Positions 1 to 64,000 of a stretch of DNA of 64,000 bases are shown in pieces; position 1 is the stretch's first letter, and the number at the start of each line of letters is the position of its first letter. The notes under the pieces were generated by a model, which saw only the letters and a program-made list of their open reading frames with translations, did not search any database and was not told where the DNA came from. The DNA is taken from the NCBI RefSeq assembly GCF_020216025.1, contig NZ_JAIWNC010000001.1, positions 248,001 through 312,000 of the forward strand, in the 5' to 3' direction. Both the position numbers and the translations under genes were made by a program. The stretch comes from Jidongwangia harbinensis. Its GTDB lineage: Bacteria; Actinomycetota; Actinomycetes; Mycobacteriales; Micromonosporaceae.

Positions 1-159
1 CTCGGGCCGGGCGAGCGCCACCAGGCCGGTGCCGACGTGCACGGCGCCCAGCATGACCAGCATCAGTGCGCCGAGCAGAACCCAGGCGATCCACGCGGTC
101 GCCTCGCTGTGGTCGACACCGGTGTACGACTCACCCGGCGCCGGAGCGCTCTCGGACAT
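1..159 (-). CDS. DUF7144 family membrane protein, 3' part missing
   Basis: Only the first 53 codons lie in the window; the gene runs off the left edge. The visible part has a short polar N-terminus and then a hydrophobic segment (AWIAWVLLGALMLVMLGAVH) followed by GTGLVAL. This matches the start of two full-length DUF7144 proteins in this window (17107-17580 and 25702-26289). Start ATG at 159 is preceded by GGGAGGGA. It follows the lipoprotein gene at 176-577 by 16 bp on the same strand, so the two probably form one operon driven by the dyad at 612. Function of the family is unknown. Confidence 0.8.
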   Translation of the reverse strand, partial: MSESAPAPGESYTGVDHSEATAWIAWVLLGALMLVMLGAVHVGTGLVALARPE

Positions 160-175
160 GGTGTCCCTCCCGGCC

Positions 176-577
176 TCAGCAGGTCCCCGACATCGCGTCA
201 GCGAGGCCGCGCAGGCTGGTCTGCAGACCCTGCAACGTCGTCCGGACGGCGCTGAGGTTGGCCACGTCGGGCGTCTCCCGGGCCATCGCGACGCTCGCCG
301 AGACCTGGTCGGCGGCCGTGCGTACCGCCTCCACCTCCGGCGCGAACTGCGCCCCGGCGTCGGTCAGCAGCAGGTAGACATCGGTCTTCAGCTGCTGCAG
401 GTGCGCCTTCAGCGGGGCCAGACCGTTCTCCGACACGTTCGTGGTGCGGATCTGGTTCATCGTCGTCTGCACGGCCGCCAGGCTCTCGCACACCGGCGGC
501 TGGTCCGTGCTGCAACCGCCGATCGCGAGCGTCGCCGCGGCCGTCCCGGCGGCGATCAACATGGGCATCCGTCTCAT
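176..577 (-). CDS. Small predicted lipoprotein
   Basis: A 133-residue protein beginning MRRMPMLIAAGTAAATLAIGGC, a basic N-terminus, hydrophobic stretch and lipobox-like IGGC near residue 22, so probably a surface-anchored lipoprotein. The mature part is helical, with heptad-like leucines and few aromatics, and no family I recognise. The start at 577 was chosen because the signal peptide begins there; the open frame continues upstream through the regulatory dyad. It is first in an operon with the DUF7144 gene at the left edge. The dyad at 612-628 lies 34 bp upstream. Confidence 0.75.
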   Translation of the reverse strand: MRRMPMLIAAGTAAATLAIGGCSTDQPPVCESLAAVQTTMNQIRTTNVSENGLAPLKAHLQQLKTDVYLLLTDAGAQFAPEVEAVRTAADQVSASVAMARETPDVANLSAVRTTLQGLQTSLRGLADAMSGTC

Positions 578-611
578 GGGCCGAGCCTCATTTCTGTGTG
601 CGGCCGGTGCG

Positions 612-628
612 TCATCTGGCGGGGATGA
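612..628. promoter_or_regulatory. Island dyad site 1 (TCATCTGGCGGGGATGA)
   Basis: 6-5-6 inverted repeat TCATCT-N5-GGATGA, 34 bp upstream of the lipoprotein start at 577 (minus strand). One of 21 related sites in this window. Confidence 0.75.
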
Positions 629-642
629 AACACCGGGAAAGG

Positions 643-676
643 GGGATGCCGGCCCGCCCACACGGGCCGGCATCCC
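643..676. terminator. 14-bp perfect stem, 6-nt loop
   Basis: GGGATGCCGGCCCG pairs with CGGGCCGGCATCCC across loop CCCACA. It lies 100 bp beyond the stop of the leftward DUF1269 gene (776) and before the promoter of the lipoprotein operon, the right place for a rho-independent-type terminator; there is no U-tract, as is common in actinobacteria. Confidence 0.7.
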
Positions 677-681
677 ATGGG

Positions 682-709
682 TGCCGGCCCGTCACCACTC
701 GGGCCGGCA
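682..709. terminator. Second hairpin, 10-bp stem, 8-nt loop
   Basis: TGCCGGCCCG pairs with CGGGCCGGCA. It repeats the arm sequence of the neighbouring hairpin at 643-676, so the leftward DUF1269 gene ends in a tandem double hairpin. Confidence 0.55.
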
Positions 710-775
710 TCCCCTAGGAATCCGGCTGCCCGTCCCCAGGTCCTCGCCGGAGACCGGGCGGGCGCCGGATCGGTC

Positions 776-1315
776 TCACGGGGCGGTCGAGGCCGACGAG
801 GTCGCCACCGGGTCCGCCTGGGCACCGTCGGCGTCGCCGTGCAGCGCCTCCTGCAGTTCCGCCTCGGTCTCCTTGGGGAGCGAGGACTTGAGCACCGTGC
901 CGCCGAACTGCGCAAGTCCCTCGACCGCCTTGTCCGGGGTGACGTGCTCGACCACGAGGAACAGCGCGGACGTGCCCGGCTCGAGCATGTCGCGGACCTG
1001 GGCCTGGAACTCCTTGTTGATCGCACCCTTGGTCATCTTGCCCATCAGGGCTCCGAGCCCCGCACCGACCGCCATGCCGAGGAACGGGATGAAGAAGAGC
1101 ACGCCGAACAGCAGGCCCCAGAACATGCCCCAGGTCGCGCCGCCGCCCACCTCGTGATGGTTGGTGGTGACGTGGAACTTGCCCTCCCGGTCGCGGATGA
1201 TGGCCGCGATGGCGTCGGGCTGGATGATCAGATCCTTGGCGAGACGTTGTGCCTCCAGCGACGCAGCCGTCGCGGTGGTCTCGTCGGGGTAACCGATGGC
1301 GACGAGTGTTGCCAT
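776..1315 (-). CDS. DUF1269 family protein
   Basis: 179 residues. An N-terminal alpha/beta region (MATLVAIGYPDETTATAA...) is followed by a glycine-rich hydrophobic hairpin at about 60-95 (WGMFWGLLFGVLFFIPFLGMAVGAGLG) and then a second soluble half ending GTSALFLVVEHVTPDKA. This is the DUF1269 layout: a soluble domain interrupted by a membrane-like glycine hairpin. A paralog lies at 14579-15067. Function is unknown; the family is often found with general stress genes. Its dyad (1405) is 89 bp upstream in a divergent promoter shared with the DUF6325 gene at 1532. A double hairpin follows the stop. Confidence 0.9.
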   Translation of the reverse strand: MATLVAIGYPDETTATAASLEAQRLAKDLIIQPDAIAAIIRDREGKFHVTTNHHEVGGGATWGMFWGLLFGVLFFIPFLGMAVGAGLGALMGKMTKGAINKEFQAQVRDMLEPGTSALFLVVEHVTPDKAVEGLAQFGGTVLKSSLPKETEAELQEALHGDADGAQADPVATSSASTAP

Positions 1316-1404
1316 GATTCGTACACATCCCTTCGCTGATCTGCCCCGCCGGTTTCGCGTCTCCGGCGTCCGACCCAGTCAGCCACGGCGGCCGGACCCC
1401 AGCC

Positions 1405-1421
1405 TCATTCCCGGCGAATGA
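1405..1421. promoter_or_regulatory. Island dyad site 2 (TCATTCCCGGCGAATGA)
   Basis: Perfect 6-5-6 inverted repeat TCATTC-N5-GAATGA, 89 bp upstream of the leftward DUF1269 gene (start 1315). Confidence 0.8.
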
Positions 1422-1426
1422 AGCTG

Positions 1427-1442
1427 GGTCCGGCGCCGGACC
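1427..1442. repeat. Perfect 16-bp palindrome in a divergent promoter
   Basis: GGTCCGGCGCCGGACC, immediately followed by a second partial copy (CGGCGCCGGACCGG), sits between dyad sites 2 and 3. It may separate the two promoters or be a second operator; GC-rich palindromes also arise by chance in such DNA. Confidence 0.5.
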
Positions 1443-1457
1443 GGCGCCGGACCGGTG

Positions 1458-1474
1458 TCACCCCCACCGGATGA
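1458..1474. promoter_or_regulatory. Island dyad site 3 (TCACCCCCACCGGATGA)
   Basis: 6-5-6 dyad TCACCC-N5-GGATGA, 57 bp upstream of the rightward gene at 1532. Confidence 0.75.
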
Positions 1475-1531
1475 GGTGCACCGCCGGGGCCCGGCCCAGG
1501 ATCGGAACCGGGCTACAGGAAGGAGTGGCAG

Positions 1532-2071
1532 ATGGCCATCGGTCCGGTCCAACTCATCGTGCTGGGCTTCGATCGTCCGGACTTCCACGGCGAGGTCATC
1601 GCGGAGCTGGAAAGGCTCCGCAGCACCGACACCGTTCGGGTGATCGACGCGCTCGCCGTCTACAAGACCGCTCGCGGTGACGTCGAGGTCGAGCACCTGA
1701 GCAATCTCTCCGTGCCGGAGGCGGTGGAGCTGGGCACCAAGATCGGCGCGCTGATCGGGCTCGGCATCGACGGCGAGCCCGGCATGGAGGCCGGCGCCGT
1801 CGCCGGTGCGCAGGCCGCCACCGCGGGGACGAGAGCGTTCACCGACGAGGACGCCTGGGACATTCTCGCCGACATCCCCGACGACTCCGCCGCGGCGCTC
1901 CTGCTCATCGAACACCACTGGGCCGTGCCGCTGCGCGACGCCATCGCCCGCGCGGGCGGCTACCGGATCAGCGACGGTTTCATCAGTCCGTTCGATCTGG
2001 TCGCCATCGGCATGGCCACGGCGGCGGAGGCCAAGGAACTGCACGACCTGGAGACGGCGGCGGCCCGCTAG
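1532..2071 (+). CDS. DUF6325 family protein
   Basis: 179 residues beginning MAIGPVQLIVLGFDRPDFHGEVIAELERL, then VRVIDALAVYKTARGDVE. This is a repeated alpha/beta pattern typical of DUF6325 proteins, soluble relatives of DUF1269, with a glycine/alanine-rich centre (residues about 70-92) replacing the membrane hairpin and a second half with SAAALLLIEHHWAVPLRDAI. Biochemical role unknown; inferred to act in the same stress response as its divergent DUF1269 neighbour. RBS AGGAAGGAG precedes the ATG. A short arginine-rich ORF follows 33 bp downstream. Confidence 0.85.
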   Translation: MAIGPVQLIVLGFDRPDFHGEVIAELERLRSTDTVRVIDALAVYKTARGDVEVEHLSNLSVPEAVELGTKIGALIGLGIDGEPGMEAGAVAGAQAATAGTRAFTDEDAWDILADIPDDSAAALLLIEHHWAVPLRDAIARAGGYRISDGFISPFDLVAIGMATAAEAKELHDLETAAAR

Positions 2072-2104
2072 CGGACCGCCGCGGGCACGCAGGGAGGTGA
2101 GGAC

Positions 2105-2182
2105 ATGTTCGGATCCCGCCGGGTGGCACGGCGCACGGCACGGCGCACGGCACGGCGCGTGTCACGGCGCCGCCGGCGCTGA
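2105..2182 (+). CDS. 25-residue arginine-rich small protein
   Basis: A short ORF with an excellent RBS (GGGAGGTGAGGAC before ATG). Its product has twelve arginines and is built on a 12-bp tandem repeat (VARR-TARR-TARR-VSRR). It is cotranscribed with the DUF6325 gene by position and is closed by a strong hairpin at 2200-2227. I recognise no family. It could be a nucleic-acid- or polyphosphate-binding peptide, a leader, or a fortuitous ORF; the RBS and the terminator just after it argue for a real gene. Confidence 0.5.
   Translation: MFGSRRVARRTARRTARRVSRRRRR
2125..2160 (+). repeat. 12-bp tandem repeat, three copies
   Basis: GGCACGGCGCAC at 2125-2136 and 2137-2148, with a third copy (2149-2160) changed at its last two bases. 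It is in frame inside the small ORF and encodes the ARRT-type repeats. Confidence 0.85.
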
Positions 2183-2199
2183 GCCGGTGTCACAGGGAT

Positions 2200-2227
2200 G
2201 CAGCCGGGGCGAGTTCGCCCCGGCTGC
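2200..2227 (+). terminator. 11-bp perfect stem-loop
   Basis: GCAGCCGGGGC pairs with GCCCCGGCTGC across GAGTTC. It closes the DUF6325/small-ORF unit, upstream of the dyad for the next operon. Confidence 0.8.
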
Positions 2228-2254
2228 GTCCGCGTGTCCGGCGCGGGGCGCCTT

Positions 2255-2271
2255 TCACCCGCAGCGGGTGG
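2255..2271. promoter_or_regulatory. Island dyad site 4 (TCACCCGCAGCGGGTGG)
   Basis: TCACCC-N5-GGGTGG, one mismatch from perfect symmetry, 34 bp upstream of the ATG at 2306. Confidence 0.7.
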
Positions 2272-2305
2272 CGCGCCGGCCGGCCCGGCGGGGCACGGTG
2301 ACGAC

Positions 2306-2845
2306 ATGACTGCCACCGACCCACAAGCCGCATCCCTGTCCACCCCGGCCGGTCCGGCGCGCCCCGCGGTCGTGCGGTGGGCGGACACCGTGCTGGGCGC
2401 CGCGTTCGCGGCCGAGGACACCACGTCGGATCTGGTCACCGGGCTGCGCCGGGCCGCGGCACGGCACCGGCGGCGCGTCGCCGGGCTGGCCGACCGGGGC
2501 GCCGCGGAACGCGCGCGCTGGCGGCAACGGGCCGAGCGGACCGCCGACGACGCGGTGGTCACGGTCGCCACCTCGCCGGTCCTCGACCGCGTGGTGGACC
2601 ACCAGCTGGAACGGATCCTCCGGCCGGTGGTGCGGGCCGTCCTCGACGACGTCCTGCTGTTGCTGGAGAAGGAACCCGAGCGGATCCAGGCGCTCATCCG
2701 CGGGCAGCGCGAGAGCATGGTCGACGAACTGGTCGGACGGCTGCGGGCCGGCGCGGACGCCGGCGACACCGCGGTCGAAGGGCTGGCCGTCCGGGTGTTC
2801 CGGCGGGGTCCCCGCCGGACCCCGGCACCGCCTCCCGAGCTGTGA
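2306..2845 (+). CDS. Conserved hypothetical protein upstream of RDD protein
   Basis: 179 residues, arginine- and alanine-rich, helical, no membrane span and no signal peptide. The centre (about 85-120, TSPVLDRVVDHQLERILRPVVRAVLDDVLLLLEKEPERIQALI) looks like amphipathic helices. The ATG at 2306 was chosen because the upstream in-frame starts would run through the terminator and dyad. Its stop overlaps the GTG of the RDD gene by 4 bp (GTGA), so the two are translationally coupled and may act as partners at the membrane. No family recognised. Confidence 0.7.
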   Translation: MTATDPQAASLSTPAGPARPAVVRWADTVLGAAFAAEDTTSDLVTGLRRAAARHRRRVAGLADRGAAERARWRQRAERTADDAVVTVATSPVLDRVVDHQLERILRPVVRAVLDDVLLLLEKEPERIQALIRGQRESMVDELVGRLRAGADAGDTAVEGLAVRVFRRGPRRTPAPPPEL

Positions 2846-3300
2846 GCGCCCCGGCGCAGCGGACGTACGCCGGGCCGGTCACCCGGACGGTCGCGTACCT
2901 GATCGACGCGTTCCTGGTCACCGCCCTGTTCACCGCCGGCACCGCGATCGCCAGCCTGATCACCCTGGTTGTCGGAGCGCGGGTGCACGACCTGGCGCTC
3001 GCCGCCGCGTCGGCCGGGCTGGTGGTGCTGCCCGCCCTGTTCGCGACGTACTGCGCGCTGTTCTGGACGCTCGCCGGCCGGACCCCGGGCATGGCGGTAC
3101 TGGGCCTGCGGGTGGTCGCCGCGCGCCCGCGCCGGCTGACCTGGCCGGCGGCACTGCTGCGCGGCCTGGTGCTGGCCTACTTCCCGGTGGGAGCGGTCTG
3201 GGCCCTGGTGGACCGGCGGCACCAGGCGGTACACGACAAGGTGGCCCGGACCGTGCTGATCCGGGTCCGGGCCCACCGCGACGGCGACCGCCGGTTCTGA
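2842..3300 (+). CDS. RDD family membrane protein
   Basis: 152 residues. The N-terminal motif TRTVAYLIDAFLVTALF carries the R...D pair that names the RDD family; later comes TPGMAVLGLRVV with its conserved G-L-R, followed by RGLVLAYFPVGAVWALVDRRHQAVHDKVARTVLI, the usual C-terminal H-D-x-x-A-x-T-V pattern. Three to four membrane spans. RDD proteins are small inner-membrane proteins of mostly unknown role, some linked to ion transport. Start GTG at 2842 overlaps the preceding stop. Confidence 0.9.
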   Translation: MSAPAQRTYAGPVTRTVAYLIDAFLVTALFTAGTAIASLITLVVGARVHDLALAAASAGLVVLPALFATYCALFWTLAGRTPGMAVLGLRVVAARPRRLTWPAALLRGLVLAYFPVGAVWALVDRRHQAVHDKVARTVLIRVRAHRDGDRRF

Positions 3301-3309
3301 GCGCCCACC

Positions 3310-3326
3310 TCACCTTGGCGGGGTGA
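3310..3326. promoter_or_regulatory. Island dyad site 5 (TCACCTTGGCGGGGTGA)
   Basis: TCACCT-N5-GGGTGA, 90 bp upstream of the M48 peptidase start at 3417. Confidence 0.7.
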
Positions 3327-3416
3327 GGCGACACCCGGCGCGGTGGCGCACGCTCGGCGGCAGCACGGCATTCCGGCCGTGCGCCCCCGCGGCAGGAACG
3401 AACGAGGAGGATCGCT

Positions 3417-4283
3417 GTGTCGAAGTCCACGCGGCACCCCGCCACCCCCGCCGGCCGGCTACGGCACCCCGCCGAGCTGCCGTTCTTCATCTTCATGGTG
3501 GTACTCAACGTGCTCATCATCGTCGCGATCGTGCAGGCCGCCGTGATGCTTCCGGGCCTGCCCGAGCGGTTCCACGACACCGGCTGGGCCACCGCGGTAC
3601 GCAGTGCCCTGATCGGCCTGCTGCTCCTGGTCCCGACGCTGATCGTGGTACGCGAGACGCAGCGGGCGTCGATCCGCGGCACCGCGGTCGAGCTGTCCCC
3701 GCGCCAGTACCCGGAGCTGTACCGCACGGCGGACGAGTTCGCCCAGCGTCTCGGGCTCCGCCGGCGGCCGCAGATCTATCTGGGCAACGGCAACGGGGCG
3801 CTGAACGCGTTCGCGGCACAGGCCACCGGCCACGACTACGTCGTGCTGTCCAACGAGCTCTTCGTGAACCTGTACCACGGCAACCGGGACGGCCTGCGGT
3901 TCATCCTGGGACACGAACTGGGCCACATCCGGCTGCACCACGTGTCGCTGTGGTACCAGCTGGCGGTGGCCTACTCGGAACGGATCCCGCTGCTCGGCCC
4001 GGCCCTGTCACGGCTGCGGGAGTACTCCTGCGACCGGCACGGCGCCCATCTGGCGCCGCTGGGCATGACCGGCCTCGTGCTGCTGGCGTCGGGCCGCCAC
4101 ACCGAGCACGTCGTCGACGTGGACGAGCTGGTCCGGCAGGGCCGGTCGCTGCACGGCTTCTGGGTGGGGCTGGCCCAGCTGCCGCGCTCGCACCCGTTCA
4201 CCGTCCGCCGGCTGGAACGCCTGTACCGCCTCGGGCTGTTCCACGCGCGGCTGCGCGAGGCCGAGACGGAGACGCCGGTCTGA
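3417..4283 (+). CDS. M48 family membrane metallopeptidase
   Basis: 288 residues. Two hydrophobic spans near residues 21-45 and 62-79 anchor it. The zinc site HELGH is at 166-170 (FILGHELGHIRLHH), and the third ligand is the glutamate in LREYSCDRHGA near 202. This is the HtpX/Oma1-type M48 layout, used for membrane protein quality control. GTG start at 3417 is chosen for its RBS (GAGGAGGATCGCT). It is a single-gene unit with its own dyad, convergent with the DUF2252 gene 14 bp away. Substrate unknown; the regulatory site links it to the stress set. Confidence 0.9.
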   Translation: MSKSTRHPATPAGRLRHPAELPFFIFMVVLNVLIIVAIVQAAVMLPGLPERFHDTGWATAVRSALIGLLLLVPTLIVVRETQRASIRGTAVELSPRQYPELYRTADEFAQRLGLRRRPQIYLGNGNGALNAFAAQATGHDYVVLSNELFVNLYHGNRDGLRFILGHELGHIRLHHVSLWYQLAVAYSERIPLLGPALSRLREYSCDRHGAHLAPLGMTGLVLLASGRHTEHVVDVDELVRQGRSLHGFWVGLAQLPRSHPFTVRRLERLYRLGLFHARLREAETETPV

Positions 4284-4297
4284 GCCGGAACCCGCCC

Positions 4298-5740
4298 TCA
4301 CACGCCGTCCCGGAACGGGATCCGGCCGGAACGCGCCGCGGCCGCCAGCAGGCCGTGGTCGCGCTCGTTGCGGTCCGCGTAACGCTCGGCGAACTCGACC
4401 ATCACCCGGTCGAACTTGTCGCTGCCGCCGAGGTATCCGGCGATCGCCATCCGGTCACCGGTGCGGGCGTGCGCCCGGGCGAGCGTCCAGCCGCAGAGGG
4501 CGGCGTACACCCGCATCGCCTCCGGGTCCATCGTCTCGACGACCGCCGAGCCCTTCCAGTCGCGCAACTGCCGCACGTAGAAGTCGCGCCGCCGGCCGTC
4601 GAAGCCGGCGGCCCGGTGCCAGCCCAGGAAGATGTCGCCGGTGGCCTGCATCAGCCGTTGCCCGGACACCACCCGTTCGCCCTCGCTGTGCCACTCGGCC
4701 TCCGGCCGGTCCGGAACGTGCCCGGCCAGGACGGACGGCGGCGCCTCCTTCACCTGCAGCAGCAACGGATCGTTCTCGTCCCGGCCGCTGAGCAGGACCA
4801 CCCAGCACCGGGTACCGACGCTGCCCACGCCGACGACCTTGCGGGCCAGGTCCACGAACCGGTACGCCTCGAACAGCCGCCGCCGGTCCGGGGCCAGGGT
4901 GCCGGCGTAACCGGCGAGCAGCCCGCAGACCCGGTTCTCCAGATCCGTGCGGCCGCTGTCGGGCAGCAGATCCTGCACCGGGACCAGCAGCGGTGGGTCC
5001 GCGGCGAGCCGTCGCCGGCCGTCCACCAGCGCCGTCAGCTTGCGGAACGCGTGCACGCTGTCGTGGGTGCGCGCCTTGGCCTGGGCCGCGGCGAAGCGCT
5101 TCCGCCGGGCCCCGCTGAGCTGGTCCTTGAGCAGCGCGTTGACCTCTTCCATGTCGGCGCGGGCGTACCAGACGTCGACGTGCCCCAGGTCGGCGAAGCG
5201 GCGCATCGCCTGCCGGTAGCGGCCGGCCGCGGCGAGCACCACCCCGGCCCGTTCGCGGCGCCGGAAGCCGTTGCCGCGACCGGCCACGGCGAGGCTCGCC
5301 ACCAGGCGCTTCAGGTCCCACTCCCACGGGCCCGGATGGGTCTCGTCGAAGTCGTTGACGTCGAAGACGAGCCGCCGCTCCGGCGAGCCGAACACGCCGA
5401 AGTTGCTCAGGTGCGCGTCCCCGCAGAGTTGACAGGTCAACCCGGAGGTGGGGGTACGCCCGAGGTCCGCGGCCATCACCGCGGCGGCGCCCCGGAAGAA
5501 CGCGAACTCCGACACCAGCATCCGGCCGTAGCGGATCGGCACCAGCTCGGGCAGCCGGGTCGCGGACTGCGCGACGAGCACCTCGACCGGATTCGGCCGA
5601 TCACCGTCCGCCGGCACGCTCACGTGGGATTCGAACGGTACCCGGGCGCGGGCGGCCCGCCCGGCGGCCCGCCGGGCAGCCGGGGCCGCGGACGGCGAGG
5701 CCGTCGTGCCGGTGCTCTCGTTCGCGGTCCGAACTGCCAT
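4298..5740 (-). CDS. DUF2252 family protein, kinase-like fold
   Basis: 480 residues. An alanine-rich N-terminal 50 residues is followed by the DUF2252 core: CQLCGDAHLSNFG near 120 and VFDVNDFDETHPGPWEWDLKRLVAS near 145. These resemble the catalytic GDxHxxN and metal-binding DFD of aminoglycoside-kinase-like enzymes, so a small-molecule phosphotransferase is plausible; the substrate is unknown. Start ATG at 5740 is fixed by AGGAGGTGTGCC; the frame is open further upstream without an RBS. A degenerate dyad lies 74 bp upstream, next to the better one serving the divergent ppk2. Confidence 0.9.
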   Translation of the reverse strand: MAVRTANESTGTTASPSAAPAARRAAGRAARARVPFESHVSVPADGDRPNPVEVLVAQSATRLPELVPIRYGRMLVSEFAFFRGAAAVMAADLGRTPTSGLTCQLCGDAHLSNFGVFGSPERRLVFDVNDFDETHPGPWEWDLKRLVASLAVAGRGNGFRRRERAGVVLAAAGRYRQAMRRFADLGHVDVWYARADMEEVNALLKDQLSGARRKRFAAAQAKARTHDSVHAFRKLTALVDGRRRLAADPPLLVPVQDLLPDSGRTDLENRVCGLLAGYAGTLAPDRRRLFEAYRFVDLARKVVGVGSVGTRCWVVLLSGRDENDPLLLQVKEAPPSVLAGHVPDRPEAEWHSEGERVVSGQRLMQATGDIFLGWHRAAGFDGRRRDFYVRQLRDWKGSAVVETMDPEAMRVYAALCGWTLARAHARTGDRMAIAGYLGGSDKFDRVMVEFAERYADRNERDHGLLAAAARSGRIPFRDGV

Positions 5741-5814
5741 GGCACACCTCCTGCGGAGGCCGGCCAACTCCGGCCCTCGGGTGCCACCAGACACCGGCAC
5801 CGGGCCACGGCGCA

Positions 5815-5831
5815 CCATCCGTCGGGGACGA
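5815..5831. promoter_or_regulatory. Island dyad site 6, degenerate (CCATCCGTCGGGGACGA)
   Basis: CCATCC-N5-GGACGA, one mismatch per half-site, 74 bp upstream of the DUF2252 start at 5740. Confidence 0.45.
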
Positions 5832-5857
5832 ACCCGCCGGCGCCGGATCGGGGAACG

Positions 5858-5874
5858 TCACTCACCGGGGATGA
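5858..5874. promoter_or_regulatory. Island dyad site 7 (TCACTCACCGGGGATGA)
   Basis: TCACTC-N5-GGATGA, 57 bp upstream of ppk2 at 5932; the same distance as site 3 from its gene. Confidence 0.75.
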
Positions 5875-5931
5875 GTCCCCGCGACCCGATCGGGACAAGG
5901 CTCATGGGAGGCGGTACGAAGGAGGACCAGG

Positions 5932-6807
5932 ATGGCGGCGTCACCACCCCCGGTGGACATTGCGGTGGCGTACCAGGAGGCGATGCGGGAGCTCGCCGCC
6001 CTACGGCGCGAGCGGGCGGTCCTCAACCGCAAGCTGCGATCGGATCGGCATCTGCGCCCGTGGCAGGTGGAGTTGCTCAAGCTCCAGCGCCATCTCGAGG
6101 ATCAGGATCTGCGGATGATCGTGCTCTTCGAGGGACGCGACGCGGCCGGCAAGGGCGGTGCGATCCGCCGGGTCACCCGGTACATGAACGAGAAGCACTA
6201 CCGGGTGGTCGCGCTCGGCCGGCCCACCGAGGAACAACGGTCCCAGTGGTACTTCCAGCGGTACGTGGCGCAGTTCCCGACCGGCGGTGAGATCGTGCTG
6301 TTCGACCGCAGCTGGTACAACCGCGCGATGGTGGAACGGGTCTTCGGCTTCTGCAGCCGCAAGGAGTACCAGGACTTCCTGCGCGGCGTGACCGGGTTCG
6401 AGAAGGACCTGGTACGGCAGGGCACGGTGCTGGTGAAGCTGTACTTCAGCGTCACCAAGGAGACCCAGGCCGACCGCTTCGACCGCCGGATGACCGACCC
6501 GCTACGCCGGTGGAAGCTCAGCGAGATCGACCTACAGGCGCAGAGCCGCTGGGACGACTTCACCGAATGCAAGTACGAGATGCTGTCGCGCACCGGCACG
6601 AAGGCGGCGCCCTGGCTCATCATCCGGGCGAACGACAAGCAGCAGGCCCGTCTGAACGCCATCAAGGTCATCCTCAACGCGGTCGACTACAAGGAGCCGA
6701 ACCCGGACCTGGACTTCGCTCCGGATCCGCGGATCGTCGTCCCGGGCCGGGACGAGATCGCCTTGATGCAAGCCGATTTACGGCGCAACGGCAGGTTCAC
6801 CGGATGA
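5932..6807 (+). CDS. ppk2: Polyphosphate kinase 2 family protein (copy A)
   Basis: 291 residues. PPK2 enzymes move phosphate between polyphosphate and nucleotides in the cytoplasm. Walker A GRDAAGKGG is at about 68-76, Walker B with lid residues IVLFDRSWYN at 121-130, then VERVFGFC and the arginine-rich lid (DRFDRRMTDPLRRWKLSEIDLQA). Single-domain form with about 40 extra residues before the Walker A and a C-terminal tail. First gene of a unit with the small paralogous protein at 6842 and the K+ channel at 7098. Another PPK2 lies at 34902-35753. Direction (NDP or NTP synthesis) cannot be told from sequence alone. Confidence 0.95.
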   Translation: MAASPPPVDIAVAYQEAMRELAALRRERAVLNRKLRSDRHLRPWQVELLKLQRHLEDQDLRMIVLFEGRDAAGKGGAIRRVTRYMNEKHYRVVALGRPTEEQRSQWYFQRYVAQFPTGGEIVLFDRSWYNRAMVERVFGFCSRKEYQDFLRGVTGFEKDLVRQGTVLVKLYFSVTKETQADRFDRRMTDPLRRWKLSEIDLQAQSRWDDFTECKYEMLSRTGTKAAPWLIIRANDKQQARLNAIKVILNAVDYKEPNPDLDFAPDPRIVVPGRDEIALMQADLRRNGRFTG

Positions 6808-6841
6808 CGGTTCGGCCAGCGGCCGCGAGGGAGGAAGCGAC

Positions 6842-7084
6842 ATGCTTGAGGCGTCGTACCAGGTCAGAGTCGCCGGGGTGATCCCGGCGGAGTTGTTGTC
6901 GGAGCTGCACGACCTGACGGTCAGCGTGGAGCCGCCGGAGACGGTGCTGCACGGGTCGCTGCCGGACCAGTCCGCGGTGGTGGGCCTGATCTCCCGCATT
7001 CACGGGCTGGGGCTCCGCCTGATCGAGGTGCGGCGGCTGCCCAACGACGAGGGTCCCGAGACCCTGCTGGATCCGACCCGCTGA
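6842..7084 (+). CDS. Small conserved hypothetical protein (paralog of 22473-22691)
   Basis: 80 residues, RBS GAGGGAGGAAGCGAC before ATG. Pattern Y-x-V-x-V-x-G-x-x-P near the start, TVLHGSLPDQSAVVGLISRIHGLGLRLIEV in the middle. The 72-residue protein at 22473-22691 shows the same order: [11 protein letters not shown], then [29 protein letters not shown]. Both are probably small beta-alpha-beta proteins. It lies between ppk2 and a K+ channel in one operon. No known domain recognised. Confidence 0.75.
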   Translation: MLEASYQVRVAGVIPAELLSELHDLTVSVEPPETVLHGSLPDQSAVVGLISRIHGLGLRLIEVRRLPNDEGPETLLDPTR

Positions 7085-7097
7085 CCGGCCGAGCGGC

Positions 7098-7772
7098 ATG
7101 CGCGAACGGCCGGCCCGGCACGGCTACGGCCCCGTCCTGACGCTGATCGTCTCGACGTACGTGCTGTCCCTGGTGCCCGGCGGCCGTTGGCTGCCGACGG
7201 TGCTGCTGGTCGTGCAGGCCGGCACGGTGTGGCTGGCGCTGCGGGTGTCCCGGGCCCGCCGGTCGGTCCGGCTCGCCTCCGTCGCCGTGTTCGCACTGGC
7301 GCTGGTGGCGGCCGCGTTCGCCTGGTTCGCTCCCGGCCGCCCGCTCACCGGCCTGACCTTCCTGGCCGCCGGCGCGCTCTATCTGGTGGCGCCGATCTCG
7401 ATCGTCCGCGACATCGGCGTCCACCGCCGGGTGGACCGGGAGACGATGCTCGGCGCCCTGGCCGCCTATCTGCTCATCGGCATGGCGTTCGGCTTCGCGT
7501 ACGCCTGCGTCGCGGCCCTGCAACCGGGCCCGCTGTTCGGCGACGCGGGCGACCCCGCCCTCCCCCAGGCGCTGTTCTTCAGCTTCGTCACGCTCACCAC
7601 GACCGGCTACGGCGATCTGGTGCCGGCGACCAACCCGGCGCAGAGCATCGCCGTGCTGGAGGCGTTGCTCGGCACGCTGTTCCTGGTCACCGCGGTGTCC
7701 AAGGTGGTGGAGAACTGGCGGCCCCGGGGCTGGCGCGACACCGGCGCGGAGCCCGGCGACACCGGCCGGTGA
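7098..7772 (+). CDS. Two-pore-helix potassium channel family protein
   Basis: 224 residues with an N-terminal set of four hydrophobic segments, then a pore module: a span at about 115-133, pore helix QALFFSFVTLT, selectivity filter TTTGYGDLVP, and last span AVLEALLGTLFLVTAVSKVV. The filter TGYGD fits a K+ channel (Ion_trans_2 type). No regulatory RCK domain is attached. Third gene of the ppk2 unit, 13 bp after the small protein. It probably adjusts membrane potential or K+ content under the stress that induces the island. Confidence 0.88.
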   Translation: MRERPARHGYGPVLTLIVSTYVLSLVPGGRWLPTVLLVVQAGTVWLALRVSRARRSVRLASVAVFALALVAAAFAWFAPGRPLTGLTFLAAGALYLVAPISIVRDIGVHRRVDRETMLGALAAYLLIGMAFGFAYACVAALQPGPLFGDAGDPALPQALFFSFVTLTTTGYGDLVPATNPAQSIAVLEALLGTLFLVTAVSKVVENWRPRGWRDTGAEPGDTGR

Positions 7773-7779
7773 TCCCGGC

Positions 7780-9738
7780 TCACCGGCCGGCCCGGCCGCC
7801 GAACCGTTCCAGCCACCGCACCAGCTGGCGGTGCACGGCGTCCGCACCGGCCAGCTCCGCGTCCACCGGCCACGCCGACGGATGGACCAGCAGCGGGCGG
7901 TCCTGCCAGCCGCCGAGGCCACCGTGGCAGCCGATCAGTTCCTCGAACGCCGCGACCTCCTGGGTCACCGGGTCGTAGACGCTGTTGACCACGATGTCGC
8001 CGGTGTGCCGGAGTTCGTCGTGACGGCGCAGGTCGGCGGCGGCCGCCGGGCCGTACCCGGCCAGCGGGTCCTGTCCCTCGATCCGGTCGTCGCGCAGGTG
8101 GCGGCAGCCCGCCCGGCCCAGCACCACCGGCCCGAGCCGGCGCGACCGGACCATCACCCAGCCGATGCCGGGGTGTTCGACCAGGCCGGGCAGCAGGAGG
8201 GGGTGCCGCTGCTCGATCTCCTCCATGCTCGCCCGCCCCGGGACCCGGGTCAGGTAGACCAGCGCGAGGTTTCCCGACGCGGCCACCACGATCTCCGCTC
8301 CCGGCGCGGCCGGCGCCTCGGACCCGGAACCGCGCCGCAGCTCGTTGGTCAGGACCCGGACCCGTCCGGCGTGCTCGTCCTGCCCGCCGGCCGCGGCCGA
8401 GGTGCCGGCCGCCGGGGCGAGCCGCTGCACCACGTCGTCCAGCGTGACACCGTAGCGCTGGGCGAACGTCGCGCCCTGGCTCTGCCCGTGGTCGGAAACC
8501 ACGACGAACCGGTACGGGCGGGGCGCCGCCGCCACCACCGCCTCGAGCGTGGCGAGCACGTCGTCGATGCCTTCGAGGGCGGCCAGTGCCTCCGGACGGG
8601 TCGGGCCGGCGTGGTGCGCGATCTCGTCGTAGTCGACGAAGTCGCAGTAGATCACCGGGGCGCCGCGCATCACGTGCTCGGCGACGATCGAGAGGTTCAG
8701 GTGGCGCAGCAGCACGTTGGTCAGCCCGCGCAGCAGCACGTACGAGGCGGTCCGGGCGGTGCGCGGCCGCACCCGCCGGAGCCGTTGCCGCCGGGCCTGG
8801 TGCAGCTCCTTGACGATCTCCGCGGCGGTGAGGAACAACGACCGGGTGAGGCCGAACGGGTCGAGCAGGTAGGTGGCGACGTACCGGGCCGGTCCCCGTC
8901 CCCCGACCGTGCTCATGGTCAGCACGCTGGTGGGTGCGTCGCCGGAGAAGACGTTGCTGACGCTGACGCCGCCGTCGGCCAGCAGCCCGCGCCCGTCGGA
9001 GAGCCGGGACTCGACCAGCGCGCTGTCGCGGGGCCGGTTGGTCACCACGAGCCGGCCGGATTCCTTTTCGTACCAACGGAAGGCGGGCACCCCGGCGCTC
9101 GCGCCGTGCAGCAGGCCGGCCTGGCTGGCCGGGGTGGTGGCGGGCAGCTGCGCGTGCCACTCCACCAGGGTGTGGCTGCCCGAGCCCAGCCACCGCGCCA
9201 GCGTCGGCATCGTGCCGGCGGCCAGCGCCCACCTCGCCAGCGGCGCCGACAACCCGTCGATCTGGACGACCACCACACCCGGGACGTCGCTGGTCGCCGC
9301 GGTACGGCGGACCCGGCGGTTGACCCGCAGCAGATGCCGGACGACCATACCGCCCTGGCCCGCGGTGACCACCCAGAGTCCGGCGCTGACCAGGCCGGCG
9401 TACATCCACGAGGCCCAGAAGGCGGTCCAGAAGCCGGCCACCTGCAGGCCCGGGGTGATCGACAGGGCGAGGTAGAAGAGCACCGCCTGGCCCAGCAGCC
9501 AGCCGCCGAACACCCCGGCCCAGCCGGCATGGGTGAGCAGCACCGCGGCGGCGGGGCGCAGGACCGCGCCGAGCAGGCCCAGGACCGCCGCGGCGAGCAG
9601 GACCGCCCCGCCGGTGACCGCCGCGATCCCGGGCACCACCGCGACCGTGACGGCCAGCGCCACCCAGCACAGCAGGACCACGCTCAGCACCGCGGAGACC
9701 GGTGCCCTGCGCGGCGGCACCGCCCGGTCCGTGGTCAC
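7780..9738 (-). CDS. Membrane-anchored alkaline phosphatase superfamily protein
   Basis: 652 residues. Four hydrophobic spans fill residues about 15-130, followed by a large phosphodiesterase/phosphatase domain: VVVVQIDGLSAPLARWALAAG (metal Asp), TPASQAGLLHG (nucleophile region), VDYDEIAHHAGP and VVSDHGQSQGATF (metal Asp/His). This is the nucleotide pyrophosphatase/phosphodiesterase arrangement. GTG start at 9738 overlaps the antiporter stop (GTGA), so it is the second gene of an operon. Probably hydrolyses a phosphorylated lipid or nucleotide at the membrane surface; substrate unknown. Confidence 0.85.
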   Translation of the reverse strand: MTTDRAVPPRRAPVSAVLSVVLLCWVALAVTVAVVPGIAAVTGGAVLLAAAVLGLLGAVLRPAAAVLLTHAGWAGVFGGWLLGQAVLFYLALSITPGLQVAGFWTAFWASWMYAGLVSAGLWVVTAGQGGMVVRHLLRVNRRVRRTAATSDVPGVVVVQIDGLSAPLARWALAAGTMPTLARWLGSGSHTLVEWHAQLPATTPASQAGLLHGASAGVPAFRWYEKESGRLVVTNRPRDSALVESRLSDGRGLLADGGVSVSNVFSGDAPTSVLTMSTVGGRGPARYVATYLLDPFGLTRSLFLTAAEIVKELHQARRQRLRRVRPRTARTASYVLLRGLTNVLLRHLNLSIVAEHVMRGAPVIYCDFVDYDEIAHHAGPTRPEALAALEGIDDVLATLEAVVAAAPRPYRFVVVSDHGQSQGATFAQRYGVTLDDVVQRLAPAAGTSAAAGGQDEHAGRVRVLTNELRRGSGSEAPAAPGAEIVVAASGNLALVYLTRVPGRASMEEIEQRHPLLLPGLVEHPGIGWVMVRSRRLGPVVLGRAGCRHLRDDRIEGQDPLAGYGPAAAADLRRHDELRHTGDIVVNSVYDPVTQEVAAFEELIGCHGGLGGWQDRPLLVHPSAWPVDAELAGADAVHRQLVRWLERFGGRAGR

Positions 9739-11006
9739 GGCGCTTCGCCGCCCGTCGCGGCGGGTGCGGTCGCGCCGGGCCGCCGCAGTCGTGCGGCGGC
9801 GGCCGGTCCGGGGACGGCCGGGGCGCCGGACGGGTGGCTGCGCGCACCGTACCGGGCGGCCCAGGGACCCGCACTCACGCCGTGCGCCACCACGCTGAGC
9901 AGCACGGTCAACACGATGGCGGCGACCGCCGGGCCGGCCCGCTCGCCCAGGTGCTCCACCGCCAGCAGCGCGAACACCACGGAGGCGAGCCCGCGCGGGC
10001 CGAACCAGCCGACGAACAGCACGGTGCGGCCGCCGAGGCGGGCACCGATCAGGCTCAGGGCGACCGGGATCATCCGTACGGCGGTCAGGCTCAGCACGGC
10101 GTACAGCAGCAGCGCGACGTCGAGCTGTCCGTACAGCAGCGGCACCGCGAACGCGCCGAACAGCAGCCAGACCAGCAGGGACGCGAGGCCCGCCGTCTCC
10201 TCGACGTAGAACACCTCCCGCGGCCCGCCCCGCCCGGCCACGTGCCCGAAGGCGATGCCGCCGGCGAAGGCGGCGACGAACCCGTTGCCGTGCCCGGCCA
10301 CGGCCACCAGGTACGCGCTGAGCGCCAGCGCCAGCACCGCGGGACCGGCGAAGCTGTCGTCGGTCCAGCCGCGCCGGCCGGCCGCCCGCAACAGCCATCC
10401 GCCCGTGCCGCCGACGGCCGCACCGATCAGTGCGCCGCCGAGAAGTTGCAGGGCGGCGGCGACGGCGTTCGGGCCACCGTGCCCGGTCGTCGTCGCGGCG
10501 CCGGCCAGGGCGAGCAGCACGACCGGGGTGACGATGCCGTCGTTCAGCCCGCTCTCCACGTTGAGGATGCGCCGGATCCGGGCCGGCACCGCCGGATGGG
10601 TGATCACGACGGCGCCCAGCGCGGCGTCGGTGGGCGCGAGCGCGGCCCCGATGAGCAGCGCGTACCAGGGCGCCGGGGCGTCCAGGACCGCCCAGGCCGC
10701 GGTCGCCCCGAACAGCACGGTCATCGGCAGGGCCAGGCCGAGGAGCCGGCCGAACAGCCCGGCGTCGCCGCGCAGCTCGCGCAGTCCCACGCGGGAGGCG
10801 TCGGAGAACAGCACCCAGGCCAGCGTCACCTCGGTGAGCACGGCGATCCCGGCGGTCCCGGCGTCGGTGTCAGAGGCGCCCGCGAGCAGCACGCCGATGC
10901 CGACGAAGACCATCGGTGCGGTCAGGTCGGCGCGTTCCAGCTTCGCCGAGAACGCCCCCCAGGCGAACACGACGGCCGCGATCACTGCCAGGGCGCCCGA
11001 GGTCAC
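9735..11006 (-). CDS. Cation:proton antiporter (CPA1 type)
   Basis: 423 residues, about twelve spans. Family motifs are APTDAALGAVVITHPAVP (ion-site Asp), ILNVESGLNDGIVTPVVLL, GNGFVAAFAGGIAFG and GWFGPRGLASVVFA. These are typical of Na+(K+)/H+ antiporters. GTG start at 11006 is preceded by GGATGAGGC, which serves as its RBS and is itself a dyad half-site. It leads an operon with the membrane phosphatase, with dyad 11041 only 34 bp upstream. Likely role: pH and ion homeostasis, together with the K+ channel gene that converges on this operon at 7.8 kb. Confidence 0.92.
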   Translation of the reverse strand: MTSGALAVIAAVVFAWGAFSAKLERADLTAPMVFVGIGVLLAGASDTDAGTAGIAVLTEVTLAWVLFSDASRVGLRELRGDAGLFGRLLGLALPMTVLFGATAAWAVLDAPAPWYALLIGAALAPTDAALGAVVITHPAVPARIRRILNVESGLNDGIVTPVVLLALAGAATTTGHGGPNAVAAALQLLGGALIGAAVGGTGGWLLRAAGRRGWTDDSFAGPAVLALALSAYLVAVAGHGNGFVAAFAGGIAFGHVAGRGGPREVFYVEETAGLASLLVWLLFGAFAVPLLYGQLDVALLLYAVLSLTAVRMIPVALSLIGARLGGRTVLFVGWFGPRGLASVVFALLAVEHLGERAGPAVAAIVLTVLLSVVAHGVSAGPWAARYGARSHPSGAPAVPGPAAAARLRRPGATAPAATGGEAP

Positions 11007-11040
11007 GCCTCATCCAAACGCGCGGTGCGGTCCCCCGGGA

Positions 11041-11057
11041 TCGTCCGCGGCGAGTGA
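11041..11057. promoter_or_regulatory. Island dyad site 8 (TCGTCCGCGGCGAGTGA)
   Basis: TCGTCC-N5-GAGTGA, 34 bp upstream of the leftward antiporter start at 11006. Confidence 0.6.
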
Positions 11058-11114
11058 CGGCAGGGAGCGGCCGGAACCGCGTCGGACCGCCGCCGCGCCG
11101 CCCGCCCGCGTCGT

Positions 11115-11131
11115 TCACTCCCACCGGATGA
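11115..11131. promoter_or_regulatory. Island dyad site 9 (TCACTCCCACCGGATGA)
   Basis: TCACTC-N5-GGATGA, 72 bp upstream of the rightward gene at 11204. Nearly the same 17-mer as site 3. Confidence 0.75.
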
Positions 11132-11203
11132 GGCGTCCCGGTCACCGCCCGAGGACGCTCGTCTCGGAGCGGCCGCCGTGCCGCAGGGACGAGGAGGGAC
11201 GCC

Positions 11204-11689
11204 ATGACGGCGATGTACCAGTCCGCCACTCCCCCGCCGCGGGCCGTTGTCAACGCGGGCCGGCTGTGGGCCGGTGGCATGGCGACCGGAGCGGTGGCGG
11301 CGCTGATCGCGATCGTCGGGATCCTGGTGGGCCGCGGCCTGTTCGGCGTCGCCGTGCTGGCACCGAAGGGCGCCGGGGTGTGGGGCGACGCCCGCACCGG
11401 GTGGTACGCCCTCGGCGCCGCGATGCTCAGCCTGGTGGCCACCGGACTGATCCACCTGCTCCTGCTGTTCACGCCCCGGCCGATGCTCTTCTTCGGCTGG
11501 GTGATGACGCTGGCGACGGTGACGGCCATGCTGGCGCCGTTCGTCACGGAGGAGAACCTGGGCTCCCGGTTCTTCACCGCCGGCCTCAACTTCCTGCTCG
11601 GCGTGGCCATCGGGTCCCTGGTCGCCGGCTCCGCGCATGCGGCCATGCGGCCCGCACCGGTCGGCCCGACGCCACGGCCCTACCGCTGA
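11204..11689 (+). CDS. DUF6069 family four-span membrane protein
   Basis: 161 residues with four hydrophobic segments (about 23-45, 67-89, 95-112, 125-145) and a short proline-rich tail. The N-terminal GRLWAGGMATGAVAALIAIVGILV and the W-x-x-x-T-A-M-L-A-P-F pattern fit DUF6069, a family of unknown function common in actinobacteria. RBS GAGGAGGGACGCC precedes the ATG. It leads a rightward unit with two further membrane-protein genes at 11735 and 13204. Confidence 0.8.
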   Translation: MTAMYQSATPPPRAVVNAGRLWAGGMATGAVAALIAIVGILVGRGLFGVAVLAPKGAGVWGDARTGWYALGAAMLSLVATGLIHLLLLFTPRPMLFFGWVMTLATVTAMLAPFVTEENLGSRFFTAGLNFLLGVAIGSLVAGSAHAAMRPAPVGPTPRPYR

Positions 11690-11734
11690 CACCGCTGCCC
11701 CGGTCGGCCGGGCGAACACGGAACGGATGACGCC

Positions 11735-13192
11735 ATGACGGCCAGTGAACGGGTTCCCACGGACACCGCGCAGCCGACCGGCGAGGACCCGCCGCGCACC
11801 CGGCCCGACGAAGACACCGGGGTCGGCGCCGACGAACTGGCGCGGCTGCGCGCCGAGGTGTCGGACCTGCACGCCCGCCTCGACACCCGCGCGCGTCGCG
11901 CCTCCGCCCTCGCCGCCGGACGCCGGGCCACCGCCGCCGTGCTCGTGGTCCTCACCGCGTTCGCGCTGGTGACCAGCGTGGTCGGCGTGTGGGCGGCCAC
12001 CACCGTGCTCAACACCGACCGGTGGGTCAGCACCGTGGCGCCGTTGCCGCGGAACCCGCAGATCGCCGCGGCGGTCGCCGAGTACACCACGACCCAGGTG
12101 TTCCAGGCCGTCGACGTCGAACAACGGCTGCGGTCGGTGCTGCCCGCCCAGGCGGGCTTCATCGCCGGGCCGGTGTCCGGCCAGCTGCGCGGCGTGGTCC
12201 GCTCGACGGTCACCGACGTCCTGCAGAGCGACCGCTTCGCGCGCATCTGGGCGGAGCTGAACCGCCGCGCCCATCAGCGCGCGCTGGCCATCCTCAACGG
12301 CGAGAGCACCGTCGTGATCGGACGGGAGAACCGCGTCGAGATCGACCTGCTGCCGCTGATCAACCAGGTGCTGCGGGAACTCAGCACGCAGCTGCCGACC
12401 CTGTTCGGCCGGCAGATCGCCCTGCCCGACCTCAGCTCCGGCGCCATCCCCGACAACCTGCGGCTCCGGGTGCAGGACGCGCTCGGGGTGACGCTGCCGG
12501 AGAACTTCGCCCGCTTCACCGTCTACGACTCCGGGCAACTGTGGACCGCTCAGCAGGCGGTGGCCGCCGCCAAGCGGAACCTCGTGCTGGCCGTGATCGG
12601 TGCCGTCGTCCTGCTGGTGCTCGCGCTCGTCGTCTCCCCGCGGCGCCGGCGCTCGTTGCTGCAGCTCGGCCTGTGGCTGGTGGTCGCGGCCGTGGCGGTC
12701 ACCGTGGTGCTGCGCGCCGTCCGCAACCAGCTGCTGCTCCAGGTGCCGGACGGTGTGTACCGCGAGGGGGTGGCCGAGACGCTGACCATCGTCTTCGCGC
12801 TGCTGCGTACCCGTGGGGTGCAGATCATCGTCATCGGCGTCGTGCTGGCGTCCGTGATGTACCTGATCGGACCCGGCCGGGGACCGACCCGGCTGCGCCG
12901 CGGGCTGGCCGCCGGGCTGCGCGCGATGGCGCGCGGGGTACGCACCGGCGCCCGGGTGGCCGCGGCGCAGGGGCCCGGCTGGGCCGCCCGCCACCTGGAC
13001 GCGCTGCGGGTGGGCGGTGTGGTCGTCGCCGCCGTGCTGGCGTTGCTGCTCTCCTCCTGGGCGTCGCTGCTGCTGATCGTGCTGACGCTCGCCGCCTTCG
13101 AGGTCACCGTCACGGTGGCGGCGCGGTCGGACCGGGCCCGCTCCCGGACGCCGGCACCGGTCCCCGGCATCGGCCCGGCCGGCGCCCACTGA
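11735..13192 (+). CDS. Large conserved membrane protein of unknown function
   Basis: 485 residues. Order: charged N-terminus with a short coiled coil (DELARLRAEVSDLHARLDTRA), a span at about 70-92, a roughly 200-residue extracytoplasmic domain containing VLNTDRWVSTVAPLPRNPQIAAAVAEY, then three or four spans with a basic loop (VSPRRRRS), an amphipathic basic stretch, and a last span near 430-460. Similar proteins occur widely in actinobacteria without assigned function. Start ATG follows the DUF6069 gene by 45 bp. Possibly an envelope-stress or surface-sensing protein; this is a guess from topology only. Confidence 0.75.
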   Translation: MTASERVPTDTAQPTGEDPPRTRPDEDTGVGADELARLRAEVSDLHARLDTRARRASALAAGRRATAAVLVVLTAFALVTSVVGVWAATTVLNTDRWVSTVAPLPRNPQIAAAVAEYTTTQVFQAVDVEQRLRSVLPAQAGFIAGPVSGQLRGVVRSTVTDVLQSDRFARIWAELNRRAHQRALAILNGESTVVIGRENRVEIDLLPLINQVLRELSTQLPTLFGRQIALPDLSSGAIPDNLRLRVQDALGVTLPENFARFTVYDSGQLWTAQQAVAAAKRNLVLAVIGAVVLLVLALVVSPRRRRSLLQLGLWLVVAAVAVTVVLRAVRNQLLLQVPDGVYREGVAETLTIVFALLRTRGVQIIVIGVVLASVMYLIGPGRGPTRLRRGLAAGLRAMARGVRTGARVAAAQGPGWAARHLDALRVGGVVVAAVLALLLSSWASLLLIVLTLAAFEVTVTVAARSDRARSRTPAPVPGIGPAGAH

Positions 13193-13203
13193 CGGGCCAC
13201 GTC

Positions 13204-13722
13204 GTGCCCACCCTGCCCACCAGATCGTCCCGGGAACCGCGGCGGGCGCGATCGGCGCACGAGGTACGCGAGGCCACGGCGGCGGGCATCTACGGCATCA
13301 TCGTGAACGCCGCGGTGCTGGCCACCTCGCACGCGCGGACCGCGACCGCCACCGCCGTCACCGTGCTGGCCACGCTCGCCACGTACTGGGCCGCCGAGCG
13401 GTACGCCCGCATCCTCGCCGAGCGCATCCACGAGGGCCGCCGCCCGCGGTGGGACACGGTGCGCACCCAACTGACCAGCGGCTGGGAGATGATCACCGCT
13501 TCGCTGCTCCCGCTCGGTGTCCTGCTCGCCGTCCGGCTGACCGGCGCGGCCCTGCGTACGGCGATAATCGCGGCACTGGTGTGCAGCACCGTCCTGCTCT
13601 GCATGGCCGGCTGGCGGGTCGGCCGGCACGGGCGGCTGTCGGGGCCGGAACAGGTGGTGTCGGCCGCGGTGGCGGGTCTCTTCGGGGTCGCCATGATCGT
13701 GTTGAAAGCGTTGTTGCACTGA
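13204..13722 (+). CDS. Small predicted membrane protein
   Basis: 172 residues, four hydrophobic segments (about 27-45, 47-61, 88-120, 147-170). A polar N-terminus with REATAAGIYGIIVNAAVLA precedes the first span. Start GTG at 13204, 11 bp after the stop of the large membrane protein; the RBS is weak (GACGGGCC). The open frame extends far upstream only as a shadow of the previous gene. No family recognised; operon position suggests it works with the preceding membrane proteins. Confidence 0.65.
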   Translation: MPTLPTRSSREPRRARSAHEVREATAAGIYGIIVNAAVLATSHARTATATAVTVLATLATYWAAERYARILAERIHEGRRPRWDTVRTQLTSGWEMITASLLPLGVLLAVRLTGAALRTAIIAALVCSTVLLCMAGWRVGRHGRLSGPEQVVSAAVAGLFGVAMIVLKALLH

Positions 13723-13735
13723 GTCGCCGGGCAGG

Positions 13736-13752
13736 TCATCCCGGTGGGATGA
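13736..13752. promoter_or_regulatory. Island dyad site 10, perfect (TCATCCCGGTGGGATGA)
   Basis: The best copy: TCATCC-N5-GGATGA with exact dyad symmetry, followed by GG, 36 bp upstream of the ATG at 13789. Confidence 0.85.
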
Positions 13753-13788
13753 GGTGTCCGGCGGCGCGTCACACCACCGTGGTGCCAC

Positions 13789-14268
13789 ATGGAGAGCCGG
13801 CTCAGTATCCGCGGAAATGCTCTGGCGCCCGTCCTTCTGATGTTCCCGCTCGGCCTGTTGACCGTGGCGGTCCTGCTGGACGTGTTCCAGGTGCTCGGCG
13901 GTCCGCGGTTCGTCGGGACGCTCGCCTACTGCACGCTGGCGGCCGGCCTGGTGGGAGGAACCATGACCGCGCTGGCGGTACGGATCGACGAGGCGGTCGT
14001 GGCGTACCGGGCCGACGACCGGCCGGTGGCCCGGCGCTTCCTGCTCGACGGCGCGGTGCTGCTGCTCGTCGCGGTGCTCCTGCTGCTGCGGATGCGCACA
14101 CCGGAACGCACCGTCGGGCCCGGACTGCTGCTGGTCGAGATGGTGGGACTGGCCATGGCGGCGGCCGGCGTCCTGACCGGCGCCGCGCTGCCGCGCGGCG
14201 GACGGGTGCGGGCCGGCACCGAGACCGTGCGGCTGGGACAGATCCTGGACGGCCCGGCACCGCACTGA
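13789..14268 (+). CDS. DUF2231 domain membrane protein
   Basis: 159 residues. NALAPVLLMFPLGLLTVAVLLDVFQVLGG matches the start of DUF2231, whose members have a conserved hydrophobic phase with F-P-x-G-L and L-D motifs. Four spans (about 12-32, 43-60, 85-102, 112-130) and a short hydrophilic tail. Function unknown; the family is often found next to redox or stress proteins. ATG at 13789 has no strong Shine-Dalgarno, and the dyad is very close, so a short or absent leader is possible. Confidence 0.8.
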   Translation: MESRLSIRGNALAPVLLMFPLGLLTVAVLLDVFQVLGGPRFVGTLAYCTLAAGLVGGTMTALAVRIDEAVVAYRADDRPVARRFLLDGAVLLLVAVLLLLRMRTPERTVGPGLLLVEMVGLAMAAAGVLTGAALPRGGRVRAGTETVRLGQILDGPAPH

Positions 14269-14305
14269 CGTATCCAGAAGTTCACGAGCGGAAGAGGTGG
14301 ATCCG

Positions 14306-14548
14306 ATGAGGGACAACCGCAAGATCGCCCAGCAGCGTCTCGTCACCGCGCTCGACGTGCTGCGCGGACGCCGACCCAAGTTCGACTACGGCCTGCTGCT
14401 GGTGATGCCGTTTCTCGCCGCGGCGGGCGGAGTCCTGATCTCCCTGGCCATCGACAACGCGGTCGAGCGGCGCCGGGCGAACGGCGCGGCCGTGCCGGAT
14501 TCATCCGGCACGGATGGAGCATCCGCAAAGGTGCGGGCCGAAGCTTGA
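14306..14548 (+). CDS. Small single-span protein
   Basis: 80 residues: basic N-terminus (MRDNRKIAQQRLVTALDVLRGRRPKFDYG), one span at about 31-50 and a polar tail rich in alanine and serine. ATG at 14306 was preferred over the GTG nine bases earlier because AGAGG then lies 8 nt upstream. It sits 37 bp after the DUF2231 gene and 30 bp before the DUF1269 gene, so the three form one unit. No family recognised. Confidence 0.65.
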   Translation: MRDNRKIAQQRLVTALDVLRGRRPKFDYGLLLVMPFLAAAGGVLISLAIDNAVERRRANGAAVPDSSGTDGASAKVRAEA

Positions 14549-14578
14549 CGGCACCGCCGAATCGAACGGGAGTAGGCC

Positions 14579-15067
14579 ATGACGACCTTCACGGTGTGGA
14601 AGTTCGAGGACCCGGACGGCGCCGACCGCGCCGTCGCCGTGCTGAAGGATGCCGCGGCGGAGCGGCTGGTCCGCATCGACGACCACGCGGTGGTCCGCTG
14701 GCCGGTCGACGCGCCTCAGCCCACCGTCGAGCACGGGCACGAAGAGACCCGGCACGGCGCCGCCTGGGGGGCGCTCTGGGGTCTGGTGATCGGCACGCTG
14801 TTCCTGGTGCCGCTGGTCGGCGGTGCCGCCGGCGCGGCCATCGGTGCGATCAGCAAGGCGACCGAGGACGCCGGCATCACCTCGGAGCAGCTCGAGCGGA
14901 TCCGTACCGAGGTCACCCGGGGCACCTCGGCGCTGTTCCTGGTGACCGAGGCGGGCGACCTGGACCGGCTCGGCGAACGGTTCCACGGTGACAACAGCAC
15001 CCTGATCGCGACGAACCTCACGGACGAGGAACGGGACGTCCTGTACGAGACGTTCGGCGGTCGGTGA
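14579..15067 (+). CDS. DUF1269 family protein (second copy)
   Basis: 162 residues. TVWKFEDPDGADRAVAVLKDAAAERLV, then HGAAWGALWGLVIGTLFLVPLVGGAAGAAIGAI (glycine hairpin, about 60-92), then GTSALFLVTEAGDLDRLGERF. Same layout as 776-1315, including the GTSALFLV motif, so the two are paralogs. It is last in the unit begun at 13789. Its last 50 bp overlap the 3' end of the convergent BrkB gene, unusual for such long genes; both reading frames look genuine in the overlap. Confidence 0.88.
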   Translation: MTTFTVWKFEDPDGADRAVAVLKDAAAERLVRIDDHAVVRWPVDAPQPTVEHGHEETRHGAAWGALWGLVIGTLFLVPLVGGAAGAAIGAISKATEDAGITSEQLERIRTEVTRGTSALFLVTEAGDLDRLGERFHGDNSTLIATNLTDEERDVLYETFGGR

Positions 15068-15932
15068 GCGCGCCCGCGAGGCCGGCCTCGCGGGCTATCA
15101 CCTGTCCCAGGACCGCGGTCATCAGCAGGCAGAACGCCAGCACGTACAGCCAGCCGATGTAGGTGAACGCCAGGCCGATGGTGCCGTAGCGGTCGTAGCT
15201 GTTCTGCAGCGCGCGGGGCAGATAGACCGCACCGGCCGGGCGTACCGCCAGCATGACCAGGGCGAAGGCCAGCCCGCCCGGGACCAGCATGCGGATCGGC
15301 ACGGCGCGGCTGAGCAGCAGGAGCGGCAGGAGTACGGCCACCGCGCAGTCGGCGATCACCAGCAGCGCCCCGGACCACAGATGCGGGCGGGGCAGCTCGG
15401 CGGTGAGCCAGCCGGACAGCCGCGTGCCGACCAGCAGCGCCGCCACCACCAGGACGGCGAGCAGCCAGCGCCAGGCGGCCCGCGGACCGGACGGCAGCCG
15501 GGGCACCTCCCACACGGTCCCGTAGGCGCGGGCGAGGGCACGCGCGAGCCCGGTGGACGACAGCAACACCACCAGCACGCCCGCCACCCCGAAGGTGCTC
15601 AGCCCGCGGTCGGTCAGCGCGTCGGCGATCAGGTGCCGGGACGAGTCCGGCAGTCGCGCCGCGGAGGCGAACCGGGCGACCTGGTCGGCGCCGAAGATCG
15701 CGCCGACCAGGATGAGGATCGGGAACAGGGACGTGAAGGCCTGCGCGGCCAGCGTCATCGCACGGTCGAAGATCTGTACCCGGACCAGTCCGGACGCGGT
15801 CCGGATCAGAATCCGGCCGATCGCCCGGTTCGCGATCCAGTCGATCCGGGTGCGCACCCCGTGGGGCAGCGCCGCCAGCAGCCGGGCCGCCGCCCGTGGG
15901 TCCCCGCCGCCCGGTCCGGGCCGGGTGGTCAC
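15018..15932 (-). CDS. YihY/BrkB family inner-membrane protein
   Basis: 304 residues. Family marks: DRAMTLAAQAFTSLFPILILVGAIFG near 60, then LVVLLSSTGLARALARAYGTVWEVPR, and six spans, the last GTIGLAFTYIGWLYVLAFCLLMTAVLGQVIA. Once called ribonuclease BN, the family is now regarded as a membrane transporter-like family of unknown substrate. It is the last gene of a leftward unit (start 5 bp after the AI-2E-type gene stop) led by the DUF2550-like gene at 18070. Its 3' end overlaps the DUF1269 gene and contains a 24-bp palindrome. Confidence 0.9.
   Translation of the reverse strand: MTTRPGPGGGDPRAAARLLAALPHGVRTRIDWIANRAIGRILIRTASGLVRVQIFDRAMTLAAQAFTSLFPILILVGAIFGADQVARFASAARLPDSSRHLIADALTDRGLSTFGVAGVLVVLLSSTGLARALARAYGTVWEVPRLPSGPRAAWRWLLAVLVVAALLVGTRLSGWLTAELPRPHLWSGALLVIADCAVAVLLPLLLLSRAVPIRMLVPGGLAFALVMLAVRPAGAVYLPRALQNSYDRYGTIGLAFTYIGWLYVLAFCLLMTAVLGQVIAREAGLAGALTDRRTSRTGRPVPRP
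15072..15095. repeat. Perfect 24-bp palindrome inside a 3' coding end
   Basis: Arms GCCCGCGAGGCC and GGCCTCGCGGGC with no spacer, within the last codons of the BrkB gene and 5 bp beyond the stop of the convergent DUF1269 gene. It is well placed to be a terminator for the rightward unit. Confidence 0.65.
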
Positions 15933-15936
15933 CGGA

Positions 15937-17061
15937 TCACCGCCGTCCGGCGGAGATGAGCGAGTCGATCCAGCGGGTCCGCGGGTCGATGTCGACGAGC
16001 AGCCCCTTGGCGAGCAGGCTCAACGGGATGGCCAGCAGGGCACCCAGCGGTCCGAGGACCCAGGTCCAGAACACCAGCGAGAGGAACGAGGCGGTGGCGG
16101 AGAGGCCGACGGCGTCGCCGACCACCTTGGGCTGGATCACCGACTGGATGACGAAGTTGACCAGGCAGTACAGCACGATGACCATCGTCATCAGCGGTAC
16201 CCCGCCCTCGAGCAGGCCGAGCAGCGCCGGCGGCACCAGGCCCACCACGAAACCGATGTTCGGGATGTAGTTGGTGATGAACGACAGCAGACCCCACAGC
16301 AGCGGCAGCGGAATGTCCAGCGCCCACAGCACGAGCGTGTCGATCACCGCGACGATGATCCCGAAGATCGTCGAGACGAGCAGGTACCGCCGGGTGCCGC
16401 CGGCGAACGACCGCAGCGCGCCCACCACCTCCGGGCGGTGCACCGCGACCCGGCGCAACCGGCTCGGAAAGCTCACCGCGTCCAGACACAGGAACAGCAG
16501 GACGGCGAGCAGGAAGAAGGTGTTGGACGCGGTCGCCAGCAGGCCGCCCAGAGTCGCCTGGAGCAGATCGCCGGCCGCTTCCGGACGGATCGGGGCGGCG
16601 AGATCGCCGGCCCGGTCGGTGTCCACGCCGATGGCGGCGAGCGCGCCGGTCACGTCGGCGCGCAGGCCGGCGAGCTGGCTGCGGTACTGCGGCAGCAGCG
16701 CGACGAGGCGCGCGATCGACGCCGTCAGGGCGGCCCCGAGGGCGAACAGGACGAGATAGACGGTCCCCACCATGGCCGCCGCGGCCAGCCACGCCGGTGC
16801 GCCGCGGCGGATCAGCCGGGTGCTGAGCGGGCTGGCCGTGACGGTCAGCATCAGCGCGAGGAAGACCGGCGCCAGGATCTCCGCGAAGATCCGCAATCCG
16901 GCCACCGTCACCACCGCGCCGGCCAGACCGAGCAGCACGATCAGGCCGCGCGGCAGGCCGATCATGTCGCCGCCGGTGCCGGTGGCCGCGCGACCGGAGC
17001 CGTTGCCGTGTCCCCGCACGCGGAGTGCCGGTCGGCCGTTCCTGCCTGCTGCCCGGCCCAC
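15937..17061 (-). CDS. AI-2E transporter family membrane protein
   Basis: 374 residues, eight spans in two halves. The family core is LLWGLLSFITNYIPNIGFVVGLVPPALLGLLEGG, then FVIQSVIQPKVVGDAVGLSATASFLSLVFWTWVLGPLGALLAIPLSLL; the QPKVVGD and GPLGAxLAIPL motifs are typical. Members include AI-2 exporters and Na+/H+ antiporters, so the substrate is open. Start GTG at 17061 has GGGAGG 5 nt before it; a second GTG at 17067 is possible. Central gene of a leftward four-gene unit. Confidence 0.88.
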   Translation of the reverse strand: MGRAAGRNGRPALRVRGHGNGSGRAATGTGGDMIGLPRGLIVLLGLAGAVVTVAGLRIFAEILAPVFLALMLTVTASPLSTRLIRRGAPAWLAAAAMVGTVYLVLFALGAALTASIARLVALLPQYRSQLAGLRADVTGALAAIGVDTDRAGDLAAPIRPEAAGDLLQATLGGLLATASNTFFLLAVLLFLCLDAVSFPSRLRRVAVHRPEVVGALRSFAGGTRRYLLVSTIFGIIVAVIDTLVLWALDIPLPLLWGLLSFITNYIPNIGFVVGLVPPALLGLLEGGVPLMTMVIVLYCLVNFVIQSVIQPKVVGDAVGLSATASFLSLVFWTWVLGPLGALLAIPLSLLAKGLLVDIDPRTRWIDSLISAGRR

Positions 17062-17106
17062 CGGCACCTCCCTGATCCGTGACCTGACCCCGTTCCAGCG
17101 GATGGG

Positions 17107-17580
17107 TCAGGACTCCCCGGCCTCGCGGCCGTGGACCGCGAGGGCGTAGATCACCAGCACGTCCAGCGCGATGATGATCGTGCTCCAGATCGGGTACGCG
17201 GCCAGGAACGCGATGTTCACCAGCGCGCTGACCACCGCGATCACGATGCCGAGCACCCGGGCCCACATCTGCCCGGCCATCACGCCGATTCCGGTGGCCA
17301 CTGCGACCAGCCCGATCAGCAGGTGCGCCCAGCCCCAGGCGGTGTAGTCGATCTCGACCACCAGGCCGTTCGGGCTGACCAGGTAGTAGTCCTCCCGGAA
17401 GATCGCGACGAGTCCCTGGGTGCACTGGAACCCGCCCACCATCAACATCATGATGCCGCCGAACAGGACCACGCCGACCCAGGCCGTCGGCCGGGACCGG
17501 CTCGGCACGTCGTACGGCTCGTCGACCGGGTAGGACTGCTGCCGGGACGTCTCGGTGCTGCTCTGCTGTGTGTCCGACAT
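17107..17580 (-). CDS. DUF7144 family membrane protein (second copy)
   Basis: 157 residues. A 33-residue polar, glutamine-rich N-terminus, then four spans. Family motifs: TAWVGVVLFGGIMMLMVGGFQ, GLVAIFREDYYLV, YTAWGWAHLLIGLVAVATGIGV, WARVLGIVIAVVSALVNIAF, and PIWSTIIIALDVLVIYALAVHG. ATG at 17580 was preferred over GTG at 17592 because AAGGTGG lies 8 nt before it. Same topology as 25702-26289. Second gene of the unit starting at 18070. Function unknown. Confidence 0.88.
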   Translation of the reverse strand: MSDTQQSSTETSRQQSYPVDEPYDVPSRSRPTAWVGVVLFGGIMMLMVGGFQCTQGLVAIFREDYYLVSPNGLVVEIDYTAWGWAHLLIGLVAVATGIGVMAGQMWARVLGIVIAVVSALVNIAFLAAYPIWSTIIIALDVLVIYALAVHGREAGES

Positions 17581-17602
17581 GGGTTGTGCCACCTTTCGTC
17601 TG

Positions 17603-18070
17603 TCAGGTGCGGCGCCGGGGTGCCGGCGCCCGCGGGAGATCGTTGATCGCCGCGGCCAGATAGGGACCGACCACAGCCAGGCGGTCGTCGGCCGGAGCGG
17701 TGATCTCGATCCAGGACCCGTCCCAGATCTTCAGCACCACACCGATCGGCAGCGAGCCGTGCCATCGCGGAGCCTCGAACACGAGCGTGCGCACGCTGTC
17801 CACGGGCGGTTCGGTGCGCAGCGGGATCACCCGGGCGAGGATCGGGCCGCGGCGGACGAGCAGGACGTCGTCCGACCACATCGCCCACATCGGCCGGGAC
17901 CAGCGACGGCCCAGTGCCGGCCAGATCGGGGACCGGTGCCCTCGGACGCGCAGGCTGCACCGGAACGCCCGGCCCGATCCCCGGAACCGCCGCCGGCTGT
18001 TCCGAGCGGCCAGTGCGACCAGCACCACGACCAGCACGAGGAAGGTGCCGAGAATGAGCGACATCCACAC
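17603..18070 (-). CDS. DUF2550-like single-span protein
   Basis: 155 residues: one N-terminal span (MSLILGTFLVLVVVLVALAARNSRRRF) and a soluble domain with FRCSLRV, WPALGRRWSRPMWAMWSDDVLLVRRGPILARVIPLR and a later hydrophobic region. The order matches DUF2550 proteins of actinobacteria (span, F-x-C-S-L-R, W-x-x-G-x-x-R, then PH-like strands); the match is by eye. GTG at 18070 is set by AAGGAG 7 nt upstream. It heads the leftward unit under dyad site 11, 62 bp away. Confidence 0.65.
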   Translation of the reverse strand: MWMSLILGTFLVLVVVLVALAARNSRRRFRGSGRAFRCSLRVRGHRSPIWPALGRRWSRPMWAMWSDDVLLVRRGPILARVIPLRTEPPVDSVRTLVFEAPRWHGSLPIGVVLKIWDGSWIEITAPADDRLAVVGPYLAAAINDLPRAPAPRRRT

Positions 18071-18132
18071 GACCGGGCTCCTTCCACTGGGCTGTCCCGG
18101 CACATGCTCGCGTCGTCCGGCGAGGCCGCGCG

Positions 18133-18149
18133 CCATCCCTGGCGAGTGA
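18133..18149. promoter_or_regulatory. Island dyad site 11 (CCATCCCTGGCGAGTGA)
   Basis: CCATCC-N5-GAGTGA, 62 bp upstream of the GTG at 18070 (leftward unit). Confidence 0.6.
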
Positions 18150-18194
18150 GTTCGCCGGCCGGCCCGGCCGGTGGCCGGGCCGGGCCGCGCCGGC

Positions 18195-20864
18195 TCAGAT
18201 CAGGCCCAGGGCCCGGGCCCGGCGCACCGCCTCGTTGCGGCGGGACGCGGACAGCTTGCGGAGGATGCTGCGGACGTGGGTCTTGACCGTGTTGATCGAC
18301 ACGAACAGCCGGGCGGCGATCTCCTCGGTCGGCAACATGGCGGCGATGCCCTGCAGCACCTCCATCTCGCGCCGGCTCAGCGGCTCGACCAGGATCGGTC
18401 CGGTGTCCGGCGCGCCCGATCCGCCGGAGTCACGCCCGGCGCCCTGCAGCACGCGGTGTTGTTCGGCCAGTTCGTCGTCGTCGCGCAACAGCCGGCGCAG
18501 CTGGGCCCAGACCTGGTGCACCGCCCGCCGTTGCGCCTCCGGGATGGCGTGCCGGAGCGCGTGCCCGAGCGCGCTCCGGGCCTCCTCGGTGTCCCCGTCG
18601 TGCGCCGCCACCGTCGCCATCACCAGCCAGGCGTCCACCGCCACCGGCGAGGGCAGCCCCACCGCCACCAGGACCGGCCGGAGCAGTTCCCGGGCCGGCT
18701 CCGCGTCGCCGACCCCGACCAGGGCCGCGGCGTGGGCCACCCGGACCGCGTGGTGGGCCGGTGCGGGCAGCGCGCTGACCAGCCGGAGCGCGTCGCCGGC
18801 CCGCCCGACGGTGATCATCAGCCGGGCGCGCGCCAGGACGATGTCGCGGGCCAGCCAACGCGGTCTTCTTCGTCCGTCCGTCCGCTCGGCCTCGTCGAGC
18901 AGCTCGGCGGCGCCGCGTAACTCGCCCCGCGCCTGCAGCCGGCGCGCCTTCACCAGTGCGATGGTCGCGGTGGTCAGCGGGTCGGCGTCGGACCGCCGCC
19001 GCTGACCGGCGATGCGCAGATGGTGGCCGGTCGCGTCGACGTCGTAGCGTTCCATGGCCACCCACGCCAGCGCGGCGTGAGCGGTGACCGGCCGCCGGGC
19101 CGCCTCCAGGCCACACCGCTCCGCGATGTCGATCGCCTCCTCGGCGAGCCGCTCGGCGTGTCCGAGACGTCCGCGGTGCGCTTCGATGACGGCCAGGTGT
19201 TCGAGGCATTCAATTCGTGGGTACTGGTTATCCGGGTCAGCCTTGGCTATCGCCCGGGTGAAGGTGACCGCTGCCGCGTCGATCGCGCCCTGCCGGCTCT
19301 GTGCCCGGCCCTTCGCGGCCAGCAGCAGCACCGACAGTTCGGGGTGCCGGGCCAGCTGACCCGGTGGTGCGTGGGCCAGCGCCTGTTCTGCCGCGGCGGA
19401 GCAGCTGAGCACCTGCTCCTCCGTGCCGTACGCGTCCGCGAGCATGACCCGCAGCAGCAGGTCCGAGAGGGTGACGGCCGGGTCGTCACCCGCGGCGGCC
19501 CCGCCGTCCGGCCGCAGCCGCCACAGGTGCTGGGCGCAGTCCGCGGCGGAGCCGTCGGCGAGCGCCAGCGCCGCGGCGACCAGCGCCACCTGCGGAGTTT
19601 CCAGGTCGGTGGGCAGCTGGTGCAGGAGCCGGCCGATCCCTCCGGTCCGGCCGTCGATGAGGAGACGGCCGATGGCGTAGTGCTCGATGACGACCGTCGC
19701 GGCGGCGTCCCAGTCGCCGGCCTTGACCGCGTGGGCCACCGCGTCCGCGGTCTGCCCGCGTTCGGCGAACCACGCGGCGGCACGGCGGTGCAGCACCCGT
19801 AGCCGCTCCGGGGCGGCACACAGCAGCTGGGCCAGCAGGAGCTCGGCGAAGAGCCGGTGGAAGCGGTAGACGGTCGAGTACTCGGCGACCGGCTGAACGA
19901 ACGCGTTGCGGCGTTCCAGATCGGTCAGGATGCCCCGGGCGTCGGCCCGGCCGCTGACCGCCTCGGCCAGCTCGGCGGTGAACGTGTCCAGCACGCTGAT
20001 GTCCAGCAGGAACGACCGCACGTCGTCGGGCTGTACCCGGAGCACCTCGTCGAAGAAGTACTCGGCGATCGTCGCCTCGTTGCCGGTGATGGTGTCGACG
20101 ATGCGGTCCGCGTCCTCCCGGCCCTGCAGGGCCATCGCGAACAGCCGCAGGCCCGCGGCCCAGCCCTCGGTGTGTTCGAGCAGCGAGGCCAGTTTCGCCG
20201 GACTGAGGTGCACGCCGTGCAGGCCGAGAAGCTTGGCGGCCTCGTCGGCGGTGAAGGCCAGATCCGCGCTGCGGATCTCGAGCAGCCGCCCGGCCAGCCG
20301 GTAGCGGTGCGTCGGCAGCGGGGGGTCCCAGCGTCCGATCAGGACGAGCCGCAGCAGCGGGGCGGTGTGGCGGAGCACGAACTCGAGCTCGGCGGCCCAT
20401 TGGCTGCCGGCCAGGTCGGAGACGCCGTCGAGGACCACCAGGACGGGCTTCCGCAGACGGCTCAGCTCGGCCGCGAGCCGGACCAGGAAGGACCGGTCGA
20501 CCGGCGACGACACGGGCGAGGCGGCCACGGACGGTGAGATCGCCAGGCCGGCATCGCGCAGCGCCTCGACGATGACCGTCCAGAACGGACAGGACCGGTC
20601 GTCGTCCTCGAGGTTGATCCAGGCGACCGCGCCGGAGGCCCGGGCCTCGGTGACCCACGAGGCCACCAGCTGCGTCTTCCCGCTGCCGGGTGGCCCGACG
20701 ACCACGGTGACCGGCGCATCGCTGCCGCTGAGCCGGTTCAACAGGCGCGGGCGGGTGACCGCGAAGGGTGGACGATCGGGAACGTCGAACCTGGAGCGTA
20801 GGAGCGGATCATCGATGGTCGTCTCGTGACTTACCGAAACCAACGCGGAGGTAACAGCACGCAC
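18195..20864 (-). CDS. LAL (MalT-like) LuxR family transcriptional regulator 1
   Basis: 889 residues. An N-terminal ATPase with Walker A GPPGSGKTQL (about 58-67) and Walker B PVLVVLDGVSDL is followed by winged-helix and TPR-like helical repeats in the middle and a C-terminal LuxR HTH (SRREMEVLQGIAAMLPTEEIAARLFVSINTVKTHVRSILRKL). This is the MalT layout: ATP- and ligand-gated activator. GTG start at 20864 follows AAGGGGG. It lies inside the dyad-rich island and is a prime candidate to bind those sites. Unusual operator-like repeats lie 60-110 bp upstream of its start. A paralog is at 23033-25705. Confidence 0.93.
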   Translation of the reverse strand: MRAVTSALVSVSHETTIDDPLLRSRFDVPDRPPFAVTRPRLLNRLSGSDAPVTVVVGPPGSGKTQLVASWVTEARASGAVAWINLEDDDRSCPFWTVIVEALRDAGLAISPSVAASPVSSPVDRSFLVRLAAELSRLRKPVLVVLDGVSDLAGSQWAAELEFVLRHTAPLLRLVLIGRWDPPLPTHRYRLAGRLLEIRSADLAFTADEAAKLLGLHGVHLSPAKLASLLEHTEGWAAGLRLFAMALQGREDADRIVDTITGNEATIAEYFFDEVLRVQPDDVRSFLLDISVLDTFTAELAEAVSGRADARGILTDLERRNAFVQPVAEYSTVYRFHRLFAELLLAQLLCAAPERLRVLHRRAAAWFAERGQTADAVAHAVKAGDWDAAATVVIEHYAIGRLLIDGRTGGIGRLLHQLPTDLETPQVALVAAALALADGSAADCAQHLWRLRPDGGAAAGDDPAVTLSDLLLRVMLADAYGTEEQVLSCSAAAEQALAHAPPGQLARHPELSVLLLAAKGRAQSRQGAIDAAAVTFTRAIAKADPDNQYPRIECLEHLAVIEAHRGRLGHAERLAEEAIDIAERCGLEAARRPVTAHAALAWVAMERYDVDATGHHLRIAGQRRRSDADPLTTATIALVKARRLQARGELRGAAELLDEAERTDGRRRPRWLARDIVLARARLMITVGRAGDALRLVSALPAPAHHAVRVAHAAALVGVGDAEPARELLRPVLVAVGLPSPVAVDAWLVMATVAAHDGDTEEARSALGHALRHAIPEAQRRAVHQVWAQLRRLLRDDDELAEQHRVLQGAGRDSGGSGAPDTGPILVEPLSRREMEVLQGIAAMLPTEEIAARLFVSINTVKTHVRSILRKLSASRRNEAVRRARALGLI

Positions 20865-20924
20865 GGGACCCCCTTCCGCGGGCGCTAATCAGGAATTCAG
20901 CCTCTGCGGTACGCGTCAGTAGCG

Positions 20925-20954
20925 CATCCTCCGGATCGGATAATTCGGAGGATG
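20925..20954. promoter_or_regulatory. Inverted repeat upstream of LAL regulator 1
   Basis: CATCCTCCG at 20925-20933 and CGGAGGATG at 20946-20954, spacer 12. Inside and after it the 11-mer TCCGNATCGGA occurs twice (20930-20940 and 20965-20975). Located 60-110 bp upstream of the LAL start; a likely operator distinct from the island dyad. Confidence 0.55.
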
Positions 20955-21038
20955 TGCGCAGTCCTCCGCATCGGAGGGTACGCCGGGCGCTCCGGCGGCG
21001 TGAAGTGCACAGTCGCCACTCCGAGCGATCGTCGCGGT

Positions 21039-21055
21039 TCATCCGGCGGGCATGA
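21039..21055. promoter_or_regulatory. Island dyad site 12 (TCATCCGGCGGGCATGA)
   Basis: TCATCC-N5-GCATGA, 61 bp upstream of the lipid-kinase ATG at 21117. Confidence 0.7.
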
Positions 21056-21116
21056 GGCACCGGTTCGGCCCGGCCGACGACACTGCCGGAAGACCACATC
21101 GACGGGAGGCGACCCG

Positions 21117-22463
21117 ATGACGCGTGCCCGGTACACCGCCGCCGCGGAGGCTCCGGCGGCTGCCGTGCCGTCCCGGCCGGCCCAACGGTGGCTCGCCCGG
21201 GCCGCCTTCGTGCTGGCCGCCGCGGCCACCGCCCTGCTGCTGCTCGTCGGGGTCCTGGCGGGCGTGCTGCTCCTGGCCGTCGCGATCGCCGGGCTGGCGG
21301 CCGGGCTGGCCGGCGCCTGGTGGTTCCTGAGTTCCCGGGGCCTGCGGCGGTGGGTCGCCGGGACGCTGGTCGTGCTGGCACCGCTCGCCGTGGCCGTCCT
21401 GTTCGCCGCCCACCGGCTGATCGCGGAGGTCGTGGCGTTCACGCTGTTGTGGGTCGCGGCCGTCGCGGCCGGACGCCGCGCGCTCGCCACCTCGAACGGG
21501 CCGGTGGAGTACGACAGTCCGCCGCCCCGGCGCCCATTCCTGATCATGAACCCGCGATCCGGGGGCGGCAAGGTCGAGCGGTTCGGGCTGGTCGAGCGCG
21601 CCCGGGCACTGGGCGCCGAGGTGGTCCTGCTCGCCGGGCCGGCGGAGACGGACGTGGCCGACCTGGCCCGCCGGGCGGTGCGCGACGGCGCGGACCTGCT
21701 CGGTGTGGCCGGCGGCGACGGCACCCAGGCCCGGGTGGCCGCCGTCGCGGCCGAGCACGGCCTGCCGTTCCTGGTGATCTCCGCGGGAACCCGGAACCAC
21801 TTCGCGCTCGACCTGGGTCTGGACCGGACGGACCCGGCGACCTGTCTGAACGCACTCACCGACGGTGTCGAGATGCGGGTCGACCTGGGCCGGATGGGCG
21901 ATCGTACGTTCGTGAACAACGCCTCGTTCGGGGCGTACGCGGCGGTCGTGCAGAGTTCCGCCTACCGCGACGACAAGGTCGGCACCGCGCTGGACATGCT
22001 TCCCGAGCTGCTCGCCGGGCATCGCGGGCCACGGTTACGGCTGCACGTGGACGACACCGTCCGGACCGGACCGCAGGCCGTGCTGATCAGCAACAACCCG
22101 TACGGTTCGGGGGACGTCGCCGGGCTCGGCCGGCGGCCACGGCTGGACGGCGGCGTGCTGGGCGTCCTGGCGGTCACGGTGCGCGGAGCGGTCGACGCCG
22201 CCGGGCTGGTGCGCGGTCGCCGCCGCGGGTCGGGGTCGCTCACCGTCCGCACCGCCACCGAGGTCGTGATCGATGCGGACGCGCCGTCGGTGCCGGTGGG
22301 CGTCGACGGCGAGGCACTCACGGTGTCCACACCGGTCCGGTGCACGATCCAGCCCGCGGCACTGCGGGTACGGGTGCCCCGCGACCGGCCGGGCGTCACA
22401 CCGCGGCCGGACCTGGACTGGATCCGCCTGCGCCGGCTCGCTCTGTCCACCGGCCGCGGCTGA
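21117..22463 (+). CDS. Diacylglycerol kinase family lipid kinase with N-terminal membrane domain
   Basis: 448 residues. Four hydrophobic segments fill about 28-125. The catalytic domain begins RRPFLIMNPRSGGGKVERFGL; the ATP loop is GVAGGDGTQARVAAVAA and the motif FLVISAGTRNHFALDLGL corresponds to P-x-G-T-x-N-D-F-A of DAGK/YegS-type kinases, with H where many have D. It probably phosphorylates a lipid alcohol at the membrane. Divergent from LAL regulator 1 across 252 bp; own dyad 61 bp upstream. RBS GGGAGGCGACCCG. Confidence 0.88.
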   Translation: MTRARYTAAAEAPAAAVPSRPAQRWLARAAFVLAAAATALLLLVGVLAGVLLLAVAIAGLAAGLAGAWWFLSSRGLRRWVAGTLVVLAPLAVAVLFAAHRLIAEVVAFTLLWVAAVAAGRRALATSNGPVEYDSPPPRRPFLIMNPRSGGGKVERFGLVERARALGAEVVLLAGPAETDVADLARRAVRDGADLLGVAGGDGTQARVAAVAAEHGLPFLVISAGTRNHFALDLGLDRTDPATCLNALTDGVEMRVDLGRMGDRTFVNNASFGAYAAVVQSSAYRDDKVGTALDMLPELLAGHRGPRLRLHVDDTVRTGPQAVLISNNPYGSGDVAGLGRRPRLDGGVLGVLAVTVRGAVDAAGLVRGRRRGSGSLTVRTATEVVIDADAPSVPVGVDGEALTVSTPVRCTIQPAALRVRVPRDRPGVTPRPDLDWIRLRRLALSTGRG

Positions 22464-22472
22464 TGCGGGCGC

Positions 22473-22691
22473 TCAGTACTCGCCCTGGTCGTCGGCGTCC
22501 GGGGAATGCACCCGCTCCAGTTGCATACCGCACCGGTCCAGCCGGTCCAGCAGGTGGCGCAGCTCCTCCGCGGACAGCCGGCCCCGGATGGTGGTACGCC
22601 GGGGCACCACCTCGCACGTCAGCTCGGCGAAAGTGGCTCGCAGAACCGGTCCGAGCAGACCTTGGACGTGAATCTCATAGCGGACATTCAT
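22473..22691 (-). CDS. Small conserved hypothetical protein (paralog of 6842-7084)
   Basis: 72 residues: [24 protein letters not shown], then [36 protein letters not shown] and an acidic tail. Pattern and length match the protein at 6842-7084 (Y-x-x-x-V-x-G-x-x-x-P, T-x-x-x-G-x-L, L-x-x-R-x-x-x-x-G-x-x-L-x-x-V). Start ATG at 22691 is preceded by GGGAGAG; longer in-frame starts would run through the dyad site. Convergent with the lipid kinase 9 bp away. Function unknown. Confidence 0.75.
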
Positions 22692-23032
22692 GGCTTCGGG
22701 CTCTCCCGCCGTGGTCGGCTTACGGGGAACGTCTGCCCCGATCGTGCTCCGATCCGCGACGGCGCAGCTCATCCATGACGGGTGGACCCGGTGCAAGTAC
22801 TGCCACGCCGACTGTTGCGTCGGCCCGCCCTTCCGTGATGGCCTGCCGGTGAGGGAACGGATCATGGGTCCGCACCGGCGCGCCGCCCGCCCAGGCGCGC
22901 CGGCGGACCGCTGCGCTGCACACCGCGGAATCGTGGACCCTGTCGGTGGCTGCTCCGCCGGGCGACGCATCCGCGTCCCTCAGCGGAACACCGCCTGCAC
23001 GCAGGTGGCGGGACGCGAAGAGGGGAACAAGG
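22692..23032. other. Intergenic stretch with one dyad and one hairpin
   Basis: 341 bp between the divergent small protein and LAL regulator 2. It holds dyad site 13 (22769-22785) and a GC-rich hairpin (CCGGCGCGCC at 22875-22884 with GGCGCGCCGG at 22894-22903, loop 9). No ORF with an RBS was found; the rest is probably the leader and promoter of the LAL gene. Confidence 0.6.
22769..22785. promoter_or_regulatory. Island dyad site 13 (TCATCCATGACGGGTGG)
   Basis: TCATCC-N5-GGGTGG, 77 bp upstream of the small leftward gene (start 22691). Confidence 0.65.
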
Positions 23033-25705
23033 GTGAAGCAGCACGGTGAAGCGAACCAGCCGGGTGGGCCGCCGGCCGTCCGGGCCGCGCCGGTGCTGGC
23101 CGCACCCAAGGTGTCCCGGCCCAGCGTCAGCCGGTCCAGCCTGCACCGGGCCCGCCTGACCGAACTGCTGGACGCCGGCGCGCGGCGGCCGGTCACGCTG
23201 GTCAGTGCCGGTCCGGGGTGGGGCAAGACCACGCTGGTGTCGGCGTGGGCGGCGACCCAGCGCCGGCCGGTGGCCTGGTTGACACTCGACCGTACCGACA
23301 ACGATCCCCGCGTGTTCTCGGCGAACATCTTCGCGGCCCTGCGGTCCGCGACGGCCGGCCGGCTGCCGGCCGACCTCGGTCCCGGGCCCGGCGACGGCCT
23401 CGCGTGGCTCCGGGAGCTGGGTGGCGTGCTCGACCGGCTCCCGGCCCCGATGGTGCTCGTTCTCGACGACGTCGATGTGATCGACGATGCCCGGCTGGTC
23501 CGGGAGCTGAGCATCCTGCTGCGCCCGCCGCGGGCCGGGCTGCGGACCGTGCTGATCAGCCGTTCGGAGCCGGCGCTGCCGCTGCACCGGCTGCGCGCGG
23601 CCGGCGAACTGACCGAGATCCGCGCCGGTGAGCTCGCCTTCGACGCGGCCGAGGCGGCCACGTTGCTCGCCGGTCAGGGGGTCAGCCTGCCACCGGACGA
23701 GGTGGCGGTGCTGGTGCAGCGGACCGAGGGCTGGGCGGTGGGCCTGCAACTCGCGGCGGCCTTCGTCGCCGGCCCGGACGGCGGCTCCGTCGCCGACTTC
23801 ACCGGCGACGTGCGGCCGGTCGACGACTACCTGTCCGAAGAGGTGCTGGCCCGCCAGACTCCGCAGGTACGGACGTTCCTGCTGTACACCAGCATCTGCG
23901 AGCAGCTGTGCGGCGAACTGGCCGACGCGCTCACCCTGGAACGCACCGGGCAGCGTTTCCTGGAACAGCTCGAGCAGGTCAACCAGTTCGTCGTCCGGCT
24001 CGACTCCCGGCCCTTCTGGTTCCGCTACCACCACCTGGTCCGGGACGTGCTGCAGCACCGTCTGATGCTGGAGGCCCCGGAGATGGTGCAGCTGCTGCAC
24101 CGCCGGGCCGCCGACTGGTACGCCCGGCACGATCTCATCCTGGACGCTCTCGGCCATGCGGTCGCCGCGCAGGACTGGTCGTATGTCGGCCGGCTCGTGG
24201 TGGACGCGGCGCCGATGATCCTCTCCCGCGAGCGTGCCCGGCTGGTGAAGGTGATCGAGCAGGTGCCGGCCGGCGTGTTCGCGCGCACGGCCGAACTGGC
24301 CGTGTCCGAGGCGATGCTGCTGTTCAACGCCGGCGACTACGCGGGCCTCCACGAGCGGCTGGGCGAGGCGCGGGCCAAACTGGCCGGTCGGTCCGACGCC
24401 GAGGGCCGCCCGGCCGGAATCGCGATCCGGGCGCTGGGAGCCGCGGTGAGCCGGGTGGACGGCGACATGCCGGCGATCCTCGACAGCACCACCGAGCAGC
24501 TCGCCGCGCTCGCCCACGTGTCGTTCGCGCGGCTGCCCTCGACGCTGCAGTACCGGGCGATCGCGTTGAACAACAAGGGCGTGGCGCTGCTGTGGACCGG
24601 ACGGACCGAGGCCGCCCAGCGATACCTCGCCATGGGGGCGGCCGCCGCAGGTGCGGCCGGTGTGGGACTGGTCGAGATCAACGCGCTCGGGCACCTGGCG
24701 TTGCTCGAGGTGATGTTCGGGTCGGTGCGGGAGGCCGAGCGGCGGGCCGGCACCGCGTTGGACAAGGCGGCCCGTGGCGGATGGACGAACGCGCTGCAGA
24801 CCGTGCCCGCGCATCACGCCATGGCCCTGGTCGAGTTGGAACGCGGTCGCCCGGAACGGGCCGACCAGGCGCTGCAGCGGGGCTCACGCGCGCATCGCAG
24901 CGACCCCGAGGCGGCCCAGTGGAAGATGACGCTGGGCATCGCGGCGCGGCTGGCGATGGCACAGGACCGGGTGCCCAACGCACGGGCGTTGCTGACGGAG
25001 GCCCGCCGTCCGCGCTACCCGCGGGCCCGGCTGCCGGAGGTCGACCGCTGGCTCCTGGCCACCGAGTCCGAGGCGGACCTGCGCTCCGGCCGGCCCGATC
25101 TGGTTCGGCAACGGTACGGCCCACCGGGCCGGCCCGCCACGCTGACCCTGCCGGAGCGGAACCTGCTGGTTCGCGCGGCGCTCGCCACGCGCGACCTGAG
25201 CGGGGCGCAGTCGTCGCTGACCGAGCGGGGTTCGCTGATGTCGGAGACCGTGGCGACCGTCGAGGCGCGCATCCTGGACGCCCTGGTGTCCGACGCCGCC
25301 GGGCACGGACTCCGGGCCGGCGAGATGCTGGGCAGGGCGATCGCGCTCGCGGCGCCGGAGGGGATCCGCCGCCCGTTCCTGGAGCTGGCCGGCGGGCGGC
25401 TCGCTCACCTGATCGACCGGCAGAACCTGACCGCGGGCGAACACCCCCCGTTCGTCGCCGACCTCGTCCAGCGCATCGGCGCGGCCGGCCGGAACGGCAC
25501 CGCGCGTGCCGCGAGCACCCTGAGCGAACGGGAGACCGAGGTGCTGCGCTACCTGCCGACCATGTTGACGGCGGCGGAGATCGGGGAGGAACTGGGGGTG
25601 TCGGTCAACACGATCAAGGCGCACATGCGGGCGATCTATCGCAAGCTCGGTACCGCACGACGCCGGCAGGCGGTGGCCCGTGCCCGCGAGCAAGGACTGC
25701 TCTAG
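23033..25705 (+). CDS. LAL (MalT-like) LuxR family transcriptional regulator 2
   Basis: 890 residues. Walker A SAGPGWGKTTL near 55-65, Walker B MVLVLDDVDVI, helical TPR-like middle and C-terminal LuxR HTH (SERETEVLRYLPTMLTAAEIGEELGVSVNTIKAHMRAIYRKLGTARRRQAV). Same architecture as LAL 1 with conserved blocks such as the helix after EGWA.GL.L. GTG at 23033 was chosen because AGAGGGG precedes it and the domain starts soon after. Its TAG stop lies in a CTAG shared with the stop of the convergent DUF7144 gene. Likely an ATP-dependent activator. Confidence 0.92.
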   Translation: MKQHGEANQPGGPPAVRAAPVLAAPKVSRPSVSRSSLHRARLTELLDAGARRPVTLVSAGPGWGKTTLVSAWAATQRRPVAWLTLDRTDNDPRVFSANIFAALRSATAGRLPADLGPGPGDGLAWLRELGGVLDRLPAPMVLVLDDVDVIDDARLVRELSILLRPPRAGLRTVLISRSEPALPLHRLRAAGELTEIRAGELAFDAAEAATLLAGQGVSLPPDEVAVLVQRTEGWAVGLQLAAAFVAGPDGGSVADFTGDVRPVDDYLSEEVLARQTPQVRTFLLYTSICEQLCGELADALTLERTGQRFLEQLEQVNQFVVRLDSRPFWFRYHHLVRDVLQHRLMLEAPEMVQLLHRRAADWYARHDLILDALGHAVAAQDWSYVGRLVVDAAPMILSRERARLVKVIEQVPAGVFARTAELAVSEAMLLFNAGDYAGLHERLGEARAKLAGRSDAEGRPAGIAIRALGAAVSRVDGDMPAILDSTTEQLAALAHVSFARLPSTLQYRAIALNNKGVALLWTGRTEAAQRYLAMGAAAAGAAGVGLVEINALGHLALLEVMFGSVREAERRAGTALDKAARGGWTNALQTVPAHHAMALVELERGRPERADQALQRGSRAHRSDPEAAQWKMTLGIAARLAMAQDRVPNARALLTEARRPRYPRARLPEVDRWLLATESEADLRSGRPDLVRQRYGPPGRPATLTLPERNLLVRAALATRDLSGAQSSLTERGSLMSETVATVEARILDALVSDAAGHGLRAGEMLGRAIALAAPEGIRRPFLELAGGRLAHLIDRQNLTAGEHPPFVADLVQRIGAAGRNGTARAASTLSERETEVLRYLPTMLTAAEIGEELGVSVNTIKAHMRAIYRKLGTARRRQAVARAREQGLL

Positions 25706-26289
25706 ACGGCCCGGGCGGGGCGGTCCTGGCTGCCCGTGCGCAGCGTCCGGGCCGCGCCGCCGTGCACCACCAGGGCGTAGATCGCGATGACGTCGAAACA
25801 GACGGCCAGCACCGTCCAGTACGGGTAGGCCGCCGCGAAGCCCAGGTTCACGAGTGCGTTCACCGCGGCCGCGAGCACGCCGATGGTCCGGCCCCACCGG
25901 TAGCCGGTCAGTACGCCGTACGCGCCGGCGATCAGGGCCACGCCGAGCACCAGCAGGGCGATCCCCCACGCGGTGTAGCTCGCATCGACCGCCAGGCCCG
26001 AGGCGGAGGACCGGTAGAAGTCCTCGTCGAACAGCGCGACCAGTCCCTGGACGATATTGATCAGGCCCGCGGAGAGCATGATGATGCTGACGAACAGCAC
26101 CCACCCCAGCCAGGCGGTCGTCCGGGCGGTCAGCGCAGCGGCCGGCGCCGCGTGCGCGGGTGCCGGCCGTAGCCCGTTCCGGGACGCCGGCTCCGGCGCC
26201 TTGGCGGCCTCAGCTGTACTGGCGGCCTCAGCTGTACTGGCGGCCCCGGTGTCCGTGCCGTCGCTCGCCGGCGGGTGCATGTCCGTCAT
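25702..26289 (-). CDS. DUF7144 family membrane protein (third copy)
   Basis: 195 residues. A long polar, alanine-rich N-terminus (about 55) containing a duplicated hexapeptide is followed by the four-span DUF7144 core: TAWLGWVLFVSIIMLSAGLINIVQGLVALFDEDFYR, YTAWGIALLVLGVALIAGAYGVLTG, RWGRTIGVLAAAVNALVNLGF and YWTVLAVCFDVIAIYALVVHG. RBS CAGGAGGACACG before ATG. Stop codon shared in a CTAG with LAL regulator 2. Dyad site 14 is 67 bp upstream in a divergent promoter with the Rv1733c-type gene. Confidence 0.88.
   Translation of the reverse strand: MTDMHPPASDGTDTGAASTAEAASTAEAAKAPEPASRNGLRPAPAHAAPAAALTARTTAWLGWVLFVSIIMLSAGLINIVQGLVALFDEDFYRSSASGLAVDASYTAWGIALLVLGVALIAGAYGVLTGYRWGRTIGVLAAAVNALVNLGFAAAYPYWTVLAVCFDVIAIYALVVHGGAARTLRTGSQDRPARAV
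26203..26238 (-). repeat. 18-bp perfect tandem duplication
   Basis: GGCGGCCTCAGCTGTACT at 26203-26220 and 26221-26238, in frame, giving the repeated STAEAA hexapeptide in the polar N-terminus of the DUF7144 protein. It looks recent because both copies are identical. Confidence 0.9.
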
Positions 26290-26356
26290 CGTGTCCTCCT
26301 GCTGCCAGTAATCGCACGGTCGCGCCGAGCTTCCCCGACACACCCCGGCGCCTGCC

Positions 26357-26373
26357 TCATCCAGCTGGGGTGA
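26357..26373. promoter_or_regulatory. Island dyad site 14 (TCATCCAGCTGGGGTGA)
   Basis: TCATCC-N5-GGGTGA, 67 bp upstream of the leftward DUF7144 start (26289). Confidence 0.75.
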
Positions 26374-26411
26374 ACGGACCACGCGGCGGCCGGCGCCGAT
26401 CGGCGACCCGT

Positions 26412-26428
26412 TCATTCCGCCCGGATGA
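26412..26428. promoter_or_regulatory. Island dyad site 15 (TCATTCCGCCCGGATGA)
   Basis: TCATTC-N5-GGATGA, 59 bp upstream of the rightward Rv1733c-type gene (26488). With site 14 it forms a divergent pair 38 bp apart. Confidence 0.78.
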
Positions 26429-26487
26429 GGCTCCGTCCGGCGGCCCTGTGGCTGACTGGTGGAGCCGCCGGGCCGATGGGAGGAGAC

Positions 26488-27048
26488 ATGCCGGCTCGTC
26501 GTACGGCCCGGCACCGGGGCCGGGGGCGCAATCCGCTGCGGCGTACCTGCGACCGGATCGAGGCCGGGCTCACCCTGGTCCTCGTGCTCGCCATGCTCGT
26601 CCTCTCGCCGTGGGCCGGCCGGCTGGCGGCGGAGGCCGCCTTCCGGGACGTCACCGACGACAACGCCGGGCAGCGGCGGGAGCACCACCGGGTCCCCGCG
26701 GTCCTGGTGGCAACCGCCGACGGCGGTCCGGAGCTGGTGCCCGCCCGGGCCCGGTGGACGGCGCCGCACGGTGTGGTCCGCACCGGTACCGTCTTCGTCC
26801 GTGCCGACCGGGGTCCCGGCAGCACGGTGGAGGTGTGGGTCGACGACGGCGGGCGGCTGACCCCATCGCCGAGCCACCGCGATCCGCGGGCGGTCGCCGT
26901 GGTGGCCGCCGTGCTGGCCGTCGGCGCGGTCGCGGCCGTCCTGGCCGGTGTGCGCCGGCTGGTCCGGCGCCGGCTCGACCGTCGCCGGATGATCGCGTGG
27001 CAGACGGAATGGGCGACGGTCGGACCACGCTGGAGCGGGCGCCGCTAG
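26488..27048 (+). CDS. Rv1733c family membrane protein
   Basis: 186 residues: basic N-terminus with RNPLRRTCDRIEAGLTLVLVLAMLVLSPWAGRLAA (first span), an extracytoplasmic domain containing HRVPAVLVATADGG, ARWTAPHGVVRTGTVFVRADRGPGSTVEVWVDDGGRLTPSP, and a second span at about 135-155 followed by a basic tail. This is the Rv1733c layout. Rv1733c of Mycobacterium tuberculosis belongs to the DosR dormancy regulon, which supports reading the island as a dormancy set. ATG at 26488 follows GGGAGGAGAC. Confidence 0.85.
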   Translation: MPARRTARHRGRGRNPLRRTCDRIEAGLTLVLVLAMLVLSPWAGRLAAEAAFRDVTDDNAGQRREHHRVPAVLVATADGGPELVPARARWTAPHGVVRTGTVFVRADRGPGSTVEVWVDDGGRLTPSPSHRDPRAVAVVAAVLAVGAVAAVLAGVRRLVRRRLDRRRMIAWQTEWATVGPRWSGRR

Positions 27049-27127
27049 CCGGCCACACCGGGGAGGCGGCCGGCGGCCACAAATCCAGCGCTGCCACCGG
27101 TCGCCATGTTGGCGGGCTCACAGTACG

Positions 27128-27469
27128 GTGTCTGACGTGTTCTCGCCCGGTGAACGGTGTCCCGCTCGGATCGAGCTCAGCGACCTTCAGGTCTTCTGGC
27201 TCCGGCGGCGGCCCTTCGCCGCGCTCCAGGTTCGGCGTCACCACGACTGTCAACTCGAGTTCCGGCACGACGGTGCCCACGGCGACCTCGGCCAGCGCAG
27301 CGACAAGGTCGAGTGGTGGGTCCGCTGGACCCTGACCTCCTCGGCGGTCGAGCAGGGCACGGCGTGTGCCGCGGTCGACGACGACACCGAGGAGTCCGCC
27401 GGGGAGGTCGTCTGTCTGCTGTTCGAGGGCCATCCGGGCCGCCACTCGTTCGATCTGGACCAGGTGTAG
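27128..27469 (+). CDS. Conserved hypothetical protein
   Basis: 113 residues: MSDVFSPGERCPARIELSDLQVFWLRRRPFAALQVRRHHDCQLEFRHDG, then VEWWVRWTLTSSAVEQGTACAAVDDDTEESAGEVVCLLFEGHPGRHSF. Soluble, with four cysteines, rich in aromatic and acidic residues. Start GTG at 27128 has no clear Shine-Dalgarno, so a leaderless transcript is possible. No dyad in the 79 bp upstream. It converges with the ThrE gene 11 bp away. No family recognised. Confidence 0.55.
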   Translation: MSDVFSPGERCPARIELSDLQVFWLRRRPFAALQVRRHHDCQLEFRHDGAHGDLGQRSDKVEWWVRWTLTSSAVEQGTACAAVDDDTEESAGEVVCLLFEGHPGRHSFDLDQV

Positions 27470-27480
27470 TCCGCGACCTG

Positions 27481-28743
27481 CTACCGGTCACCGGTCCGGT
27501 CGATCGCCCGGGCCAGCGACTGGAAGAGCGGGTGGCCGCACAGCACCCCGAGGGCCACCGCCACCATGGAACCGATCGCGCCCAGCAGGTCCTCGGCGCC
27601 CCGCACGACGTCCCGGCTCAGGTACTCGGTCATCCCGATCAGACTCAGGGCTCCGGGGACGAGCAACCAGAAGCCCGGCAGGAACGACACCAGCGCCGGC
27701 GGCCCCGACGGCACCCGCTCCACCGTGTACGCCACCACGGTCAGCACCACGGCGCCGACCAGCCCGCTGAGGTACCCGCCCAGGATCAGACCGCCGAGGT
27801 ACTGACCGATCCAGCCGGCGTACAGCACCAGACACAGCCAGCCCAGGGAGCGTGGCGGGCCGGAGTGGAGCAGGTAGCTGCCGATGCCGACGATCAGCAC
27901 CCCGATCCACGGTGCCCACTCCCCCAGCGCCCCCGCCGGGGTCTCCGCGTGCAGGTTCGCCGGCGGCGTGCCCACGGCGTGCGTGGCGCCGATGATGCCG
28001 AAGGCCAGCAGTAACAGCTGCAGGAAACCGGTCACCAGGCGGCTGGAGCCGGTGATCATCTCGGCGGCGGAGATCTCCACCACCGCCATGGTGAGCATCG
28101 CACCGGGCAGGAACGTGACCAGCGGTGCCACCATGGCCCGCAGATCCGCGTCGGCCCACCCGGTCCCCGCCAGCAGGAAGGTCAGGGTCGCCACCGCGAA
28201 CGCGGCGGCCACCGGCAGGATCATCTGCAGGCCCGCGAGCCGCGCACCGGTCAGCTTCAGGAGGCCGACCAGCACACCGAACACCGCGGCCAGTACCAGA
28301 TCACCCCAGGTCGGTTTCAGGACCAGGCAGATGCCCACGGTCAGCACGGCATGCCCGAGGACCCGGACGGCGACGCCGAACCGGGGCGGCATGTCGACGA
28401 CCGCCTGCACCTGACGGGAGCCCTGGTCCGGCTCGAGATGACCACGCTCGGCCGACCGCAGGACCTCGAACAACGCCGCCGTCTGGTCGAGCCGCAGTCC
28501 ACCGCGCAGCTGGCCGGTCGGCTCGAGCGTCGCCGGCCGCCCGGGTTCCAGCGCCACCACCAGGTACGTGGGCAGCACACTGACCCGCGCGTCCGGGGCA
28601 CCGTAGGCGGCGGCCACCCGGCGCAGATGCTCCTCGACCCGGTTGACGGCCTCCCCGGCGGCGGTCAGCGCGCTGCCGAGGAAGAGCAGGAACTGCTGCA
28701 GATCTCCGGCTCTGCCGACTGTCCGGTCCGTCGTCACGGTCAC
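27481..28743 (-). CDS. Threonine/serine exporter (ThrE) family protein
   Basis: About 420 residues. The N-terminal cytoplasmic domain (LQQFLLFLGSALTAAGEAVNRVEEHLRRVAAAYGAPDARVSVLPTYLVVAL) is the ThrE/DUF1212 signature; two groups of five spans follow, the second the ThrE_2 half. ThrE exports threonine and serine by proton exchange in Corynebacterium; here the substrate is inferred only. The start is uncertain: GTG at 28743 or 28737 fit the family, an earlier GTG at 28773 would overlap the upstream edge of the dyad region. Divergent from the MFS gene over paired dyads. Confidence 0.85.
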   Translation of the reverse strand: MTVTTDRTVGRAGDLQQFLLFLGSALTAAGEAVNRVEEHLRRVAAAYGAPDARVSVLPTYLVVALEPGRPATLEPTGQLRGGLRLDQTAALFEVLRSAERGHLEPDQGSRQVQAVVDMPPRFGVAVRVLGHAVLTVGICLVLKPTWGDLVLAAVFGVLVGLLKLTGARLAGLQMILPVAAAFAVATLTFLLAGTGWADADLRAMVAPLVTFLPGAMLTMAVVEISAAEMITGSSRLVTGFLQLLLLAFGIIGATHAVGTPPANLHAETPAGALGEWAPWIGVLIVGIGSYLLHSGPPRSLGWLCLVLYAGWIGQYLGGLILGGYLSGLVGAVVLTVVAYTVERVPSGPPALVSFLPGFWLLVPGALSLIGMTEYLSRDVVRGAEDLLGAIGSMVAVALGVLCGHPLFQSLARAIDRTGDR

Positions 28744-28774
28744 CGACGCTAGCCAGCCGCGAGGGGGACCCACC

Positions 28775-28791
28775 TCACCACGCGCGGGTGA
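28775..28791. promoter_or_regulatory. Island dyad site 16 (TCACCACGCGCGGGTGA)
   Basis: TCACCA-N5-GGGTGA, 31 bp upstream of the leftward ThrE gene (start 28743). Confidence 0.65.
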
Positions 28792-28824
28792 GGTGTCGTC
28801 GTCCGGCGACCGCGCGGCGCTCGC

Positions 28825-28841
28825 TCATCCCCGGCGAGTGA
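28825..28841. promoter_or_regulatory. Island dyad site 17 (TCATCCCCGGCGAGTGA)
   Basis: TCATCC-N5-GAGTGA, 68 bp upstream of the rightward MFS gene (28910). Confidence 0.75.
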
Positions 28842-28909
28842 CGCCCGCGCACCGCCCGGTCACCAGGCTGGACCCGGACGGGACAGCACGATCCAGAGAA
28901 GGGAACGGC

Positions 28910-30409
28910 ATGGCCGGAACCGGGGCAACGGCGGCGACCGGCCGCAGTGCAGGTCGTGGCGTACTGCTGGCGGCGTGTGTGTCGGCACTGGTGGTCAACG
29001 CGAACACCTCCGCGGTGACGATCCTGTTGCCGGCGATCAGTGCGGACCTCGGCACCACGGTGTCCCAGCTGCAGTGGGCGGTGACCGGGTACATGCTGGT
29101 CGGCGCGGCGGTCATCGTGACCGCCGGCGCGATGGGCGACGTCTTCGGCCGGCGGCGGATCTTCGTCGGCGGCCTGGCCCTGTTCACCGCGTCCTGCGTG
29201 CTCATCGCGCTGGCCGGCGGCGGCGCCGGGGTGATCGCCGGCCGGATGATCCAGGGAGCGGCCGGTTCCACCATCCTCGCCTGCGGGATGAGCCTGTTGT
29301 CGGTCGCGTCGTCCGGCACCGGCCAGATGCGTGCCATCACGCTGTGGGGCGCGGCGTCGGCGGTCGGTGCCGCCGCCGGTCCCCTGCTCGGCGGGCTGTT
29401 GGCCGACACCGTCGGCTGGGCGGGTCTGTTCTGGATCGACGCCGCCATCGCCGCCGGCTGCATTCCGCTGACCCTGCGTACCGTCGCGGAGTCCCGCGAT
29501 CCCGACCGGCCGCGGTCCATCGACGTGCTGGGTACGGTGCTGGTCGCGGTCGCCCTGGTGCCCCTCGTGCTGGCGCTCAGCGAGGGCGCGGACTGGGGCT
29601 GGGTCTCGGCGCCGACGCTGCTCTGCCTGGTGGTCTCCGGGCTCGGGGCCGCGGGGTTCGTGGCCGCCGAGCGCCGGGCCGCCGCGCCGCTGGTCGACCT
29701 GCGGCTGTTGCGCAACCGGGTGGTGATCGGCGCGACCGCGGCGATCCTGCTCGTCGCGGGCGCGATCAACGCTCTGATGTACCTGCTCAGCCTGTACTTC
29801 CAGGATCCGGCAGGGTTCGGCATGAGCGCGTTGCAGGCCGGCTTCGCCACGCTTCCGGCCGCCGCCGCGATGATCGCCGTCACCCCGTTGATCACGCCGC
29901 TCGCGGTGCGGATCGGGTCACGGCAGGCGGTGGCCCTCGGCTTCGGCCTAGCCGCGGCCGGCTGCGCGGCACTCGCGTTCGTGACCGCGGGCTGGAGCTA
30001 CGCCGCTTTCGTCCTGCCGCTCGCCGTCATCGCGATCGGCCTGGGCCTGTCCAACGGGCCGGCGTCGTCGGCCTCCACCGCCGCCGTCGCACCGGCCGAG
30101 GTGGGACAGGCCGCGGGCATCTCCAACATGGCCCGGTACGTGGGCGGGTCGCTGGCCGTCGCGGCCGCCGCGACCGTCTCCGCCGCCGTGTCCGCGGCCC
30201 GCACCGCCGACGGCGCCGCGCCGGCCGACGCCCTGGCGGCCGGCCTGTCCCGCTCGGCGCTGCTGCTCGCCGGCATGGCGGGACTCGGCATCGCCCTCGC
30301 CGTGCTGATGGGCCGGCACCGGGGCACGACGCCGTCGACCCTCGAGCGTTCCGCCGCGGCCGCGGCGGCGAGTCACACCATCCCGACACAGCCGACGGCG
30401 CACCGCTGA
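28910..30409 (+). CDS. MFS transporter, DHA2 (14-span) drug exporter type
   Basis: 499 residues, fourteen spans. Motif A-type loop GAMGDVFGRRRIFVGG after span 2, NTSAVTILLPAISADLGTTVSQLQWAVTGYMLVGAA in span 1-2 and the LWGAASAVGAAAGPLLGG antiporter-type motif C region are typical of EmrB/QacA exporters. ATG at 28910 follows AGAAGGGAACGGC. It probably exports hydrophobic compounds; the substrate is unknown. A peptidase gene follows 35 bp downstream, likely in the same transcript. Confidence 0.92.
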   Translation: MAGTGATAATGRSAGRGVLLAACVSALVVNANTSAVTILLPAISADLGTTVSQLQWAVTGYMLVGAAVIVTAGAMGDVFGRRRIFVGGLALFTASCVLIALAGGGAGVIAGRMIQGAAGSTILACGMSLLSVASSGTGQMRAITLWGAASAVGAAAGPLLGGLLADTVGWAGLFWIDAAIAAGCIPLTLRTVAESRDPDRPRSIDVLGTVLVAVALVPLVLALSEGADWGWVSAPTLLCLVVSGLGAAGFVAAERRAAAPLVDLRLLRNRVVIGATAAILLVAGAINALMYLLSLYFQDPAGFGMSALQAGFATLPAAAAMIAVTPLITPLAVRIGSRQAVALGFGLAAAGCAALAFVTAGWSYAAFVLPLAVIAIGLGLSNGPASSASTAAVAPAEVGQAAGISNMARYVGGSLAVAAAATVSAAVSAARTADGAAPADALAAGLSRSALLLAGMAGLGIALAVLMGRHRGTTPSTLERSAAAAAASHTIPTQPTAHR

Positions 30410-30444
30410 GACGGGGCCGCGCCGGGGGCGAGGAGGTACGTCCG

Positions 30445-31563
30445 ATGCACACCAGCCCGTTCACCACCAAGGACTACGTGCGCCGCATGGAGCGTGCGGT
30501 CGAGCAGGCCACCGCGGCCGGTCTCTCCGGGGTCCTGGTGGCCCCGGGTCCCGATCTCTCCTACTTCACCGGGTACCGTCCGACCGCGATCACGGAGCGG
30601 ATCACGCTGCTCGTCCTCGACGCCGGCCGGGACCCGGTCACCCTGGTGCCGGCGTTGGAGCGCCCGGACGCCGAGGCGGCACCGGGGGCGTCCGCCGTCT
30701 CGCTGCTCGGCTGGGCCGACGGGACCGACCCGTACGCGATGCTCGCGCCGCTGCTGGATCCGGTCGGCCACTACGCGATCTCCGACTCCGCGTGGGCGCT
30801 GCACCTGCTCGGCCTGCAGCGGGCGGTGCCGGGTGCCCGCTTCCGCGCGATGACCGAGGCGCTGCCGATGCTGCGCGCGGTCAAGGAGCCCGAGGAGGTG
30901 GACCGGCTGGCCGCCGCGGGGGCGGCGGCGGACGCGGCGTTCGAGCAGATCGTCAGCGTACGCTTCGCCGGCCGCACCGAGCACGAGATCGGCGCCGAAC
31001 TGGCGGCGCTGCTGCGCCGGTACGGGCACTCCGGGGTGGACTTCACCATCGTCGGGTCCGGTCCCAACGGTGCCAGTCCGCACCACGAGATGAGCGAGCG
31101 GATCGTCCGGGACGGGGACATGGTGATCCTGGACTTCGGCGGCGTGTGGGCCGACTACCGGTCGGACACCACCCGGACCGTGCACGTCGGCCCGGCGACC
31201 GACGAGGAACGGCAGGTGTTCGACGTGGTACGCCGGGCGCAGCAGGCGGCGTTCGAGGCGGTTCGCCCGGGCATCGCGTGCCAGGAGATCGACCGGGTGG
31301 CTCGCCGGGTGATCGACGGGGCGGGCTACGGCCGGTACTTCATCCACCGCACCGGGCACGGGATCGGCCTGACCACGCACGAGCCGCCGTACCTGGTGGA
31401 GGGCGAGCCGCGACCGCTGGTGCCCGGCATGTGTTTCTCCATCGAGCCGGGCGTCTACCTGCCGGGCCGGTTCGGCGTGCGGATCGAGGACATCGTGACG
31501 GTCACCGAGGACGGCGGCCGGCGGCTCAACCGCACCAGCCACGATCTGCGTTTCGTCTCGTGA
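30445..31563 (+). CDS. M24 family Xaa-Pro peptidase
   Basis: 372 residues. An N-terminal creatinase-like domain (LVAPGPDLSYFTGYRP) precedes the pita-bread domain with all five metal ligands visible: VILDFGGVWADYRSDTTRT (two Asp), HRTGHGIGL (His), FSIEPGVYLPG (Glu) and VRIEDIVTV (Glu). It should remove N-terminal residues before proline or cleave X-Pro dipeptides in the cytoplasm. RBS GAGGAGGTACGTCCG. It follows the MFS gene and ends before a strong shared terminator. An M20 dipeptidase gene converges on it, so the two supply complementary peptide hydrolysis. Confidence 0.93.
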   Translation: MHTSPFTTKDYVRRMERAVEQATAAGLSGVLVAPGPDLSYFTGYRPTAITERITLLVLDAGRDPVTLVPALERPDAEAAPGASAVSLLGWADGTDPYAMLAPLLDPVGHYAISDSAWALHLLGLQRAVPGARFRAMTEALPMLRAVKEPEEVDRLAAAGAAADAAFEQIVSVRFAGRTEHEIGAELAALLRRYGHSGVDFTIVGSGPNGASPHHEMSERIVRDGDMVILDFGGVWADYRSDTTRTVHVGPATDEERQVFDVVRRAQQAAFEAVRPGIACQEIDRVARRVIDGAGYGRYFIHRTGHGIGLTTHEPPYLVEGEPRPLVPGMCFSIEPGVYLPGRFGVRIEDIVTVTEDGGRRLNRTSHDLRFVS

Positions 31564-31567
31564 GACA

Positions 31568-31609
31568 CGGCGGGCGGCGGCATCCGGCCCGGGATGCCGC
31601 CGCCCGCCG
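31568..31609. terminator. Strong bidirectional terminator, perfect 18-bp stem
   Basis: Arms at 31568-31585 and 31592-31609 pair perfectly across GGCCCG. It lies between convergent M24 and M20 peptidase genes and should end both transcripts. Confidence 0.9.
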
Positions 31610-31612
31610 CGG

Positions 31613-32962
31613 TCAACGGGCGCCGTACCGCTGCAGGAACAGCGCCTGGGCCAGCGCCATCCGGGCGATCTCCTCGGGATGGACACTTTCGTTCGGCGCG
31701 TGCATGCGGCACGCCGGGTCCTCGACGCCGATGAGCATGATCTCGGCGTCCGGGTAGGTGTCGGCGAACACGTTGCACAGCGGGATCGACCCGCCCTGCC
31801 CGAGCGCCGTCATCGGCCGGCCGAAGGCGTCGTGCATGGCACCGGCCAGCGCCGCGTACGCCGGTCCCCCGGTCCGGGCCCGGAAAGGGTGACCCGCCGC
31901 CTCCTGCGCGACCGTGACGTGCACGCCCCACGGCGCGGTCGCCTGCAACTGCCCGGCCAGCGCGTCGTACGCCTTGTCCGGATCCACTCCGGGCGGGACG
32001 CGCAGGTTCAGCCGGGCCCTGGCGTGCGGCTGGATGGCCGCGGCCGACCCGACCACCGGCGGGCAGTCGATGCCCAGGACGGTGACCGCCGGACGTGCCC
32101 AGATCATGTCCGACACGCTGCCGTCGCCGAGCAGGGCCACCCCGTCCAGCAGGCCGGCGTCGGCCCGGAACCGGTCGGCCGGGTACTCCTCGCCGGTCCA
32201 GGTCTGCGTGTTGTCCAGGCCGGCGATCGTGGTGTTGCCGGCGCTGTCGCGGAGCGTCGCGAGCATCTGCACGAGGGCGGCGAGCGCGTCCGGCGCGGGT
32301 CCGCCGAACATGCCCGAGTGCACCTCCGACCCGAGCGCCTCGACACCGACCACCACGTTGACCATTCCGCGCAGGCTGACCGTGGCGGCCGGCGCGCCGA
32401 CCGCCACGTTACCGGTGTCGCACACCAGGATCGCGTCCGCGCGAAGCAGATCGGCGTTGCGCGGAACGAAGTCCTCGAGTCCGCCGGTGCCCTGTTCCTC
32501 GGAACCCTCCACGATGAGCTTCACGTTCACCGGGATCTCGCCGGCGAGCGCCCGCAGCGCCGTCAGGAGCATCACGATGTTGCCCTTGCAGTCGGCGGCA
32601 CCCCGGCCGTACCACCGTCCGTCCACATCGGTCAGTGCGAACGGCGGGGTGTGCCAGGCGTCCTCGTCGAGCGGTGGCTGGACGTCGTAGTGGGCGTACA
32701 GCAGCACGGTGGGCGCGGCCGGGTCCTTCGCCGGCCGGGCACCGTAGACGGCACGGCTTCCGTCGGCGGTCTCGGCCAGCCGCAGATCCGTGAATCCGAC
32801 CTGGGCGAACCGGTCGCGCACCCACTGCGCGGCCCGCTCGCACTCCTGCGGCGGGAACTGGCGCGGGTCGGCGACCGAGGGGATGGCCACCAGCTCGGCC
32901 AGGTCGGCGCGGGCTCGAGCCATCAGGCCGGTGATCCGTTCACGCGGGTCCATCCGGCTCAC
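31613..32962 (-). CDS. M20 family dipeptidase
   Basis: 449 residues. Metal-site motifs: VLLYAHYDVQPP (His, Asp), WYGRGAADCKGNIVM (bridging Asp) and VEGSEEQGTGGLEDFV (catalytic and ligand Glu); a dimerisation domain interrupts the catalytic one at about 200-310. Typical of cytosolic M20 peptidases acting on dipeptides or acyl-amino acids. Start GTG at 32962 overlaps the previous stop (GTGA); ATG at 32953 with AGGGGTG upstream is an alternative. Last gene of the five-gene leftward operon starting with the P-type ATPase. Confidence 0.93.
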   Translation of the reverse strand: MSRMDPRERITGLMARARADLAELVAIPSVADPRQFPPQECERAAQWVRDRFAQVGFTDLRLAETADGSRAVYGARPAKDPAAPTVLLYAHYDVQPPLDEDAWHTPPFALTDVDGRWYGRGAADCKGNIVMLLTALRALAGEIPVNVKLIVEGSEEQGTGGLEDFVPRNADLLRADAILVCDTGNVAVGAPAATVSLRGMVNVVVGVEALGSEVHSGMFGGPAPDALAALVQMLATLRDSAGNTTIAGLDNTQTWTGEEYPADRFRADAGLLDGVALLGDGSVSDMIWARPAVTVLGIDCPPVVGSAAAIQPHARARLNLRVPPGVDPDKAYDALAGQLQATAPWGVHVTVAQEAAGHPFRARTGGPAYAALAGAMHDAFGRPMTALGQGGSIPLCNVFADTYPDAEIMLIGVEDPACRMHAPNESVHPEEIARMALAQALFLQRYGAR

Positions 32963-33405
32963 CCCTGCACCATGTCGGCGAACTTCAGAACGTCCGTGAC
33001 CTCGACGAACTTCTCCAGTTCCTCCGGGCAGTAGACCTTGATGGCCAGCAACTGGCCCTGCAGCACGTTGTTGTCCGCGATCACCGGCCGGGCGCCGGGA
33101 CCGCCGGCACCGTTGGTCAGCGTGCCGTACAGGATCGCCCGGTTGAGCGCCGAGTCCGGGTCGTCGCAGAGGGCGCCGCCGTCGTCGCCGAGCACCTGGA
33201 CGATCTGTTCCTGCGACGGCACGCCCAGGCCGCGGGCGGACAGCTCGGCGCGGTACCGGTCGGCCTTCGCCTCGGCCTCCTCCGACGACCGGGCCGACTC
33301 GAACGCGAACAGGGCGACGCCGAGGAGCAGGAGGAAGCTGACACCGAGCACCACGTAGGTGGTCCGGTGGGTCCGGTCGGCATCGTTGACGGTGGCCCGG
33401 ATCAT
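32959..33405 (-). CDS. Single-span membrane protein of unknown function
   Basis: 148 residues: a short N-terminus, one span (TTYVVLGVSFLLLLGVALFAF, about 15-35), a coiled-coil-like segment (ESARSSEEAEAKADRYRAELSARG) and an outer domain with two cysteines (ALCDDPDSALNRAILYGTLTNGAGG; VYCPEELEKFVEVTDVLKFA). ATGA overlaps the GadC-like gene upstream and GTGA overlaps the dipeptidase gene downstream, so it is translationally coupled on both sides. It may be an accessory subunit of the transporter; no family recognised. Confidence 0.75.
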   Translation of the reverse strand: MIRATVNDADRTHRTTYVVLGVSFLLLLGVALFAFESARSSEEAEAKADRYRAELSARGLGVPSQEQIVQVLGDDGGALCDDPDSALNRAILYGTLTNGAGGPGARPVIADNNVLQGQLLAIKVYCPEELEKFVEVTDVLKFADMVQG

Positions 33406-34874
33406 GCCGGCACCTCCTCGGGGTCGGCCGTCCGCCAGGACGGTTTACGCAGCCGGTAGAACAGGTAGGGCACGAGCAGCCCGAGCCCGAGCGCGCCGCC
33501 CGCCACGATCAGCAGGTACACCCCGATGTTGCCGGAGCCGAACTGGGACGGCGGGATGAATCCGATCAGCAGCGCGGCGAGGGAGGCCGCGAAGCCGACG
33601 CCGCACAGACCGACCAGCATCGGGGCGCGATATCCGCGGGGGTGGTCGGGCTGCCGCTTGCGCAGCCGGGCGGCCGCGATGAACATCAGCAGGTACATGA
33701 TCAGGTAGACCTGGGTGGTGATCACCGAGAAGATCCAGTACGCGCTGGACACGTCCGGGATCAGTGCGTATCCGAGCGCGATGACCGTGGTGACCACGCC
33801 CTGGGTGACCAGGATGTTCTGCTGCACGCCGTGGGAGTTCAGGCGTTGCAGGAACGGCGGCAGGTAGCCCTCCTGCCGGGAGATCAGCAGCAGACCACGG
33901 GACGGACCGGCGAGCCAGGTGAGCATGCCGCCGAGGGACGCCGTGACCAGCATGATCCCGACGATCGGGGTGAGCCACTGCGACCCGAACTGGGCGAACA
34001 CCGCGTCGAACGCCTGCATGATGCCGGCGGTCAGGGAGAGCTGCTCGGCCGGCACGATCCAGCTGATCGCCAGCGCCGGCGGGATGAAGATGAGCAGCAC
34101 CAGGCCCATCGCGAAGAACATCGCCTTCGGGAACTGCTTGGCCGGATCGCGCAACGACGAGACGTGCACCGCGTTCATCTCCATGCCGGAGTACGACAGG
34201 AAGTTGTTGACGATGAGCACCAGGCTGGCCAGTCCCGCCCAGGCCGGAAGCAGGTTGTCGGCGGTCATCGGGGCGGCGGACTCATTGCCCTGGCCCAGGA
34301 AGACGAGGCCGAGCGTGACCAGCAGCACGCCGGGGATCAGGGTACCGATGATCAGGCCGCTGCTGGCCAGACCGGCGACGCCCTTGGTGCCCCGCGACGA
34401 CACCCACACCCCGGTCCAGTAGCAGACCACGATCACGATCGCGGTCCAGACGCCGTTGCTCGCCAGGTCCGGGTTGATGACGTACGCCAGCGTGGCCGCC
34501 ACGAAACCCAGCAGGCTCGGGTAGTAGAAGACCGTCATGGCGAACTGGCACCAGACGGCCAGGAAGCCCATCGGCTTGGAGATGCCCTCACTGACCCACC
34601 GGTAGACACCGCCGCTCCAGCCGGACGCAAGCTCGGCGGAGACCAGCGACGTCGGGATCAGGAAGACCAGGGCCGGGATGAGGTAGAGGAAGACGCAGGC
34701 CAGCCCGTACACGGCCATGGTCGGTGACGGCCGCAGGCTGGCCACCGAACTGGTCGTCATGAGGGCCAGCGCGACCCACGAGATGTAGGCGACCGCGGGT
34801 GCCCGGGTGCCTGCCACGGCCCGGGGGTCGGTCGGTGGTACCGACCGGCTCGCGGGGACATCCTTCGTGCTCAC
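33402..34874 (-). CDS. APC permease, GadC-like glutamate/amine antiporter type
   Basis: 490 residues, twelve spans. By eye it resembles GadC of Escherichia coli: an early VYGLACVFLYLIPALVFLIPTSLVSAE region; LSLTAGIMQAFDAVFAQF; and LTWLAGPSRGLLLISRQEGYLPPFLQRLNSHGV, where GadC has IVGPSRGMYVTAQKNLLP. GadC exchanges glutamate for GABA in acid resistance. No decarboxylase gene is in the window, but a glutaminase lies at 39583 under its own dyad. GTG start at 34874 follows GGAGGATTCACC. Third gene of the ATPase operon. Confidence 0.85.
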   Translation of the reverse strand: MSTKDVPASRSVPPTDPRAVAGTRAPAVAYISWVALALMTTSSVASLRPSPTMAVYGLACVFLYLIPALVFLIPTSLVSAELASGWSGGVYRWVSEGISKPMGFLAVWCQFAMTVFYYPSLLGFVAATLAYVINPDLASNGVWTAIVIVVCYWTGVWVSSRGTKGVAGLASSGLIIGTLIPGVLLVTLGLVFLGQGNESAAPMTADNLLPAWAGLASLVLIVNNFLSYSGMEMNAVHVSSLRDPAKQFPKAMFFAMGLVLLIFIPPALAISWIVPAEQLSLTAGIMQAFDAVFAQFGSQWLTPIVGIMLVTASLGGMLTWLAGPSRGLLLISRQEGYLPPFLQRLNSHGVQQNILVTQGVVTTVIALGYALIPDVSSAYWIFSVITTQVYLIMYLLMFIAAARLRKRQPDHPRGYRAPMLVGLCGVGFAASLAALLIGFIPPSQFGSGNIGVYLLIVAGGALGLGLLVPYLFYRLRKPSWRTADPEEVPA

Positions 34875-34901
34875 GGTGAATCCTCCGATTCTGCGGGACG
34901 G

Positions 34902-35753
34902 TCAGTACGGCGCCGGGATGTAGTGCGGCGGCACGGCCGGCTCGGCATAGCCGTCCGCCTTCTGCCGCTTCGGCAGCGTCACCGGGCGGCGCGGCAGCGG
35001 CTCGTACGGGACGCTGCCGAGCAGGTGGTTGATGATGTTGAGCCGGCCGCGCTTCTTGTCGTCGGTACGTGCCACGTACCACGGGGCCCAGGGGGTGTCC
35101 GTCGCGCGGAACATCTCGTCGCGGCAGCGCGAGTACTCGTACCATCGGCTGTAGGATTTGAGGTCCAGGTCGGAGAGCTTCCACATCTTGCGGGGGTCGT
35201 CGATCCGGCTCTGCAGGCGCCGGGTCTGCTCGTCGGCACTGACCTCCAGCCAGTACTTGAGCAGGATCACCCCGGAGTCCACGATGGCGCGTTCCACGTC
35301 CGGTGTCGCGTGCAGGAACTCCTCGGTCTGCGCCTCGGTGCAGAAACCCATCACCCGCTCGACGCCGGCCCGGTTGTACCAGCTGCGGTCGAAGATGACG
35401 ACGTCACCGGCGCCCGGCAGGTGGGGCACGTAGCGCTGCAGGTACATCTGGGACCGCTCGCGGGGCGTCGGTGCGGGCAGCGCGACCACCCGGAACACCC
35501 GCGGGCTCACCCGCTCGGTGATCGCCTTGATGGTGCCGCCCTTGCCGGCGGTGTCCCGGCCCTCGAACACCACGCAGACCTTCGCTCCGGTGGACCGCAC
35601 CCACTCCTGCATCGCGACCAGCTCGCCGTGCAGCAGCCGCAGTTCGCGCCGGTACTGCTTGTTTCTCATCCGGGGTTTCGGCCGGGCGCCGTTGCCGGTC
35701 GCGGGATCCGGCGACGGGTGACCGGCGTGCGCCGCGTTCTTGTGCTTGGCCAT
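34902..35753 (-). CDS. ppk2: Polyphosphate kinase 2 family protein (copy B)
   Basis: 283 residues. Walker A GRDTAGKGG at 65-73, Walker B VVIFDRSWYNRAGVERVMGFC at about 118-138 and lid RRLQSRIDDPRKMWKLSDLDL. N-terminal 30 residues are basic; the C-terminus is proline-rich (EPAVPPHYIPAPY). It differs from copy A (5932) throughout, for example RDTAGKGGTIK versus RDAAGKGGAIR, so the copies are not a recent duplication; they may favour different nucleotides. RBS GAGGAGAGAGCC. Second gene of the ATPase operon. Confidence 0.95.
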   Translation of the reverse strand: MAKHKNAAHAGHPSPDPATGNGARPKPRMRNKQYRRELRLLHGELVAMQEWVRSTGAKVCVVFEGRDTAGKGGTIKAITERVSPRVFRVVALPAPTPRERSQMYLQRYVPHLPGAGDVVIFDRSWYNRAGVERVMGFCTEAQTEEFLHATPDVERAIVDSGVILLKYWLEVSADEQTRRLQSRIDDPRKMWKLSDLDLKSYSRWYEYSRCRDEMFRATDTPWAPWYVARTDDKKRGRLNIINHLLGSVPYEPLPRRPVTLPKRQKADGYAEPAVPPHYIPAPY

Positions 35754-35771
35754 GGCTCTCTCCTCGGCTGG

Positions 35772-38588
35772 TCAGGTGGGCAGCGGCGGCATGCGGTCCG
35801 GAGCCGGCGCGCGGCCGCGGTCCGGCGTGACGGCCTCCACCGGGTCGATGGCCACGTGCGGGACCCGGGCCCGGCGGATCAGCTTCGCGGTCTCGACCAC
35901 CGTCGGCAGGGCCAGCGCGAGGGCCAGGCAGGCCAGCCACTGCGGGCCGGTCAGCGGCTGGGTGAGCAGGCTCTGCTGCAGGAAGTCGACCCGGGTGGCG
36001 AGCACCAGGAGCGCGACCGTGATCAGCCCGATCCCGGCGGCCTTGAGGATCGGCGGCACCAGCCCGCCGGCCGGATCCCGGCGGTTGGTGATCGCATTGC
36101 CCACGGTGCCCAGGCCGAGGACGACGAACGCCATGGTCATGGCCGCGCTGGGGGCGTCGGTACGCGGCTCGTCCGGACCGGCAACGAGCGGCACGAGCGC
36201 GGCGCCGAACAGCACCAGGGCGTAGAGCAACCAGAACAGCACCGCCCGGCGGTTGGTGATCTGCACCTTCGGATCGCGCGGCGGGCGGTGCATGACCCGT
36301 GGGTCGCCCGGGTCGACCGCGATGATGATCACGCCCACGGCGGTGGCGAAGAAGAACAGGTAGAGCACCATCGACGGGGTCAGCGCCACGCCGTTGTTGA
36401 TGTTGAACGCGGTGGCCGCCACGAACAGCATCACCAGGGCGAGCAGCTGGGTCATCTGGTAACGCACGTAGGCGACGATCTTCCCGTACACCCGGCGGCC
36501 GATCTCGACCGCGCGCACCAGCGTGCCGAAGTTGTCGTCGGTGAGGATCATGCGGGCCGCCTGCTTCGTGACCTCGCTGCCACTGCCCATGGCGACGCCG
36601 ATGTCCGCCTGTTTCAGCGCGGCCGCGTCGTTGACCGCGTCACCGGTCATCGCGACGATCTGGCCCTGCCGCTGCATCGCCCGGGCCAGCCGCAGCTTGT
36701 CCTCCGGCGACACCCGGCCGAACACGTGCAGGTCCGGCAGCCGGCGATCGAGTTCCTCGTCGGACATCTGCCGCAACTCGGTGCCGCTGAGCGCGCCCGG
36801 GCCCAGCCCGAGCATGCCGGCGATCGCCTGAGCGGTCACCGCGTGATCGCCGGTGATCATGCGGACGTCGATGCCCGCCCGCAACGCCGTGCGGACCGCG
36901 TCGTGCGCCTCGGCGCGCAACGGGTCGATGATGCCGACCAGGCCGACGAAACTCAGGCCCGTGGTCAGCGCCATCGGGTCGCGGTTCAGCTCCGGCTCCT
37001 CGTCGGGTTCCACGATCCGGGTGGCGAACGCCAGCACCCGCAGGCCCTGCGCGCCCATCCGCCGGTCGGCCTCCTCGATCGCCTCGCGGACGTCGTCGAT
37101 CTCGGCCGGCCGGTCGCTCAGCGCTCCCCCGGCCCGGGCACAGCGCGCCAGCACCACGTCCGGCGCGCCCTTGACCAACTCGATGACCCGCTCGCCGCCG
37201 TCCACCGGATACCGGTGGAAGGTGGCCATGAACTTGTACTCGGAGTCGAACGGCACCTCGGCGATCCGGGGGTACGCCCGGCGGGTCTGCTCGGCGTCGA
37301 CCCCCAGCTTGGCCGCCAGCACCACCAGCGCCGCCTCGGTCGGGTCGCCGACCACGGCGCCGTCGTCCGCGACGATCGCGTCGCTGTCCAGCACCAGGCC
37401 CAGGGCGAGCCGGGTGAAGTCCGGCACCGGCAGGCCGGCCACCGAGGTGATCGCGCCGGACTTGCGGTAGCCGTCGCCCGCCACGGTGAACCAGGCGCCC
37501 TGGGTGTAGAGCAGCGAGACCATCATCTGGTTCATGGTCAGCGTGCCGGTCTTGTCGGTGTTGATCGCGCTGGTGGCGCCGAGTGTCTCGACATCGGTGA
37601 GGTTCTTGACGATGGCGCGCGCCGCGGCGAGATTCTTGGCGCCGTACGACAACAGCCCGGCGACGAACGCCGGCAGGCCGGTCGGGATGGCGGAGATCGC
37701 CACCGCGGTGCCCAGCAGGAGCAGTTGGTCCAGCTCCAGTCCGCGGATCCAGCCCACCACGACGATGAACGCGACCGCGGACCAGGCGATGACGCCGAGC
37801 ACCTTGGTCAGCGCGTCGAGTTCCCGCTGCAGCGGCGAACGGGTCCGTTCGACCTGCGTGAGCATGGTGGCGATGCGGCCCATCTCGGTCTGCATGCCGG
37901 TCGCGGTGACCGCCACCGTCGCCGTTCCCCGGGTCACCGACGTGTTCTGGAACAGCATGTTGGACCGGTCGCCGAGGGCCACCTCACCCGGTGGCAGCAC
38001 ACCGGCGTCCTTGGCCACCGGCGCGCTCTCCCCGGTCAGCGCCGCCTCCTGGGTCTCCAGCGTGCTCGACCGCAGCACCCGCCCGTCCGCCGGGACGATG
38101 TCGCCCGCCTCCAGACGCACCACGTCGCCGGGGACCAGCTCCACGGCCGGCAGCAGCACCACGTGGCCGTCGCGGACCACCCGCGCGGCCGGCACCTGCA
38201 TCCTGGACAGCGCGTCCACGCTGGCCCGGGCGGCGAGCTCCTGCCGGGCACCGAGCACGACGTTCAGCAGCACCAGGAGCGCCACGATCACGGCCGTCGA
38301 GAATTCGCCGATGACGACTCCCGCGGCCACCACGACCACCAGCATGATGTTCATCGGATCGCGCAGCTGCCGCATCGCCACCGACCAGGCCGGCGGAGCC
38401 TTCTCCTCGGCGATGCGGTTCGGCCCGAGCCGGCCGAGCCGGTCGACCGCCGTCGCGCGGTCCAGCCCGCGCTCGGCATCGGTGCCCAGCGCCGACACCA
38501 CCTCGGGCGCCGTACGGGCGTACCACGGTGGCCGGTCGGCCACAGCGCCGGACCGCTGCTGATCGATCATGCTGGTCGCTTCGGTCAT
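35772..38588 (-). CDS. P-type cation ATPase with atypical ion site
   Basis: 938 residues. Domains in order: N-terminal cation-ATPase region (about 20-75), actuator loop with LTGES (near 185), phosphorylation site INTDKTGTLT (Asp about 345), nucleotide domain, hinge MTGDAVNDAAALKQADIGVAMG, ten spans. This is the P2 (SERCA/CtpF-like) layout. But TM4 has IPTGLP instead of IPEGLP, and the usual Asn/Glu of TM5 (in RYQMTQLLALVM) and Asn/Asp of TM6 (VLYLFFFATAVG) are nonpolar or Thr, so the carried ion is not obvious. First gene of the leftward operon; dyad site 18 is about 78 bp upstream. Confidence 0.92.
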   Translation of the reverse strand: MTEATSMIDQQRSGAVADRPPWYARTAPEVVSALGTDAERGLDRATAVDRLGRLGPNRIAEEKAPPAWSVAMRQLRDPMNIMLVVVVAAGVVIGEFSTAVIVALLVLLNVVLGARQELAARASVDALSRMQVPAARVVRDGHVVLLPAVELVPGDVVRLEAGDIVPADGRVLRSSTLETQEAALTGESAPVAKDAGVLPPGEVALGDRSNMLFQNTSVTRGTATVAVTATGMQTEMGRIATMLTQVERTRSPLQRELDALTKVLGVIAWSAVAFIVVVGWIRGLELDQLLLLGTAVAISAIPTGLPAFVAGLLSYGAKNLAAARAIVKNLTDVETLGATSAINTDKTGTLTMNQMMVSLLYTQGAWFTVAGDGYRKSGAITSVAGLPVPDFTRLALGLVLDSDAIVADDGAVVGDPTEAALVVLAAKLGVDAEQTRRAYPRIAEVPFDSEYKFMATFHRYPVDGGERVIELVKGAPDVVLARCARAGGALSDRPAEIDDVREAIEEADRRMGAQGLRVLAFATRIVEPDEEPELNRDPMALTTGLSFVGLVGIIDPLRAEAHDAVRTALRAGIDVRMITGDHAVTAQAIAGMLGLGPGALSGTELRQMSDEELDRRLPDLHVFGRVSPEDKLRLARAMQRQGQIVAMTGDAVNDAAALKQADIGVAMGSGSEVTKQAARMILTDDNFGTLVRAVEIGRRVYGKIVAYVRYQMTQLLALVMLFVAATAFNINNGVALTPSMVLYLFFFATAVGVIIIAVDPGDPRVMHRPPRDPKVQITNRRAVLFWLLYALVLFGAALVPLVAGPDEPRTDAPSAAMTMAFVVLGLGTVGNAITNRRDPAGGLVPPILKAAGIGLITVALLVLATRVDFLQQSLLTQPLTGPQWLACLALALALPTVVETAKLIRRARVPHVAIDPVEAVTPDRGRAPAPDRMPPLPT

Positions 38589-38666
38589 CACGCGCCCCCA
38601 GGGTCCGAGCAGGCCGATCCCGCCCGGTGTACGGGTTCACGTTCACGCCTGATCGACACCCGCCCC

Positions 38667-38683
38667 TCACCCCGGGCGGATGG
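38667..38683. promoter_or_regulatory. Island dyad site 18 (TCACCCCGGGCGGATGG)
   Basis: TCACCC-N5-GGATGG, about 78 bp upstream of the P-type ATPase start. Confidence 0.65.
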
Positions 38684-38773
38684 TTTCGGTTCGGCGCCGG
38701 ATCCGCATCCGCACCGCCGCCCGAACCGGCGCCGCCGCCGGCCCTGCGGCGGGTGCGGCCCGCCGCGCGGCGT

Positions 38774-38790
38774 TCATTCCCCGGGGATGG
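38774..38790. promoter_or_regulatory. Island dyad site 19 (TCATTCCCCGGGGATGG)
   Basis: TCATTC-N5-GGATGG, 35 bp upstream of the short gene at 38826. Confidence 0.68.
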
Positions 38791-38825
38791 CGTGCGCCGG
38801 CCGGACCCTCGGCGATCCTCAGGGG

Positions 38826-39083
38826 ATGGACCCCAGCCGTGGAGCCCGCGCCGACACCCTGTTCACCGTCGCCGCGGTGACGGCCGCGGTGCTGGTCGTG
38901 CCGTGGACCGCGGGGTGGAGCGCCCAGCGCACACATCCCGAGGACGTGGGGACCGGTTCCGCGGAGTGTTTCCCGATCGTCGTCCTGCTCGACGAGCCGG
39001 CCGGACCACCTCCCGCGACGGGTGCCGGGCCCGGCGCCCCGGCACCCGGCCGGATCGGAAGCATCCTGGTCTGCGGGCGATAA
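38826..39083 (+). CDS. Short Rv1733c-like membrane protein
   Basis: 85 residues: RADTLFTVAAVTAAVLVVPWTAGWSAQRTHPEDVGTGSAECFPIVVLLDEP and a proline-rich end. The start resembles the first span and loop of Rv1733c-type proteins such as 26488-27048, but the extracytoplasmic domain is cut short and the second span is missing. It may be a naturally short form or a degenerate remnant. Its dyad and an in-place terminator suggest it is expressed. ATG at 38826 follows CAGGGG with tight spacing. Confidence 0.55.
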   Translation: MDPSRGARADTLFTVAAVTAAVLVVPWTAGWSAQRTHPEDVGTGSAECFPIVVLLDEPAGPPPATGAGPGAPAPGRIGSILVCGR

Positions 39084-39125
39084 CCGCGACGCCGGCCGTG
39101 GTCCGGAAGGGCCGGAACGCAGACT

Positions 39126-39155
39126 GTCCGGCACGCCCGGGTGGACGTGCCGGAC
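39126..39155. terminator. 10-bp perfect stem between convergent genes
   Basis: GTCCGGCACG pairs with CGTGCCGGAC across ten bases, between stops at 39083 and 39171; probably terminates both units. Confidence 0.75.
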
Positions 39156-39170
39156 ATGCCGGCCATGGGG

Positions 39171-39470
39171 TCACAGCGGCGACGTCGCGCGCTCCCGTCG
39201 CGTGCCGTCGGCGCGCGGACCGACCGGCGCGCCGCGCCAGGCACCCATCCCGGCGGACCCGGCCGCCCTGGCCCGCAACCACTGCCGCCGCGCCAGCTCC
39301 GACGGCGGGATCTCCATCCGCGCCACACGATTCCGGGTCAGGGACGCGACCGCGACGGTGCACAGGGCCAGCCCGGCGATCCCGAGAGCGCCGGCGGTCG
39401 CCTCCAGCACCGCCGCCGCGACCAGGAGCCGGCGGACCGACCGTGCGGACTGTGGCAGTTTTCGTACCAT
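39171..39470 (-). CDS. Small membrane protein, hypothetical
   Basis: 99 residues: basic N-terminus (MVRKLPQSARSVRR), one or two hydrophobic stretches (LLVAAAVLEATAGALGIAGLALCTVAVASL, about 15-44), then a basic tail with SELARRQWLRARAAGSAG. ATG at 39470 follows GGAGGCTCGACG. Dyad site 20 lies 71 bp upstream. I recognise no family. Confidence 0.65.
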   Translation of the reverse strand: MVRKLPQSARSVRRLLVAAAVLEATAGALGIAGLALCTVAVASLTRNRVARMEIPPSELARRQWLRARAAGSAGMGAWRGAPVGPRADGTRRERATSPL

Positions 39471-39541
39471 CGTCGAGCCTCCACTCTGGACCGCGTCGAG
39501 TTGCGCTGTGCCCACCCTGGCAGGCACCGCGCGGCCCGGCG

Positions 39542-39558
39542 TCATCCCGGTGGAGCGA
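39542..39558. promoter_or_regulatory. Island dyad site 20 (TCATCCCGGTGGAGCGA)
   Basis: TCATCC-N5-GAGCGA, same left half and spacer as the perfect site 10, 71 bp upstream of the gene starting at 39470; it lies between that gene and the glutaminase stop. Confidence 0.65.
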
Positions 39559-39582
39559 CTTCCGGGACCCCGGCGCCGCCGG

Positions 39583-40575
39583 TCAGGTCGCCGGCTCCGA
39601 GGCGAACAGTGTCAGGCCCATCCGGCGGGACAGGAACCTGGCCGCCAACTGGCCCCGCACGCTGTTCCCGTACCCGTCGAGCGGTGGGGCGAAGGTGGCC
39701 AGAGCACCCTTGCCGGGTGACACGACGATGATGCCGCCACCGATGCCGCTCTTGCCGGGCACTCCGACGTCGTACAGCCAGTCGCCGGTGGTCTCGTACA
39801 GGCCGGCCGTCGCCATCACCGCGAGCGTGAACTGGCAGACCGGCGCACGCACCACCCGTTCCTTCGTCCACGGATTGACTCCGCCGTTGGCCAGGGTCGC
39901 GCCCATCACCGCGAGGTCGATCGCGGTGACCCGCAGGCAGCTCTGCCGGGTGTACAGGTCGACGGCGTCGACCGGGTCGCAGCCGAGAAGCCGGAAGGCC
40001 CGCAGCAGGTCGGCGAGCGCCCGATTGCGGTGGTTGGTCGCCGAGGCCGACCGGTGGACCTCGTCGTCGAGCGCCAGCGCGCGCCCGGCGAACCGCGACA
40101 GTCCGTCGTGAAGGAAGCGCCACCGGGCCTCCGCGGTGTCGCCCGGGGCCAGGCTGGCGGTGGCGATCGCGCCGGGGTTCACCATCGGGTTGGTACGCCC
40201 GTCCCGGCCCTGTTCCACCGCCGCCAGCGAGTTGAACGGAAGCCCGGTGGCGTTGACCCCCAGCCGCCGCCGCACCTCCTGCGGGCCGAGCGTGTCGCAG
40301 AGCAGCGCGAACACGAACGGCTTCGCCACGCTCATGATGGTGAACTCGAACCCGGCGTCACCGACCGCGTGCCGGCCGCCGCGGGTTCCGGCGGCACAGA
40401 GGCCGAACAGGTGGGCCGGCACACCGGCCAGGGCGGGGTAGACCTGCGACCGCTCTCCCGTCGTCTCCCCGCGGTAGCGCTCGTACGCCTCGTCGAGCAG
40501 TCGCCGCACCTGTTCCGGGGAGGGAAGTTCACCGGTCGAGACGTACGGGGCGGCGTCGGAGTCGAACAGGTCCAT
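39583..40575 (-). CDS. glsA: Glutaminase A
   Basis: 330 residues. Serine-dependent beta-lactamase-like fold: FTIMSVAKPF holds the nucleophile Ser and Lys (S-x-x-K), followed by GLPFNSLAAVEQG, NPMVNPGAIA, SASATNHRNRALA and CLRVTAIDLAVMGATLANGG, all GlsA signatures; the C-terminus has GKSGIGGGIIVVSPGKG. It deaminates glutamine to glutamate and ammonia in the cytoplasm, and the ammonia can neutralise acid. ATG at 40575 follows GGAGGGCACC. It lies 63 bp after the lipoprotein gene on the same strand, so both probably share dyad site 21. Confidence 0.96.
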   Translation of the reverse strand: MDLFDSDAAPYVSTGELPSPEQVRRLLDEAYERYRGETTGERSQVYPALAGVPAHLFGLCAAGTRGGRHAVGDAGFEFTIMSVAKPFVFALLCDTLGPQEVRRRLGVNATGLPFNSLAAVEQGRDGRTNPMVNPGAIATASLAPGDTAEARWRFLHDGLSRFAGRALALDDEVHRSASATNHRNRALADLLRAFRLLGCDPVDAVDLYTRQSCLRVTAIDLAVMGATLANGGVNPWTKERVVRAPVCQFTLAVMATAGLYETTGDWLYDVGVPGKSGIGGGIIVVSPGKGALATFAPPLDGYGNSVRGQLAARFLSRRMGLTLFASEPAT

Positions 40576-40638
40576 GGTGCCCTCCACAGGCCGGCCCGGC
40601 GCACCGGGGCCGCGGTCGTCCGCGGACGGTGCCGCCGG

Positions 40639-41658
40639 TCAGGGCTGGAACGCCGGCGTGCCCGGGTCCCCGGCCGCGGGCGGCTCCGGCTCCGGCCGGC
40701 CGGCGAGTACCGCGGCGAGCGCGTGCTCCGCCCGATTGACCCGGGGGCGGAGCAGCATCCAGTTTCGTCCGGCCGCCATCTCCTCGCTCTCCGCGTCCAC
40801 GGCCGCGATCAGTTCCGCGAGCCGGCCGCTCAGCTGCAGCGACCAGTTCCGCCGGGCGTCTCCGGAGGCGCGCTCGGTGAGCGAGTTCCACCGGCCCTGC
40901 ACGTCGGTGAGGTCGGCGCGCACCGGCGGCCACGCCAGCCCCCGGCGGGCGGCGGCGCTGGTGCTGAGCACCGGTGGCAGACGCACCGCGGTGACGGTGC
41001 GGGTCTCCGACTCCAGCGCCCGGGCCTCGGTGTCCCACGCCGATCGCTGCTGCGACCGGCTGAGCAGTACCCCGCCGACGACCAGCGCGCCGACGAGCAG
41101 GAGCAGTGCCGTACAGGCGAGCAGGCTCGGGCCGGACGTTCCGGCGACCGCCACGGCGGCGGACACGGACCCGGCCGGCGCCGGGGTGGTGGTCGCGGCC
41201 GGCGTGGTGGTACGGGTGGTCGGAACGGGTTCCGGCTCCGCGGCGACGGTCGGGGCCGGCGGCCGGGCGGTGGCCGCGGCCGGCACCGTGGTCCGGGTCG
41301 TCTGGTCCGGCTCCGGCTCCTCGGTCGCGCGGGAGGTCGGCGGGCGGTCCGTGGTCTCGGCCGGTGCGGCGGTCCGCGTGGTCCGCGTCGGCGCCGGCTC
41401 CTCGGCCGCGGGCGAGGTCGGCGGCCGGACCGTGGTCTCGGTCGGTGCGGCGGTCCGCTCCGCGTCGCGCGTCCGGGTGGGGTCCGGTTCGTCGGCGGTG
41501 GTCCGGTCGGTGGCCCGTGTCGATGCACCGCCCGACGGCCGGGCCGGCGGATCCTCGCCGCCGGCGCCGCAGGCCGCCGTGGCGAGGACCGTGCCGAGAA
41601 GCAACGCTGCGAGGACGGTCCGGGTACCGGTCCGTCGATGATCATGCGTGGACGCCAT
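40639..41658 (-). CDS. Predicted lipoprotein with threonine/proline-rich linker
   Basis: 339 residues. N-terminal lipoprotein signal (VLAALLLGTVLATAACGAGG). Residues about 35-160 are a low-complexity T/P/E/R-rich stretch with imperfect repeats (TTRTTxPAxTTxRPPT), then a span at about 179-200 (LLACTALLLLVGALVVGGVLLS) and a helical domain with WNSLTERASGDARRNWSLQLSGRLAELIAAVDAESEEMAAG. If the lipid anchor and span are both used, the linker is outside and the C-terminal domain inside. Dyad site 21 is 62 bp upstream; glutaminase follows. No family recognised. Confidence 0.75.
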   Translation of the reverse strand: MASTHDHRRTGTRTVLAALLLGTVLATAACGAGGEDPPARPSGGASTRATDRTTADEPDPTRTRDAERTAAPTETTVRPPTSPAAEEPAPTRTTRTAAPAETTDRPPTSRATEEPEPDQTTRTTVPAAATARPPAPTVAAEPEPVPTTRTTTPAATTTPAPAGSVSAAVAVAGTSGPSLLACTALLLLVGALVVGGVLLSRSQQRSAWDTEARALESETRTVTAVRLPPVLSTSAAARRGLAWPPVRADLTDVQGRWNSLTERASGDARRNWSLQLSGRLAELIAAVDAESEEMAAGRNWMLLRPRVNRAEHALAAVLAGRPEPEPPAAGDPGTPAFQP

Positions 41659-41720
41659 GCGGGGCTCCCAGTCGCCGGAGTGGTAGCGGCGACGCTAGCC
41701 CCGGCGCCGAAACGGCCGGA

Positions 41721-41737
41721 TCATTCCGCGCTGATGA
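41721..41737. promoter_or_regulatory. Island dyad site 21 (TCATTCCGCGCTGATGA)
   Basis: TCATTC-N5-TGATGA, 62 bp upstream of the lipoprotein/glutaminase unit. This is the rightmost copy I found. Confidence 0.65.
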
Positions 41738-41779
41738 TTCTGCCCGCGGACGACCACCGGCGACGCGCCCGCCGGCCGG

Positions 41780-42322
41780 TCAGCCGGCCTGGTGGTGGCG
41801 CTCCCGGTAGGTACGGGTCTTGTGACGGTTACCGCAGATCTCCATGGCACACCACCGGCCGCGGCCGCTGCGGGAGGTGTCGTGGAACGCCCAGCGGCAG
41901 TCCGGCGCCGCGCACAACTTGACCCGCCCCCAGTCGCCCCGGGCGGCACTGTGCGCCACCGTCTCGACGATGGCGTCCAGCCACGGCCGGCCGGAGCGGG
42001 CGGCGATCCGCAGGCCGCCGGAGGGCGCCGGGGCGAGACCCAGCCGGTAGCCCGCCAGGGCCGCCGGGCCGTCGGATTCGCCCGTCAGGACCTGCCGCAA
42101 CGCCGTGCGCAGGGCGACGGTGGCGGTCACGTCGGCCGGCCGCAGTCCGGCCCTCGGGACGGGCAGGTCGTGGTCCGCCAGCCAGTCCGCCAGGGCCCGG
42201 GGCGAGGTGAGGTGGTCGGCGGCGACGTGGGTCTCCCCGTGCCGGCTGAACGTCCGGTGGTCGACCGTGTTGAGAAACTCCGCGATCAGGGACAACGTCG
42301 CCACGACACCACCATATCGCAT
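41780..42322 (-). CDS. CGNR zinc finger domain protein
   Basis: 180 residues: N-terminal ABATE-like domain (LIAEFLNTVDHRTFSRHGETHVAADHLTSPRALADWL) and C-terminal CGNR zinc finger with KLCAAPDCRWAFHDTSRSGRGRWCAMEICGNRHKTRTYRER (four Cys, CGNR box). Such proteins are probable DNA-binding regulators. ATG at 42322 has no clear RBS; GTG at 42304 is an alternative. It diverges from the epoxide hydrolase gene across 70 bp containing an inverted repeat, so it may control that gene. Confidence 0.88.
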   Translation of the reverse strand: MRYGGVVATLSLIAEFLNTVDHRTFSRHGETHVAADHLTSPRALADWLADHDLPVPRAGLRPADVTATVALRTALRQVLTGESDGPAALAGYRLGLAPAPSGGLRIAARSGRPWLDAIVETVAHSAARGDWGRVKLCAAPDCRWAFHDTSRSGRGRWCAMEICGNRHKTRTYRERHHQAG

Positions 42323-42342
42323 AGCTGGTGTTGCGAGCTCCC

Positions 42343-42370
42343 GACACCGGTAATACGGTTAGGCGGTGTC
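42343..42370. promoter_or_regulatory. Inverted repeat GACACCG-N14-CGGTGTC
   Basis: 7-bp arms around TAATACGGT in the divergent promoter of the CGNR and epoxide hydrolase genes; a possible operator with a -10-like TAATAC inside. Confidence 0.5.
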
Positions 42371-42392
42371 GACAACCCGAGGGAGGACTCCG

Positions 42393-43472
42393 ATGAACCA
42401 CCACGCACCCGAGCCGGTCGCCCAGGACGTCGTCGACGACCTGCGGGCGCGGCTGCGCGCGTTCCGGCCGGTGCCCCTGCCCGGCGGCTGGGGATGGCGG
42501 CGCGGCGTCGACCCGGAATACCTCGCGGACCTGGTGGCCTACTGGGCGGACTCGTACGACTGGCGCGTCCACGAGGACCGCATCCGGCGGCTGCCCTGGA
42601 CATCGACCGCCACCCGGGCGATCCACCAGCGGTCCCCGAGCGCCGGCGCCCAGGCGGTGGTCCTGCTGCACGGCTGGCCGGACTCGGTGCTGCGCTTCGA
42701 GCGCCTCCTGCCGCTGCTCACCGAGTTCCACGTGGTCGCGCCCTGCCTGCCCGGCTTCCCGTTCGCCACACCGGTCCCCGGGTACGGCATGTCGGCCGAC
42801 GAGATGGCCGTCGCCGTCGCCGAGACGATGGCCGCACTGGGCCACGACCGGTACGTGGTCTCGGCCGGCGACGTGGGCTGCGACGTCGCCGAGGCGCTCG
42901 CCGCCCGCCATCCCGCCCGGGTCGCGGCCCTGCACCTCACCGACGTCTCCCAGCACCATTTCCGGTTCGGACTGCCCGGCGACCTGTCCGAGGCCGAGCG
43001 CGCCTACGTCCGGCGCGGCCAGGACTGGCAGGCCCGCGAGGGCGGCTACATGCACGAGCAGTCCACCAAGCCGCACACCCTGGCCGCCGCCCTCGGCGAC
43101 TCCCCCGCCGGACTGGCGGCGTGGCTGGTGGAGAAGCTGCGCGGCTGGACCGACTGCGACGGCGACGTGGAGTCCGTCTTCACCCGCGACGAGATACTGA
43201 CCTGGGTGACGGCGTACTGGGTCACCGGGACCATCGGCACGTCCTTCACGCCGTACGCCACGGCCAGCACCGGGTCCGCCCGCCGCACGCCGCCCGCGGT
43301 GTTCACCATCTACCCCCACGACCTGGTGAACGCGCCGCGGGAGTTCGCCGAACGCTTCTTCGACGTTCGCATCTGGCGCGAGGAACGTGCGGGCGGCCAC
43401 TTCGCCGCCTGGGAACAACCGGCCCGGTACGCGGCCGGCGTCCACGACGCCGCACGACTGCCCGCCGCCTGA
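42393..43472 (+). CDS. Epoxide hydrolase family alpha/beta hydrolase
   Basis: 359 residues. The EHN N-terminal domain includes VVDDLRARLRAFRPVPLPGGWGWRRGVDPEYLADLVAYWADSYDWR; core motif VVLLHGWPDSVLRFERLLPLL gives the oxyanion HGWP, and SAGDVGCDVAEALAARHP carries the nucleophile Asp in the nucleophile elbow. HFAAWEQP near the end holds the catalytic His. It should open epoxides to diols; the substrate is unknown. ATG at 42393 follows GGGAGGACTCCG. Confidence 0.92.
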   Translation: MNHHAPEPVAQDVVDDLRARLRAFRPVPLPGGWGWRRGVDPEYLADLVAYWADSYDWRVHEDRIRRLPWTSTATRAIHQRSPSAGAQAVVLLHGWPDSVLRFERLLPLLTEFHVVAPCLPGFPFATPVPGYGMSADEMAVAVAETMAALGHDRYVVSAGDVGCDVAEALAARHPARVAALHLTDVSQHHFRFGLPGDLSEAERAYVRRGQDWQAREGGYMHEQSTKPHTLAAALGDSPAGLAAWLVEKLRGWTDCDGDVESVFTRDEILTWVTAYWVTGTIGTSFTPYATASTGSARRTPPAVFTIYPHDLVNAPREFAERFFDVRIWREERAGGHFAAWEQPARYAAGVHDAARLPAA

Positions 43473-43506
43473 CGCGGACGCCGCGGCGGTCAGCCCGGGA
43501 ACGCAC

Positions 43507-43537
43507 TTGACTCTCCAGTCGCTTGAGACGCGATAGT
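43507..43537 (+). promoter_or_regulatory. MerR-type promoter with 19-bp spacer
   Basis: -35 TTGACT (43507-43512) and -10 GATAGT (43532-43537) are 19 bp apart, the stretched spacing that MerR regulators act on. TCTC-N9-GAGA symmetry lies in the spacer. The -10 ends 7 bases before the ATG at 43545, so the mRNA is probably leaderless. Confidence 0.65.
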
Positions 43538-43544
43538 GCCTGCC

Positions 43545-44492
43545 ATGGAGGATTTGTATTCGATCGGGGAGGTGGCCCGGCGTACCGGCCTGAGCGTCAG
43601 TGCGATCCGGTTCTACTCCGACACAGGGATCGTCACGCCCGCCGAGCACACCGCCGCCGGTTACCGGCGTTACGACATCCGTGCCGTCGCGCGCCTGGAA
43701 CTCGTCCGTACCCTGCGCGAGCTCGGCGCCGGTCTCGACGACATCCGGCAGCTGCTGGCCGACAAGATCACGCTGCCGGATCTCGCGTCCGCCCACCTGG
43801 CACTCGTCGAACGCCAGCTCGGCCGCTTCCAGGCCCGGCGGGCCGTGCTGCGCACCATCGTCCGGCACCAGGGTACGACCGCGCAGGTGAGCCTCCTGCA
43901 CAAGCTGGCGTCGATGTCCGACGACGACCGGGCCCGGCTCATCGAGGAGTTCTGGACCGACGTCACCGCCGGCCTCGAGGTGCAGGGCTTCTTCGTGGAG
44001 TACCTCCGCCCGTGGTGGCCGCAGCTGCCGCCGGAGCCGACCGTTGAGCAGCTCGAGGCCTGGATCGAACTGGCCGACCTGGCGCACGACGTCGCGTTCC
44101 GCGAGGCGGTCCGCCGGTTCTTCGCGGAAACCTTCGCCGCGGCCGGGTCCGGGCCGGAGGGCACGCCGGCGGATGACGACGTCGCGCACCAGGTCGCGAT
44201 CCTCGCCGAAGCCCGGGCGGCCGCCGAGGCCGGACTCCCGGTCGACTCGCCCCGCGCCCGGGAGCTGGCCGGCCGGTGGGTGGCGTGCATGGCGGCGCGG
44301 GCCGGCGACCGGAATATCGCCGACGTCCGGCGCCGGCTCGCCGACGCCGATCCGGGGCCGCAGGTGGCCCGGCAGGTCGAACTGCTCGGCCGGTACCACG
44401 CGCTGACCGCAACGGTCAACGGCGCACCGCAACCGGTATCCGGCGCGCCGGCCTCCGCCTGGCTCCACGCGGCCGTCGCCGCTCTGCCCTGA
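43545..44492 (+). CDS. MerR family transcriptional regulator with large C-terminal domain
   Basis: 315 residues. MerR HTH at the N-terminus (YSIGEVARRTGLSVSAIRFYSDTGIVTPAEHTAAGYRRYD) and a dimerisation helix, then about 200 residues of helical effector domain (IEEFWTDVTAGLEVQGFFVEYLRPWWPQLPPEPTVEQLEAWIELADLAHD), larger than in plain MerR proteins. No cysteine cluster for metals, so an organic ligand is more likely. Its promoter has the 19-bp spacer expected for self-control. No target gene is clearly linked beyond itself. Confidence 0.92.
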   Translation: MEDLYSIGEVARRTGLSVSAIRFYSDTGIVTPAEHTAAGYRRYDIRAVARLELVRTLRELGAGLDDIRQLLADKITLPDLASAHLALVERQLGRFQARRAVLRTIVRHQGTTAQVSLLHKLASMSDDDRARLIEEFWTDVTAGLEVQGFFVEYLRPWWPQLPPEPTVEQLEAWIELADLAHDVAFREAVRRFFAETFAAAGSGPEGTPADDDVAHQVAILAEARAAAEAGLPVDSPRARELAGRWVACMAARAGDRNIADVRRRLADADPGPQVARQVELLGRYHALTATVNGAPQPVSGAPASAWLHAAVAALP

Positions 44493-44538
44493 CGGCCCCT
44501 CCGCCGTTCGGCGCGGGCCCGGCAGCCCATCCCGCCGT

Positions 44539-44976
44539 TCAGCGTTCCAGCAGCGCCCGGAGCGTGCGGCGGAACTGATCCGCCGCACGCGGGCCGAGCA
44601 CCGCGAGGAACGCGCTCTCGGTCTCCCGGTACGCCGCCTCCGCGGCAGCACAGGTCCGCACGCCCTGATCGGTGAGTTCGACGATGTTGCGGCGCCGGTC
44701 CTCCGGATCCGGTCGCCGGGCGACGAGGCCCTGGCGTTCCAGGACGTCCAGGATCGCGACCATCGTGGTGCGGTCGATGCCGAGCCGTTGCGCCACCTGC
44801 AGTTGCGAGGCGGGCTTGCGGTGGGCCAGGACCCGGAGCGCCCCGAAATCCTTGCTGTCGATTCCGAGCGGCTTCAGCGCCTCGTCGGTCCGCGCGGTGA
44901 GCTGCAGGTGTGCGTGCTTGAGGAGATAACCCAGCACGTCGTGCGGATCGGCAGCGTCGCTGTTCCCGGTGGACAT
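44539..44976 (-). CDS. MarR family transcriptional regulator
   Basis: 145 residues. Winged helix: GIDSKDFGALRVLAHRKPASQLQVAQRLGIDRTTMVAILDVLERQGLVARRPDPEDRRRNIVELTDQG has the MarR recognition helix and the DPEDRR wing. Divergent from the NAD-dependent epimerase gene at 45045. A perfect 27-bp palindrome between them is the probable operator, so MarR would repress both itself and the epimerase. A -10-like TAGTAT (44988-44983) lies close to the ATG, allowing only a very short leader. Confidence 0.94.
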   Translation of the reverse strand: MSTGNSDAADPHDVLGYLLKHAHLQLTARTDEALKPLGIDSKDFGALRVLAHRKPASQLQVAQRLGIDRTTMVAILDVLERQGLVARRPDPEDRRRNIVELTDQGVRTCAAAEAAYRETESAFLAVLGPRAADQFRRTLRALLER

Positions 44977-44996
44977 CGCCCCATACTATGCGTAGC

Positions 44997-45023
44997 CTGA
45001 TCGTCAGTAGTACTGACGATCAG
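44997..45023. promoter_or_regulatory. Perfect 27-bp palindromic operator (MarR)
   Basis: Left arm CTGATCGTCAGTA (44997-45009), central G, right arm TACTGACGATCAG (45011-45023); 13 of 13 pairs match. It lies between divergent marR-type and epimerase genes. Confidence 0.85.
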
Positions 45024-45044
45024 AGCAACCGCAGGAGTTGAGTC

Positions 45045-45989
45045 ATGATCCTTGTTACCGGAGGAGCCGGCTTCATCGGCTCCCACACCACCCGCGCGCT
45101 CGCCGAGTCCGGCCAGGAGTGCGTCCTGGTGCAGCGCCGCTCCCCCGAGGTCCCCGCGCACCTCGCCGGCCTGCCCGTGCACGCCGTGCGGGCCGACCTC
45201 GCCGACCTCGACGCGCTGCTCGCCGTCGGCAAGCAGTACCCGATCACCGGAATCGTCCACCTGGCCGTCACCCTGCCGGGCCCGGACACCGGCACCGACC
45301 CGATCGACGCCTCCGCGCGGACGCTGGAGCAGTTCCTGAACGTCGTGCGCGCCGGGCGGGCCTGGGGCGTGCGCCGCATCGTGACCGCGAGCACCATCGG
45401 CGTCTACGGCTTCGACAACACCGGCGCACTCACCGAGTCCATGCCACTCTCCCTGGACCACACCCACGCCATCCCGACGTTCAAGAAGATCTTCGAACTG
45501 CTCGCCGGTCACCTGTCGGCGGAGACCTCCGTGGAGATCGTCAACGCGCGGATCGCCGGCATCTGGGGACCCGGCGGGCACCTGCCCGACCCGTTCTTCG
45601 TCACGTCGACACTCGTGCACGCCGCGGCGCGCCACCGCGAACCCGATCTGTCCGGCTTCCGGACGCCGCCGAGCGCCGAGGACGCCCTCGACCTCCTCTA
45701 CGCCAGGGACGCCGGTCGCGCGCTCGCCCTTCTGCAGCTCGCCGACGGCCTGCAGCACTCGACCTACAACGTGGCGTCCGGCCGGGCCACCAGCAACGCC
45801 GAGGTCATCGCCGCGATCCGGGCCGTCGAGCCGGGTTTCCGGTTCGCGCTGCCGGCGGCCGGGGAGCGCCCGCGGACCTGGCTCGACATCGGCCGCCTGC
45901 GCGCGGACACCGGATTCGAGCCCCGGTACGACATCGCCGCCGGTGTCGCCGACTACATCGCCTGGTTCCGCGCCGGGAACGAGCGGTAG
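45045..45989 (+). CDS. NAD-dependent epimerase/dehydratase family protein, catalytic Tyr replaced
   Basis: 314 residues. Rossmann motif MILVTGGAGFIGSH; GVRRIVTASTIGVYG holds the Ser/Thr region. The usual Y-x-x-x-K aligns with IPTFK (residues about 143-147), so the tyrosine appears to be isoleucine while the lysine is kept. The rest is normal (VEIVNARIAGIWGPG, ALDLLYARDAGRALALLQLADG, STYNVASGRATSNAEVIAAI). It may bind NAD(P) without epimerase chemistry, or use another base. RBS GCAGGAGTTGAGTC. Probably repressed by the divergent MarR protein. Confidence 0.88.
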   Translation: MILVTGGAGFIGSHTTRALAESGQECVLVQRRSPEVPAHLAGLPVHAVRADLADLDALLAVGKQYPITGIVHLAVTLPGPDTGTDPIDASARTLEQFLNVVRAGRAWGVRRIVTASTIGVYGFDNTGALTESMPLSLDHTHAIPTFKKIFELLAGHLSAETSVEIVNARIAGIWGPGGHLPDPFFVTSTLVHAAARHREPDLSGFRTPPSAEDALDLLYARDAGRALALLQLADGLQHSTYNVASGRATSNAEVIAAIRAVEPGFRFALPAAGERPRTWLDIGRLRADTGFEPRYDIAAGVADYIAWFRAGNER

Positions 45990-46024
45990 CCCGCGCCGCG
46001 CCGACGGGAAACCCGCTCGGGCCC

Positions 46025-46492
46025 CTACCGGGGGTCCACCGAGCCGGAGCGGGAGGCGGAACCGGAGCCGGGATCATCACGGTCACCGTGCGGGCGGCGG
46101 CGCCGGCGCCGTACCACGACGGCCACCGCGGTCGTCGTCCCGATCAGCGCGTAGACCACGAGCAGGCCGCGGCCGTAGTCCAGGGGCAGCAGGGACGGGT
46201 TGTCCGGCACCCGGCCCCGGCCCAGCACCAGCGGGACCGCCACCACGGTGACGGCCAGGCTGATCACCGCCGCCACCCGTACCGGCGAACGGAGCCCGGG
46301 CGGGACGATCCGGCTGATCAGCGCACCGGCGGCGATGGCCAGCGGCAGCAGCAGCACGTCGTGGGCGATCAGGACGGCGACCAGGAAGACCAGCACGCCG
46401 GCCCGGACGGCCGTATCGGTGAGGGCGCCGCCAACCGCGTACCCCATGATGAGCACGCCGGAGACGACCAGCGCACGCCGCGCGGTCTTCAC
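46025..46492 (-). CDS. Small multi-span membrane protein
   Basis: 155 residues with four hydrophobic stretches (about 8-24, 30-62, 73-90, 103-128) and a very basic, then serine-rich tail (VVRRRRRRPHGDRDD). GTG at 46492 overlaps the stop of the molybdopterin oxidoreductase gene (GTGA), so it is the last gene of that leftward operon and may be its membrane partner. No family recognised. Confidence 0.7.
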   Translation of the reverse strand: MKTARRALVVSGVLIMGYAVGGALTDTAVRAGVLVFLVAVLIAHDVLLLPLAIAAGALISRIVPPGLRSPVRVAAVISLAVTVVAVPLVLGRGRVPDNPSLLPLDYGRGLLVVYALIGTTTAVAVVVRRRRRRPHGDRDDPGSGSASRSGSVDPR

Positions 46493-47835
46493 TCCGGCCT
46501 CCGGGCGGTGATTCTGGCGACCCACTTGGTCTGCAGCACACCGGGACGGTTCGGGGCGATGAGCCGGGCCGGGTACCCGTGGTCGGGGTGCAGGATCTCG
46601 CCGCCGAGCCGCAGCGCGATCAGGGTGAACGGATCGCGGCTGTGCGGGGGCGGCACGGTCGTCGCCCGGTACCGTCCGCGGACCTCGAGGGACTCGACGT
46701 ACGCCTCGGCGTCGGCGGGGTCGACGCCGACCAGGCCGAGCAGGTCACGCAGCCGGACGCCGGTCCAGGTCCCGGTGGCACTCCAGCCCTCGACACAGCT
46801 GATCGGCAGGACGACCGTGTGCTGGGGCAGCGCGGCCAGCTCGGGCAGGCCGAGGTGCACGGTCCGGACCGGGCCGGCGACGGTCAGCCGGTACCGCGGG
46901 TCGAAGGCGGCGTCGCGCACACCGGCGCCGGCCGCCGTCCGGTTCACCGGCAGGCGCTGCGGCCCGGTCTGGGGACGGCGCGGCGCGAGGACGGAGACGG
47001 GTGCCAGCGGGGCGACGGTCTGCCCGGCCGTGGCGAGGGTGATGACGCCGGCCGCGACGCCGACGGTGCCGAGCAGACCACGCCGGGTCAGCTCGCCCGC
47101 GGCGGGCCGGTCGAGCGCGGACCGGTCGAGCGCGGACCGGTCGAGCGCCGGCCCGTCGAGCGCGGGCCCGTCGGGCTGGCGGGCGAGAGCCTGGCGGACG
47201 GTCGGGAGTTTCACGCCGATGTGGGCGATGAGCGCGCCGACCGCGAGCCACGCCGACCAGTAGTGTCCCGCGGTGAAGAAGAACGGCATCGGCTCGTACC
47301 AGCGTGCGATGTTGAGGACGCCGCTGACCAGTTGGAACAGTGCGGCGGCGACCAGCACCGCGATGCTGGCCCGCTCGGCCGCGTGGGCCAGGTCGCGGGC
47401 GGGCGGCCAGCCGAACAGGCGGGGATAGACCGACCAGAGTTTCGCGCCGAGCAGCGGGACGGTGGCGAGCCCGGTGGCCACGTGCAGGCCCTGGGTGACG
47501 CGGTAGAGGCCGACCGGTCGGGACGGCCACCAGAACCAGGCGGGCGGGTGCTGGATGAGGTGGCTGATCAGCCCGGTGCCGAAACAGACGGTGAACGCGA
47601 CCGCCAGGGCGATCCCGAGCAGGCTGGTCAGCCGTGGTGAGCGCAGTGCCGAGGGGAAGGCGTCGGGCCGCAGCGGTCCGCGCCGCAGCGAGTCGGGTGG
47701 CGGCGGAAGCGGCGCCCGGAGCCACCGGAGGGCGGTCCGGGCCGGGCCGGCCAGGCGCGCGGCGGACGAGCGCGACCGGCCGCCCGGCCGGGCCGCGGGG
47801 CCGGGGCTCAGTCCTGGCTCAAGGTCGCGAACCAT
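46489..47835 (-). CDS. Membrane-bound molybdopterin-dependent oxidoreductase
   Basis: 448 residues. Residues about 70-220 form a four-span cytochrome-b-like domain with several histidines (GTGLISHLIQHPP, GLHVATGLA, AGHYWSAWLAVGALIAHIGVK). A short repeat-rich linker follows, then a twin-Arg-like RRGLLGTVGVAAGVITLA and a sulfite-oxidase-type domain: PISCVEGWSATGTWTGVRLRDLL supplies the molybdenum-ligand cysteine, and GYPARLIAPNRPGVLQTKWVARI is typical of the family. Electron acceptor and substrate are unknown. The start overlaps the methyltransferase gene by 28 bp. Confidence 0.88.
   Translation of the reverse strand: MVRDLEPGLSPGPAARPGGRSRSSAARLAGPARTALRWLRAPLPPPPDSLRRGPLRPDAFPSALRSPRLTSLLGIALAVAFTVCFGTGLISHLIQHPPAWFWWPSRPVGLYRVTQGLHVATGLATVPLLGAKLWSVYPRLFGWPPARDLAHAAERASIAVLVAAALFQLVSGVLNIARWYEPMPFFFTAGHYWSAWLAVGALIAHIGVKLPTVRQALARQPDGPALDGPALDRSALDRSALDRPAAGELTRRGLLGTVGVAAGVITLATAGQTVAPLAPVSVLAPRRPQTGPQRLPVNRTAAGAGVRDAAFDPRYRLTVAGPVRTVHLGLPELAALPQHTVVLPISCVEGWSATGTWTGVRLRDLLGLVGVDPADAEAYVESLEVRGRYRATTVPPPHSRDPFTLIALRLGGEILHPDHGYPARLIAPNRPGVLQTKWVARITARRPE
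47107..47181 (-). repeat. 15-bp tandem repeat, five units
   Basis: Units of CCGGTCGAGCGCGGA and variants, 47107-47121 through 47167-47181, the first two identical. They encode (D-G/R-P/S-A-L)n in the linker between membrane and molybdopterin domains. Confidence 0.85.
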
Positions 47836-48485
47836 CGGCTCGCCTCCGTCCAGGTGGCCCGGATCCGCAGCGTGCTCGCGTCGGCGACCCCGGGCAGATC
47901 GCCGGCCGCCAGTCGCGCCCAGCGGAACGGCACGCTCGGGGTGCCGGTCCCGTGACGGATTCTCGCGTGGCCGGACCAGCTGCGGGTTCCCGGCGGGGCC
48001 AGTTCGACGTGCAACCGGCCGTCCCGGGAGAGCAGTTCGCGGCAGCGGCGCAGAAGCGTCGCGGGGTCACCGCCGATGCCGATGTTGCCGTCGGCGAGGA
48101 GCAGGTGCCGCCACCGGCCCTGTCCCGGCAGCGGTCCGAAGACGTCGCGGCACAGCGCGGTGGCGCCGCGCGCCCGGGCCAGGCGCACCGCCGCCGCGCT
48201 CACGTCGATGCCGAGCGCGGGATGCCCGAGCCGGTTCAGCGCGTGGGTCAGCCGGCCCGGCCCGCAGCCGATGTCCAGGGTCGGTCCGGCGCAACGAGCG
48301 AGCAGGCCGCGGTCGCCCGGCAGGTGGGTGCGGCACCAGGCGGCGGCGTCGATCCGGTGGTCGGCACCGCGATCGTCGGTGATCGTCAACGTGCCGGGCC
48401 GTCCCGCATCGGCTTGGCGCATCGCCGCGTCGAAGACGGCCAGCGCGGCGGGCGGGGCGGCCGGGGCCGTGGTGGCGGTGGTCAT
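47808..48485 (-). CDS. Class I SAM-dependent methyltransferase
   Basis: 225 residues. Motif I TLDIGCGPGRLTHALNRLGHPALGIDVS and following acidic residue are clear; later LLLADGNIGIGGDPATLLRRCRELLSRDGRLHVEL matches motifs II-III. The start ATG at 48485 overlaps the stop of the DUF2064 gene by 4 bp (ATGA). Substrate unknown. In actinobacteria such a methyltransferase often sits beside the GT2, DUF2064 and molybdoenzyme genes, as here, so it probably modifies the same product. Confidence 0.88.
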   Translation of the reverse strand: MTTATTAPAAPPAALAVFDAAMRQADAGRPGTLTITDDRGADHRIDAAAWCRTHLPGDRGLLARCAGPTLDIGCGPGRLTHALNRLGHPALGIDVSAAAVRLARARGATALCRDVFGPLPGQGRWRHLLLADGNIGIGGDPATLLRRCRELLSRDGRLHVELAPPGTRSWSGHARIRHGTGTPSVPFRWARLAAGDLPGVADASTLRIRATWTEASRWFATLSQD

Positions 48486-49126
48486 GCCGTCACCGGGTGG
48501 GCGAGCGCGGACACCGTGGCCGCGAACCGGCCGCCCGCGGGGCAGAGCGCCGCGACGGCCCGGGCGTCCGGGTAGGTGTCCACGTCGCGCAGTGTCGGCA
48601 GCGCCGCCACCCGGAGCCCGCGGGCCCGCAGGGCGGCCAGGGTCAGCCGGCCGGTGTCCGGGGTGGACGTCGGCACGTCCGCCAGCGCCCGCGCGTGGGA
48701 CGGATCCCGGAGCCCCAGCGCCCACCAGCCGCCGTCCTCGGCGAACCCGAGCACCGCGTCGGTGCCGTCCCCGCCGAGCCGCTGGACGGCCGCCGCGAGC
48801 AGCCCGGTGCCGGCCTGCGGGGTGTCCATGCCGATCAGCAGACTTCCGGTGCCGTCCATCCGGGTGTCGGCGTAGGCGTGGGCGAGACGGTCGCCGAGCG
48901 TCGCTCCCCGCTGGGCCGTCCGGTGCCAGCCGGACGGCGCCGGATGGTCGCCGTCGACGACGAGGCAGCGCCGCACGGCCGGCGCGGCGGTGACCACGGC
49001 CAGGGTGTCGGCGAGCGCGGCCGCGGCCACCCGGGCGGCCTGCGCGAGGGTGAGCGGTGGGCAGAGCCTGGTCTTGACCCGGCCCGGCACCGGCGTCTTG
49101 GCCAGCACCAGCATCTGGACGCTCAT
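48482..49126 (-). CDS. DUF2064/TIGR04282 family nucleotidyltransferase-like protein
   Basis: 214 residues: MSVQMLVLAKTPVPGRVKTRLCPPLT is the conserved K-x-P-x-x-G-x-x-K-T-R-L loop of this family, with LLIGMDTPQ and GFAEDGGWWALGLRDP further on. The fold is that of GT-A/CofC enzymes. Annotation as an arsenosugar-type glycosyltransferase exists for relatives, but the activity here is not shown by the sequence. Both ends overlap neighbours by ATGA, so it is tightly coupled to GT2 and the methyltransferase. Confidence 0.88.
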   Translation of the reverse strand: MSVQMLVLAKTPVPGRVKTRLCPPLTLAQAARVAAAALADTLAVVTAAPAVRRCLVVDGDHPAPSGWHRTAQRGATLGDRLAHAYADTRMDGTGSLLIGMDTPQAGTGLLAAAVQRLGGDGTDAVLGFAEDGGWWALGLRDPSHARALADVPTSTPDTGRLTLAALRARGLRVAALPTLRDVDTYPDARAVAALCPAGGRFAATVSALAHPVTA

Positions 49127-49782
49127 CGGGCCAGCACCGCGCTCATGTCGCGGATCGCCCGGACGGTGCCCCGTACCGTGCCGGTGACCTTCGACGTGGT
49201 GCCCGCGGTCCGGCGGTGGTAGGCCACGTCGACCTCGGTCACCTGCCAACCGGCCCGGGCCGCGGCGATCAGCAGTTCCAGGGGATAGCCGAACCGGCGG
49301 TCCCGCAGGCCCAGTGCGAGCAGATCGTCGCGGCGCGCGGCGCGCATCGGCCCGATGTCGTGCACCCGCAGGCCGGTGGTACGGCGCAGCCGGTGGGCGA
49401 GCACGGCGTTGCCGAGCCGGGCGTGCGGCGGCCACACGCCCCGGCCGACCGGCCGGCGCCGGCCGACCGCCAGCCGGGCCGCACCGCCCCGGACCGGATC
49501 GGCGACCAGCGGCAACTCGCCGGGGTCGAAGGAGCCGTCGGCGTCCATCACGCAGACCAGTCCGTCGGCCGGGTCGGCGGCGACGACGCCGGCGTGCACG
49601 GCGGCGCCGTATCCGGGCTGCAGCACGGTCACGACCCGGGCACCGAAGCGGCGGGCCACCGCGGCCGACCCGTCGGTGGAGCCGTTGTCCACGACGATCG
49701 GCCGGTATCCGGCGGGCATCCGCTCCAGCAGCCAGACCAGCGCGGGAGCCTCGTTGAGACAGGGAAGAACGACATCGGTCAC
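49123..49782 (-). CDS. Glycosyltransferase family 2 protein
   Basis: 219 residues. DVVLPCLNEAPALVWLLERMPAGYRPIVVDNGSTDGSAAVARRFGARVV is the GT2 nucleotide-binding start, and LVCVMDADGSFDPGELP the DxD-type metal site; GFxxPLELLI-type acceptor region and a C-terminal basic stretch follow. No membrane span, so it is a DPM1-like short form. It heads the leftward operon; the start ATG at 49782 diverges from the epimerase at 49925. Confidence 0.92.
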   Translation of the reverse strand: MTDVVLPCLNEAPALVWLLERMPAGYRPIVVDNGSTDGSAAVARRFGARVVTVLQPGYGAAVHAGVVAADPADGLVCVMDADGSFDPGELPLVADPVRGGAARLAVGRRRPVGRGVWPPHARLGNAVLAHRLRRTTGLRVHDIGPMRAARRDDLLALGLRDRRFGYPLELLIAAARAGWQVTEVDVAYHRRTAGTTSKVTGTVRGTVRAIRDMSAVLAR

Positions 49783-49829
49783 GGACGGAAGTTAGCCCGC
49801 GGGCCCCGGCCGCCGGCCGTCGTCGGGCA

Positions 49830-49862
49830 TTACGGGTTCCTTACGCGTGCGCAGTTCTTACG
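49830..49862. promoter_or_regulatory. TTACG direct repeats, possible response-regulator box
   Basis: TTACG at 49830, 49841 and 49858 (spacings 11 and 17) in the divergent promoter of the GT2 and epimerase operons. The 11-bp pair has the spacing typical of OmpR/PhoB-type boxes; the same pair, inverted, occurs at 52395-52410. Confidence 0.55.
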
Positions 49863-49924
49863 ATCCGCTGACATGACGCGCCGATCGGCGGCCGGTACCC
49901 CGCGTCTCGCCTAGCGTCGGCGCG

Positions 49925-50980
49925 GTGACCCATGTACTCGTGACCGGCGGCGCCGGCTTCATCGGCACCCATGTCAGTTCGGCCCTGCGGGAAGCCGGGC
50001 ATGAGGTGAGCATCCTCGACGTCGGACACCCGGCCGCACACCGCTCCCCGCCGCCCGCCACCGTCCACTCTGTACCGGTCGTGCGCGCGGACCTGCGGGA
50101 CCGGGCCGCGGTCGCCGCCGCGTTGCGCGGCGTCGATGCCGTCGTGCACCAGGCCGCGATGGTCGGCATGGGTGTCGACCTCGACGATCTGCCGGAGTAC
50201 GTCGGCTGCAACGATCTCGGCACCGCCGTGCTGCTCGCCGAGATGGCCCGCGCCGGGGTGCACCGCCTGGTGCTGGCCAGCTCGATGGTGGTCTACGGGG
50301 AGGGCGCCTACGCCTGCCCGGCCGACGGCCCGACCCGTCCGGCCCCCCGCACCGTCGCCGATCTGGCCGCGGGCCGGTTCGAGCCGGCCTGCCCGTCCTG
50401 CGGTCGCCCGCTGACGCCCGGGACGGTGGACGAGGACGCCCCGCTCGAACCGCGCAGTGTGTACGCCGCCACCAAGCTCGCCCAGGAGCACCTCGGCGCG
50501 GCCTGGGCCCGGCAGTGCGGCGGCTCGGTGGTGGCGCTGCGGTACCACAACGTCTACGGGCCGGGGATGCCCCGCGACACCCCCTACAGCGGCGTGGCCG
50601 CGATCTTCCGGTCCGCGCTCGAGGCCGGCCGGGCACCCCGGGTCTTCGAGGACGGGGCGCAGCGCCGCGACTTCGTACACGTCGGCGACGTGGCGCGGGC
50701 CAACGTCGCCGCGCTCGCCGCGACCGCCCGTGCCGACGTCGCCGGGCTGCGTGCGTACAACGTGGCCTCGGGGCGGCCCACGACGGTGGGTGCGATGGCC
50801 GCCGCGCTGGCCCGCGTCATGGCGGGCCCGGAGCCGGTGGTCACCGGCGAGTTCCGGCTCGGCGATGTACGGCACGTGGTGGCCTCGCCGGCCCGCGCGG
50901 ACGCCGAACTGGGCTTCCGCGCCCAGATCGACCTGGTCACCGGCGTGACCGAGTTCGCGCACGCCGCACTGCGCGGATGA
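49925..50980 (+). CDS. NAD-dependent sugar epimerase/dehydratase with Cys-rich insert
   Basis: 351 residues. Rossmann start HVLVTGGAGFIGTHVSSAL; catalytic set Ser about 119-120 (LASSMVVYG) and Y180-A-A-T-K184 intact. Between them is an insert, EGAYACPADGP...RFEPACPSCGRPLTPGT, with three cysteines including CPSC, which could bind a metal. Otherwise a typical extended SDR (LRYHNVYGPGMPRDTPYSGVAAIF). GTG start at 49925. It leads the rightward operon, stop overlapping the next start (ATGA). Probably makes a nucleotide sugar for the neighbouring transferases. Confidence 0.9.
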   Translation: MTHVLVTGGAGFIGTHVSSALREAGHEVSILDVGHPAAHRSPPPATVHSVPVVRADLRDRAAVAAALRGVDAVVHQAAMVGMGVDLDDLPEYVGCNDLGTAVLLAEMARAGVHRLVLASSMVVYGEGAYACPADGPTRPAPRTVADLAAGRFEPACPSCGRPLTPGTVDEDAPLEPRSVYAATKLAQEHLGAAWARQCGGSVVALRYHNVYGPGMPRDTPYSGVAAIFRSALEAGRAPRVFEDGAQRRDFVHVGDVARANVAALAATARADVAGLRAYNVASGRPTTVGAMAAALARVMAGPEPVVTGEFRLGDVRHVVASPARADAELGFRAQIDLVTGVTEFAHAALRG

Positions 50981-52383
50981 CCGGCCGCGAAACGTCCGCC
51001 GGCACCACCCGGCCGGGCGGCCAGGCGGACGCCCCGCCGCCGGTCCGGGCCGACCTGATCGCCGGCGGCGGTGCTCTCGCGCTCGTCGCGCTGGCCGCCG
51101 TCGTCGGTGCCGCGTCGTATCTCGCCGGGCGGCCGGTGCACGCCAGCGCCGCACCCTTCACGGCGATCTGGCTGCCACACGCCGGCCCGGGCACGCCGTT
51201 GGCGCTCGCCGTCGCGGTGCTGGCCGGGTGGCACGGTTTCCGGCTCGCCGAGACGTTGAGCTGGCGACCGCTGATGCTCACCGGTTACGGCACCGCGCTG
51301 GCGTGGATCCTCTCGCTCGCCCTGGTGGACGGCTGGCAGCGCGGGTTCGCCGGCCGCCTCACCACCGGACACGAGTACCTCAGCGAGGTCGGCGGGGTCA
51401 CCGACATCCCGGCCATGCTGGACGGGTTCACCGGCCGGATCCTGGACTTCCAGCCGGACTCGTGGACCACCCACGTCGCCGGTCACCCGCCCGGAGCGCT
51501 CCTGCTGTTCGTCGGCCTCGATCGGATCGGGCTCGGCGGTGGCGCCTGGGCCGCGCTCGCCTGCGCCGCCGTCGGCGCGCTCCTCGCGGTGGCCGTACCG
51601 GTGACGATCCGGGCCCTCGGCGGCGAGGACGCCGCCCGGGCGGCGGTGCCGTTCCTGGTGCTGTTCCCCGGCGCGGTCTGGATCGGCGCGTCCGCCGACG
51701 GGCTGTTCGCCGGAGTGACCGCGAGCGGGCTGGCACTGCTCGCGGTGGCCCTGACCCGCCGCCGGATCCTGGTCGGCGCGGCCGCCGGCGCGCTGCTGGT
51801 CGCCAGCCTCTATCTGTCCTACGGCCTGGTTCTGATCATCGTGCCGGCGCTGGCGATCCTGGTCCTCGCGCGACGCGGCGGCGGGCTGCCATGGTCCACG
51901 ATCAGCGCCGCGCTCGCCGCCGGTGGCGTCGTGGTCGCCGCGTTCACCCTCGCCGGATTCTGCTGGCTGGACGGCTACCACCTGGTCGTCGACCGCTACT
52001 ACCAGGGCATCGCCAGCGACCGGCCGTACGCGTACTGGATGTGGGCGAACCTCGCCCTGGTCGTCGCCTGCGCCGGACCGGTGGCCGCGACCATCCTGCG
52101 GCGGGTGGTCCTCCGCGCCGCGCCCGCCGTGCGGCTGCGCGGGCCGTCCTCGCTCACCGCACCGGCTCCGGTCGTGCTGCTGCCGTTGGCGGGCCTGGTC
52201 GCGATCCTGGCCGCCGACCTGTCCGGGCTCAGCAAGGCGGAGGTGGAGCGGATCTGGCTGCCGTTCGCGGTCTGGCTCATGGCCGGTGCCGCCCTGCTCC
52301 CACCCGCGACCAGGCGCGGATGGCTCGCCGTGCAGGCGGCGACCGCCCTGCTGATCAATCACCTCCTGCTCACCACCTGGTGA
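50977..52383 (+). CDS. Polytopic membrane protein, GT-C glycosyltransferase-like
   Basis: 468 residues with about eleven spans. An extracytoplasmic stretch after span 3-4 contains GHEYLSEVGGVTDIPAMLDGFTGRILDFQPDSWTTHVAGHPPGALLLFVGLDRI, and VDRYYQGIASDRPYAYWMWANL lies late; such loop-rich multi-span proteins resemble GT-C mannosyl/arabinosyl transferases, but I see no clear DD/DE acceptor motif early in the protein. Start ATG at 50977 overlaps the epimerase stop. It may attach the sugar made by the epimerase to a lipid or surface acceptor. Confidence 0.7.
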   Translation: MTGRETSAGTTRPGGQADAPPPVRADLIAGGGALALVALAAVVGAASYLAGRPVHASAAPFTAIWLPHAGPGTPLALAVAVLAGWHGFRLAETLSWRPLMLTGYGTALAWILSLALVDGWQRGFAGRLTTGHEYLSEVGGVTDIPAMLDGFTGRILDFQPDSWTTHVAGHPPGALLLFVGLDRIGLGGGAWAALACAAVGALLAVAVPVTIRALGGEDAARAAVPFLVLFPGAVWIGASADGLFAGVTASGLALLAVALTRRRILVGAAAGALLVASLYLSYGLVLIIVPALAILVLARRGGGLPWSTISAALAAGGVVVAAFTLAGFCWLDGYHLVVDRYYQGIASDRPYAYWMWANLALVVACAGPVAATILRRVVLRAAPAVRLRGPSSLTAPAPVVLLPLAGLVAILAADLSGLSKAEVERIWLPFAVWLMAGAALLPPATRRGWLAVQAATALLINHLLLTTW

Positions 52384-52394
52384 CGGCGCGCCGC

Positions 52395-52410
52395 CGTAAG
52401 CGGTCCGTAA
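52395..52410. promoter_or_regulatory. CGTAA direct repeats with 11-bp spacing
   Basis: CGTAA at 52395-52399 and 52406-52410, the complement of the TTACG pair at 49830-49845, located 47 bp before the DM13 gene. Possible second box of the neighbouring response regulator. Confidence 0.5.
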
Positions 52411-52457
52411 GCAGGCGCCGCCTTACCCTCGCCGTCCGGGCCGGGTTTACTCGTTCC

Positions 52458-53018
52458 ATGATCCGGCGTCTCCTCACCAGACCTGCGGCATGGGCGGTAA
52501 TCCTGCTGATCGGCGCCGGCAGCGCCGTCGGCCTGTACTGGTTCCAGCCCTGGCGGCTGTTCACCACCACCACGGTCGTCGAGCAGCTGTCCTCGGCATC
52601 GCCCCCGGCCACCGGCGCGCCCAGCAGCCCGGCGTCGGCGCCCGCCTCCCCGAGCGGGCCGGCGGTGGTCCGGGCGGGCACCTTCGTCACCCACGAACAC
52701 TCGACCACCGGTACCGCCCGCCTGGTCCGCAACGCGGACGGCAGCCACCAGCTGGAGCTGGTCGGTCTGGACACCTCGGACGGGCCCGACCTGCGGATCT
52801 GGCTGACCGACCAGAACGTGCGGACCGGCTCCGCCGCCTGGCGCGTCTTCGACGACGGCCGGCACGTCGAACTGGGCCGGCTGAAGGGAAATCGCGGCGA
52901 CCAGGTCTATCCCGTGCCGGACGACATCGACGTGCGGGATTACCGCAGTGTCAGCGTCTGGTGCAAACGCTTCTCGGTCTCGTTCGGGGCCGCCCCGCTG
53001 GCTTCGGTAGCGTCGTAG
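52458..53018 (+). CDS. DM13 domain protein, membrane-anchored
   Basis: 186 residues: one N-terminal span (AWAVILLIGAGSAVGLYWF), a proline/serine-rich linker, then a DM13 domain from about 72: AGTFVTHEHSTTGTARLVRNADGSHQLELVGLDTSDGPDLRIWLT, ending VELGRLKGNRGDQVYPVPDDIDVRDYRSVSVWCKRFSVSFGAAPL, with the single conserved cysteine in VWCKRF. DM13 domains are thought to take part in redox reactions at the cell surface. ATG at 52458 lacks a good Shine-Dalgarno. Confidence 0.88.
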   Translation: MIRRLLTRPAAWAVILLIGAGSAVGLYWFQPWRLFTTTTVVEQLSSASPPATGAPSSPASAPASPSGPAVVRAGTFVTHEHSTTGTARLVRNADGSHQLELVGLDTSDGPDLRIWLTDQNVRTGSAAWRVFDDGRHVELGRLKGNRGDQVYPVPDDIDVRDYRSVSVWCKRFSVSFGAAPLASVAS

Positions 53019-53020
53019 TC

Positions 53021-53728
53021 GTGAACTGCCGCGTACTCGTCGTCGACGACGACCCGACCGTCAGCGACGTCGTCCGCCGCTACCTCGAGCAGGAGGGCTA
53101 CCGGGTCGAGCTGGTCGGCGACGGCCTGGCCGCTCTCGCCTCGGTGGCCGCCGACACGCCCGATCTGGTGGTTCTCGACCTGATGATGCCCGGCATCGAC
53201 GGCCTCGAGGTGTGCCGTCGCCTCCGCCGGCAGCTGCCGCAGCTGCCCGTGGTGATGCTGACCGCGCTCGGCGACGAGGCCGACCGGGTCGTCGGACTGG
53301 AGGTCGGCGCCGACGACTACGTCACCAAGCCGTTCTCGCCGCGCGAACTGGTGTTGCGGATCCGCTCGGTGCTGCGCCGGAGCACCGCGTCCGGCGCGGT
53401 ACCGGCACCCGAGGCCGCTCTCCTGGTGGACGGGGACCTGACCGCCGACACCGGGCGCCGGATCGCCCGGCTCGGCGGGCGGGCACTGTCCCTCACCACC
53501 CGGGAGTTCGACCTGCTCGCGTTCCTGCTGCGGCATCCCGCCCGGGCCTGGTCGCGCGCCGAACTGCTGGACAAGGTCTGGGGCTGGCAGTTCGGGGACC
53601 AGTCGACCGTGACCGTCCACGTCCGGCGGCTCCGGGAGAAGATCGAGATCGATCCGGCAGCGCCCCGCCGCATCCTCACCGCATGGGGCGTCGGCTACCG
53701 CTACGAACGGACGCCCGGCCATGTCTGA
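53021..53728 (+). CDS. OmpR family response regulator
   Basis: 235 residues. Receiver domain: acidic pocket Asp10/11, phosphoacceptor Asp53 (VVLDLMMPG), Lys103 (YVTKPFSP). C-terminal winged helix: LSLTTREFDLLAFLLRHPARAWSRAELLDKVWGWQFGDQSTVTVHVRRLREKIE. GTG start at 53021, two bases after the DM13 stop; 8-bp overlap with the kinase gene. Expected to bind direct repeats such as the TTACG pairs in front of this operon. Confidence 0.95.
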   Translation: MNCRVLVVDDDPTVSDVVRRYLEQEGYRVELVGDGLAALASVAADTPDLVVLDLMMPGIDGLEVCRRLRRQLPQLPVVMLTALGDEADRVVGLEVGADDYVTKPFSPRELVLRIRSVLRRSTASGAVPAPEAALLVDGDLTADTGRRIARLGGRALSLTTREFDLLAFLLRHPARAWSRAELLDKVWGWQFGDQSTVTVHVRRLREKIEIDPAAPRRILTAWGVGYRYERTPGHV

Positions 53729-54776
53729 CCTGCTCCTAATCGGCCTCTACGCCCTCGCCGCGGGCACCGTGGTCGGCGTGGCCGGTGCGTTCACCCTCCG
53801 GCTGCTGCGGAAGCGGTCGATCCTCCTGCACGTCGCCGTGCTACTGACGATCACCGTGGCCTCGGTCGCCGCCGGGGTCGCCGCCGTGGCCCACGCCATG
53901 TTCCTCTCCCCGCACGACTTGCAGGTCGTGCTGATCACGGTGGCGGCGTCGGCGGCGGTGAGCCTCGCCGTCGGCGCGGCCTTCGGCCGCCGGCTCGCCA
54001 ACGCCTCGGTGTGGGCGGCGCAGGCCCGCGAGCGGGAGCGGCAGCTGGAAGCGGGCCGGCGCGACCTCGTGGCCTGGGTCTCGCACGACCTGCGCACCCC
54101 GCTGGCCGGACTGCGCGCCATGGCCGAGGCGCTGGAGGACAACGTGGTGCACGACCGGCAGACGATGGCCGAGTACCACCGCCGCATCCGGGTCGAGACC
54201 GACCGGATGGCCTACCTCGTCGACGACCTGTTCGAGCTGTCCCGGATCAACGCGGGAGCCCTGCGGCTGGCGCTGTCCGCCGTACCGCTGCGCGACGTCG
54301 TGTCCGACGCCATCGCGACCACGGCGCCGCTCGCCGCGCGCCGCGGCGTGCGCATCCTCGCGTCCGAGACCGGCTGGCCGGTGGTGACCGGCGGCGAGCC
54401 GGAACTGAGCCGCGTGGTGGCGAACCTGCTGGTCAACTCCGTGCGTTACACCCCGCCCGACGGCACGGTCACGGTGGACGCCGGGGCCGAACAGGACGAG
54501 GTCTGGCTGGCGGTCACCGACACCTGCGGCGGGATTCCGGAACCGGACCTGCCGAGAGTCTTCGACGTGGCGTTCCGCGGCGAACGGGCCCGTACCCCGG
54601 CCCCGCAGGACGACGGTCCGGACGGCGCGACCGCGGGCGGCGGCCTCGGCCTGGCCATCGTCCGCGGGCTGATCGAAGCCCACGGCGGGCACGTCGGGGT
54701 ACGCAACACCTCCGACGGCTGCCGGTTCGAGGTCCGGATCCCCCGGGGCGAACCGGTCGCGGCACGGCACCGGTGA
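53721..54776 (+). CDS. Sensor histidine kinase
   Basis: 351 residues. Three spans (about 5-27, 33-60, 68-89) with almost no outer loop, a short linker, then HisKA with H122 (LVAWVSHDLRTPLAGLRAMAEAL) and HATPase with N box VVANLLVNSVRYTPPDG, D-T-C-G-G-I-P and GGGLGLAIVRGLIEAHGG. The lack of an extracytoplasmic sensor domain suggests it senses within the membrane. Partner of the overlapping response regulator; the pair sits with envelope and redox genes. Confidence 0.95.
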   Translation: MSDLLLIGLYALAAGTVVGVAGAFTLRLLRKRSILLHVAVLLTITVASVAAGVAAVAHAMFLSPHDLQVVLITVAASAAVSLAVGAAFGRRLANASVWAAQARERERQLEAGRRDLVAWVSHDLRTPLAGLRAMAEALEDNVVHDRQTMAEYHRRIRVETDRMAYLVDDLFELSRINAGALRLALSAVPLRDVVSDAIATTAPLAARRGVRILASETGWPVVTGGEPELSRVVANLLVNSVRYTPPDGTVTVDAGAEQDEVWLAVTDTCGGIPEPDLPRVFDVAFRGERARTPAPQDDGPDGATAGGGLGLAIVRGLIEAHGGHVGVRNTSDGCRFEVRIPRGEPVAARHR

Positions 54777-54803
54777 CCCCGTCGCTTCCGTCCCGCCGCG
54801 CGG

Positions 54804-55829
54804 TCAGAACGCGATGAGCGCCTTGAGGACCGCGCGGTCGTCCATGCCGCGGTAGGCGTCGGGAACCTCGTCGAGCGACACCGTGCGGTCGAACACCTTC
54901 CCCGGATTCACCGTGCCGTCGAGCACGGCCGGCAGCAGCCGATCGATGTAGGCGCGGACCGGCGCCGGGCCGCCGTTGAGGGTGATGTTGCGGGCGAACA
55001 GGCTGGCGAACCCGATCGGGGCCTCCTCGTACTGCGGCACTCCGACGCGACTGATCACGCCGCCGGGGCGGACGATGCCGACGGCCTGGTCGTAGGCGGG
55101 CCGGTGACCGACGGCCTCCAGGACCTTGAGCGCGCCGCCGCCGGTGCGGTCGCGGACCTCGGCGATGCCCTCCTCCCCGCGTTCGGCGACGACGTCGGTG
55201 GCGCCGTACTCGCGGCCCAGGTCGGTGCGGGCCCGGTGCCGGCCCATCAGGATGATGCGTTCGGCGCCGAGCTGCCTGGCCGACAGGACGGCGAGCAGGC
55301 CGACCGCGCCGTCACCGATGACCGCGACGGTGTCCCCCGCGCCCACGTTCGCGCGCTTGGCCGCGTGGTAACCGGTGCCGTACACGTCGGCCAGGGTCAG
55401 CAGGGACGGCAGCAGCTCCGAATCGGCGTCCACCGGCAGCTTGACCAGGGTGCCGTCGGCGAGGGGCACCCGGACCAGCTCGGCCTGCGCACCGCCGAAG
55501 AACCCGGACTGCGGGTGTACGCAGGCGGTCTGCACGCCGGCCCGGCAGAACTCGCAGGTGTTGTCCTGGTACGAGAACGAGGCCACGACCAGGTCACCGG
55601 CCCGGACGCCGGCCACGTCCGTACCGGTCCGCTCGACGGTGCCGAGGAACTCGTGACCCATCTGCCGGCCGTGCGCGGAGGCGGGTGCCGAACGGTACGG
55701 GTGCAGGTCGGTGCCGCAGACGCACGCCCGTACGACGCGCACGATCGCGTCGGTCGGTTGCTGGACGGCGGGGTCGGCGATCGTCTCGACGCGGACGTCG
55801 CCGGCACCGTACAGGAAGGTGGCACGCAT
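54804..55829 (-). CDS. Zinc-dependent alcohol dehydrogenase family protein
   Basis: 341 residues. Catalytic-zinc motif VCGTDLHPYRS and GHEFLGTVERTG; nucleotide motif VAVIGDGAVGLLAVLSARQLGAERII. The structural zinc loop (DNTCEFCRAGVQTACVHPQ) has three cysteines rather than four, with Asp/Asn at the first place. Medium-chain dehydrogenase; the substrate is unknown. Start ATG at 55829 diverges from an XRE-type regulator at 55977, which probably controls it. Confidence 0.93.
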   Translation of the reverse strand: MRATFLYGAGDVRVETIADPAVQQPTDAIVRVVRACVCGTDLHPYRSAPASAHGRQMGHEFLGTVERTGTDVAGVRAGDLVVASFSYQDNTCEFCRAGVQTACVHPQSGFFGGAQAELVRVPLADGTLVKLPVDADSELLPSLLTLADVYGTGYHAAKRANVGAGDTVAVIGDGAVGLLAVLSARQLGAERIILMGRHRARTDLGREYGATDVVAERGEEGIAEVRDRTGGGALKVLEAVGHRPAYDQAVGIVRPGGVISRVGVPQYEEAPIGFASLFARNITLNGGPAPVRAYIDRLLPAVLDGTVNPGKVFDRTVSLDEVPDAYRGMDDRAVLKALIAF

Positions 55830-55976
55830 GGTGGAGGTCTCCAGGTCTGTCGGGGAAGCGCCCGGGTGTCCCGGACGGCCCCATCGAAACCGGTGCCTGG
55901 AGCACGCGAAAGGAACTGGTGAAAGGTGTACTGGCAGGGCACCCCAGCCCCGCGGTGCCCGGCCTAACCTGGATCT

Positions 55977-56849
55977 GTGGACCAGCGCAGGCAGATCCGT
56001 GAGTTCCTGACCAGTCGCCGGGCGCGGATCAGCCCGCAGCAGGCCGGGGTGGCCTCCTACGGCACCCGGCGGGTTCCCGGCCTGCGCCGCGCCGAGATCG
56101 CCCAGCTCGCCGGCGTGAGCGTGGAGTACTACTCCCGCCTGGAACGCGGCGACCTGTCCGGCGTCTCCGACCAGGTCCTGGACTCGCTGGCCCGGGCCCT
56201 GCGGCTGAGCGACGACGACCGGACCCACCTGGAGGACCTGGCCCGTGCCGCGGGTCCGGCCCCACGCCGCCGCGCCCGGCCGGCCGCGCTGACGGTCCGG
56301 CCCTCGCTGCAACGGCTCCTGGACGCGATGACCGAGGCACCCGCCCAGATCACGAACCGTCGCGGGGACCAGCTCGCCACCAACGCCCTGGGCCGTGCCC
56401 TGTTCGCGCCGATGATCGAGTCCGCCGGCGGCGGCGTCCCCAACCACGCCCGTTTCACCTTCCTCGATCCGCGCTCGCGCCACTTCTGGGGCGACTGGGA
56501 GTCGGCCGCCGACGACACCGTCGCGCTGCTGCAGGCACGGGCCGGGCGGGACCCGCTGGACCGGCAGCTCAGCGACCTGGTCGGCGAGCTGTCCACGCGC
56601 AGCCACGACTTTCGCGCCCGCTGGGCCCGCCACGAGGTCCGCCTGCACCACCACGGCGCCAAACCCTTCCACCATCCGGTCGTGGGCACCCTGCACCTGA
56701 CCTACGAGGCCCTCGACCTGTCCGCCGACAACCTGGCGCTGGTCGCCTACAGCGCCGAACCCGGAAGCGACTCCGCGGACCGACTGCGGCTGCTGGCCAG
56801 CTGGGCCGCCGCGGACCACGGCGCCGGCAGCCCGGCCGGTACGGCATGA
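55977..56849 (+). CDS. XRE family regulator with MmyB-like ligand domain
   Basis: 290 residues. HTH_3-type N-terminus (RRVPGLRRAEIAQLAGVSVEYYSRLERGDLSGVSDQVLDSLARALRLSDDDRTHL) and a C-terminal MmyB-like PAS/ligand domain (TNRRGDQLATNALGRALFAPM, ARFTFLDPRSRHFWGDWESAADDTVALLQARAGRDP, SHDFRARWARHEV). GTG start at 55977 has a -10-like TAACCT (55965-55970) six bases upstream, so the mRNA is probably leaderless. MmyB-type proteins usually control the neighbouring oxidoreductase, here the divergent alcohol dehydrogenase. Confidence 0.93.
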   Translation: MDQRRQIREFLTSRRARISPQQAGVASYGTRRVPGLRRAEIAQLAGVSVEYYSRLERGDLSGVSDQVLDSLARALRLSDDDRTHLEDLARAAGPAPRRRARPAALTVRPSLQRLLDAMTEAPAQITNRRGDQLATNALGRALFAPMIESAGGGVPNHARFTFLDPRSRHFWGDWESAADDTVALLQARAGRDPLDRQLSDLVGELSTRSHDFRARWARHEVRLHHHGAKPFHHPVVGTLHLTYEALDLSADNLALVAYSAEPGSDSADRLRLLASWAAADHGAGSPAGTA

Positions 56850-56910
56850 CCGGCGGGCGCCGCGACCGTGTCCACAGTGGTGGCTGCCGTGCCCGGCCGG
56901 ACGGCAGGCC

Positions 56911-57960
56911 TCAGACCGCTTCGAGTTCGATCAGGCTGTAGAGCGACCTCGTCGGGCTCACCCCGGTCCGGCGCCAGCCCGACGCCGCGAACAGCGCGTC
57001 GAACTCGGCCAGATCCCGTTCCCGGCCGTCGGTCATGGCGAGCATGTTCAGGTCCAGCAGCGCCACCGTGCCCGGCCGATCGGCGTCGCCGACCAGGCCC
57101 TCGACCACCAGGGCCCGGGCGCCCACCCGGGCGCTGAGCCGGCAGGTGCGCAGGATCCGGAGGCAGTCGTCGTCGGACCAGTCGTGCAGGATCCACTTCA
57201 GCAGGAAGTAGTCGGCCGGGGGAACCTCCTCGAAGAAGTCTCCGGCGACCGCGGTGAACCGGTCGCCGAGGCCCGCCTCCCCGGCGGCCTGCCGCGCGCC
57301 CTCGACGACGTGCGGCAGGTCGAGCAGAACGCCCTCGATCTGCGGGTTGGCCCGCATCAGGCCGAGCAGCAGCGCGCCGTTAGCGCCACCCACATCCAGG
57401 ACGCGGCGGGCGGAGCCCAGGTCGAGGAGCGCGACCGTGTCCGCCACCACCAGTCCCGTCATGTTCGACATCGCCTTGGCGAACAACGCGCCCTCCTCGG
57501 GATGCGCGGCCAGGTAGCCGAACATGTCGGTGCCCACCGCCGACTCCACCTGGGTCCGGCCGGCGCGGACCGCCGCCGGCAACGTCGCCCACGCCCGCCA
57601 CATCCCGTCGGCGTTCTGCACCAGCGCCGCATCCCGCAGCGAGCCCGGAACGTTCTCGCGGAGCAGGCCGCCCAGCGGAGTCACGCGGAACCGCCCACCG
57701 TCGTGCACGGTCAGCAGGCCGAGCGCCGCACCGGCCCGCATCAGACGGTACGTGGTGGCGGGGTCGCTGCCCTCCCGGTCCGCGATCGCACCGGGGCTGT
57801 CGGCACCGGACGCCACGTGGTCGACCACCCGCAGCTCGGCCACGGCGCGGACCGTCTGCGCCACCCAGTGCCCGGTGAGCAACTGGAACAGGACGTCGGT
57901 GTTCCGGGCGGTCTCGGCCTCCAGGGCACTCGGAGCCGGCAGGGATCCGGACAACGGCAT
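56911..57960 (-). CDS. O-methyltransferase, acetylserotonin/COMT family
   Basis: 349 residues. N-terminal dimerisation winged helix (FQLLTGHWVAQTVRAVAELRVVDHVASGADSPGAIADREGSDPATTYRLMRAGAALGLLTVHDGGRFRVTPLG), SAM motif RRVLDVGGANGALLLGLMRANP, LLDLPHVVEGAR, and catalytic-base region LLKWILHDWSDDDCLRILRTC with the conserved H-D. Transfers methyl to hydroxyl groups of aromatic or polyketide compounds; the substrate is unknown. TTGCCG direct repeats 21 bp apart lie about 75-100 bp upstream. Confidence 0.92.
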   Translation of the reverse strand: MPLSGSLPAPSALEAETARNTDVLFQLLTGHWVAQTVRAVAELRVVDHVASGADSPGAIADREGSDPATTYRLMRAGAALGLLTVHDGGRFRVTPLGGLLRENVPGSLRDAALVQNADGMWRAWATLPAAVRAGRTQVESAVGTDMFGYLAAHPEEGALFAKAMSNMTGLVVADTVALLDLGSARRVLDVGGANGALLLGLMRANPQIEGVLLDLPHVVEGARQAAGEAGLGDRFTAVAGDFFEEVPPADYFLLKWILHDWSDDDCLRILRTCRLSARVGARALVVEGLVGDADRPGTVALLDLNMLAMTDGRERDLAEFDALFAASGWRRTGVSPTRSLYSLIELEAV

Positions 57961-58032
57961 GGGACGGTTCCATTCACTGGTTTGATCTGACGAACGACGT
58001 GGCCCACGCTAGATCCGGCGTCCCGGACCTGT

Positions 58033-58059
58033 TTGCCGACGCCTGCAGACCACTTGCCG
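58033..58059. promoter_or_regulatory. TTGCCG direct repeats spaced 21 bp
   Basis: TTGCCG at 58033-58038 and 58054-58059, two helical turns apart, upstream of the O-methyltransferase gene. The adjacent AraC regulator gene makes an AraC-type site plausible. Confidence 0.45.
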
Positions 58060-58106
58060 TTTCCCGCACCGTCACCCGCCCGCCGGATCCGGTCTGACGC
58101 GACGGT

Positions 58107-59114
58107 TCAGCGGTTCAGTTCACCGCGGCGCGGCGTCGTGCGGCGTAGATGGCTGGGTGGTTTGCCGTAGCGCTGGTGGAAGAGGCGGCTGAAGTGGGCC
58201 GCGCTGGCGAAGCCCCAGCGACCGGCTATCCGGGTCAACGTGTCGTCGGTGTTGTGGACGACGTCGCGGTATCCGTGGACGAGCCGGCGTTCGCGGATGT
58301 GCGCGCCGACCGGCGTACCGATCTCGCGGAACAACGAGTAGAGGGTGCGTTCGGAGACGGCGTGGGCGGCGGCGATGCCGGCCGGTGACAGCGCCGGGTC
58401 CGCCAGGTTGTCGTCGATGTAGCGCAGGATCCGGTCGAGCAGCTGCACCTGCCGCCGGTCGTGCAACCGGTTCCCGGCCGGATCGAGCATGCCCACGAGT
58501 TGCAGCAGCAGTTCCGCGGCGGTGTGCCGGATTCTCGCCTCCATCGCCGGAAGCCTCCGCCTGAGCAGGTGCACCACCTCGAAGAGGGTGCCCACCGGCT
58601 CGCTCCGGTCGGGGATCGGCCGGCCCAGCAGGGCGTCGTACTCGGGGCACAGCTGGATGACCGGGGCGCGGGGGAACAGCAGGGTGCGTCGGCGTACCGG
58701 CTCGGTCACGTCGAGCCGGAGTGCGACGCCACCGTCCCAGAACAGGACGTCACCGGGCTGAAGCGGAAAGCCACGGTCCGCGTAGCCCGCGGTGGCGTGC
58801 CCGGCCTCGATCAGCATCATTGCGATCACGTTGTCGTTGTCCGCGGCCGGGTGCTCGGGGGAACCACCGGCGGCCTTCTGCTCGTCGATCAGGCTCAGCG
58901 TCCGCAGGCCGTGTCGTTCGGCCGGGACGGCCAGCAGGTCGGCGCAGTAACCGGGCGGGTCGACGTGGTCGACCGCCGCGGAGGCGGCGAGCACGTCGGA
59001 CCACCGGTCGATCCGTTCGGCGGTGGTGAGCCGGCGTCGTCGGTCGTGTGCCACGGTGATCACGCCAATCGGTCGGGTCGGGCTGGTGCGTCGGCGCGCG
59101 TCCGAGGTGACCAC
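58107..59114 (-). CDS. AraC family transcriptional regulator
   Basis: 335 residues. N-terminal AraC-binding-like domain (about 30-210) and C-terminal double HTH: LSPAGIAAAHAVSERTLYSLFREIGTPVGAHIRERRLVHGYRDVVHNTDDTLTRIAGRWGFASAAHFSRLFHQRYGKPPSHLRR. The architecture resembles NphR/AraC-ligand-type activators. GTG start at 59114 lacks a good Shine-Dalgarno. It lies directly upstream of the O-methyltransferase gene on the same strand, 146 bp apart, with candidate binding repeats between. Confidence 0.92.
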   Translation of the reverse strand: MVTSDARRRTSPTRPIGVITVAHDRRRRLTTAERIDRWSDVLAASAAVDHVDPPGYCADLLAVPAERHGLRTLSLIDEQKAAGGSPEHPAADNDNVIAMMLIEAGHATAGYADRGFPLQPGDVLFWDGGVALRLDVTEPVRRRTLLFPRAPVIQLCPEYDALLGRPIPDRSEPVGTLFEVVHLLRRRLPAMEARIRHTAAELLLQLVGMLDPAGNRLHDRRQVQLLDRILRYIDDNLADPALSPAGIAAAHAVSERTLYSLFREIGTPVGAHIRERRLVHGYRDVVHNTDDTLTRIAGRWGFASAAHFSRLFHQRYGKPPSHLRRTTPRRGELNR

Positions 59115-59129
59115 AATATTCGGTACGGC

Positions 59130-59972
59130 TCACCGCCGAGTGCCGTGACCGGCCCCGGGCCCGACCGCGACGGCGCCCCGGCCGCCCGGCCGGACGATGT
59201 GACCGCGACGGTGCGCCATCACCAGGAAGCTCAGGGTCAGCAGGACACCCACGCCGACCGCCGCCACGCCGCCCTCGGGGCCGAACTCCCCGCCGGTGAA
59301 GACCTCCGGGCCGGAGAGCGTGACGTCCAGCAGGCCCTTGCCGAGACCGTTACCGGAGGACGTGAGGCTGAAGATCCCGGCGAGCAGGAAGTTCCAGGTG
59401 AAGTGCAGGCCGATCGGCACCCACAGGTTGCGCGTCGCCGCGAAGCAGGCGGCGAGCATGAACCCGGCCTCGACCGCGATGGCGAGCGCCCCCCACACGG
59501 TGGCGTCCTCGTTGAACAGGTGCATCGCGCCGAACACCACGCCGGTCAGCAGCAGCGAGACATAGGTGCCGGCCTTCTCCTCCAGGATCCGGAACAGCAC
59601 GCCCCGGAAGAACACCTCCTCGGTCACGGCCGCGGCCGCCATGACCCCGAGGACACCGAACGTGTTCGGCACCGAGCCGATGCCGTGGACGTCGAACCCG
59701 GCGTTGAACGCGAGGTTGACCGCGACCGCCCCGAACATCGCGGCTCCGATGAGCACCCCCGCGCCGAACCGGGAACCGCCACCGGCCAGTTCCGTGACCG
59801 CACGGCGCTCGGTGCGCCGCACCACCCACCGGTAGGTCAGGATGGTGAGGACCGCCGACAGCACGCCGGCCACCAGCGTCAGCCACGGTTGGTCCTCCTG
59901 CACCGCGACGGTGACCTGACCGCAGACGGCCATGACCACGAAGACGGCCAGGAACTGCTTCACGAAACGCAT
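59130..59972 (-). CDS. CPBP family intramembrane metalloprotease
   Basis: 280 residues, eight spans. The three CPBP motifs are present: AAVTEEVFFRGVLFRIL (E-E-x-x-x-R), FGAMHLFNED (H-x-x-x-N/E) and GLHFTWNFLLAGI (H-x-x-x-N). Such proteins process membrane-anchored precursors or mature peptides. Start ATG at 59972. Ends just before the AraC gene on the same strand (15 bp), so the two may share a transcript. Substrate unknown. Confidence 0.93.
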   Translation of the reverse strand: MRFVKQFLAVFVVMAVCGQVTVAVQEDQPWLTLVAGVLSAVLTILTYRWVVRRTERRAVTELAGGGSRFGAGVLIGAAMFGAVAVNLAFNAGFDVHGIGSVPNTFGVLGVMAAAAVTEEVFFRGVLFRILEEKAGTYVSLLLTGVVFGAMHLFNEDATVWGALAIAVEAGFMLAACFAATRNLWVPIGLHFTWNFLLAGIFSLTSSGNGLGKGLLDVTLSGPEVFTGGEFGPEGGVAAVGVGVLLTLSFLVMAHRRGHIVRPGGRGAVAVGPGAGHGTRR

Positions 59973-60136
59973 GACGACTCCTTCACCAGGTCCGCAGCGG
60001 GGGTGCCGCGGCTGGGAAGAACGCTATGGATCGTCGAGGCGGAGATCGTCACCGTGCGGTGGACACTTGCGGGTAGCTCGCTCGGGGGACAACGGGCCGG
60101 GTGCTCCCCCGCACACCGCCGTCGGCGGTCGCCCGG

Positions 60137-60892
60137 TCACCCGGCGGGCAGCAGCATCGTCCAGTGGCCGGCCGCCACGAAACCGACCGACCGGTAGACC
60201 GGTGCGACCTCCGGCTCGCACAGCAGATACGCCGCAGCCGCCCCGGAGGCGTAGCCGTCCGCGAGTGCCGCCCGCGTCACCGCGCTCGCGTACCCTCGCC
60301 CGCGATGGTCCGGCCGGGTGGCGATGTTGAAGATGCCGGTCCACCCGCCGGTCCGGATGCCCAGACCGGTGGCGACGGCTCCGCCGTCCGCTTCGCGGAG
60401 ATAGCCGGTCACGCCCGCGGCGTCGAACATCGCGGGGGCGGCGAGTCTCTGGAAGATCGCCGGTGGTACGCCGAATCCGGCGGCGAGCGCGTCGAGATAC
60501 TCGGCGGCTCGGGTGCCGTCGATCCGGCTCACCTCCGCGGCGTCCGCGACGGTCGGCCCCGGCCGGGTCATCACCATCATGCCGTGGTTGACGGGCCGGC
60601 CCAGGCCGGCGGCCACCTCGAGAATCTGGGGTGTGGGCTCGCCCGGAAACTGGATCGACCAGGGCACCTCGAAGCGGGGCATCTCCTTCGCCAGCGTCGC
60701 GACCTCGGCGAGGTCCACCTCGGACGCGCGGTGCGTCGCCAGGATGCCGTTCAGCGCGGGAACCGGCACGCCGCTGATGACGACGGCACTGCCGTTCGCC
60801 GCCCGCTCGAAGTGGGCATCGGGAGCGGTCCTCGTCAGGATCTCCATGGCATCCAGATAGGCCCCGGAGACCTGGTCCGCGTCGTGAGTCAT
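60137..60892 (-). CDS. GNAT family N-acetyltransferase
   Basis: 251 residues. The GNAT core is C-terminal: GYLREADGGAVATGLGIRTGGWTGIFNIATRPDHRGRGYASAVTRAALADGYASGAAAAYLLCEPEVAPVYRSVGF, where RPDHRGRGYA is the acetyl-CoA pyrophosphate loop (Q/R-x-x-G-x-G/A). The N-terminal 100 residues carry a less clear domain (NGSAVVISGVPVPALNGIL), so this may be a two-half GNAT. The ATG at 60892 has a weak RBS; longer in-frame starts exist. Confidence 0.88.
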   Translation of the reverse strand: MTHDADQVSGAYLDAMEILTRTAPDAHFERAANGSAVVISGVPVPALNGILATHRASEVDLAEVATLAKEMPRFEVPWSIQFPGEPTPQILEVAAGLGRPVNHGMMVMTRPGPTVADAAEVSRIDGTRAAEYLDALAAGFGVPPAIFQRLAAPAMFDAAGVTGYLREADGGAVATGLGIRTGGWTGIFNIATRPDHRGRGYASAVTRAALADGYASGAAAAYLLCEPEVAPVYRSVGFVAAGHWTMLLPAG

Positions 60893-61012
60893 ACCCGGAT
60901 GCTGACACGCTTGATCGTGACGGGTAAGAGCCGGATGCGTCACCGTACCGGGCCGGCGCAGCGGCGCGGGACTCACCTGCAGGGACCGCGGCTTCCTGGC
61001 GCCGCGCCGGAT

Positions 61013-61903
61013 TCAGGCCGCGCGGGCATCGGCGAGGACCTCGCCGATCACGTACCGCGCCTGCGCGGCCAGAGGCTTGTTCGTCTCGTGGTAGTAGGGC
61101 AGTTGCAGACACGCCTGCGACAGCGCCCACGCGCGGCTGCGCAACCAGGTCGCGTCGTCGACGTCGAGCTGCTCCCGGAAGGCCGGGCGCAGCCGGGCCG
61201 GCAGCAGGTTCCAGGCGAGCCCGAGGTCGACGGCCGGGTCGCCGCGGCTGACACCGGCGAAGTCGATCAGGCCGACCAGCCGGCCGTCGCGCACCAGCAG
61301 GTTGCCGGGTGCGGTGTCGCTGTGGATCCAGGTGCCCGGCGGCCGGCACGGCGGCAGGGTGAAGGCCTCGTTCCAGACCGCGGTGACCGCGGCGGTGTCG
61401 ACCATCCCGGCCATCTCCGCGATCGACGTGCGGGTCGCCTCGTCCCGCGCCGCGAAGCCGAAGCCGCGGGTGTTCACCGGGCCGCCGGGGATGTCCAGGG
61501 CATGGATCGCGTTGAGGCAGTCGGCGAGGTCGCGCACCAGCTGCTCGGTGAGGTCCCCGGTGCTCGGGTTCACGCCGTCCAGCCAGGTGTAGACGGACCA
61601 GCGCCAGGGATAGCCGTACGCCGGCTCGCCCATGCCCAGCGGCACCGGCGTGGCGACCGGCAGGCGCGGGCCGACGACCGGCAGCCACGTCTGTTCGTGC
61701 ACCACCGATTCCGCGGCCCAGTCGATCCGGGGCAGGCGCACGACCATCGTGTCGCCGAGCCGGAACATCGCGTTGTCCGTACCGGCCGAGGACGCGTGCC
61801 GGACCGGGAGGCCCGACCACTGCGGGAACTGACCGGCGACCAGTTGCTCGACCAGCGCCTGGTCGATGGACAGCTCGTGTTCGTGCATCTTCGGGGTGGG
61901 CAA
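61013..61903 (-). CDS. Aminoglycoside phosphotransferase family protein
   Basis: 296 residues. Nucleotide lobe with TDNAMFRLGDTMVVRLPR (Lys replaced by Arg at the ATP lysine region) and catalytic motifs GTWIHSDTAPGNLLVRDGRLVGLIDFAGVSRGDPAVDL: H-x-D-x-x-x-x-N with S at the usual second place and the D-F metal Asp. APH-fold proteins phosphorylate many small molecules; this one need not act on antibiotics. TTG start at 61903 is preferred because GGAGGGATC lies 8 nt before it; the ATG five codons later lacks an RBS. Confidence 0.9.
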   Translation of the reverse strand: MPTPKMHEHELSIDQALVEQLVAGQFPQWSGLPVRHASSAGTDNAMFRLGDTMVVRLPRIDWAAESVVHEQTWLPVVGPRLPVATPVPLGMGEPAYGYPWRWSVYTWLDGVNPSTGDLTEQLVRDLADCLNAIHALDIPGGPVNTRGFGFAARDEATRTSIAEMAGMVDTAAVTAVWNEAFTLPPCRPPGTWIHSDTAPGNLLVRDGRLVGLIDFAGVSRGDPAVDLGLAWNLLPARLRPAFREQLDVDDATWLRSRAWALSQACLQLPYYHETNKPLAAQARYVIGEVLADARAA

Positions 61904-62004
61904 CGGCGATCCCTCCGGCTGGGCCGGACTCCGACTCTAGGGCCTCCCCCGCGCGGGCTCCACTCGACGGCGACCGACCACCCGGGCGGAGACGCCCGCT
62001 TCCG

Positions 62005-62985
62005 TTACGTGGTCACGACGATCTTGCCGGCCGGCGATCCCCGGTCCAGGTGGCGGTGCGCCTCGACGACGTCGTCCAGGCGGAACACCCGGTCCACCGC
62101 CGGCCGCAGCACGCCGGTCCGGACGCCGGCGGTCAGGAAGGCCGCGACGCGCCCGGTGACCTTCGGGTCCACCATGTCCGCGAAGGCCATGTAGCGGTGC
62201 AGGGTCAGCGACGGGTTGGCCGGGAACGACGCCGGCCTCGGGTCCAGCCAGCCAACGGCGGACAGGGTGCCGCCGAGCCGCGCGGCCAGCGACAGGTCGG
62301 CCAGGCCCGGGCCCAGCACGGCGTCCAGGACGATGTCGGCGCCCACCCCGCCGGTGTGCCGCCGGGTGGATTCGGCCACGTCCTCGCGGTCGGTGGCGAT
62401 CACCGCGGCGGCGCCGGCCGCGAGCAGGCTCTCCCGTTTCGCGCTGTGCCGGGTGACCGCGATCGGCACGGCGCCGATCTGGTTGGCGATCTGGATCGCG
62501 GCGCGGCCGACCCCGCCCGACGCCGCGGTGATCAGGACGTGGTCGCCGGGCCGCATCCCGGCCTTCTCGACCAGCGCACCGTACGCCGTGAAGTAGGCCA
62601 CCCAGAGCGCCGCCGCGCCGGCCACACTCAGGCCGGCGGGCCGGGGCACCACCCGGTCCGCCGGCACCGTGGTGTAGTCGGCGTAGGCGCCCCGGGTCTC
62701 GAAATCGGGAAGCGCGCTCAGGAGGACCGGGTCGCCGACCGCCGGCCCGGCGACATCCGGGCCGAGCGCGTCGATGACGCCGGTGCCCTCGACGCCCAGC
62801 CGGGCGTGCGGCAACCGGACGGGCCGCGGCGACCGGCCGGCCCGGACCAGCTGATCGAGCGGGTTGACGGCGAAGGCCTCGATCCGTACCCGCACCTCTC
62901 CCGCCGCGGGTTCGACGACGGGCTCGTCGACGATGCGCAGCACTTCCGGACCACCGGTCTGGTCGAACACCACTACTCGGGGCAT
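62005..62985 (-). CDS. NADP-dependent quinone oxidoreductase-like (zinc-free MDR) protein
   Basis: 326 residues. MDR family: GGPEVLRIVDEPVVEPAAGEVRVRIEAFAVNPLDQLVRAG at the start, nucleotide motif HVLITAASGGVGRAAIQIANQIGAVPIAVTRHSAKRESLLAAGAAAVIAT (A-A-S-G-G-V-G), and no zinc cysteines. It likely reduces quinones or other electrophiles. Divergent from an HxlR regulator at 63060 across 74 bp containing a GGTAACT element, the usual arrangement for an electrophile-induced reductase. Confidence 0.93.
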   Translation of the reverse strand: MPRVVVFDQTGGPEVLRIVDEPVVEPAAGEVRVRIEAFAVNPLDQLVRAGRSPRPVRLPHARLGVEGTGVIDALGPDVAGPAVGDPVLLSALPDFETRGAYADYTTVPADRVVPRPAGLSVAGAAALWVAYFTAYGALVEKAGMRPGDHVLITAASGGVGRAAIQIANQIGAVPIAVTRHSAKRESLLAAGAAAVIATDREDVAESTRRHTGGVGADIVLDAVLGPGLADLSLAARLGGTLSAVGWLDPRPASFPANPSLTLHRYMAFADMVDPKVTGRVAAFLTAGVRTGVLRPAVDRVFRLDDVVEAHRHLDRGSPAGKIVVTT

Positions 62986-63033
62986 GGACGGTTCCTCTCC
63001 TCGGGATTCGCCGGGAACGCTACGGAGCCGATA

Positions 63034-63051
63034 GGAACCCGCTGGTAACTT
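63034..63051. promoter_or_regulatory. Imperfect inverted repeat AGGAACC-N4-GGTAACT
   Basis: Arms at 63034-63040 and 63045-63051 (5 of 7 pairs) in the oxidoreductase/HxlR divergent promoter. GTAACT-type dyads are typical of HxlR operators; -10-like TAACTT lies within. Confidence 0.45.
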
Positions 63052-63059
63052 TCGGCCTT

Positions 63060-63428
63060 GTGCAGAACGCCCACGGTCAGGTCTTCCTCGCCGACTGCCC
63101 CACCCGGCTGGCAGTCGAGATCATCGCCGAGAAGTGGGCGGTGATCGTCCTGTTCGCGCTCAGCCTCGAACCGCGGCGGCCCGGCGACCTGGCCGGGCTC
63201 ATCGGCGGCATCTCGGGAAAGGTGCTCACCCAGACGCTGCGCCGGCTGCAGGCCTACGGCCTGGTCGAACGACAGGCGTACGCGGAAGCGCCGCCACGGG
63301 TGGAGTACCGCCTCACCGAGCTGGGCGCCACGCTGATCAAGCCGATCACGGCGCTCACCGACTGGGCGCGGGAGAACGGCGAGGCGATCGTCGACTTCCA
63401 GGAGAACCACCGGCCCGCACGTCCCTGA
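63060..63428 (+). CDS. HxlR family transcriptional regulator
   Basis: 122 residues. CPTRLAVEIIAEKWAVIVLFALSLEPRRPGDLAGLIGGISGKVLTQTLRRLQAYGLVERQAYAEAPPRVEYRLTELGATL is the HxlR winged helix, with a cysteine (C14) where redox-sensing HxlR proteins have one. GTG start at 63060 with TAACTT nearby suggests a leaderless or short-leader mRNA. Probably represses the divergent quinone oxidoreductase, released by electrophiles or oxidation. Confidence 0.93.
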   Translation: MQNAHGQVFLADCPTRLAVEIIAEKWAVIVLFALSLEPRRPGDLAGLIGGISGKVLTQTLRRLQAYGLVERQAYAEAPPRVEYRLTELGATLIKPITALTDWARENGEAIVDFQENHRPARP

Positions 63429-63485
63429 CCGGCACCGCAGCGCGCGGGCCGCGGTACCCACAGGCCCTCTGTCCGGACCGAGCGC

Positions 63486-64000
63486 GTGGCGGCAGCCCTG
63501 ATCACGACGGCGGCCGTGGTGGCGTCCGGCGTGTTCGTCAGCTCGTCGGCCCCGGCGACCGCACCGCAGGCACCACCGGCCGTCCGCACCGCCCCAGCGG
63601 GTATCCCGGCCGTGGTCGATCCCGCGGCCGATCTGGGACGGCATGCGCCCGGGCCCGAGCCGACCTGGTTCGATTCGATCTACTTCACCAGCTCGGTGAC
63701 GGCCGGCCGTCAGGAGTTCGGCCTCCAGGTCCACACGCGCGTCGTCCCGAACCGGGACGAGGCCACCTACCGCTGGACCTTCTCGGTGATCAACAAGACG
63801 ACCGGGTGGTACCGGGACTACGACGCGATGGTCGAACCCGGGGACTACCGGTGGAGCGAGGGCAGGCTCGACATCACCGCGCCCGGGCTGAGCTGGACCG
63901 GGGACGCCAGGCGCCAGTCGGTGCGGGTCGCGACGCCGTGGGGGGCTCTGGACGTCCAGCTGGTACCCACCGGCCCGGCGATGAACTACGCGGCGGCCGG
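63486..64000 (+). CDS. Secreted lipocalin-like (AttH/CrtC-like) protein, 3' end missing
   Basis: The frame is open from GTG at 63486 to the right edge (171 codons). The first 25 residues form a signal peptide (ALITTAAVVASGVFVSSSAPATA), followed by a linker with PAADLGRHAPGPEPTWFDSIYFTSSVTAGRQEFGLQVHTRVVPN and GDYRWSEGRLDITAPGLSWTGDARRQSVRVATPWGALDVQLVPTGPAM, which match the first lipocalin-like domain of AttH/CrtC-type proteins by pattern. The start has only a weak RBS. Role unknown; a secreted lipid-binding or hydratase-like protein is possible. Confidence 0.65.
   Translation, partial: MAAALITTAAVVASGVFVSSSAPATAPQAPPAVRTAPAGIPAVVDPAADLGRHAPGPEPTWFDSIYFTSSVTAGRQEFGLQVHTRVVPNRDEATYRWTFSVINKTTGWYRDYDAMVEPGDYRWSEGRLDITAPGLSWTGDARRQSVRVATPWGALDVQLVPTGPAMNYAAA

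Follow-up and report, generated by a model that had tools for sequence, protein, structure and literature searches.

What controls the genes of a 41-kb island in Jidongwangia harbinensis, where one 17-bp dyad, TCAYYC-N5-GRRTGA, recurs in front of gene after gene? The island lies in a 64,000-nt stretch of contig NZ_JAIWNC010000001.1, hereafter the window. A sequence-only reading had listed 21 copies of the dyad and proposed that they form the operator of a single regulon. Intergenic bias and promoter conservation support that proposal, which left the regulator unnamed and missed that the regulon had already been published.

The dyad and its place in the promoter

All 21 listed dyads were located (8 exact, 12 with one mismatch and one, at 5815, with two), and the best copy is, as described, a perfect palindrome (Table 1). 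Allowing one mismatch, the window contains 22 matches compared to 1.57 expected, a count reached in 0 of 100 shuffles. Two of the 22, at 14501 and 39704, had escaped the earlier list; the latter lies inside the glutaminase gene and lacks an in-phase −10-like hexamer. With two mismatches the number is near chance (29 vs 19.8 expected, attained in 3/100 shuffles). Across the 9.74-Mb genome we found 18 exact dyads, 8 of them in the island, and none of the reversed-pattern control.

Using a home-made gene caller for the coding and intergenic calls, we placed 20 of the 22 sites in intergenic DNA in a window that is 90.5% coding (binomial P ~7e-19). Over the window and 17 relatives' regions (18 regions), 203 of 236 sites are intergenic, showing that coding DNA is not matched as often; the other 33 fall inside called coding sequence, some of which may be caller error. 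The statement that nearly every transcription unit carries a dyad is true in general and fails for both regulator genes. Scanning the window for Rfam families and tRNAs returned no matches.

Table 1. Dyads, the genes they are assigned to, and regulator features in the window
Feature	Position	Strand	Gene served or remark
Dyad	612..628	-	Serves 176-577 (minus); start codon 577 at leaderless distance
Exact dyad	1405..1421	-	Precedes DUF1269 gene 776-1315 (minus); A-N3-T at 22-24 absent
Exact dyad	1458..1474	+	Serves 1532-2071
Dyad	2255..2271	+	Serves 2306-2845 (leaderless ATG); by position also RDD-family gene 2842-3300
Dyad	3310..3326	+	Serves M48-peptidase-like gene 3417-4283
Weak dyad, 2 mismatches	5815..5831	-	Precedes DUF2252 gene 4298-5740; no in-phase −10 in that direction
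Exact dyad	5858..5874	+	Serves PPK2 gene 5953-6807; by position also 6842-7084 and ion-channel gene 7098-7772
Dyad	11041..11057	-	Serves Na+/H+ exchanger 9735-11006 (leaderless GTG, A-N3-T absent); by position also phosphodiesterase-like 7780-9738
Exact dyad	11115..11131	+	Serves DUF6069 gene 11204-11689
Best dyad, perfect palindrome	13736..13752	+	Serves DUF2231 gene 13789-14268; ATG 13789 at leaderless distance
One-mismatch dyad beyond the earlier list	14501..14517	+	Plus-strand −10-like hexamer in phase
Dyad	18133..18149	-	Serves 17603-18070; by position minus-strand DUF7144, AI-2E transporter, BrkB down to 15018
LAL1, MalT/LAL-type STAND regulator, likely activator	18195..20864	-	AAA_16, TPR_MalT, GerE; recognition helix NTVKTHVR
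Inverted repeat CATCCTCCG-N12-CGGAGGATG in LAL1 promoter	20924..20953	-	Contains element ATTATCCGATCCGGA
Dyad	21039..21055	+	Serves diacylglycerol-kinase-like gene 21117-22463
Dyad	22769..22785	-	Serves 72-aa gene 22473-22691
LAL2, second MalT/LAL-type regulator	23033..25705	+	Helix NTIKAHMR; likely counterpart of ACSP50_3917
Exact dyad	26357..26373	-	Serves DUF7144 gene 25702-26289
Exact dyad	26412..26428	+	Precedes Rv1733c-family gene 26488-27048; A-N3-T at 22-24 absent
Dyad	28775..28791	-	Serves ThrE-type exporter 27481-28743
Exact dyad	28825..28841	+	Serves MFS transporter 28979-30409; by position also M24 aminopeptidase 30445-31563
Dyad	38667..38683	-	Serves P-type cation ATPase 35772-38591; by position PPK2, amino-acid permease, M20 peptidase down to 31613
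Dyad	38774..38790	+	Precedes 85-aa ORF 38826-39083, ATG at leaderless distance
Dyad	39542..39558	-	Serves 39171-39470
Dyad	41721..41737	-	Serves 40639-41658; last dyad of the island

The dyads share a fixed geometry. A five-base spacer accounts for 115 exact sites in the 18 regions, where every other spacer from 0 to 24 gives 0-4, and for 96 exact sites in 64 loci of other actinobacteria (from the best 80 of at least 493 relatives), where other spacers again give 0-4. At 17 of the 21 listed window sites the dyad is followed, 22-24 bases on, by a −10-like A-N3-T. Counted in either direction, it occupies this offset at 200/236 dyads in the 18 regions, 66/78 in 11 further Micromonosporaceae loci and 169/212 in the 64 loci of other actinobacteria (same selection), compared to 3-13% at 14 control offsets in the 18 regions and 64 loci and up to 15% in the 11 loci. 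Because this distance is constant, the dyad occupies the position of the −35 box, in the manner of a class II activator site.

Start codons cluster 34-35 nt past the dyad, the leaderless distance, at 31 of 200 oriented sites, 143 of which lie between divergent genes and were each given to the nearer gene. Six of the 21 window sites have an in-frame start codon 32-37 nt downstream. At the six divergent pairs, said to carry one site per direction, 8 of the 12 sites have an in-phase −10, and 1405, 5815, 11041 and 26412 do not, although the start codon at 11041 is at leaderless distance. The start-codon and −10 spacings would put the center of the dyad at about −43; a center near −43 is the position of a class II activator.

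A published regulon and its MalT-like regulators

The regulon is already known from the acarbose producer Actinoplanes sp. SE50/110, in which Droste et al. 2020 (PMC7567727) describe a TCATCC-5-GGATGA motif within a 51-gene region. Deletion of the MalT-like ACSP50_3915 lowers, and its overexpression raises, transcription of most of this region, and mapped transcription starts lie 34.4 ± 1.0 nt past the 3′ end of the motif (PMC7567727). In its passages on the regulon, that paper documents altered transcript levels and a motif rather than contact between protein and DNA. The window adds another example, carrying two regulators of the MalT/LAL type and genes in common with SE50/110. As in ACSP50_3900-3950 (PMC7567727), the palindrome and spacer are present, and the starts predicted from the window sequence would fit the published distance. 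Like the SE50/110 region (MRLGR), the island holds two MalT-like regulator genes, and the gene kinds in common are amino-acid permease, ThrE-type exporter, dipeptidase and aminopeptidase P; ppk2 is present as in other species covered by PMC7567727. The gene sets differ in that the window has a glutaminase, a P-type ATPase and two PPK2 genes, whereas the arginine-deiminase operon of SE50/110 was not found among the window genes scanned. In genome G137, the amidotransferase/permease/ADI/OTC/kinase operon of PMC7567727 stands behind a dyad. Some predicted targets, compared with SE50/110, lie outside the island.

Both regulators of the window, LAL1 and LAL2, contain Pfam AAA_16, TPR_MalT and GerE. 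LAL1 has the MalT/LAL architecture, namely an N-terminal NOD with a Walker A motif (GPPGSGKT), a TPR_MalT region and a C-terminal LuxR-type DNA-binding domain. It matched MalT chain 8bob_C at 1.2e-33, and hhalign aligned it to E. coli MalT with 100% probability over 830 columns at 25% identity (37% in the DNA-binding domain). The recognition helix of LAL1 and E. coli MalT has KTH, that of LAL2 KAH. LAL1 is very probably the counterpart of ACSP50_3915 and the activator that reads the dyad.

We therefore favor, at a probability of roughly 90%, a reading in which the dyad is the putative operator of LAL1, bound in place of the −35 box. Like E. coli MalT, LAL1 would form an oligomer with ATP bound and in that form contact the dyad directly, and it would touch RNA polymerase at −43, turning on some twenty island promoters together.

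The E. coli MalT box is GGGGA(T/G)GAGG. The E. coli and LAL1 systems have in common the STAND/LAL architecture, the KTH helix, a GGATGA core and a box edge at about −35. At malP, GGATGAGG is followed by A-N3-T at offset 23, a weak likeness given that this is one of six such offsets in 40. The actinobacterial sites are compact 6-5-6 inverted repeats, predominantly with the exact five-base spacer, whereas the malP boxes stand apart. Groove residues N386, W524, I532 and S383 of E. coli MalT have been tied to the maltotriose response (PMC10427625). They are not kept in the LAL1 orthologs: the first three are replaced in 16/16 and S383 falls in a gap, in an uncertain alignment where the sensor region is 20% identical to that of MalT. 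No mal or maltose genes were recognised in the regulon or island. Because neither these residues nor such genes are found, the question of which signal a MalT-like protein senses here is sharpened. The genes of the island cover ion transport, membrane proteins, PPK2 and the use of amino acids and peptides, a content that points to maintenance of ions, membranes and energy and away from sugar use.

The promoters of LAL1 and LAL2 have no dyad at promoter spacing, and among 92 LAL1-type genes with full-length gene starts 16 have one within 320 bp upstream. A different element, ATTATCCGATCCGGA, is common to 11 of 16 orthologous LAL1 promoters (at least 12 of 15 bases) and appeared in 0/320 mononucleotide shuffles, statistics that are partly circular because those 16 sequences also served to choose the element. 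A single exact copy of it exists in the genome, and the inverted repeat containing it was seen solely in the LAL1 promoter of the window among the 16 orthologs.

Conservation across Micromonosporaceae

Orthologous promoters keep the dyad: it stands before 152 of 221 Micromonosporaceae homologs of 18 lead genes. Retention is highest at 22/23, 16/16 and 15/16, and lowest for the DUF2252 gene at 4298 (4/17), gene 25702-26289 (4/23) and gene 2372-2845 (3/15). Among DUF2252 homologs of genus members, no dyad was found within 1.5 kb at any of 12 loci, whether or not the genome has LAL1. The DUF1269 lead gene is absent from 4/4 genomes without LAL1 and present in 2/2 tested with it.

Orthologs were assigned by scoring the best 6 candidates per genome. 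On this basis, exact sites number 7-36 in the 11 genus members that have a LAL1 ortholog and 3, 3, 3 and 8 in the four that lack one (one-sided P 0.0036). With LAL2 as query, those four gave no relative better than about 1e-11. Site number tracks LAL1 loosely, as G111 has only 7 with the closest LAL1 and G149 has 8 without an ortholog among its best 6 candidates. At least one exact site occurs in 135/150 family genomes. In genus g44, seven genomes reach 9-23 exact sites with LAL relatives of just 34-39% identity, and region G044 (LAL of 39% identity) has 0 dyads across 20 kb.

Dyads beside LAL genes in other actinobacteria

LAL regulators are numerous in actinobacteria. They are poorly studied (PMC3282765); Streptomyces members such as SCO0877 and SCO7173 belong to the same protein class as LAL1, and the passages of PMC3282765 on them give no operator like the dyad of the window. 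We found dyads in 62 of 64 loci outside Micromonosporaceae (Streptomyces, Kutzneria, Actinomadura and others). In the fetched DNA, a KTH-helix LAL is present in 64/64 and a KAH-type LAL in 0/64. We note that these loci, from the best 80 of at least 493 relatives, were chosen by DNA-binding-domain peptides, so the KTH helix was preselected and the dyads were not. Twenty LAL regions drawn, whatever their helix, from the candidates scored for ortholog assignment contained 40 dyads, 28 with a −10, compared to 0 exact and 4 one-mismatch dyads, 1 with a −10, in 20 arbitrary 20-kb stretches. Over all genes in the selected loci, dyads are as frequent downstream (64/279) as upstream (63/279); 56 of the 64 downstream dyads lie behind LAL genes, and the remaining genes have 60/157 upstream vs 8/157 downstream. 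What is new here is that the dyad, its strict five-base spacer and the −10 phase accompany MalT-type LAL genes beyond Micromonosporaceae.

These loci bear on a rival reading, in which the dyad is read mainly by LAL2 in place of LAL1, or by both. LAL2 has a domain set identical to that of LAL1, 22 of the 23 genes nearer to it than to LAL1 have a dyad within 5 kb, and its relatives are present in several of the same islands. Dyads nevertheless occur outside the family in loci whose fetched DNA contains KTH-type and not KAH-type LALs, LAL1 and not LAL2 has the KTH of E. coli MalT, and deletion of ACSP50_3917 in SE50/110 had slight effects only (unpublished data cited in PMC7567727). We consider a leading or shared role of LAL2 improbable. 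It is more improbable still that the dyad is a repressor operator. Its inferred overlap with the −35 box would fit steric repression, but the direction of the transcript changes in the SE50/110 counterpart mutants (PMC7567727) is that of an activator, as is the inferred center of the dyad. We give even less credence to control by DosR/DevR or a different NarL-type response regulator of the dormancy type, a reading that appeals to stress-like genes in the island, including the Rv1733c-family gene; a receiver domain was found in 0/40 Pfam-scanned proteins in and beside the island, and LAL genes of several genera have dyads beside them. A last reading, that the dyads are a dispersed repeat or palindromes arising by chance in GC-rich DNA, draws on a short, tolerant motif that nears chance level at two mismatches; it is refuted by the shuffles, the arbitrary stretches, the strict spacer and the fixed −10 phase.

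With LAL1 as the preferred activator, an anonymous 41-kb island becomes a defined regulon with predicted start sites, and a regulon studied in one strain is now found in an independent genome. On balance, we expect TCAYYC-N5-GRRTGA to be the common operator of the actinobacterial KTH-helix MalT-type LAL class, replacing the −35 box at constant phase. This class would serve ion, membrane and energy maintenance, not sugar use, with undescribed proteins of ~68 residues as its commonest lead genes; the 72-aa gene 22473-22691 belongs to the cluster met most often as first gene behind the dyad. If this is true, hundreds of LAL proteins not yet characterised, in genera from Streptomyces to Kutzneria, would have regulons that can be read directly from sequence, and the targets and inducers of many LALs would become directly testable.

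Layout of the dyad and its promoters

The sequence-only reading had listed 21 copies of a 17-bp palindrome, TCAYYC-N5-GRRTGA, in the island, all of them intergenic, and took them for the operator of a single regulon. All 21 were found at the positions claimed: eight fit the pattern exactly, 12 carry one mismatch and one (5815, named by its start in the window) carries two. Allowing at most one mismatch, the window holds 22 sites against 1.57 expected, a count that none of 100 dinucleotide shuffles reached. Of the 18 exact sites across the 9.74-Mb genome (120 contigs), eight fall in the island, and a control with the reversed pattern returned no exact site. Twenty of the 22 window sites are intergenic, although 90.5% of the window is coding; these calls, like those for the relatives, come from a home-made gene caller. 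The single-regulon reading is supported.

In the window and 17 regions of relatives, a tolerance of one mismatch gave 236 dyads, 203 of them intergenic. The spacer is strict, with five bases at 115 exact sites across these 18 regions and no more than four sites at each of the other lengths between 0 and 24. An A-N3-T element lies 22-24 bases from the dyad edge at 200 of the 236 dyads, counting either direction, compared to 8-31 of 236 when the same test is made at 14 other offsets. If A is -11 and T is -7, the dyad would reach from roughly -51 to -35 and be centred close to -43; from this span we infer that it stands in for the -35 box, as with class II activators. Start codons concentrate 34 and 35 nt past the dyad (31 of the 200 sites given an orientation; for 143 of these 200, which lie between divergent genes, only the closer gene decided it), a peak that would fit leaderless messages. 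An in-frame start 32-37 nt past the dyad is present at 6 of the 21 window sites. The start-codon distance agrees with the measured motif-to-start distance in Actinoplanes sp. SE50/110, where the palindrome lies 34.4 +/- 1.0 nt upstream of starts (excerpt of PMC7567727).

Conservation in and beyond Micromonosporaceae

We compared 42 window proteins by tblastn with the 17 regions and 75 named loci. As the sequence-only reading had proposed checking, the dyad is kept upstream of orthologs, at 152 of 221 Micromonosporaceae homologs of 18 lead genes, those behind the 21 dyads that have homologs in this family (table). The set contains no Micromonosporaceae homolog of genes 39171 and 40639, and the ORF at 38826 lies outside the count. 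When all genes are taken, including inner operon genes, the dyad is upstream in 215/457 Micromonosporaceae cases versus downstream in 69/457. The corresponding values in other actinobacteria are 63/279 and 64/279, with 56 of those 64 just behind LAL genes; leaving out the two LAL queries gives 60/157 versus 8/157.

Regulators, the LAL1 promoter repeat, and the dyad upstream of Micromonosporaceae homologs of lead genes (named by window coordinate)
Feature	Window position	Strand	Domains or element	Dyad kept
LAL1	18195-20864	minus	AAA_16, TPR_MalT, GerE
LAL2	23033-25705	plus	AAA_16, TPR_MalT, GerE
Inverted repeat, LAL1 promoter	20924-20953		ATTATCCGATCCGGA
Lead gene	776			22/23
Lead gene	11204			16/16
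Lead gene	22473			15/16
Lead gene	1532			14/15
Lead gene	176			9/9
Lead gene	3417			9/9
Lead gene	17603			7/7
Lead gene	26488			11/14
Lead gene	21117			10/12
Lead gene	5953			9/11
Lead gene	35772			7/10
Lead gene	9735			3/4
Lead gene	13840			2/3
Lead gene	28979			5/12
Lead gene	27481			2/5
Lead gene	4298			4/17
Lead gene	25702			4/23
Lead gene	2372			3/15

A search that used an alignment of LAL1 gave 80 named loci, the best 80 of a longer list of at least 493 relatives. Among these best 80, the 16 Micromonosporaceae loci contain 122 dyads versus 8.1 expected, and the 64 loci from other actinobacteria (Streptomyces, Kitasatospora, Streptacidiphilus, Kutzneria, Actinomadura, Nocardiopsis, Kribbella and a Streptosporangiaceae MAG) contain 212 versus 32.9. 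In the same 64 of the best 80, the spacer is again five (96 exact sites, at most three at other spacers), the -10 is in phase for 169 of the 212 dyads, 62 loci have at least one dyad, and no KAH-type LAL occurs within the DNA examined around each. Twenty Micromonosporaceae LAL regions chosen regardless of recognition helix yielded 40 dyads, 28 with the -10, compared to 4 and 1 in 20 arbitrary stretches. Five of the 20 LAL regions have no dyad: two gave no helix hit, one has TVNTLRTH as its helix, and in the remaining two the helix is of the KTH type. One Streptomyces cyaneochromogenes locus shares DUF7144, Na+/H+ exchanger, DUF2252 and DAGK genes with the window and has SHOCT and SfLAP proteins besides.

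LAL1 and the published regulon

The regulon is already known, because it was described by Droste et al. 2020 (PMC7567727, in excerpt), and the present genome is a further member. As excerpted, that paper reports a 51-gene region of SE50/110 with the same palindrome before 17 starts, and the motif in four further Micromonosporaceae. By RT-qPCR, 42 of the 51 genes were down when the MalT-like ACSP50_3915 was absent and 39 of 51 were up on its overexpression; slight effects of a second regulator, ACSP50_3917, are mentioned as unpublished data. Among the open-access papers listed on the motif or region, only Droste et al. give this motif for an actinobacterial MalT; PMC11205506, in the part available, cites them. 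One genome of our set (G137) carries a glutamine amidotransferase, permease, arginine deiminase, carbamoyltransferase, amino-acid-kinase and phosphoesterase operon behind a dyad and is very probably SE50/110 or a near strain, since this gene order is that of the excerpted SE50/110 region. Pseudosporangium ferrugineum, a species named in the same excerpt, has a LAL1 that is 74% identical.

By homology and these published genetics, we assign the dyad with high confidence to the MalT/LAL-type regulator LAL1. Of the two large regulators encoded in the island, LAL1 and LAL2, the first can be aligned with E. coli MalT along 830 columns, and the recognition helices read NTVKTHVR in LAL1, TTIKTHIR in MalT and NTIKAHMR in LAL2. 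Among 15 sampled genomes of the genus, exact sites number 7-36 in the 11 that have a LAL1 ortholog and 3, 3, 3 and 8 in the four that lack one (one-sided Mann-Whitney P 0.0036, with overlapping ranges: 7 with, 8 without). The counts are less tidy outside the genus: 135 of the 150 genomes of the family have one exact site or more, and genus g44 includes seven genomes with 9-23 sites whose LAL relatives are only 34-39% identical.

In the window, no dyad stands at promoter spacing before LAL1 itself. The LAL1 promoter contains ATTATCCGATCCGGA, which has one exact genomic copy and with which 11 of 16 orthologous promoters agree at 12 or more of the 15 bases, a statistic that is partly circular; the element and its inverted repeat are a possible site for a regulator of LAL1. 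The maltotriose response of E. coli MalT is tied to four groove residues (PMC10427625, in excerpt), three of which are replaced in 16/16 LAL1 orthologs, with the fourth in an alignment gap.

First genes and sites outside the island

In 47 of the 64 loci from the best 80, a gene standing first behind a dyad belongs to a single-linkage cluster of 83 members with a median length of 68 aa. Two window genes are in this cluster, 22473-22691 and 1532-2071; the second is much longer and may have joined it by chance. Two members, 22473-22691 and the one from locus L155, were compared with Pfam and NCBIfam, and neither gave a match. The 72-aa product of 22473-22691, whose cluster is the most frequent among dyad-led first genes of Streptomyces loci, and the 80-aa product of 6842-7084 are small proteins of this unmatched kind. 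The 85-codon ORF 38826-39083 has an ATG spaced from dyad 38774 as expected of a leaderless message and is possibly an overlooked gene. Gene 26488-27048 encodes an Rv1733c-family protein (NCBIfam) behind a MalT-type dyad; Rv1733c is a DosR-regulon gene of M. tuberculosis.

Elsewhere in the genome, contigs C19, C24 and C30 carry further candidate sites with an in-phase -10, and the exact sites on C16, C23/C29 and C53 have none. The C23:33029 and C29:31346 sites (L003 and L015), which share an identical 17-mer and near flanks without an in-phase -10, are a repeated element or an assembly duplicate. The exact site C25:2885 lies inside a called gene.

What is new is limited to this further member and a wider, candidate operator rule. 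On contig C25 (78001-98000, L082), outside the island, dyads with an in-phase -10 precede a GH63/MGH1-like hydrolase gene, a GH15 trehalase-like gene and an MFS gene, all candidate targets, and an 892-aa cluster with an MGH1-like representative is the first gene behind a dyad in 14 loci of relatives. The L082 genes hint that the regulon may touch glucoside turnover in Jidongwangia harbinensis.
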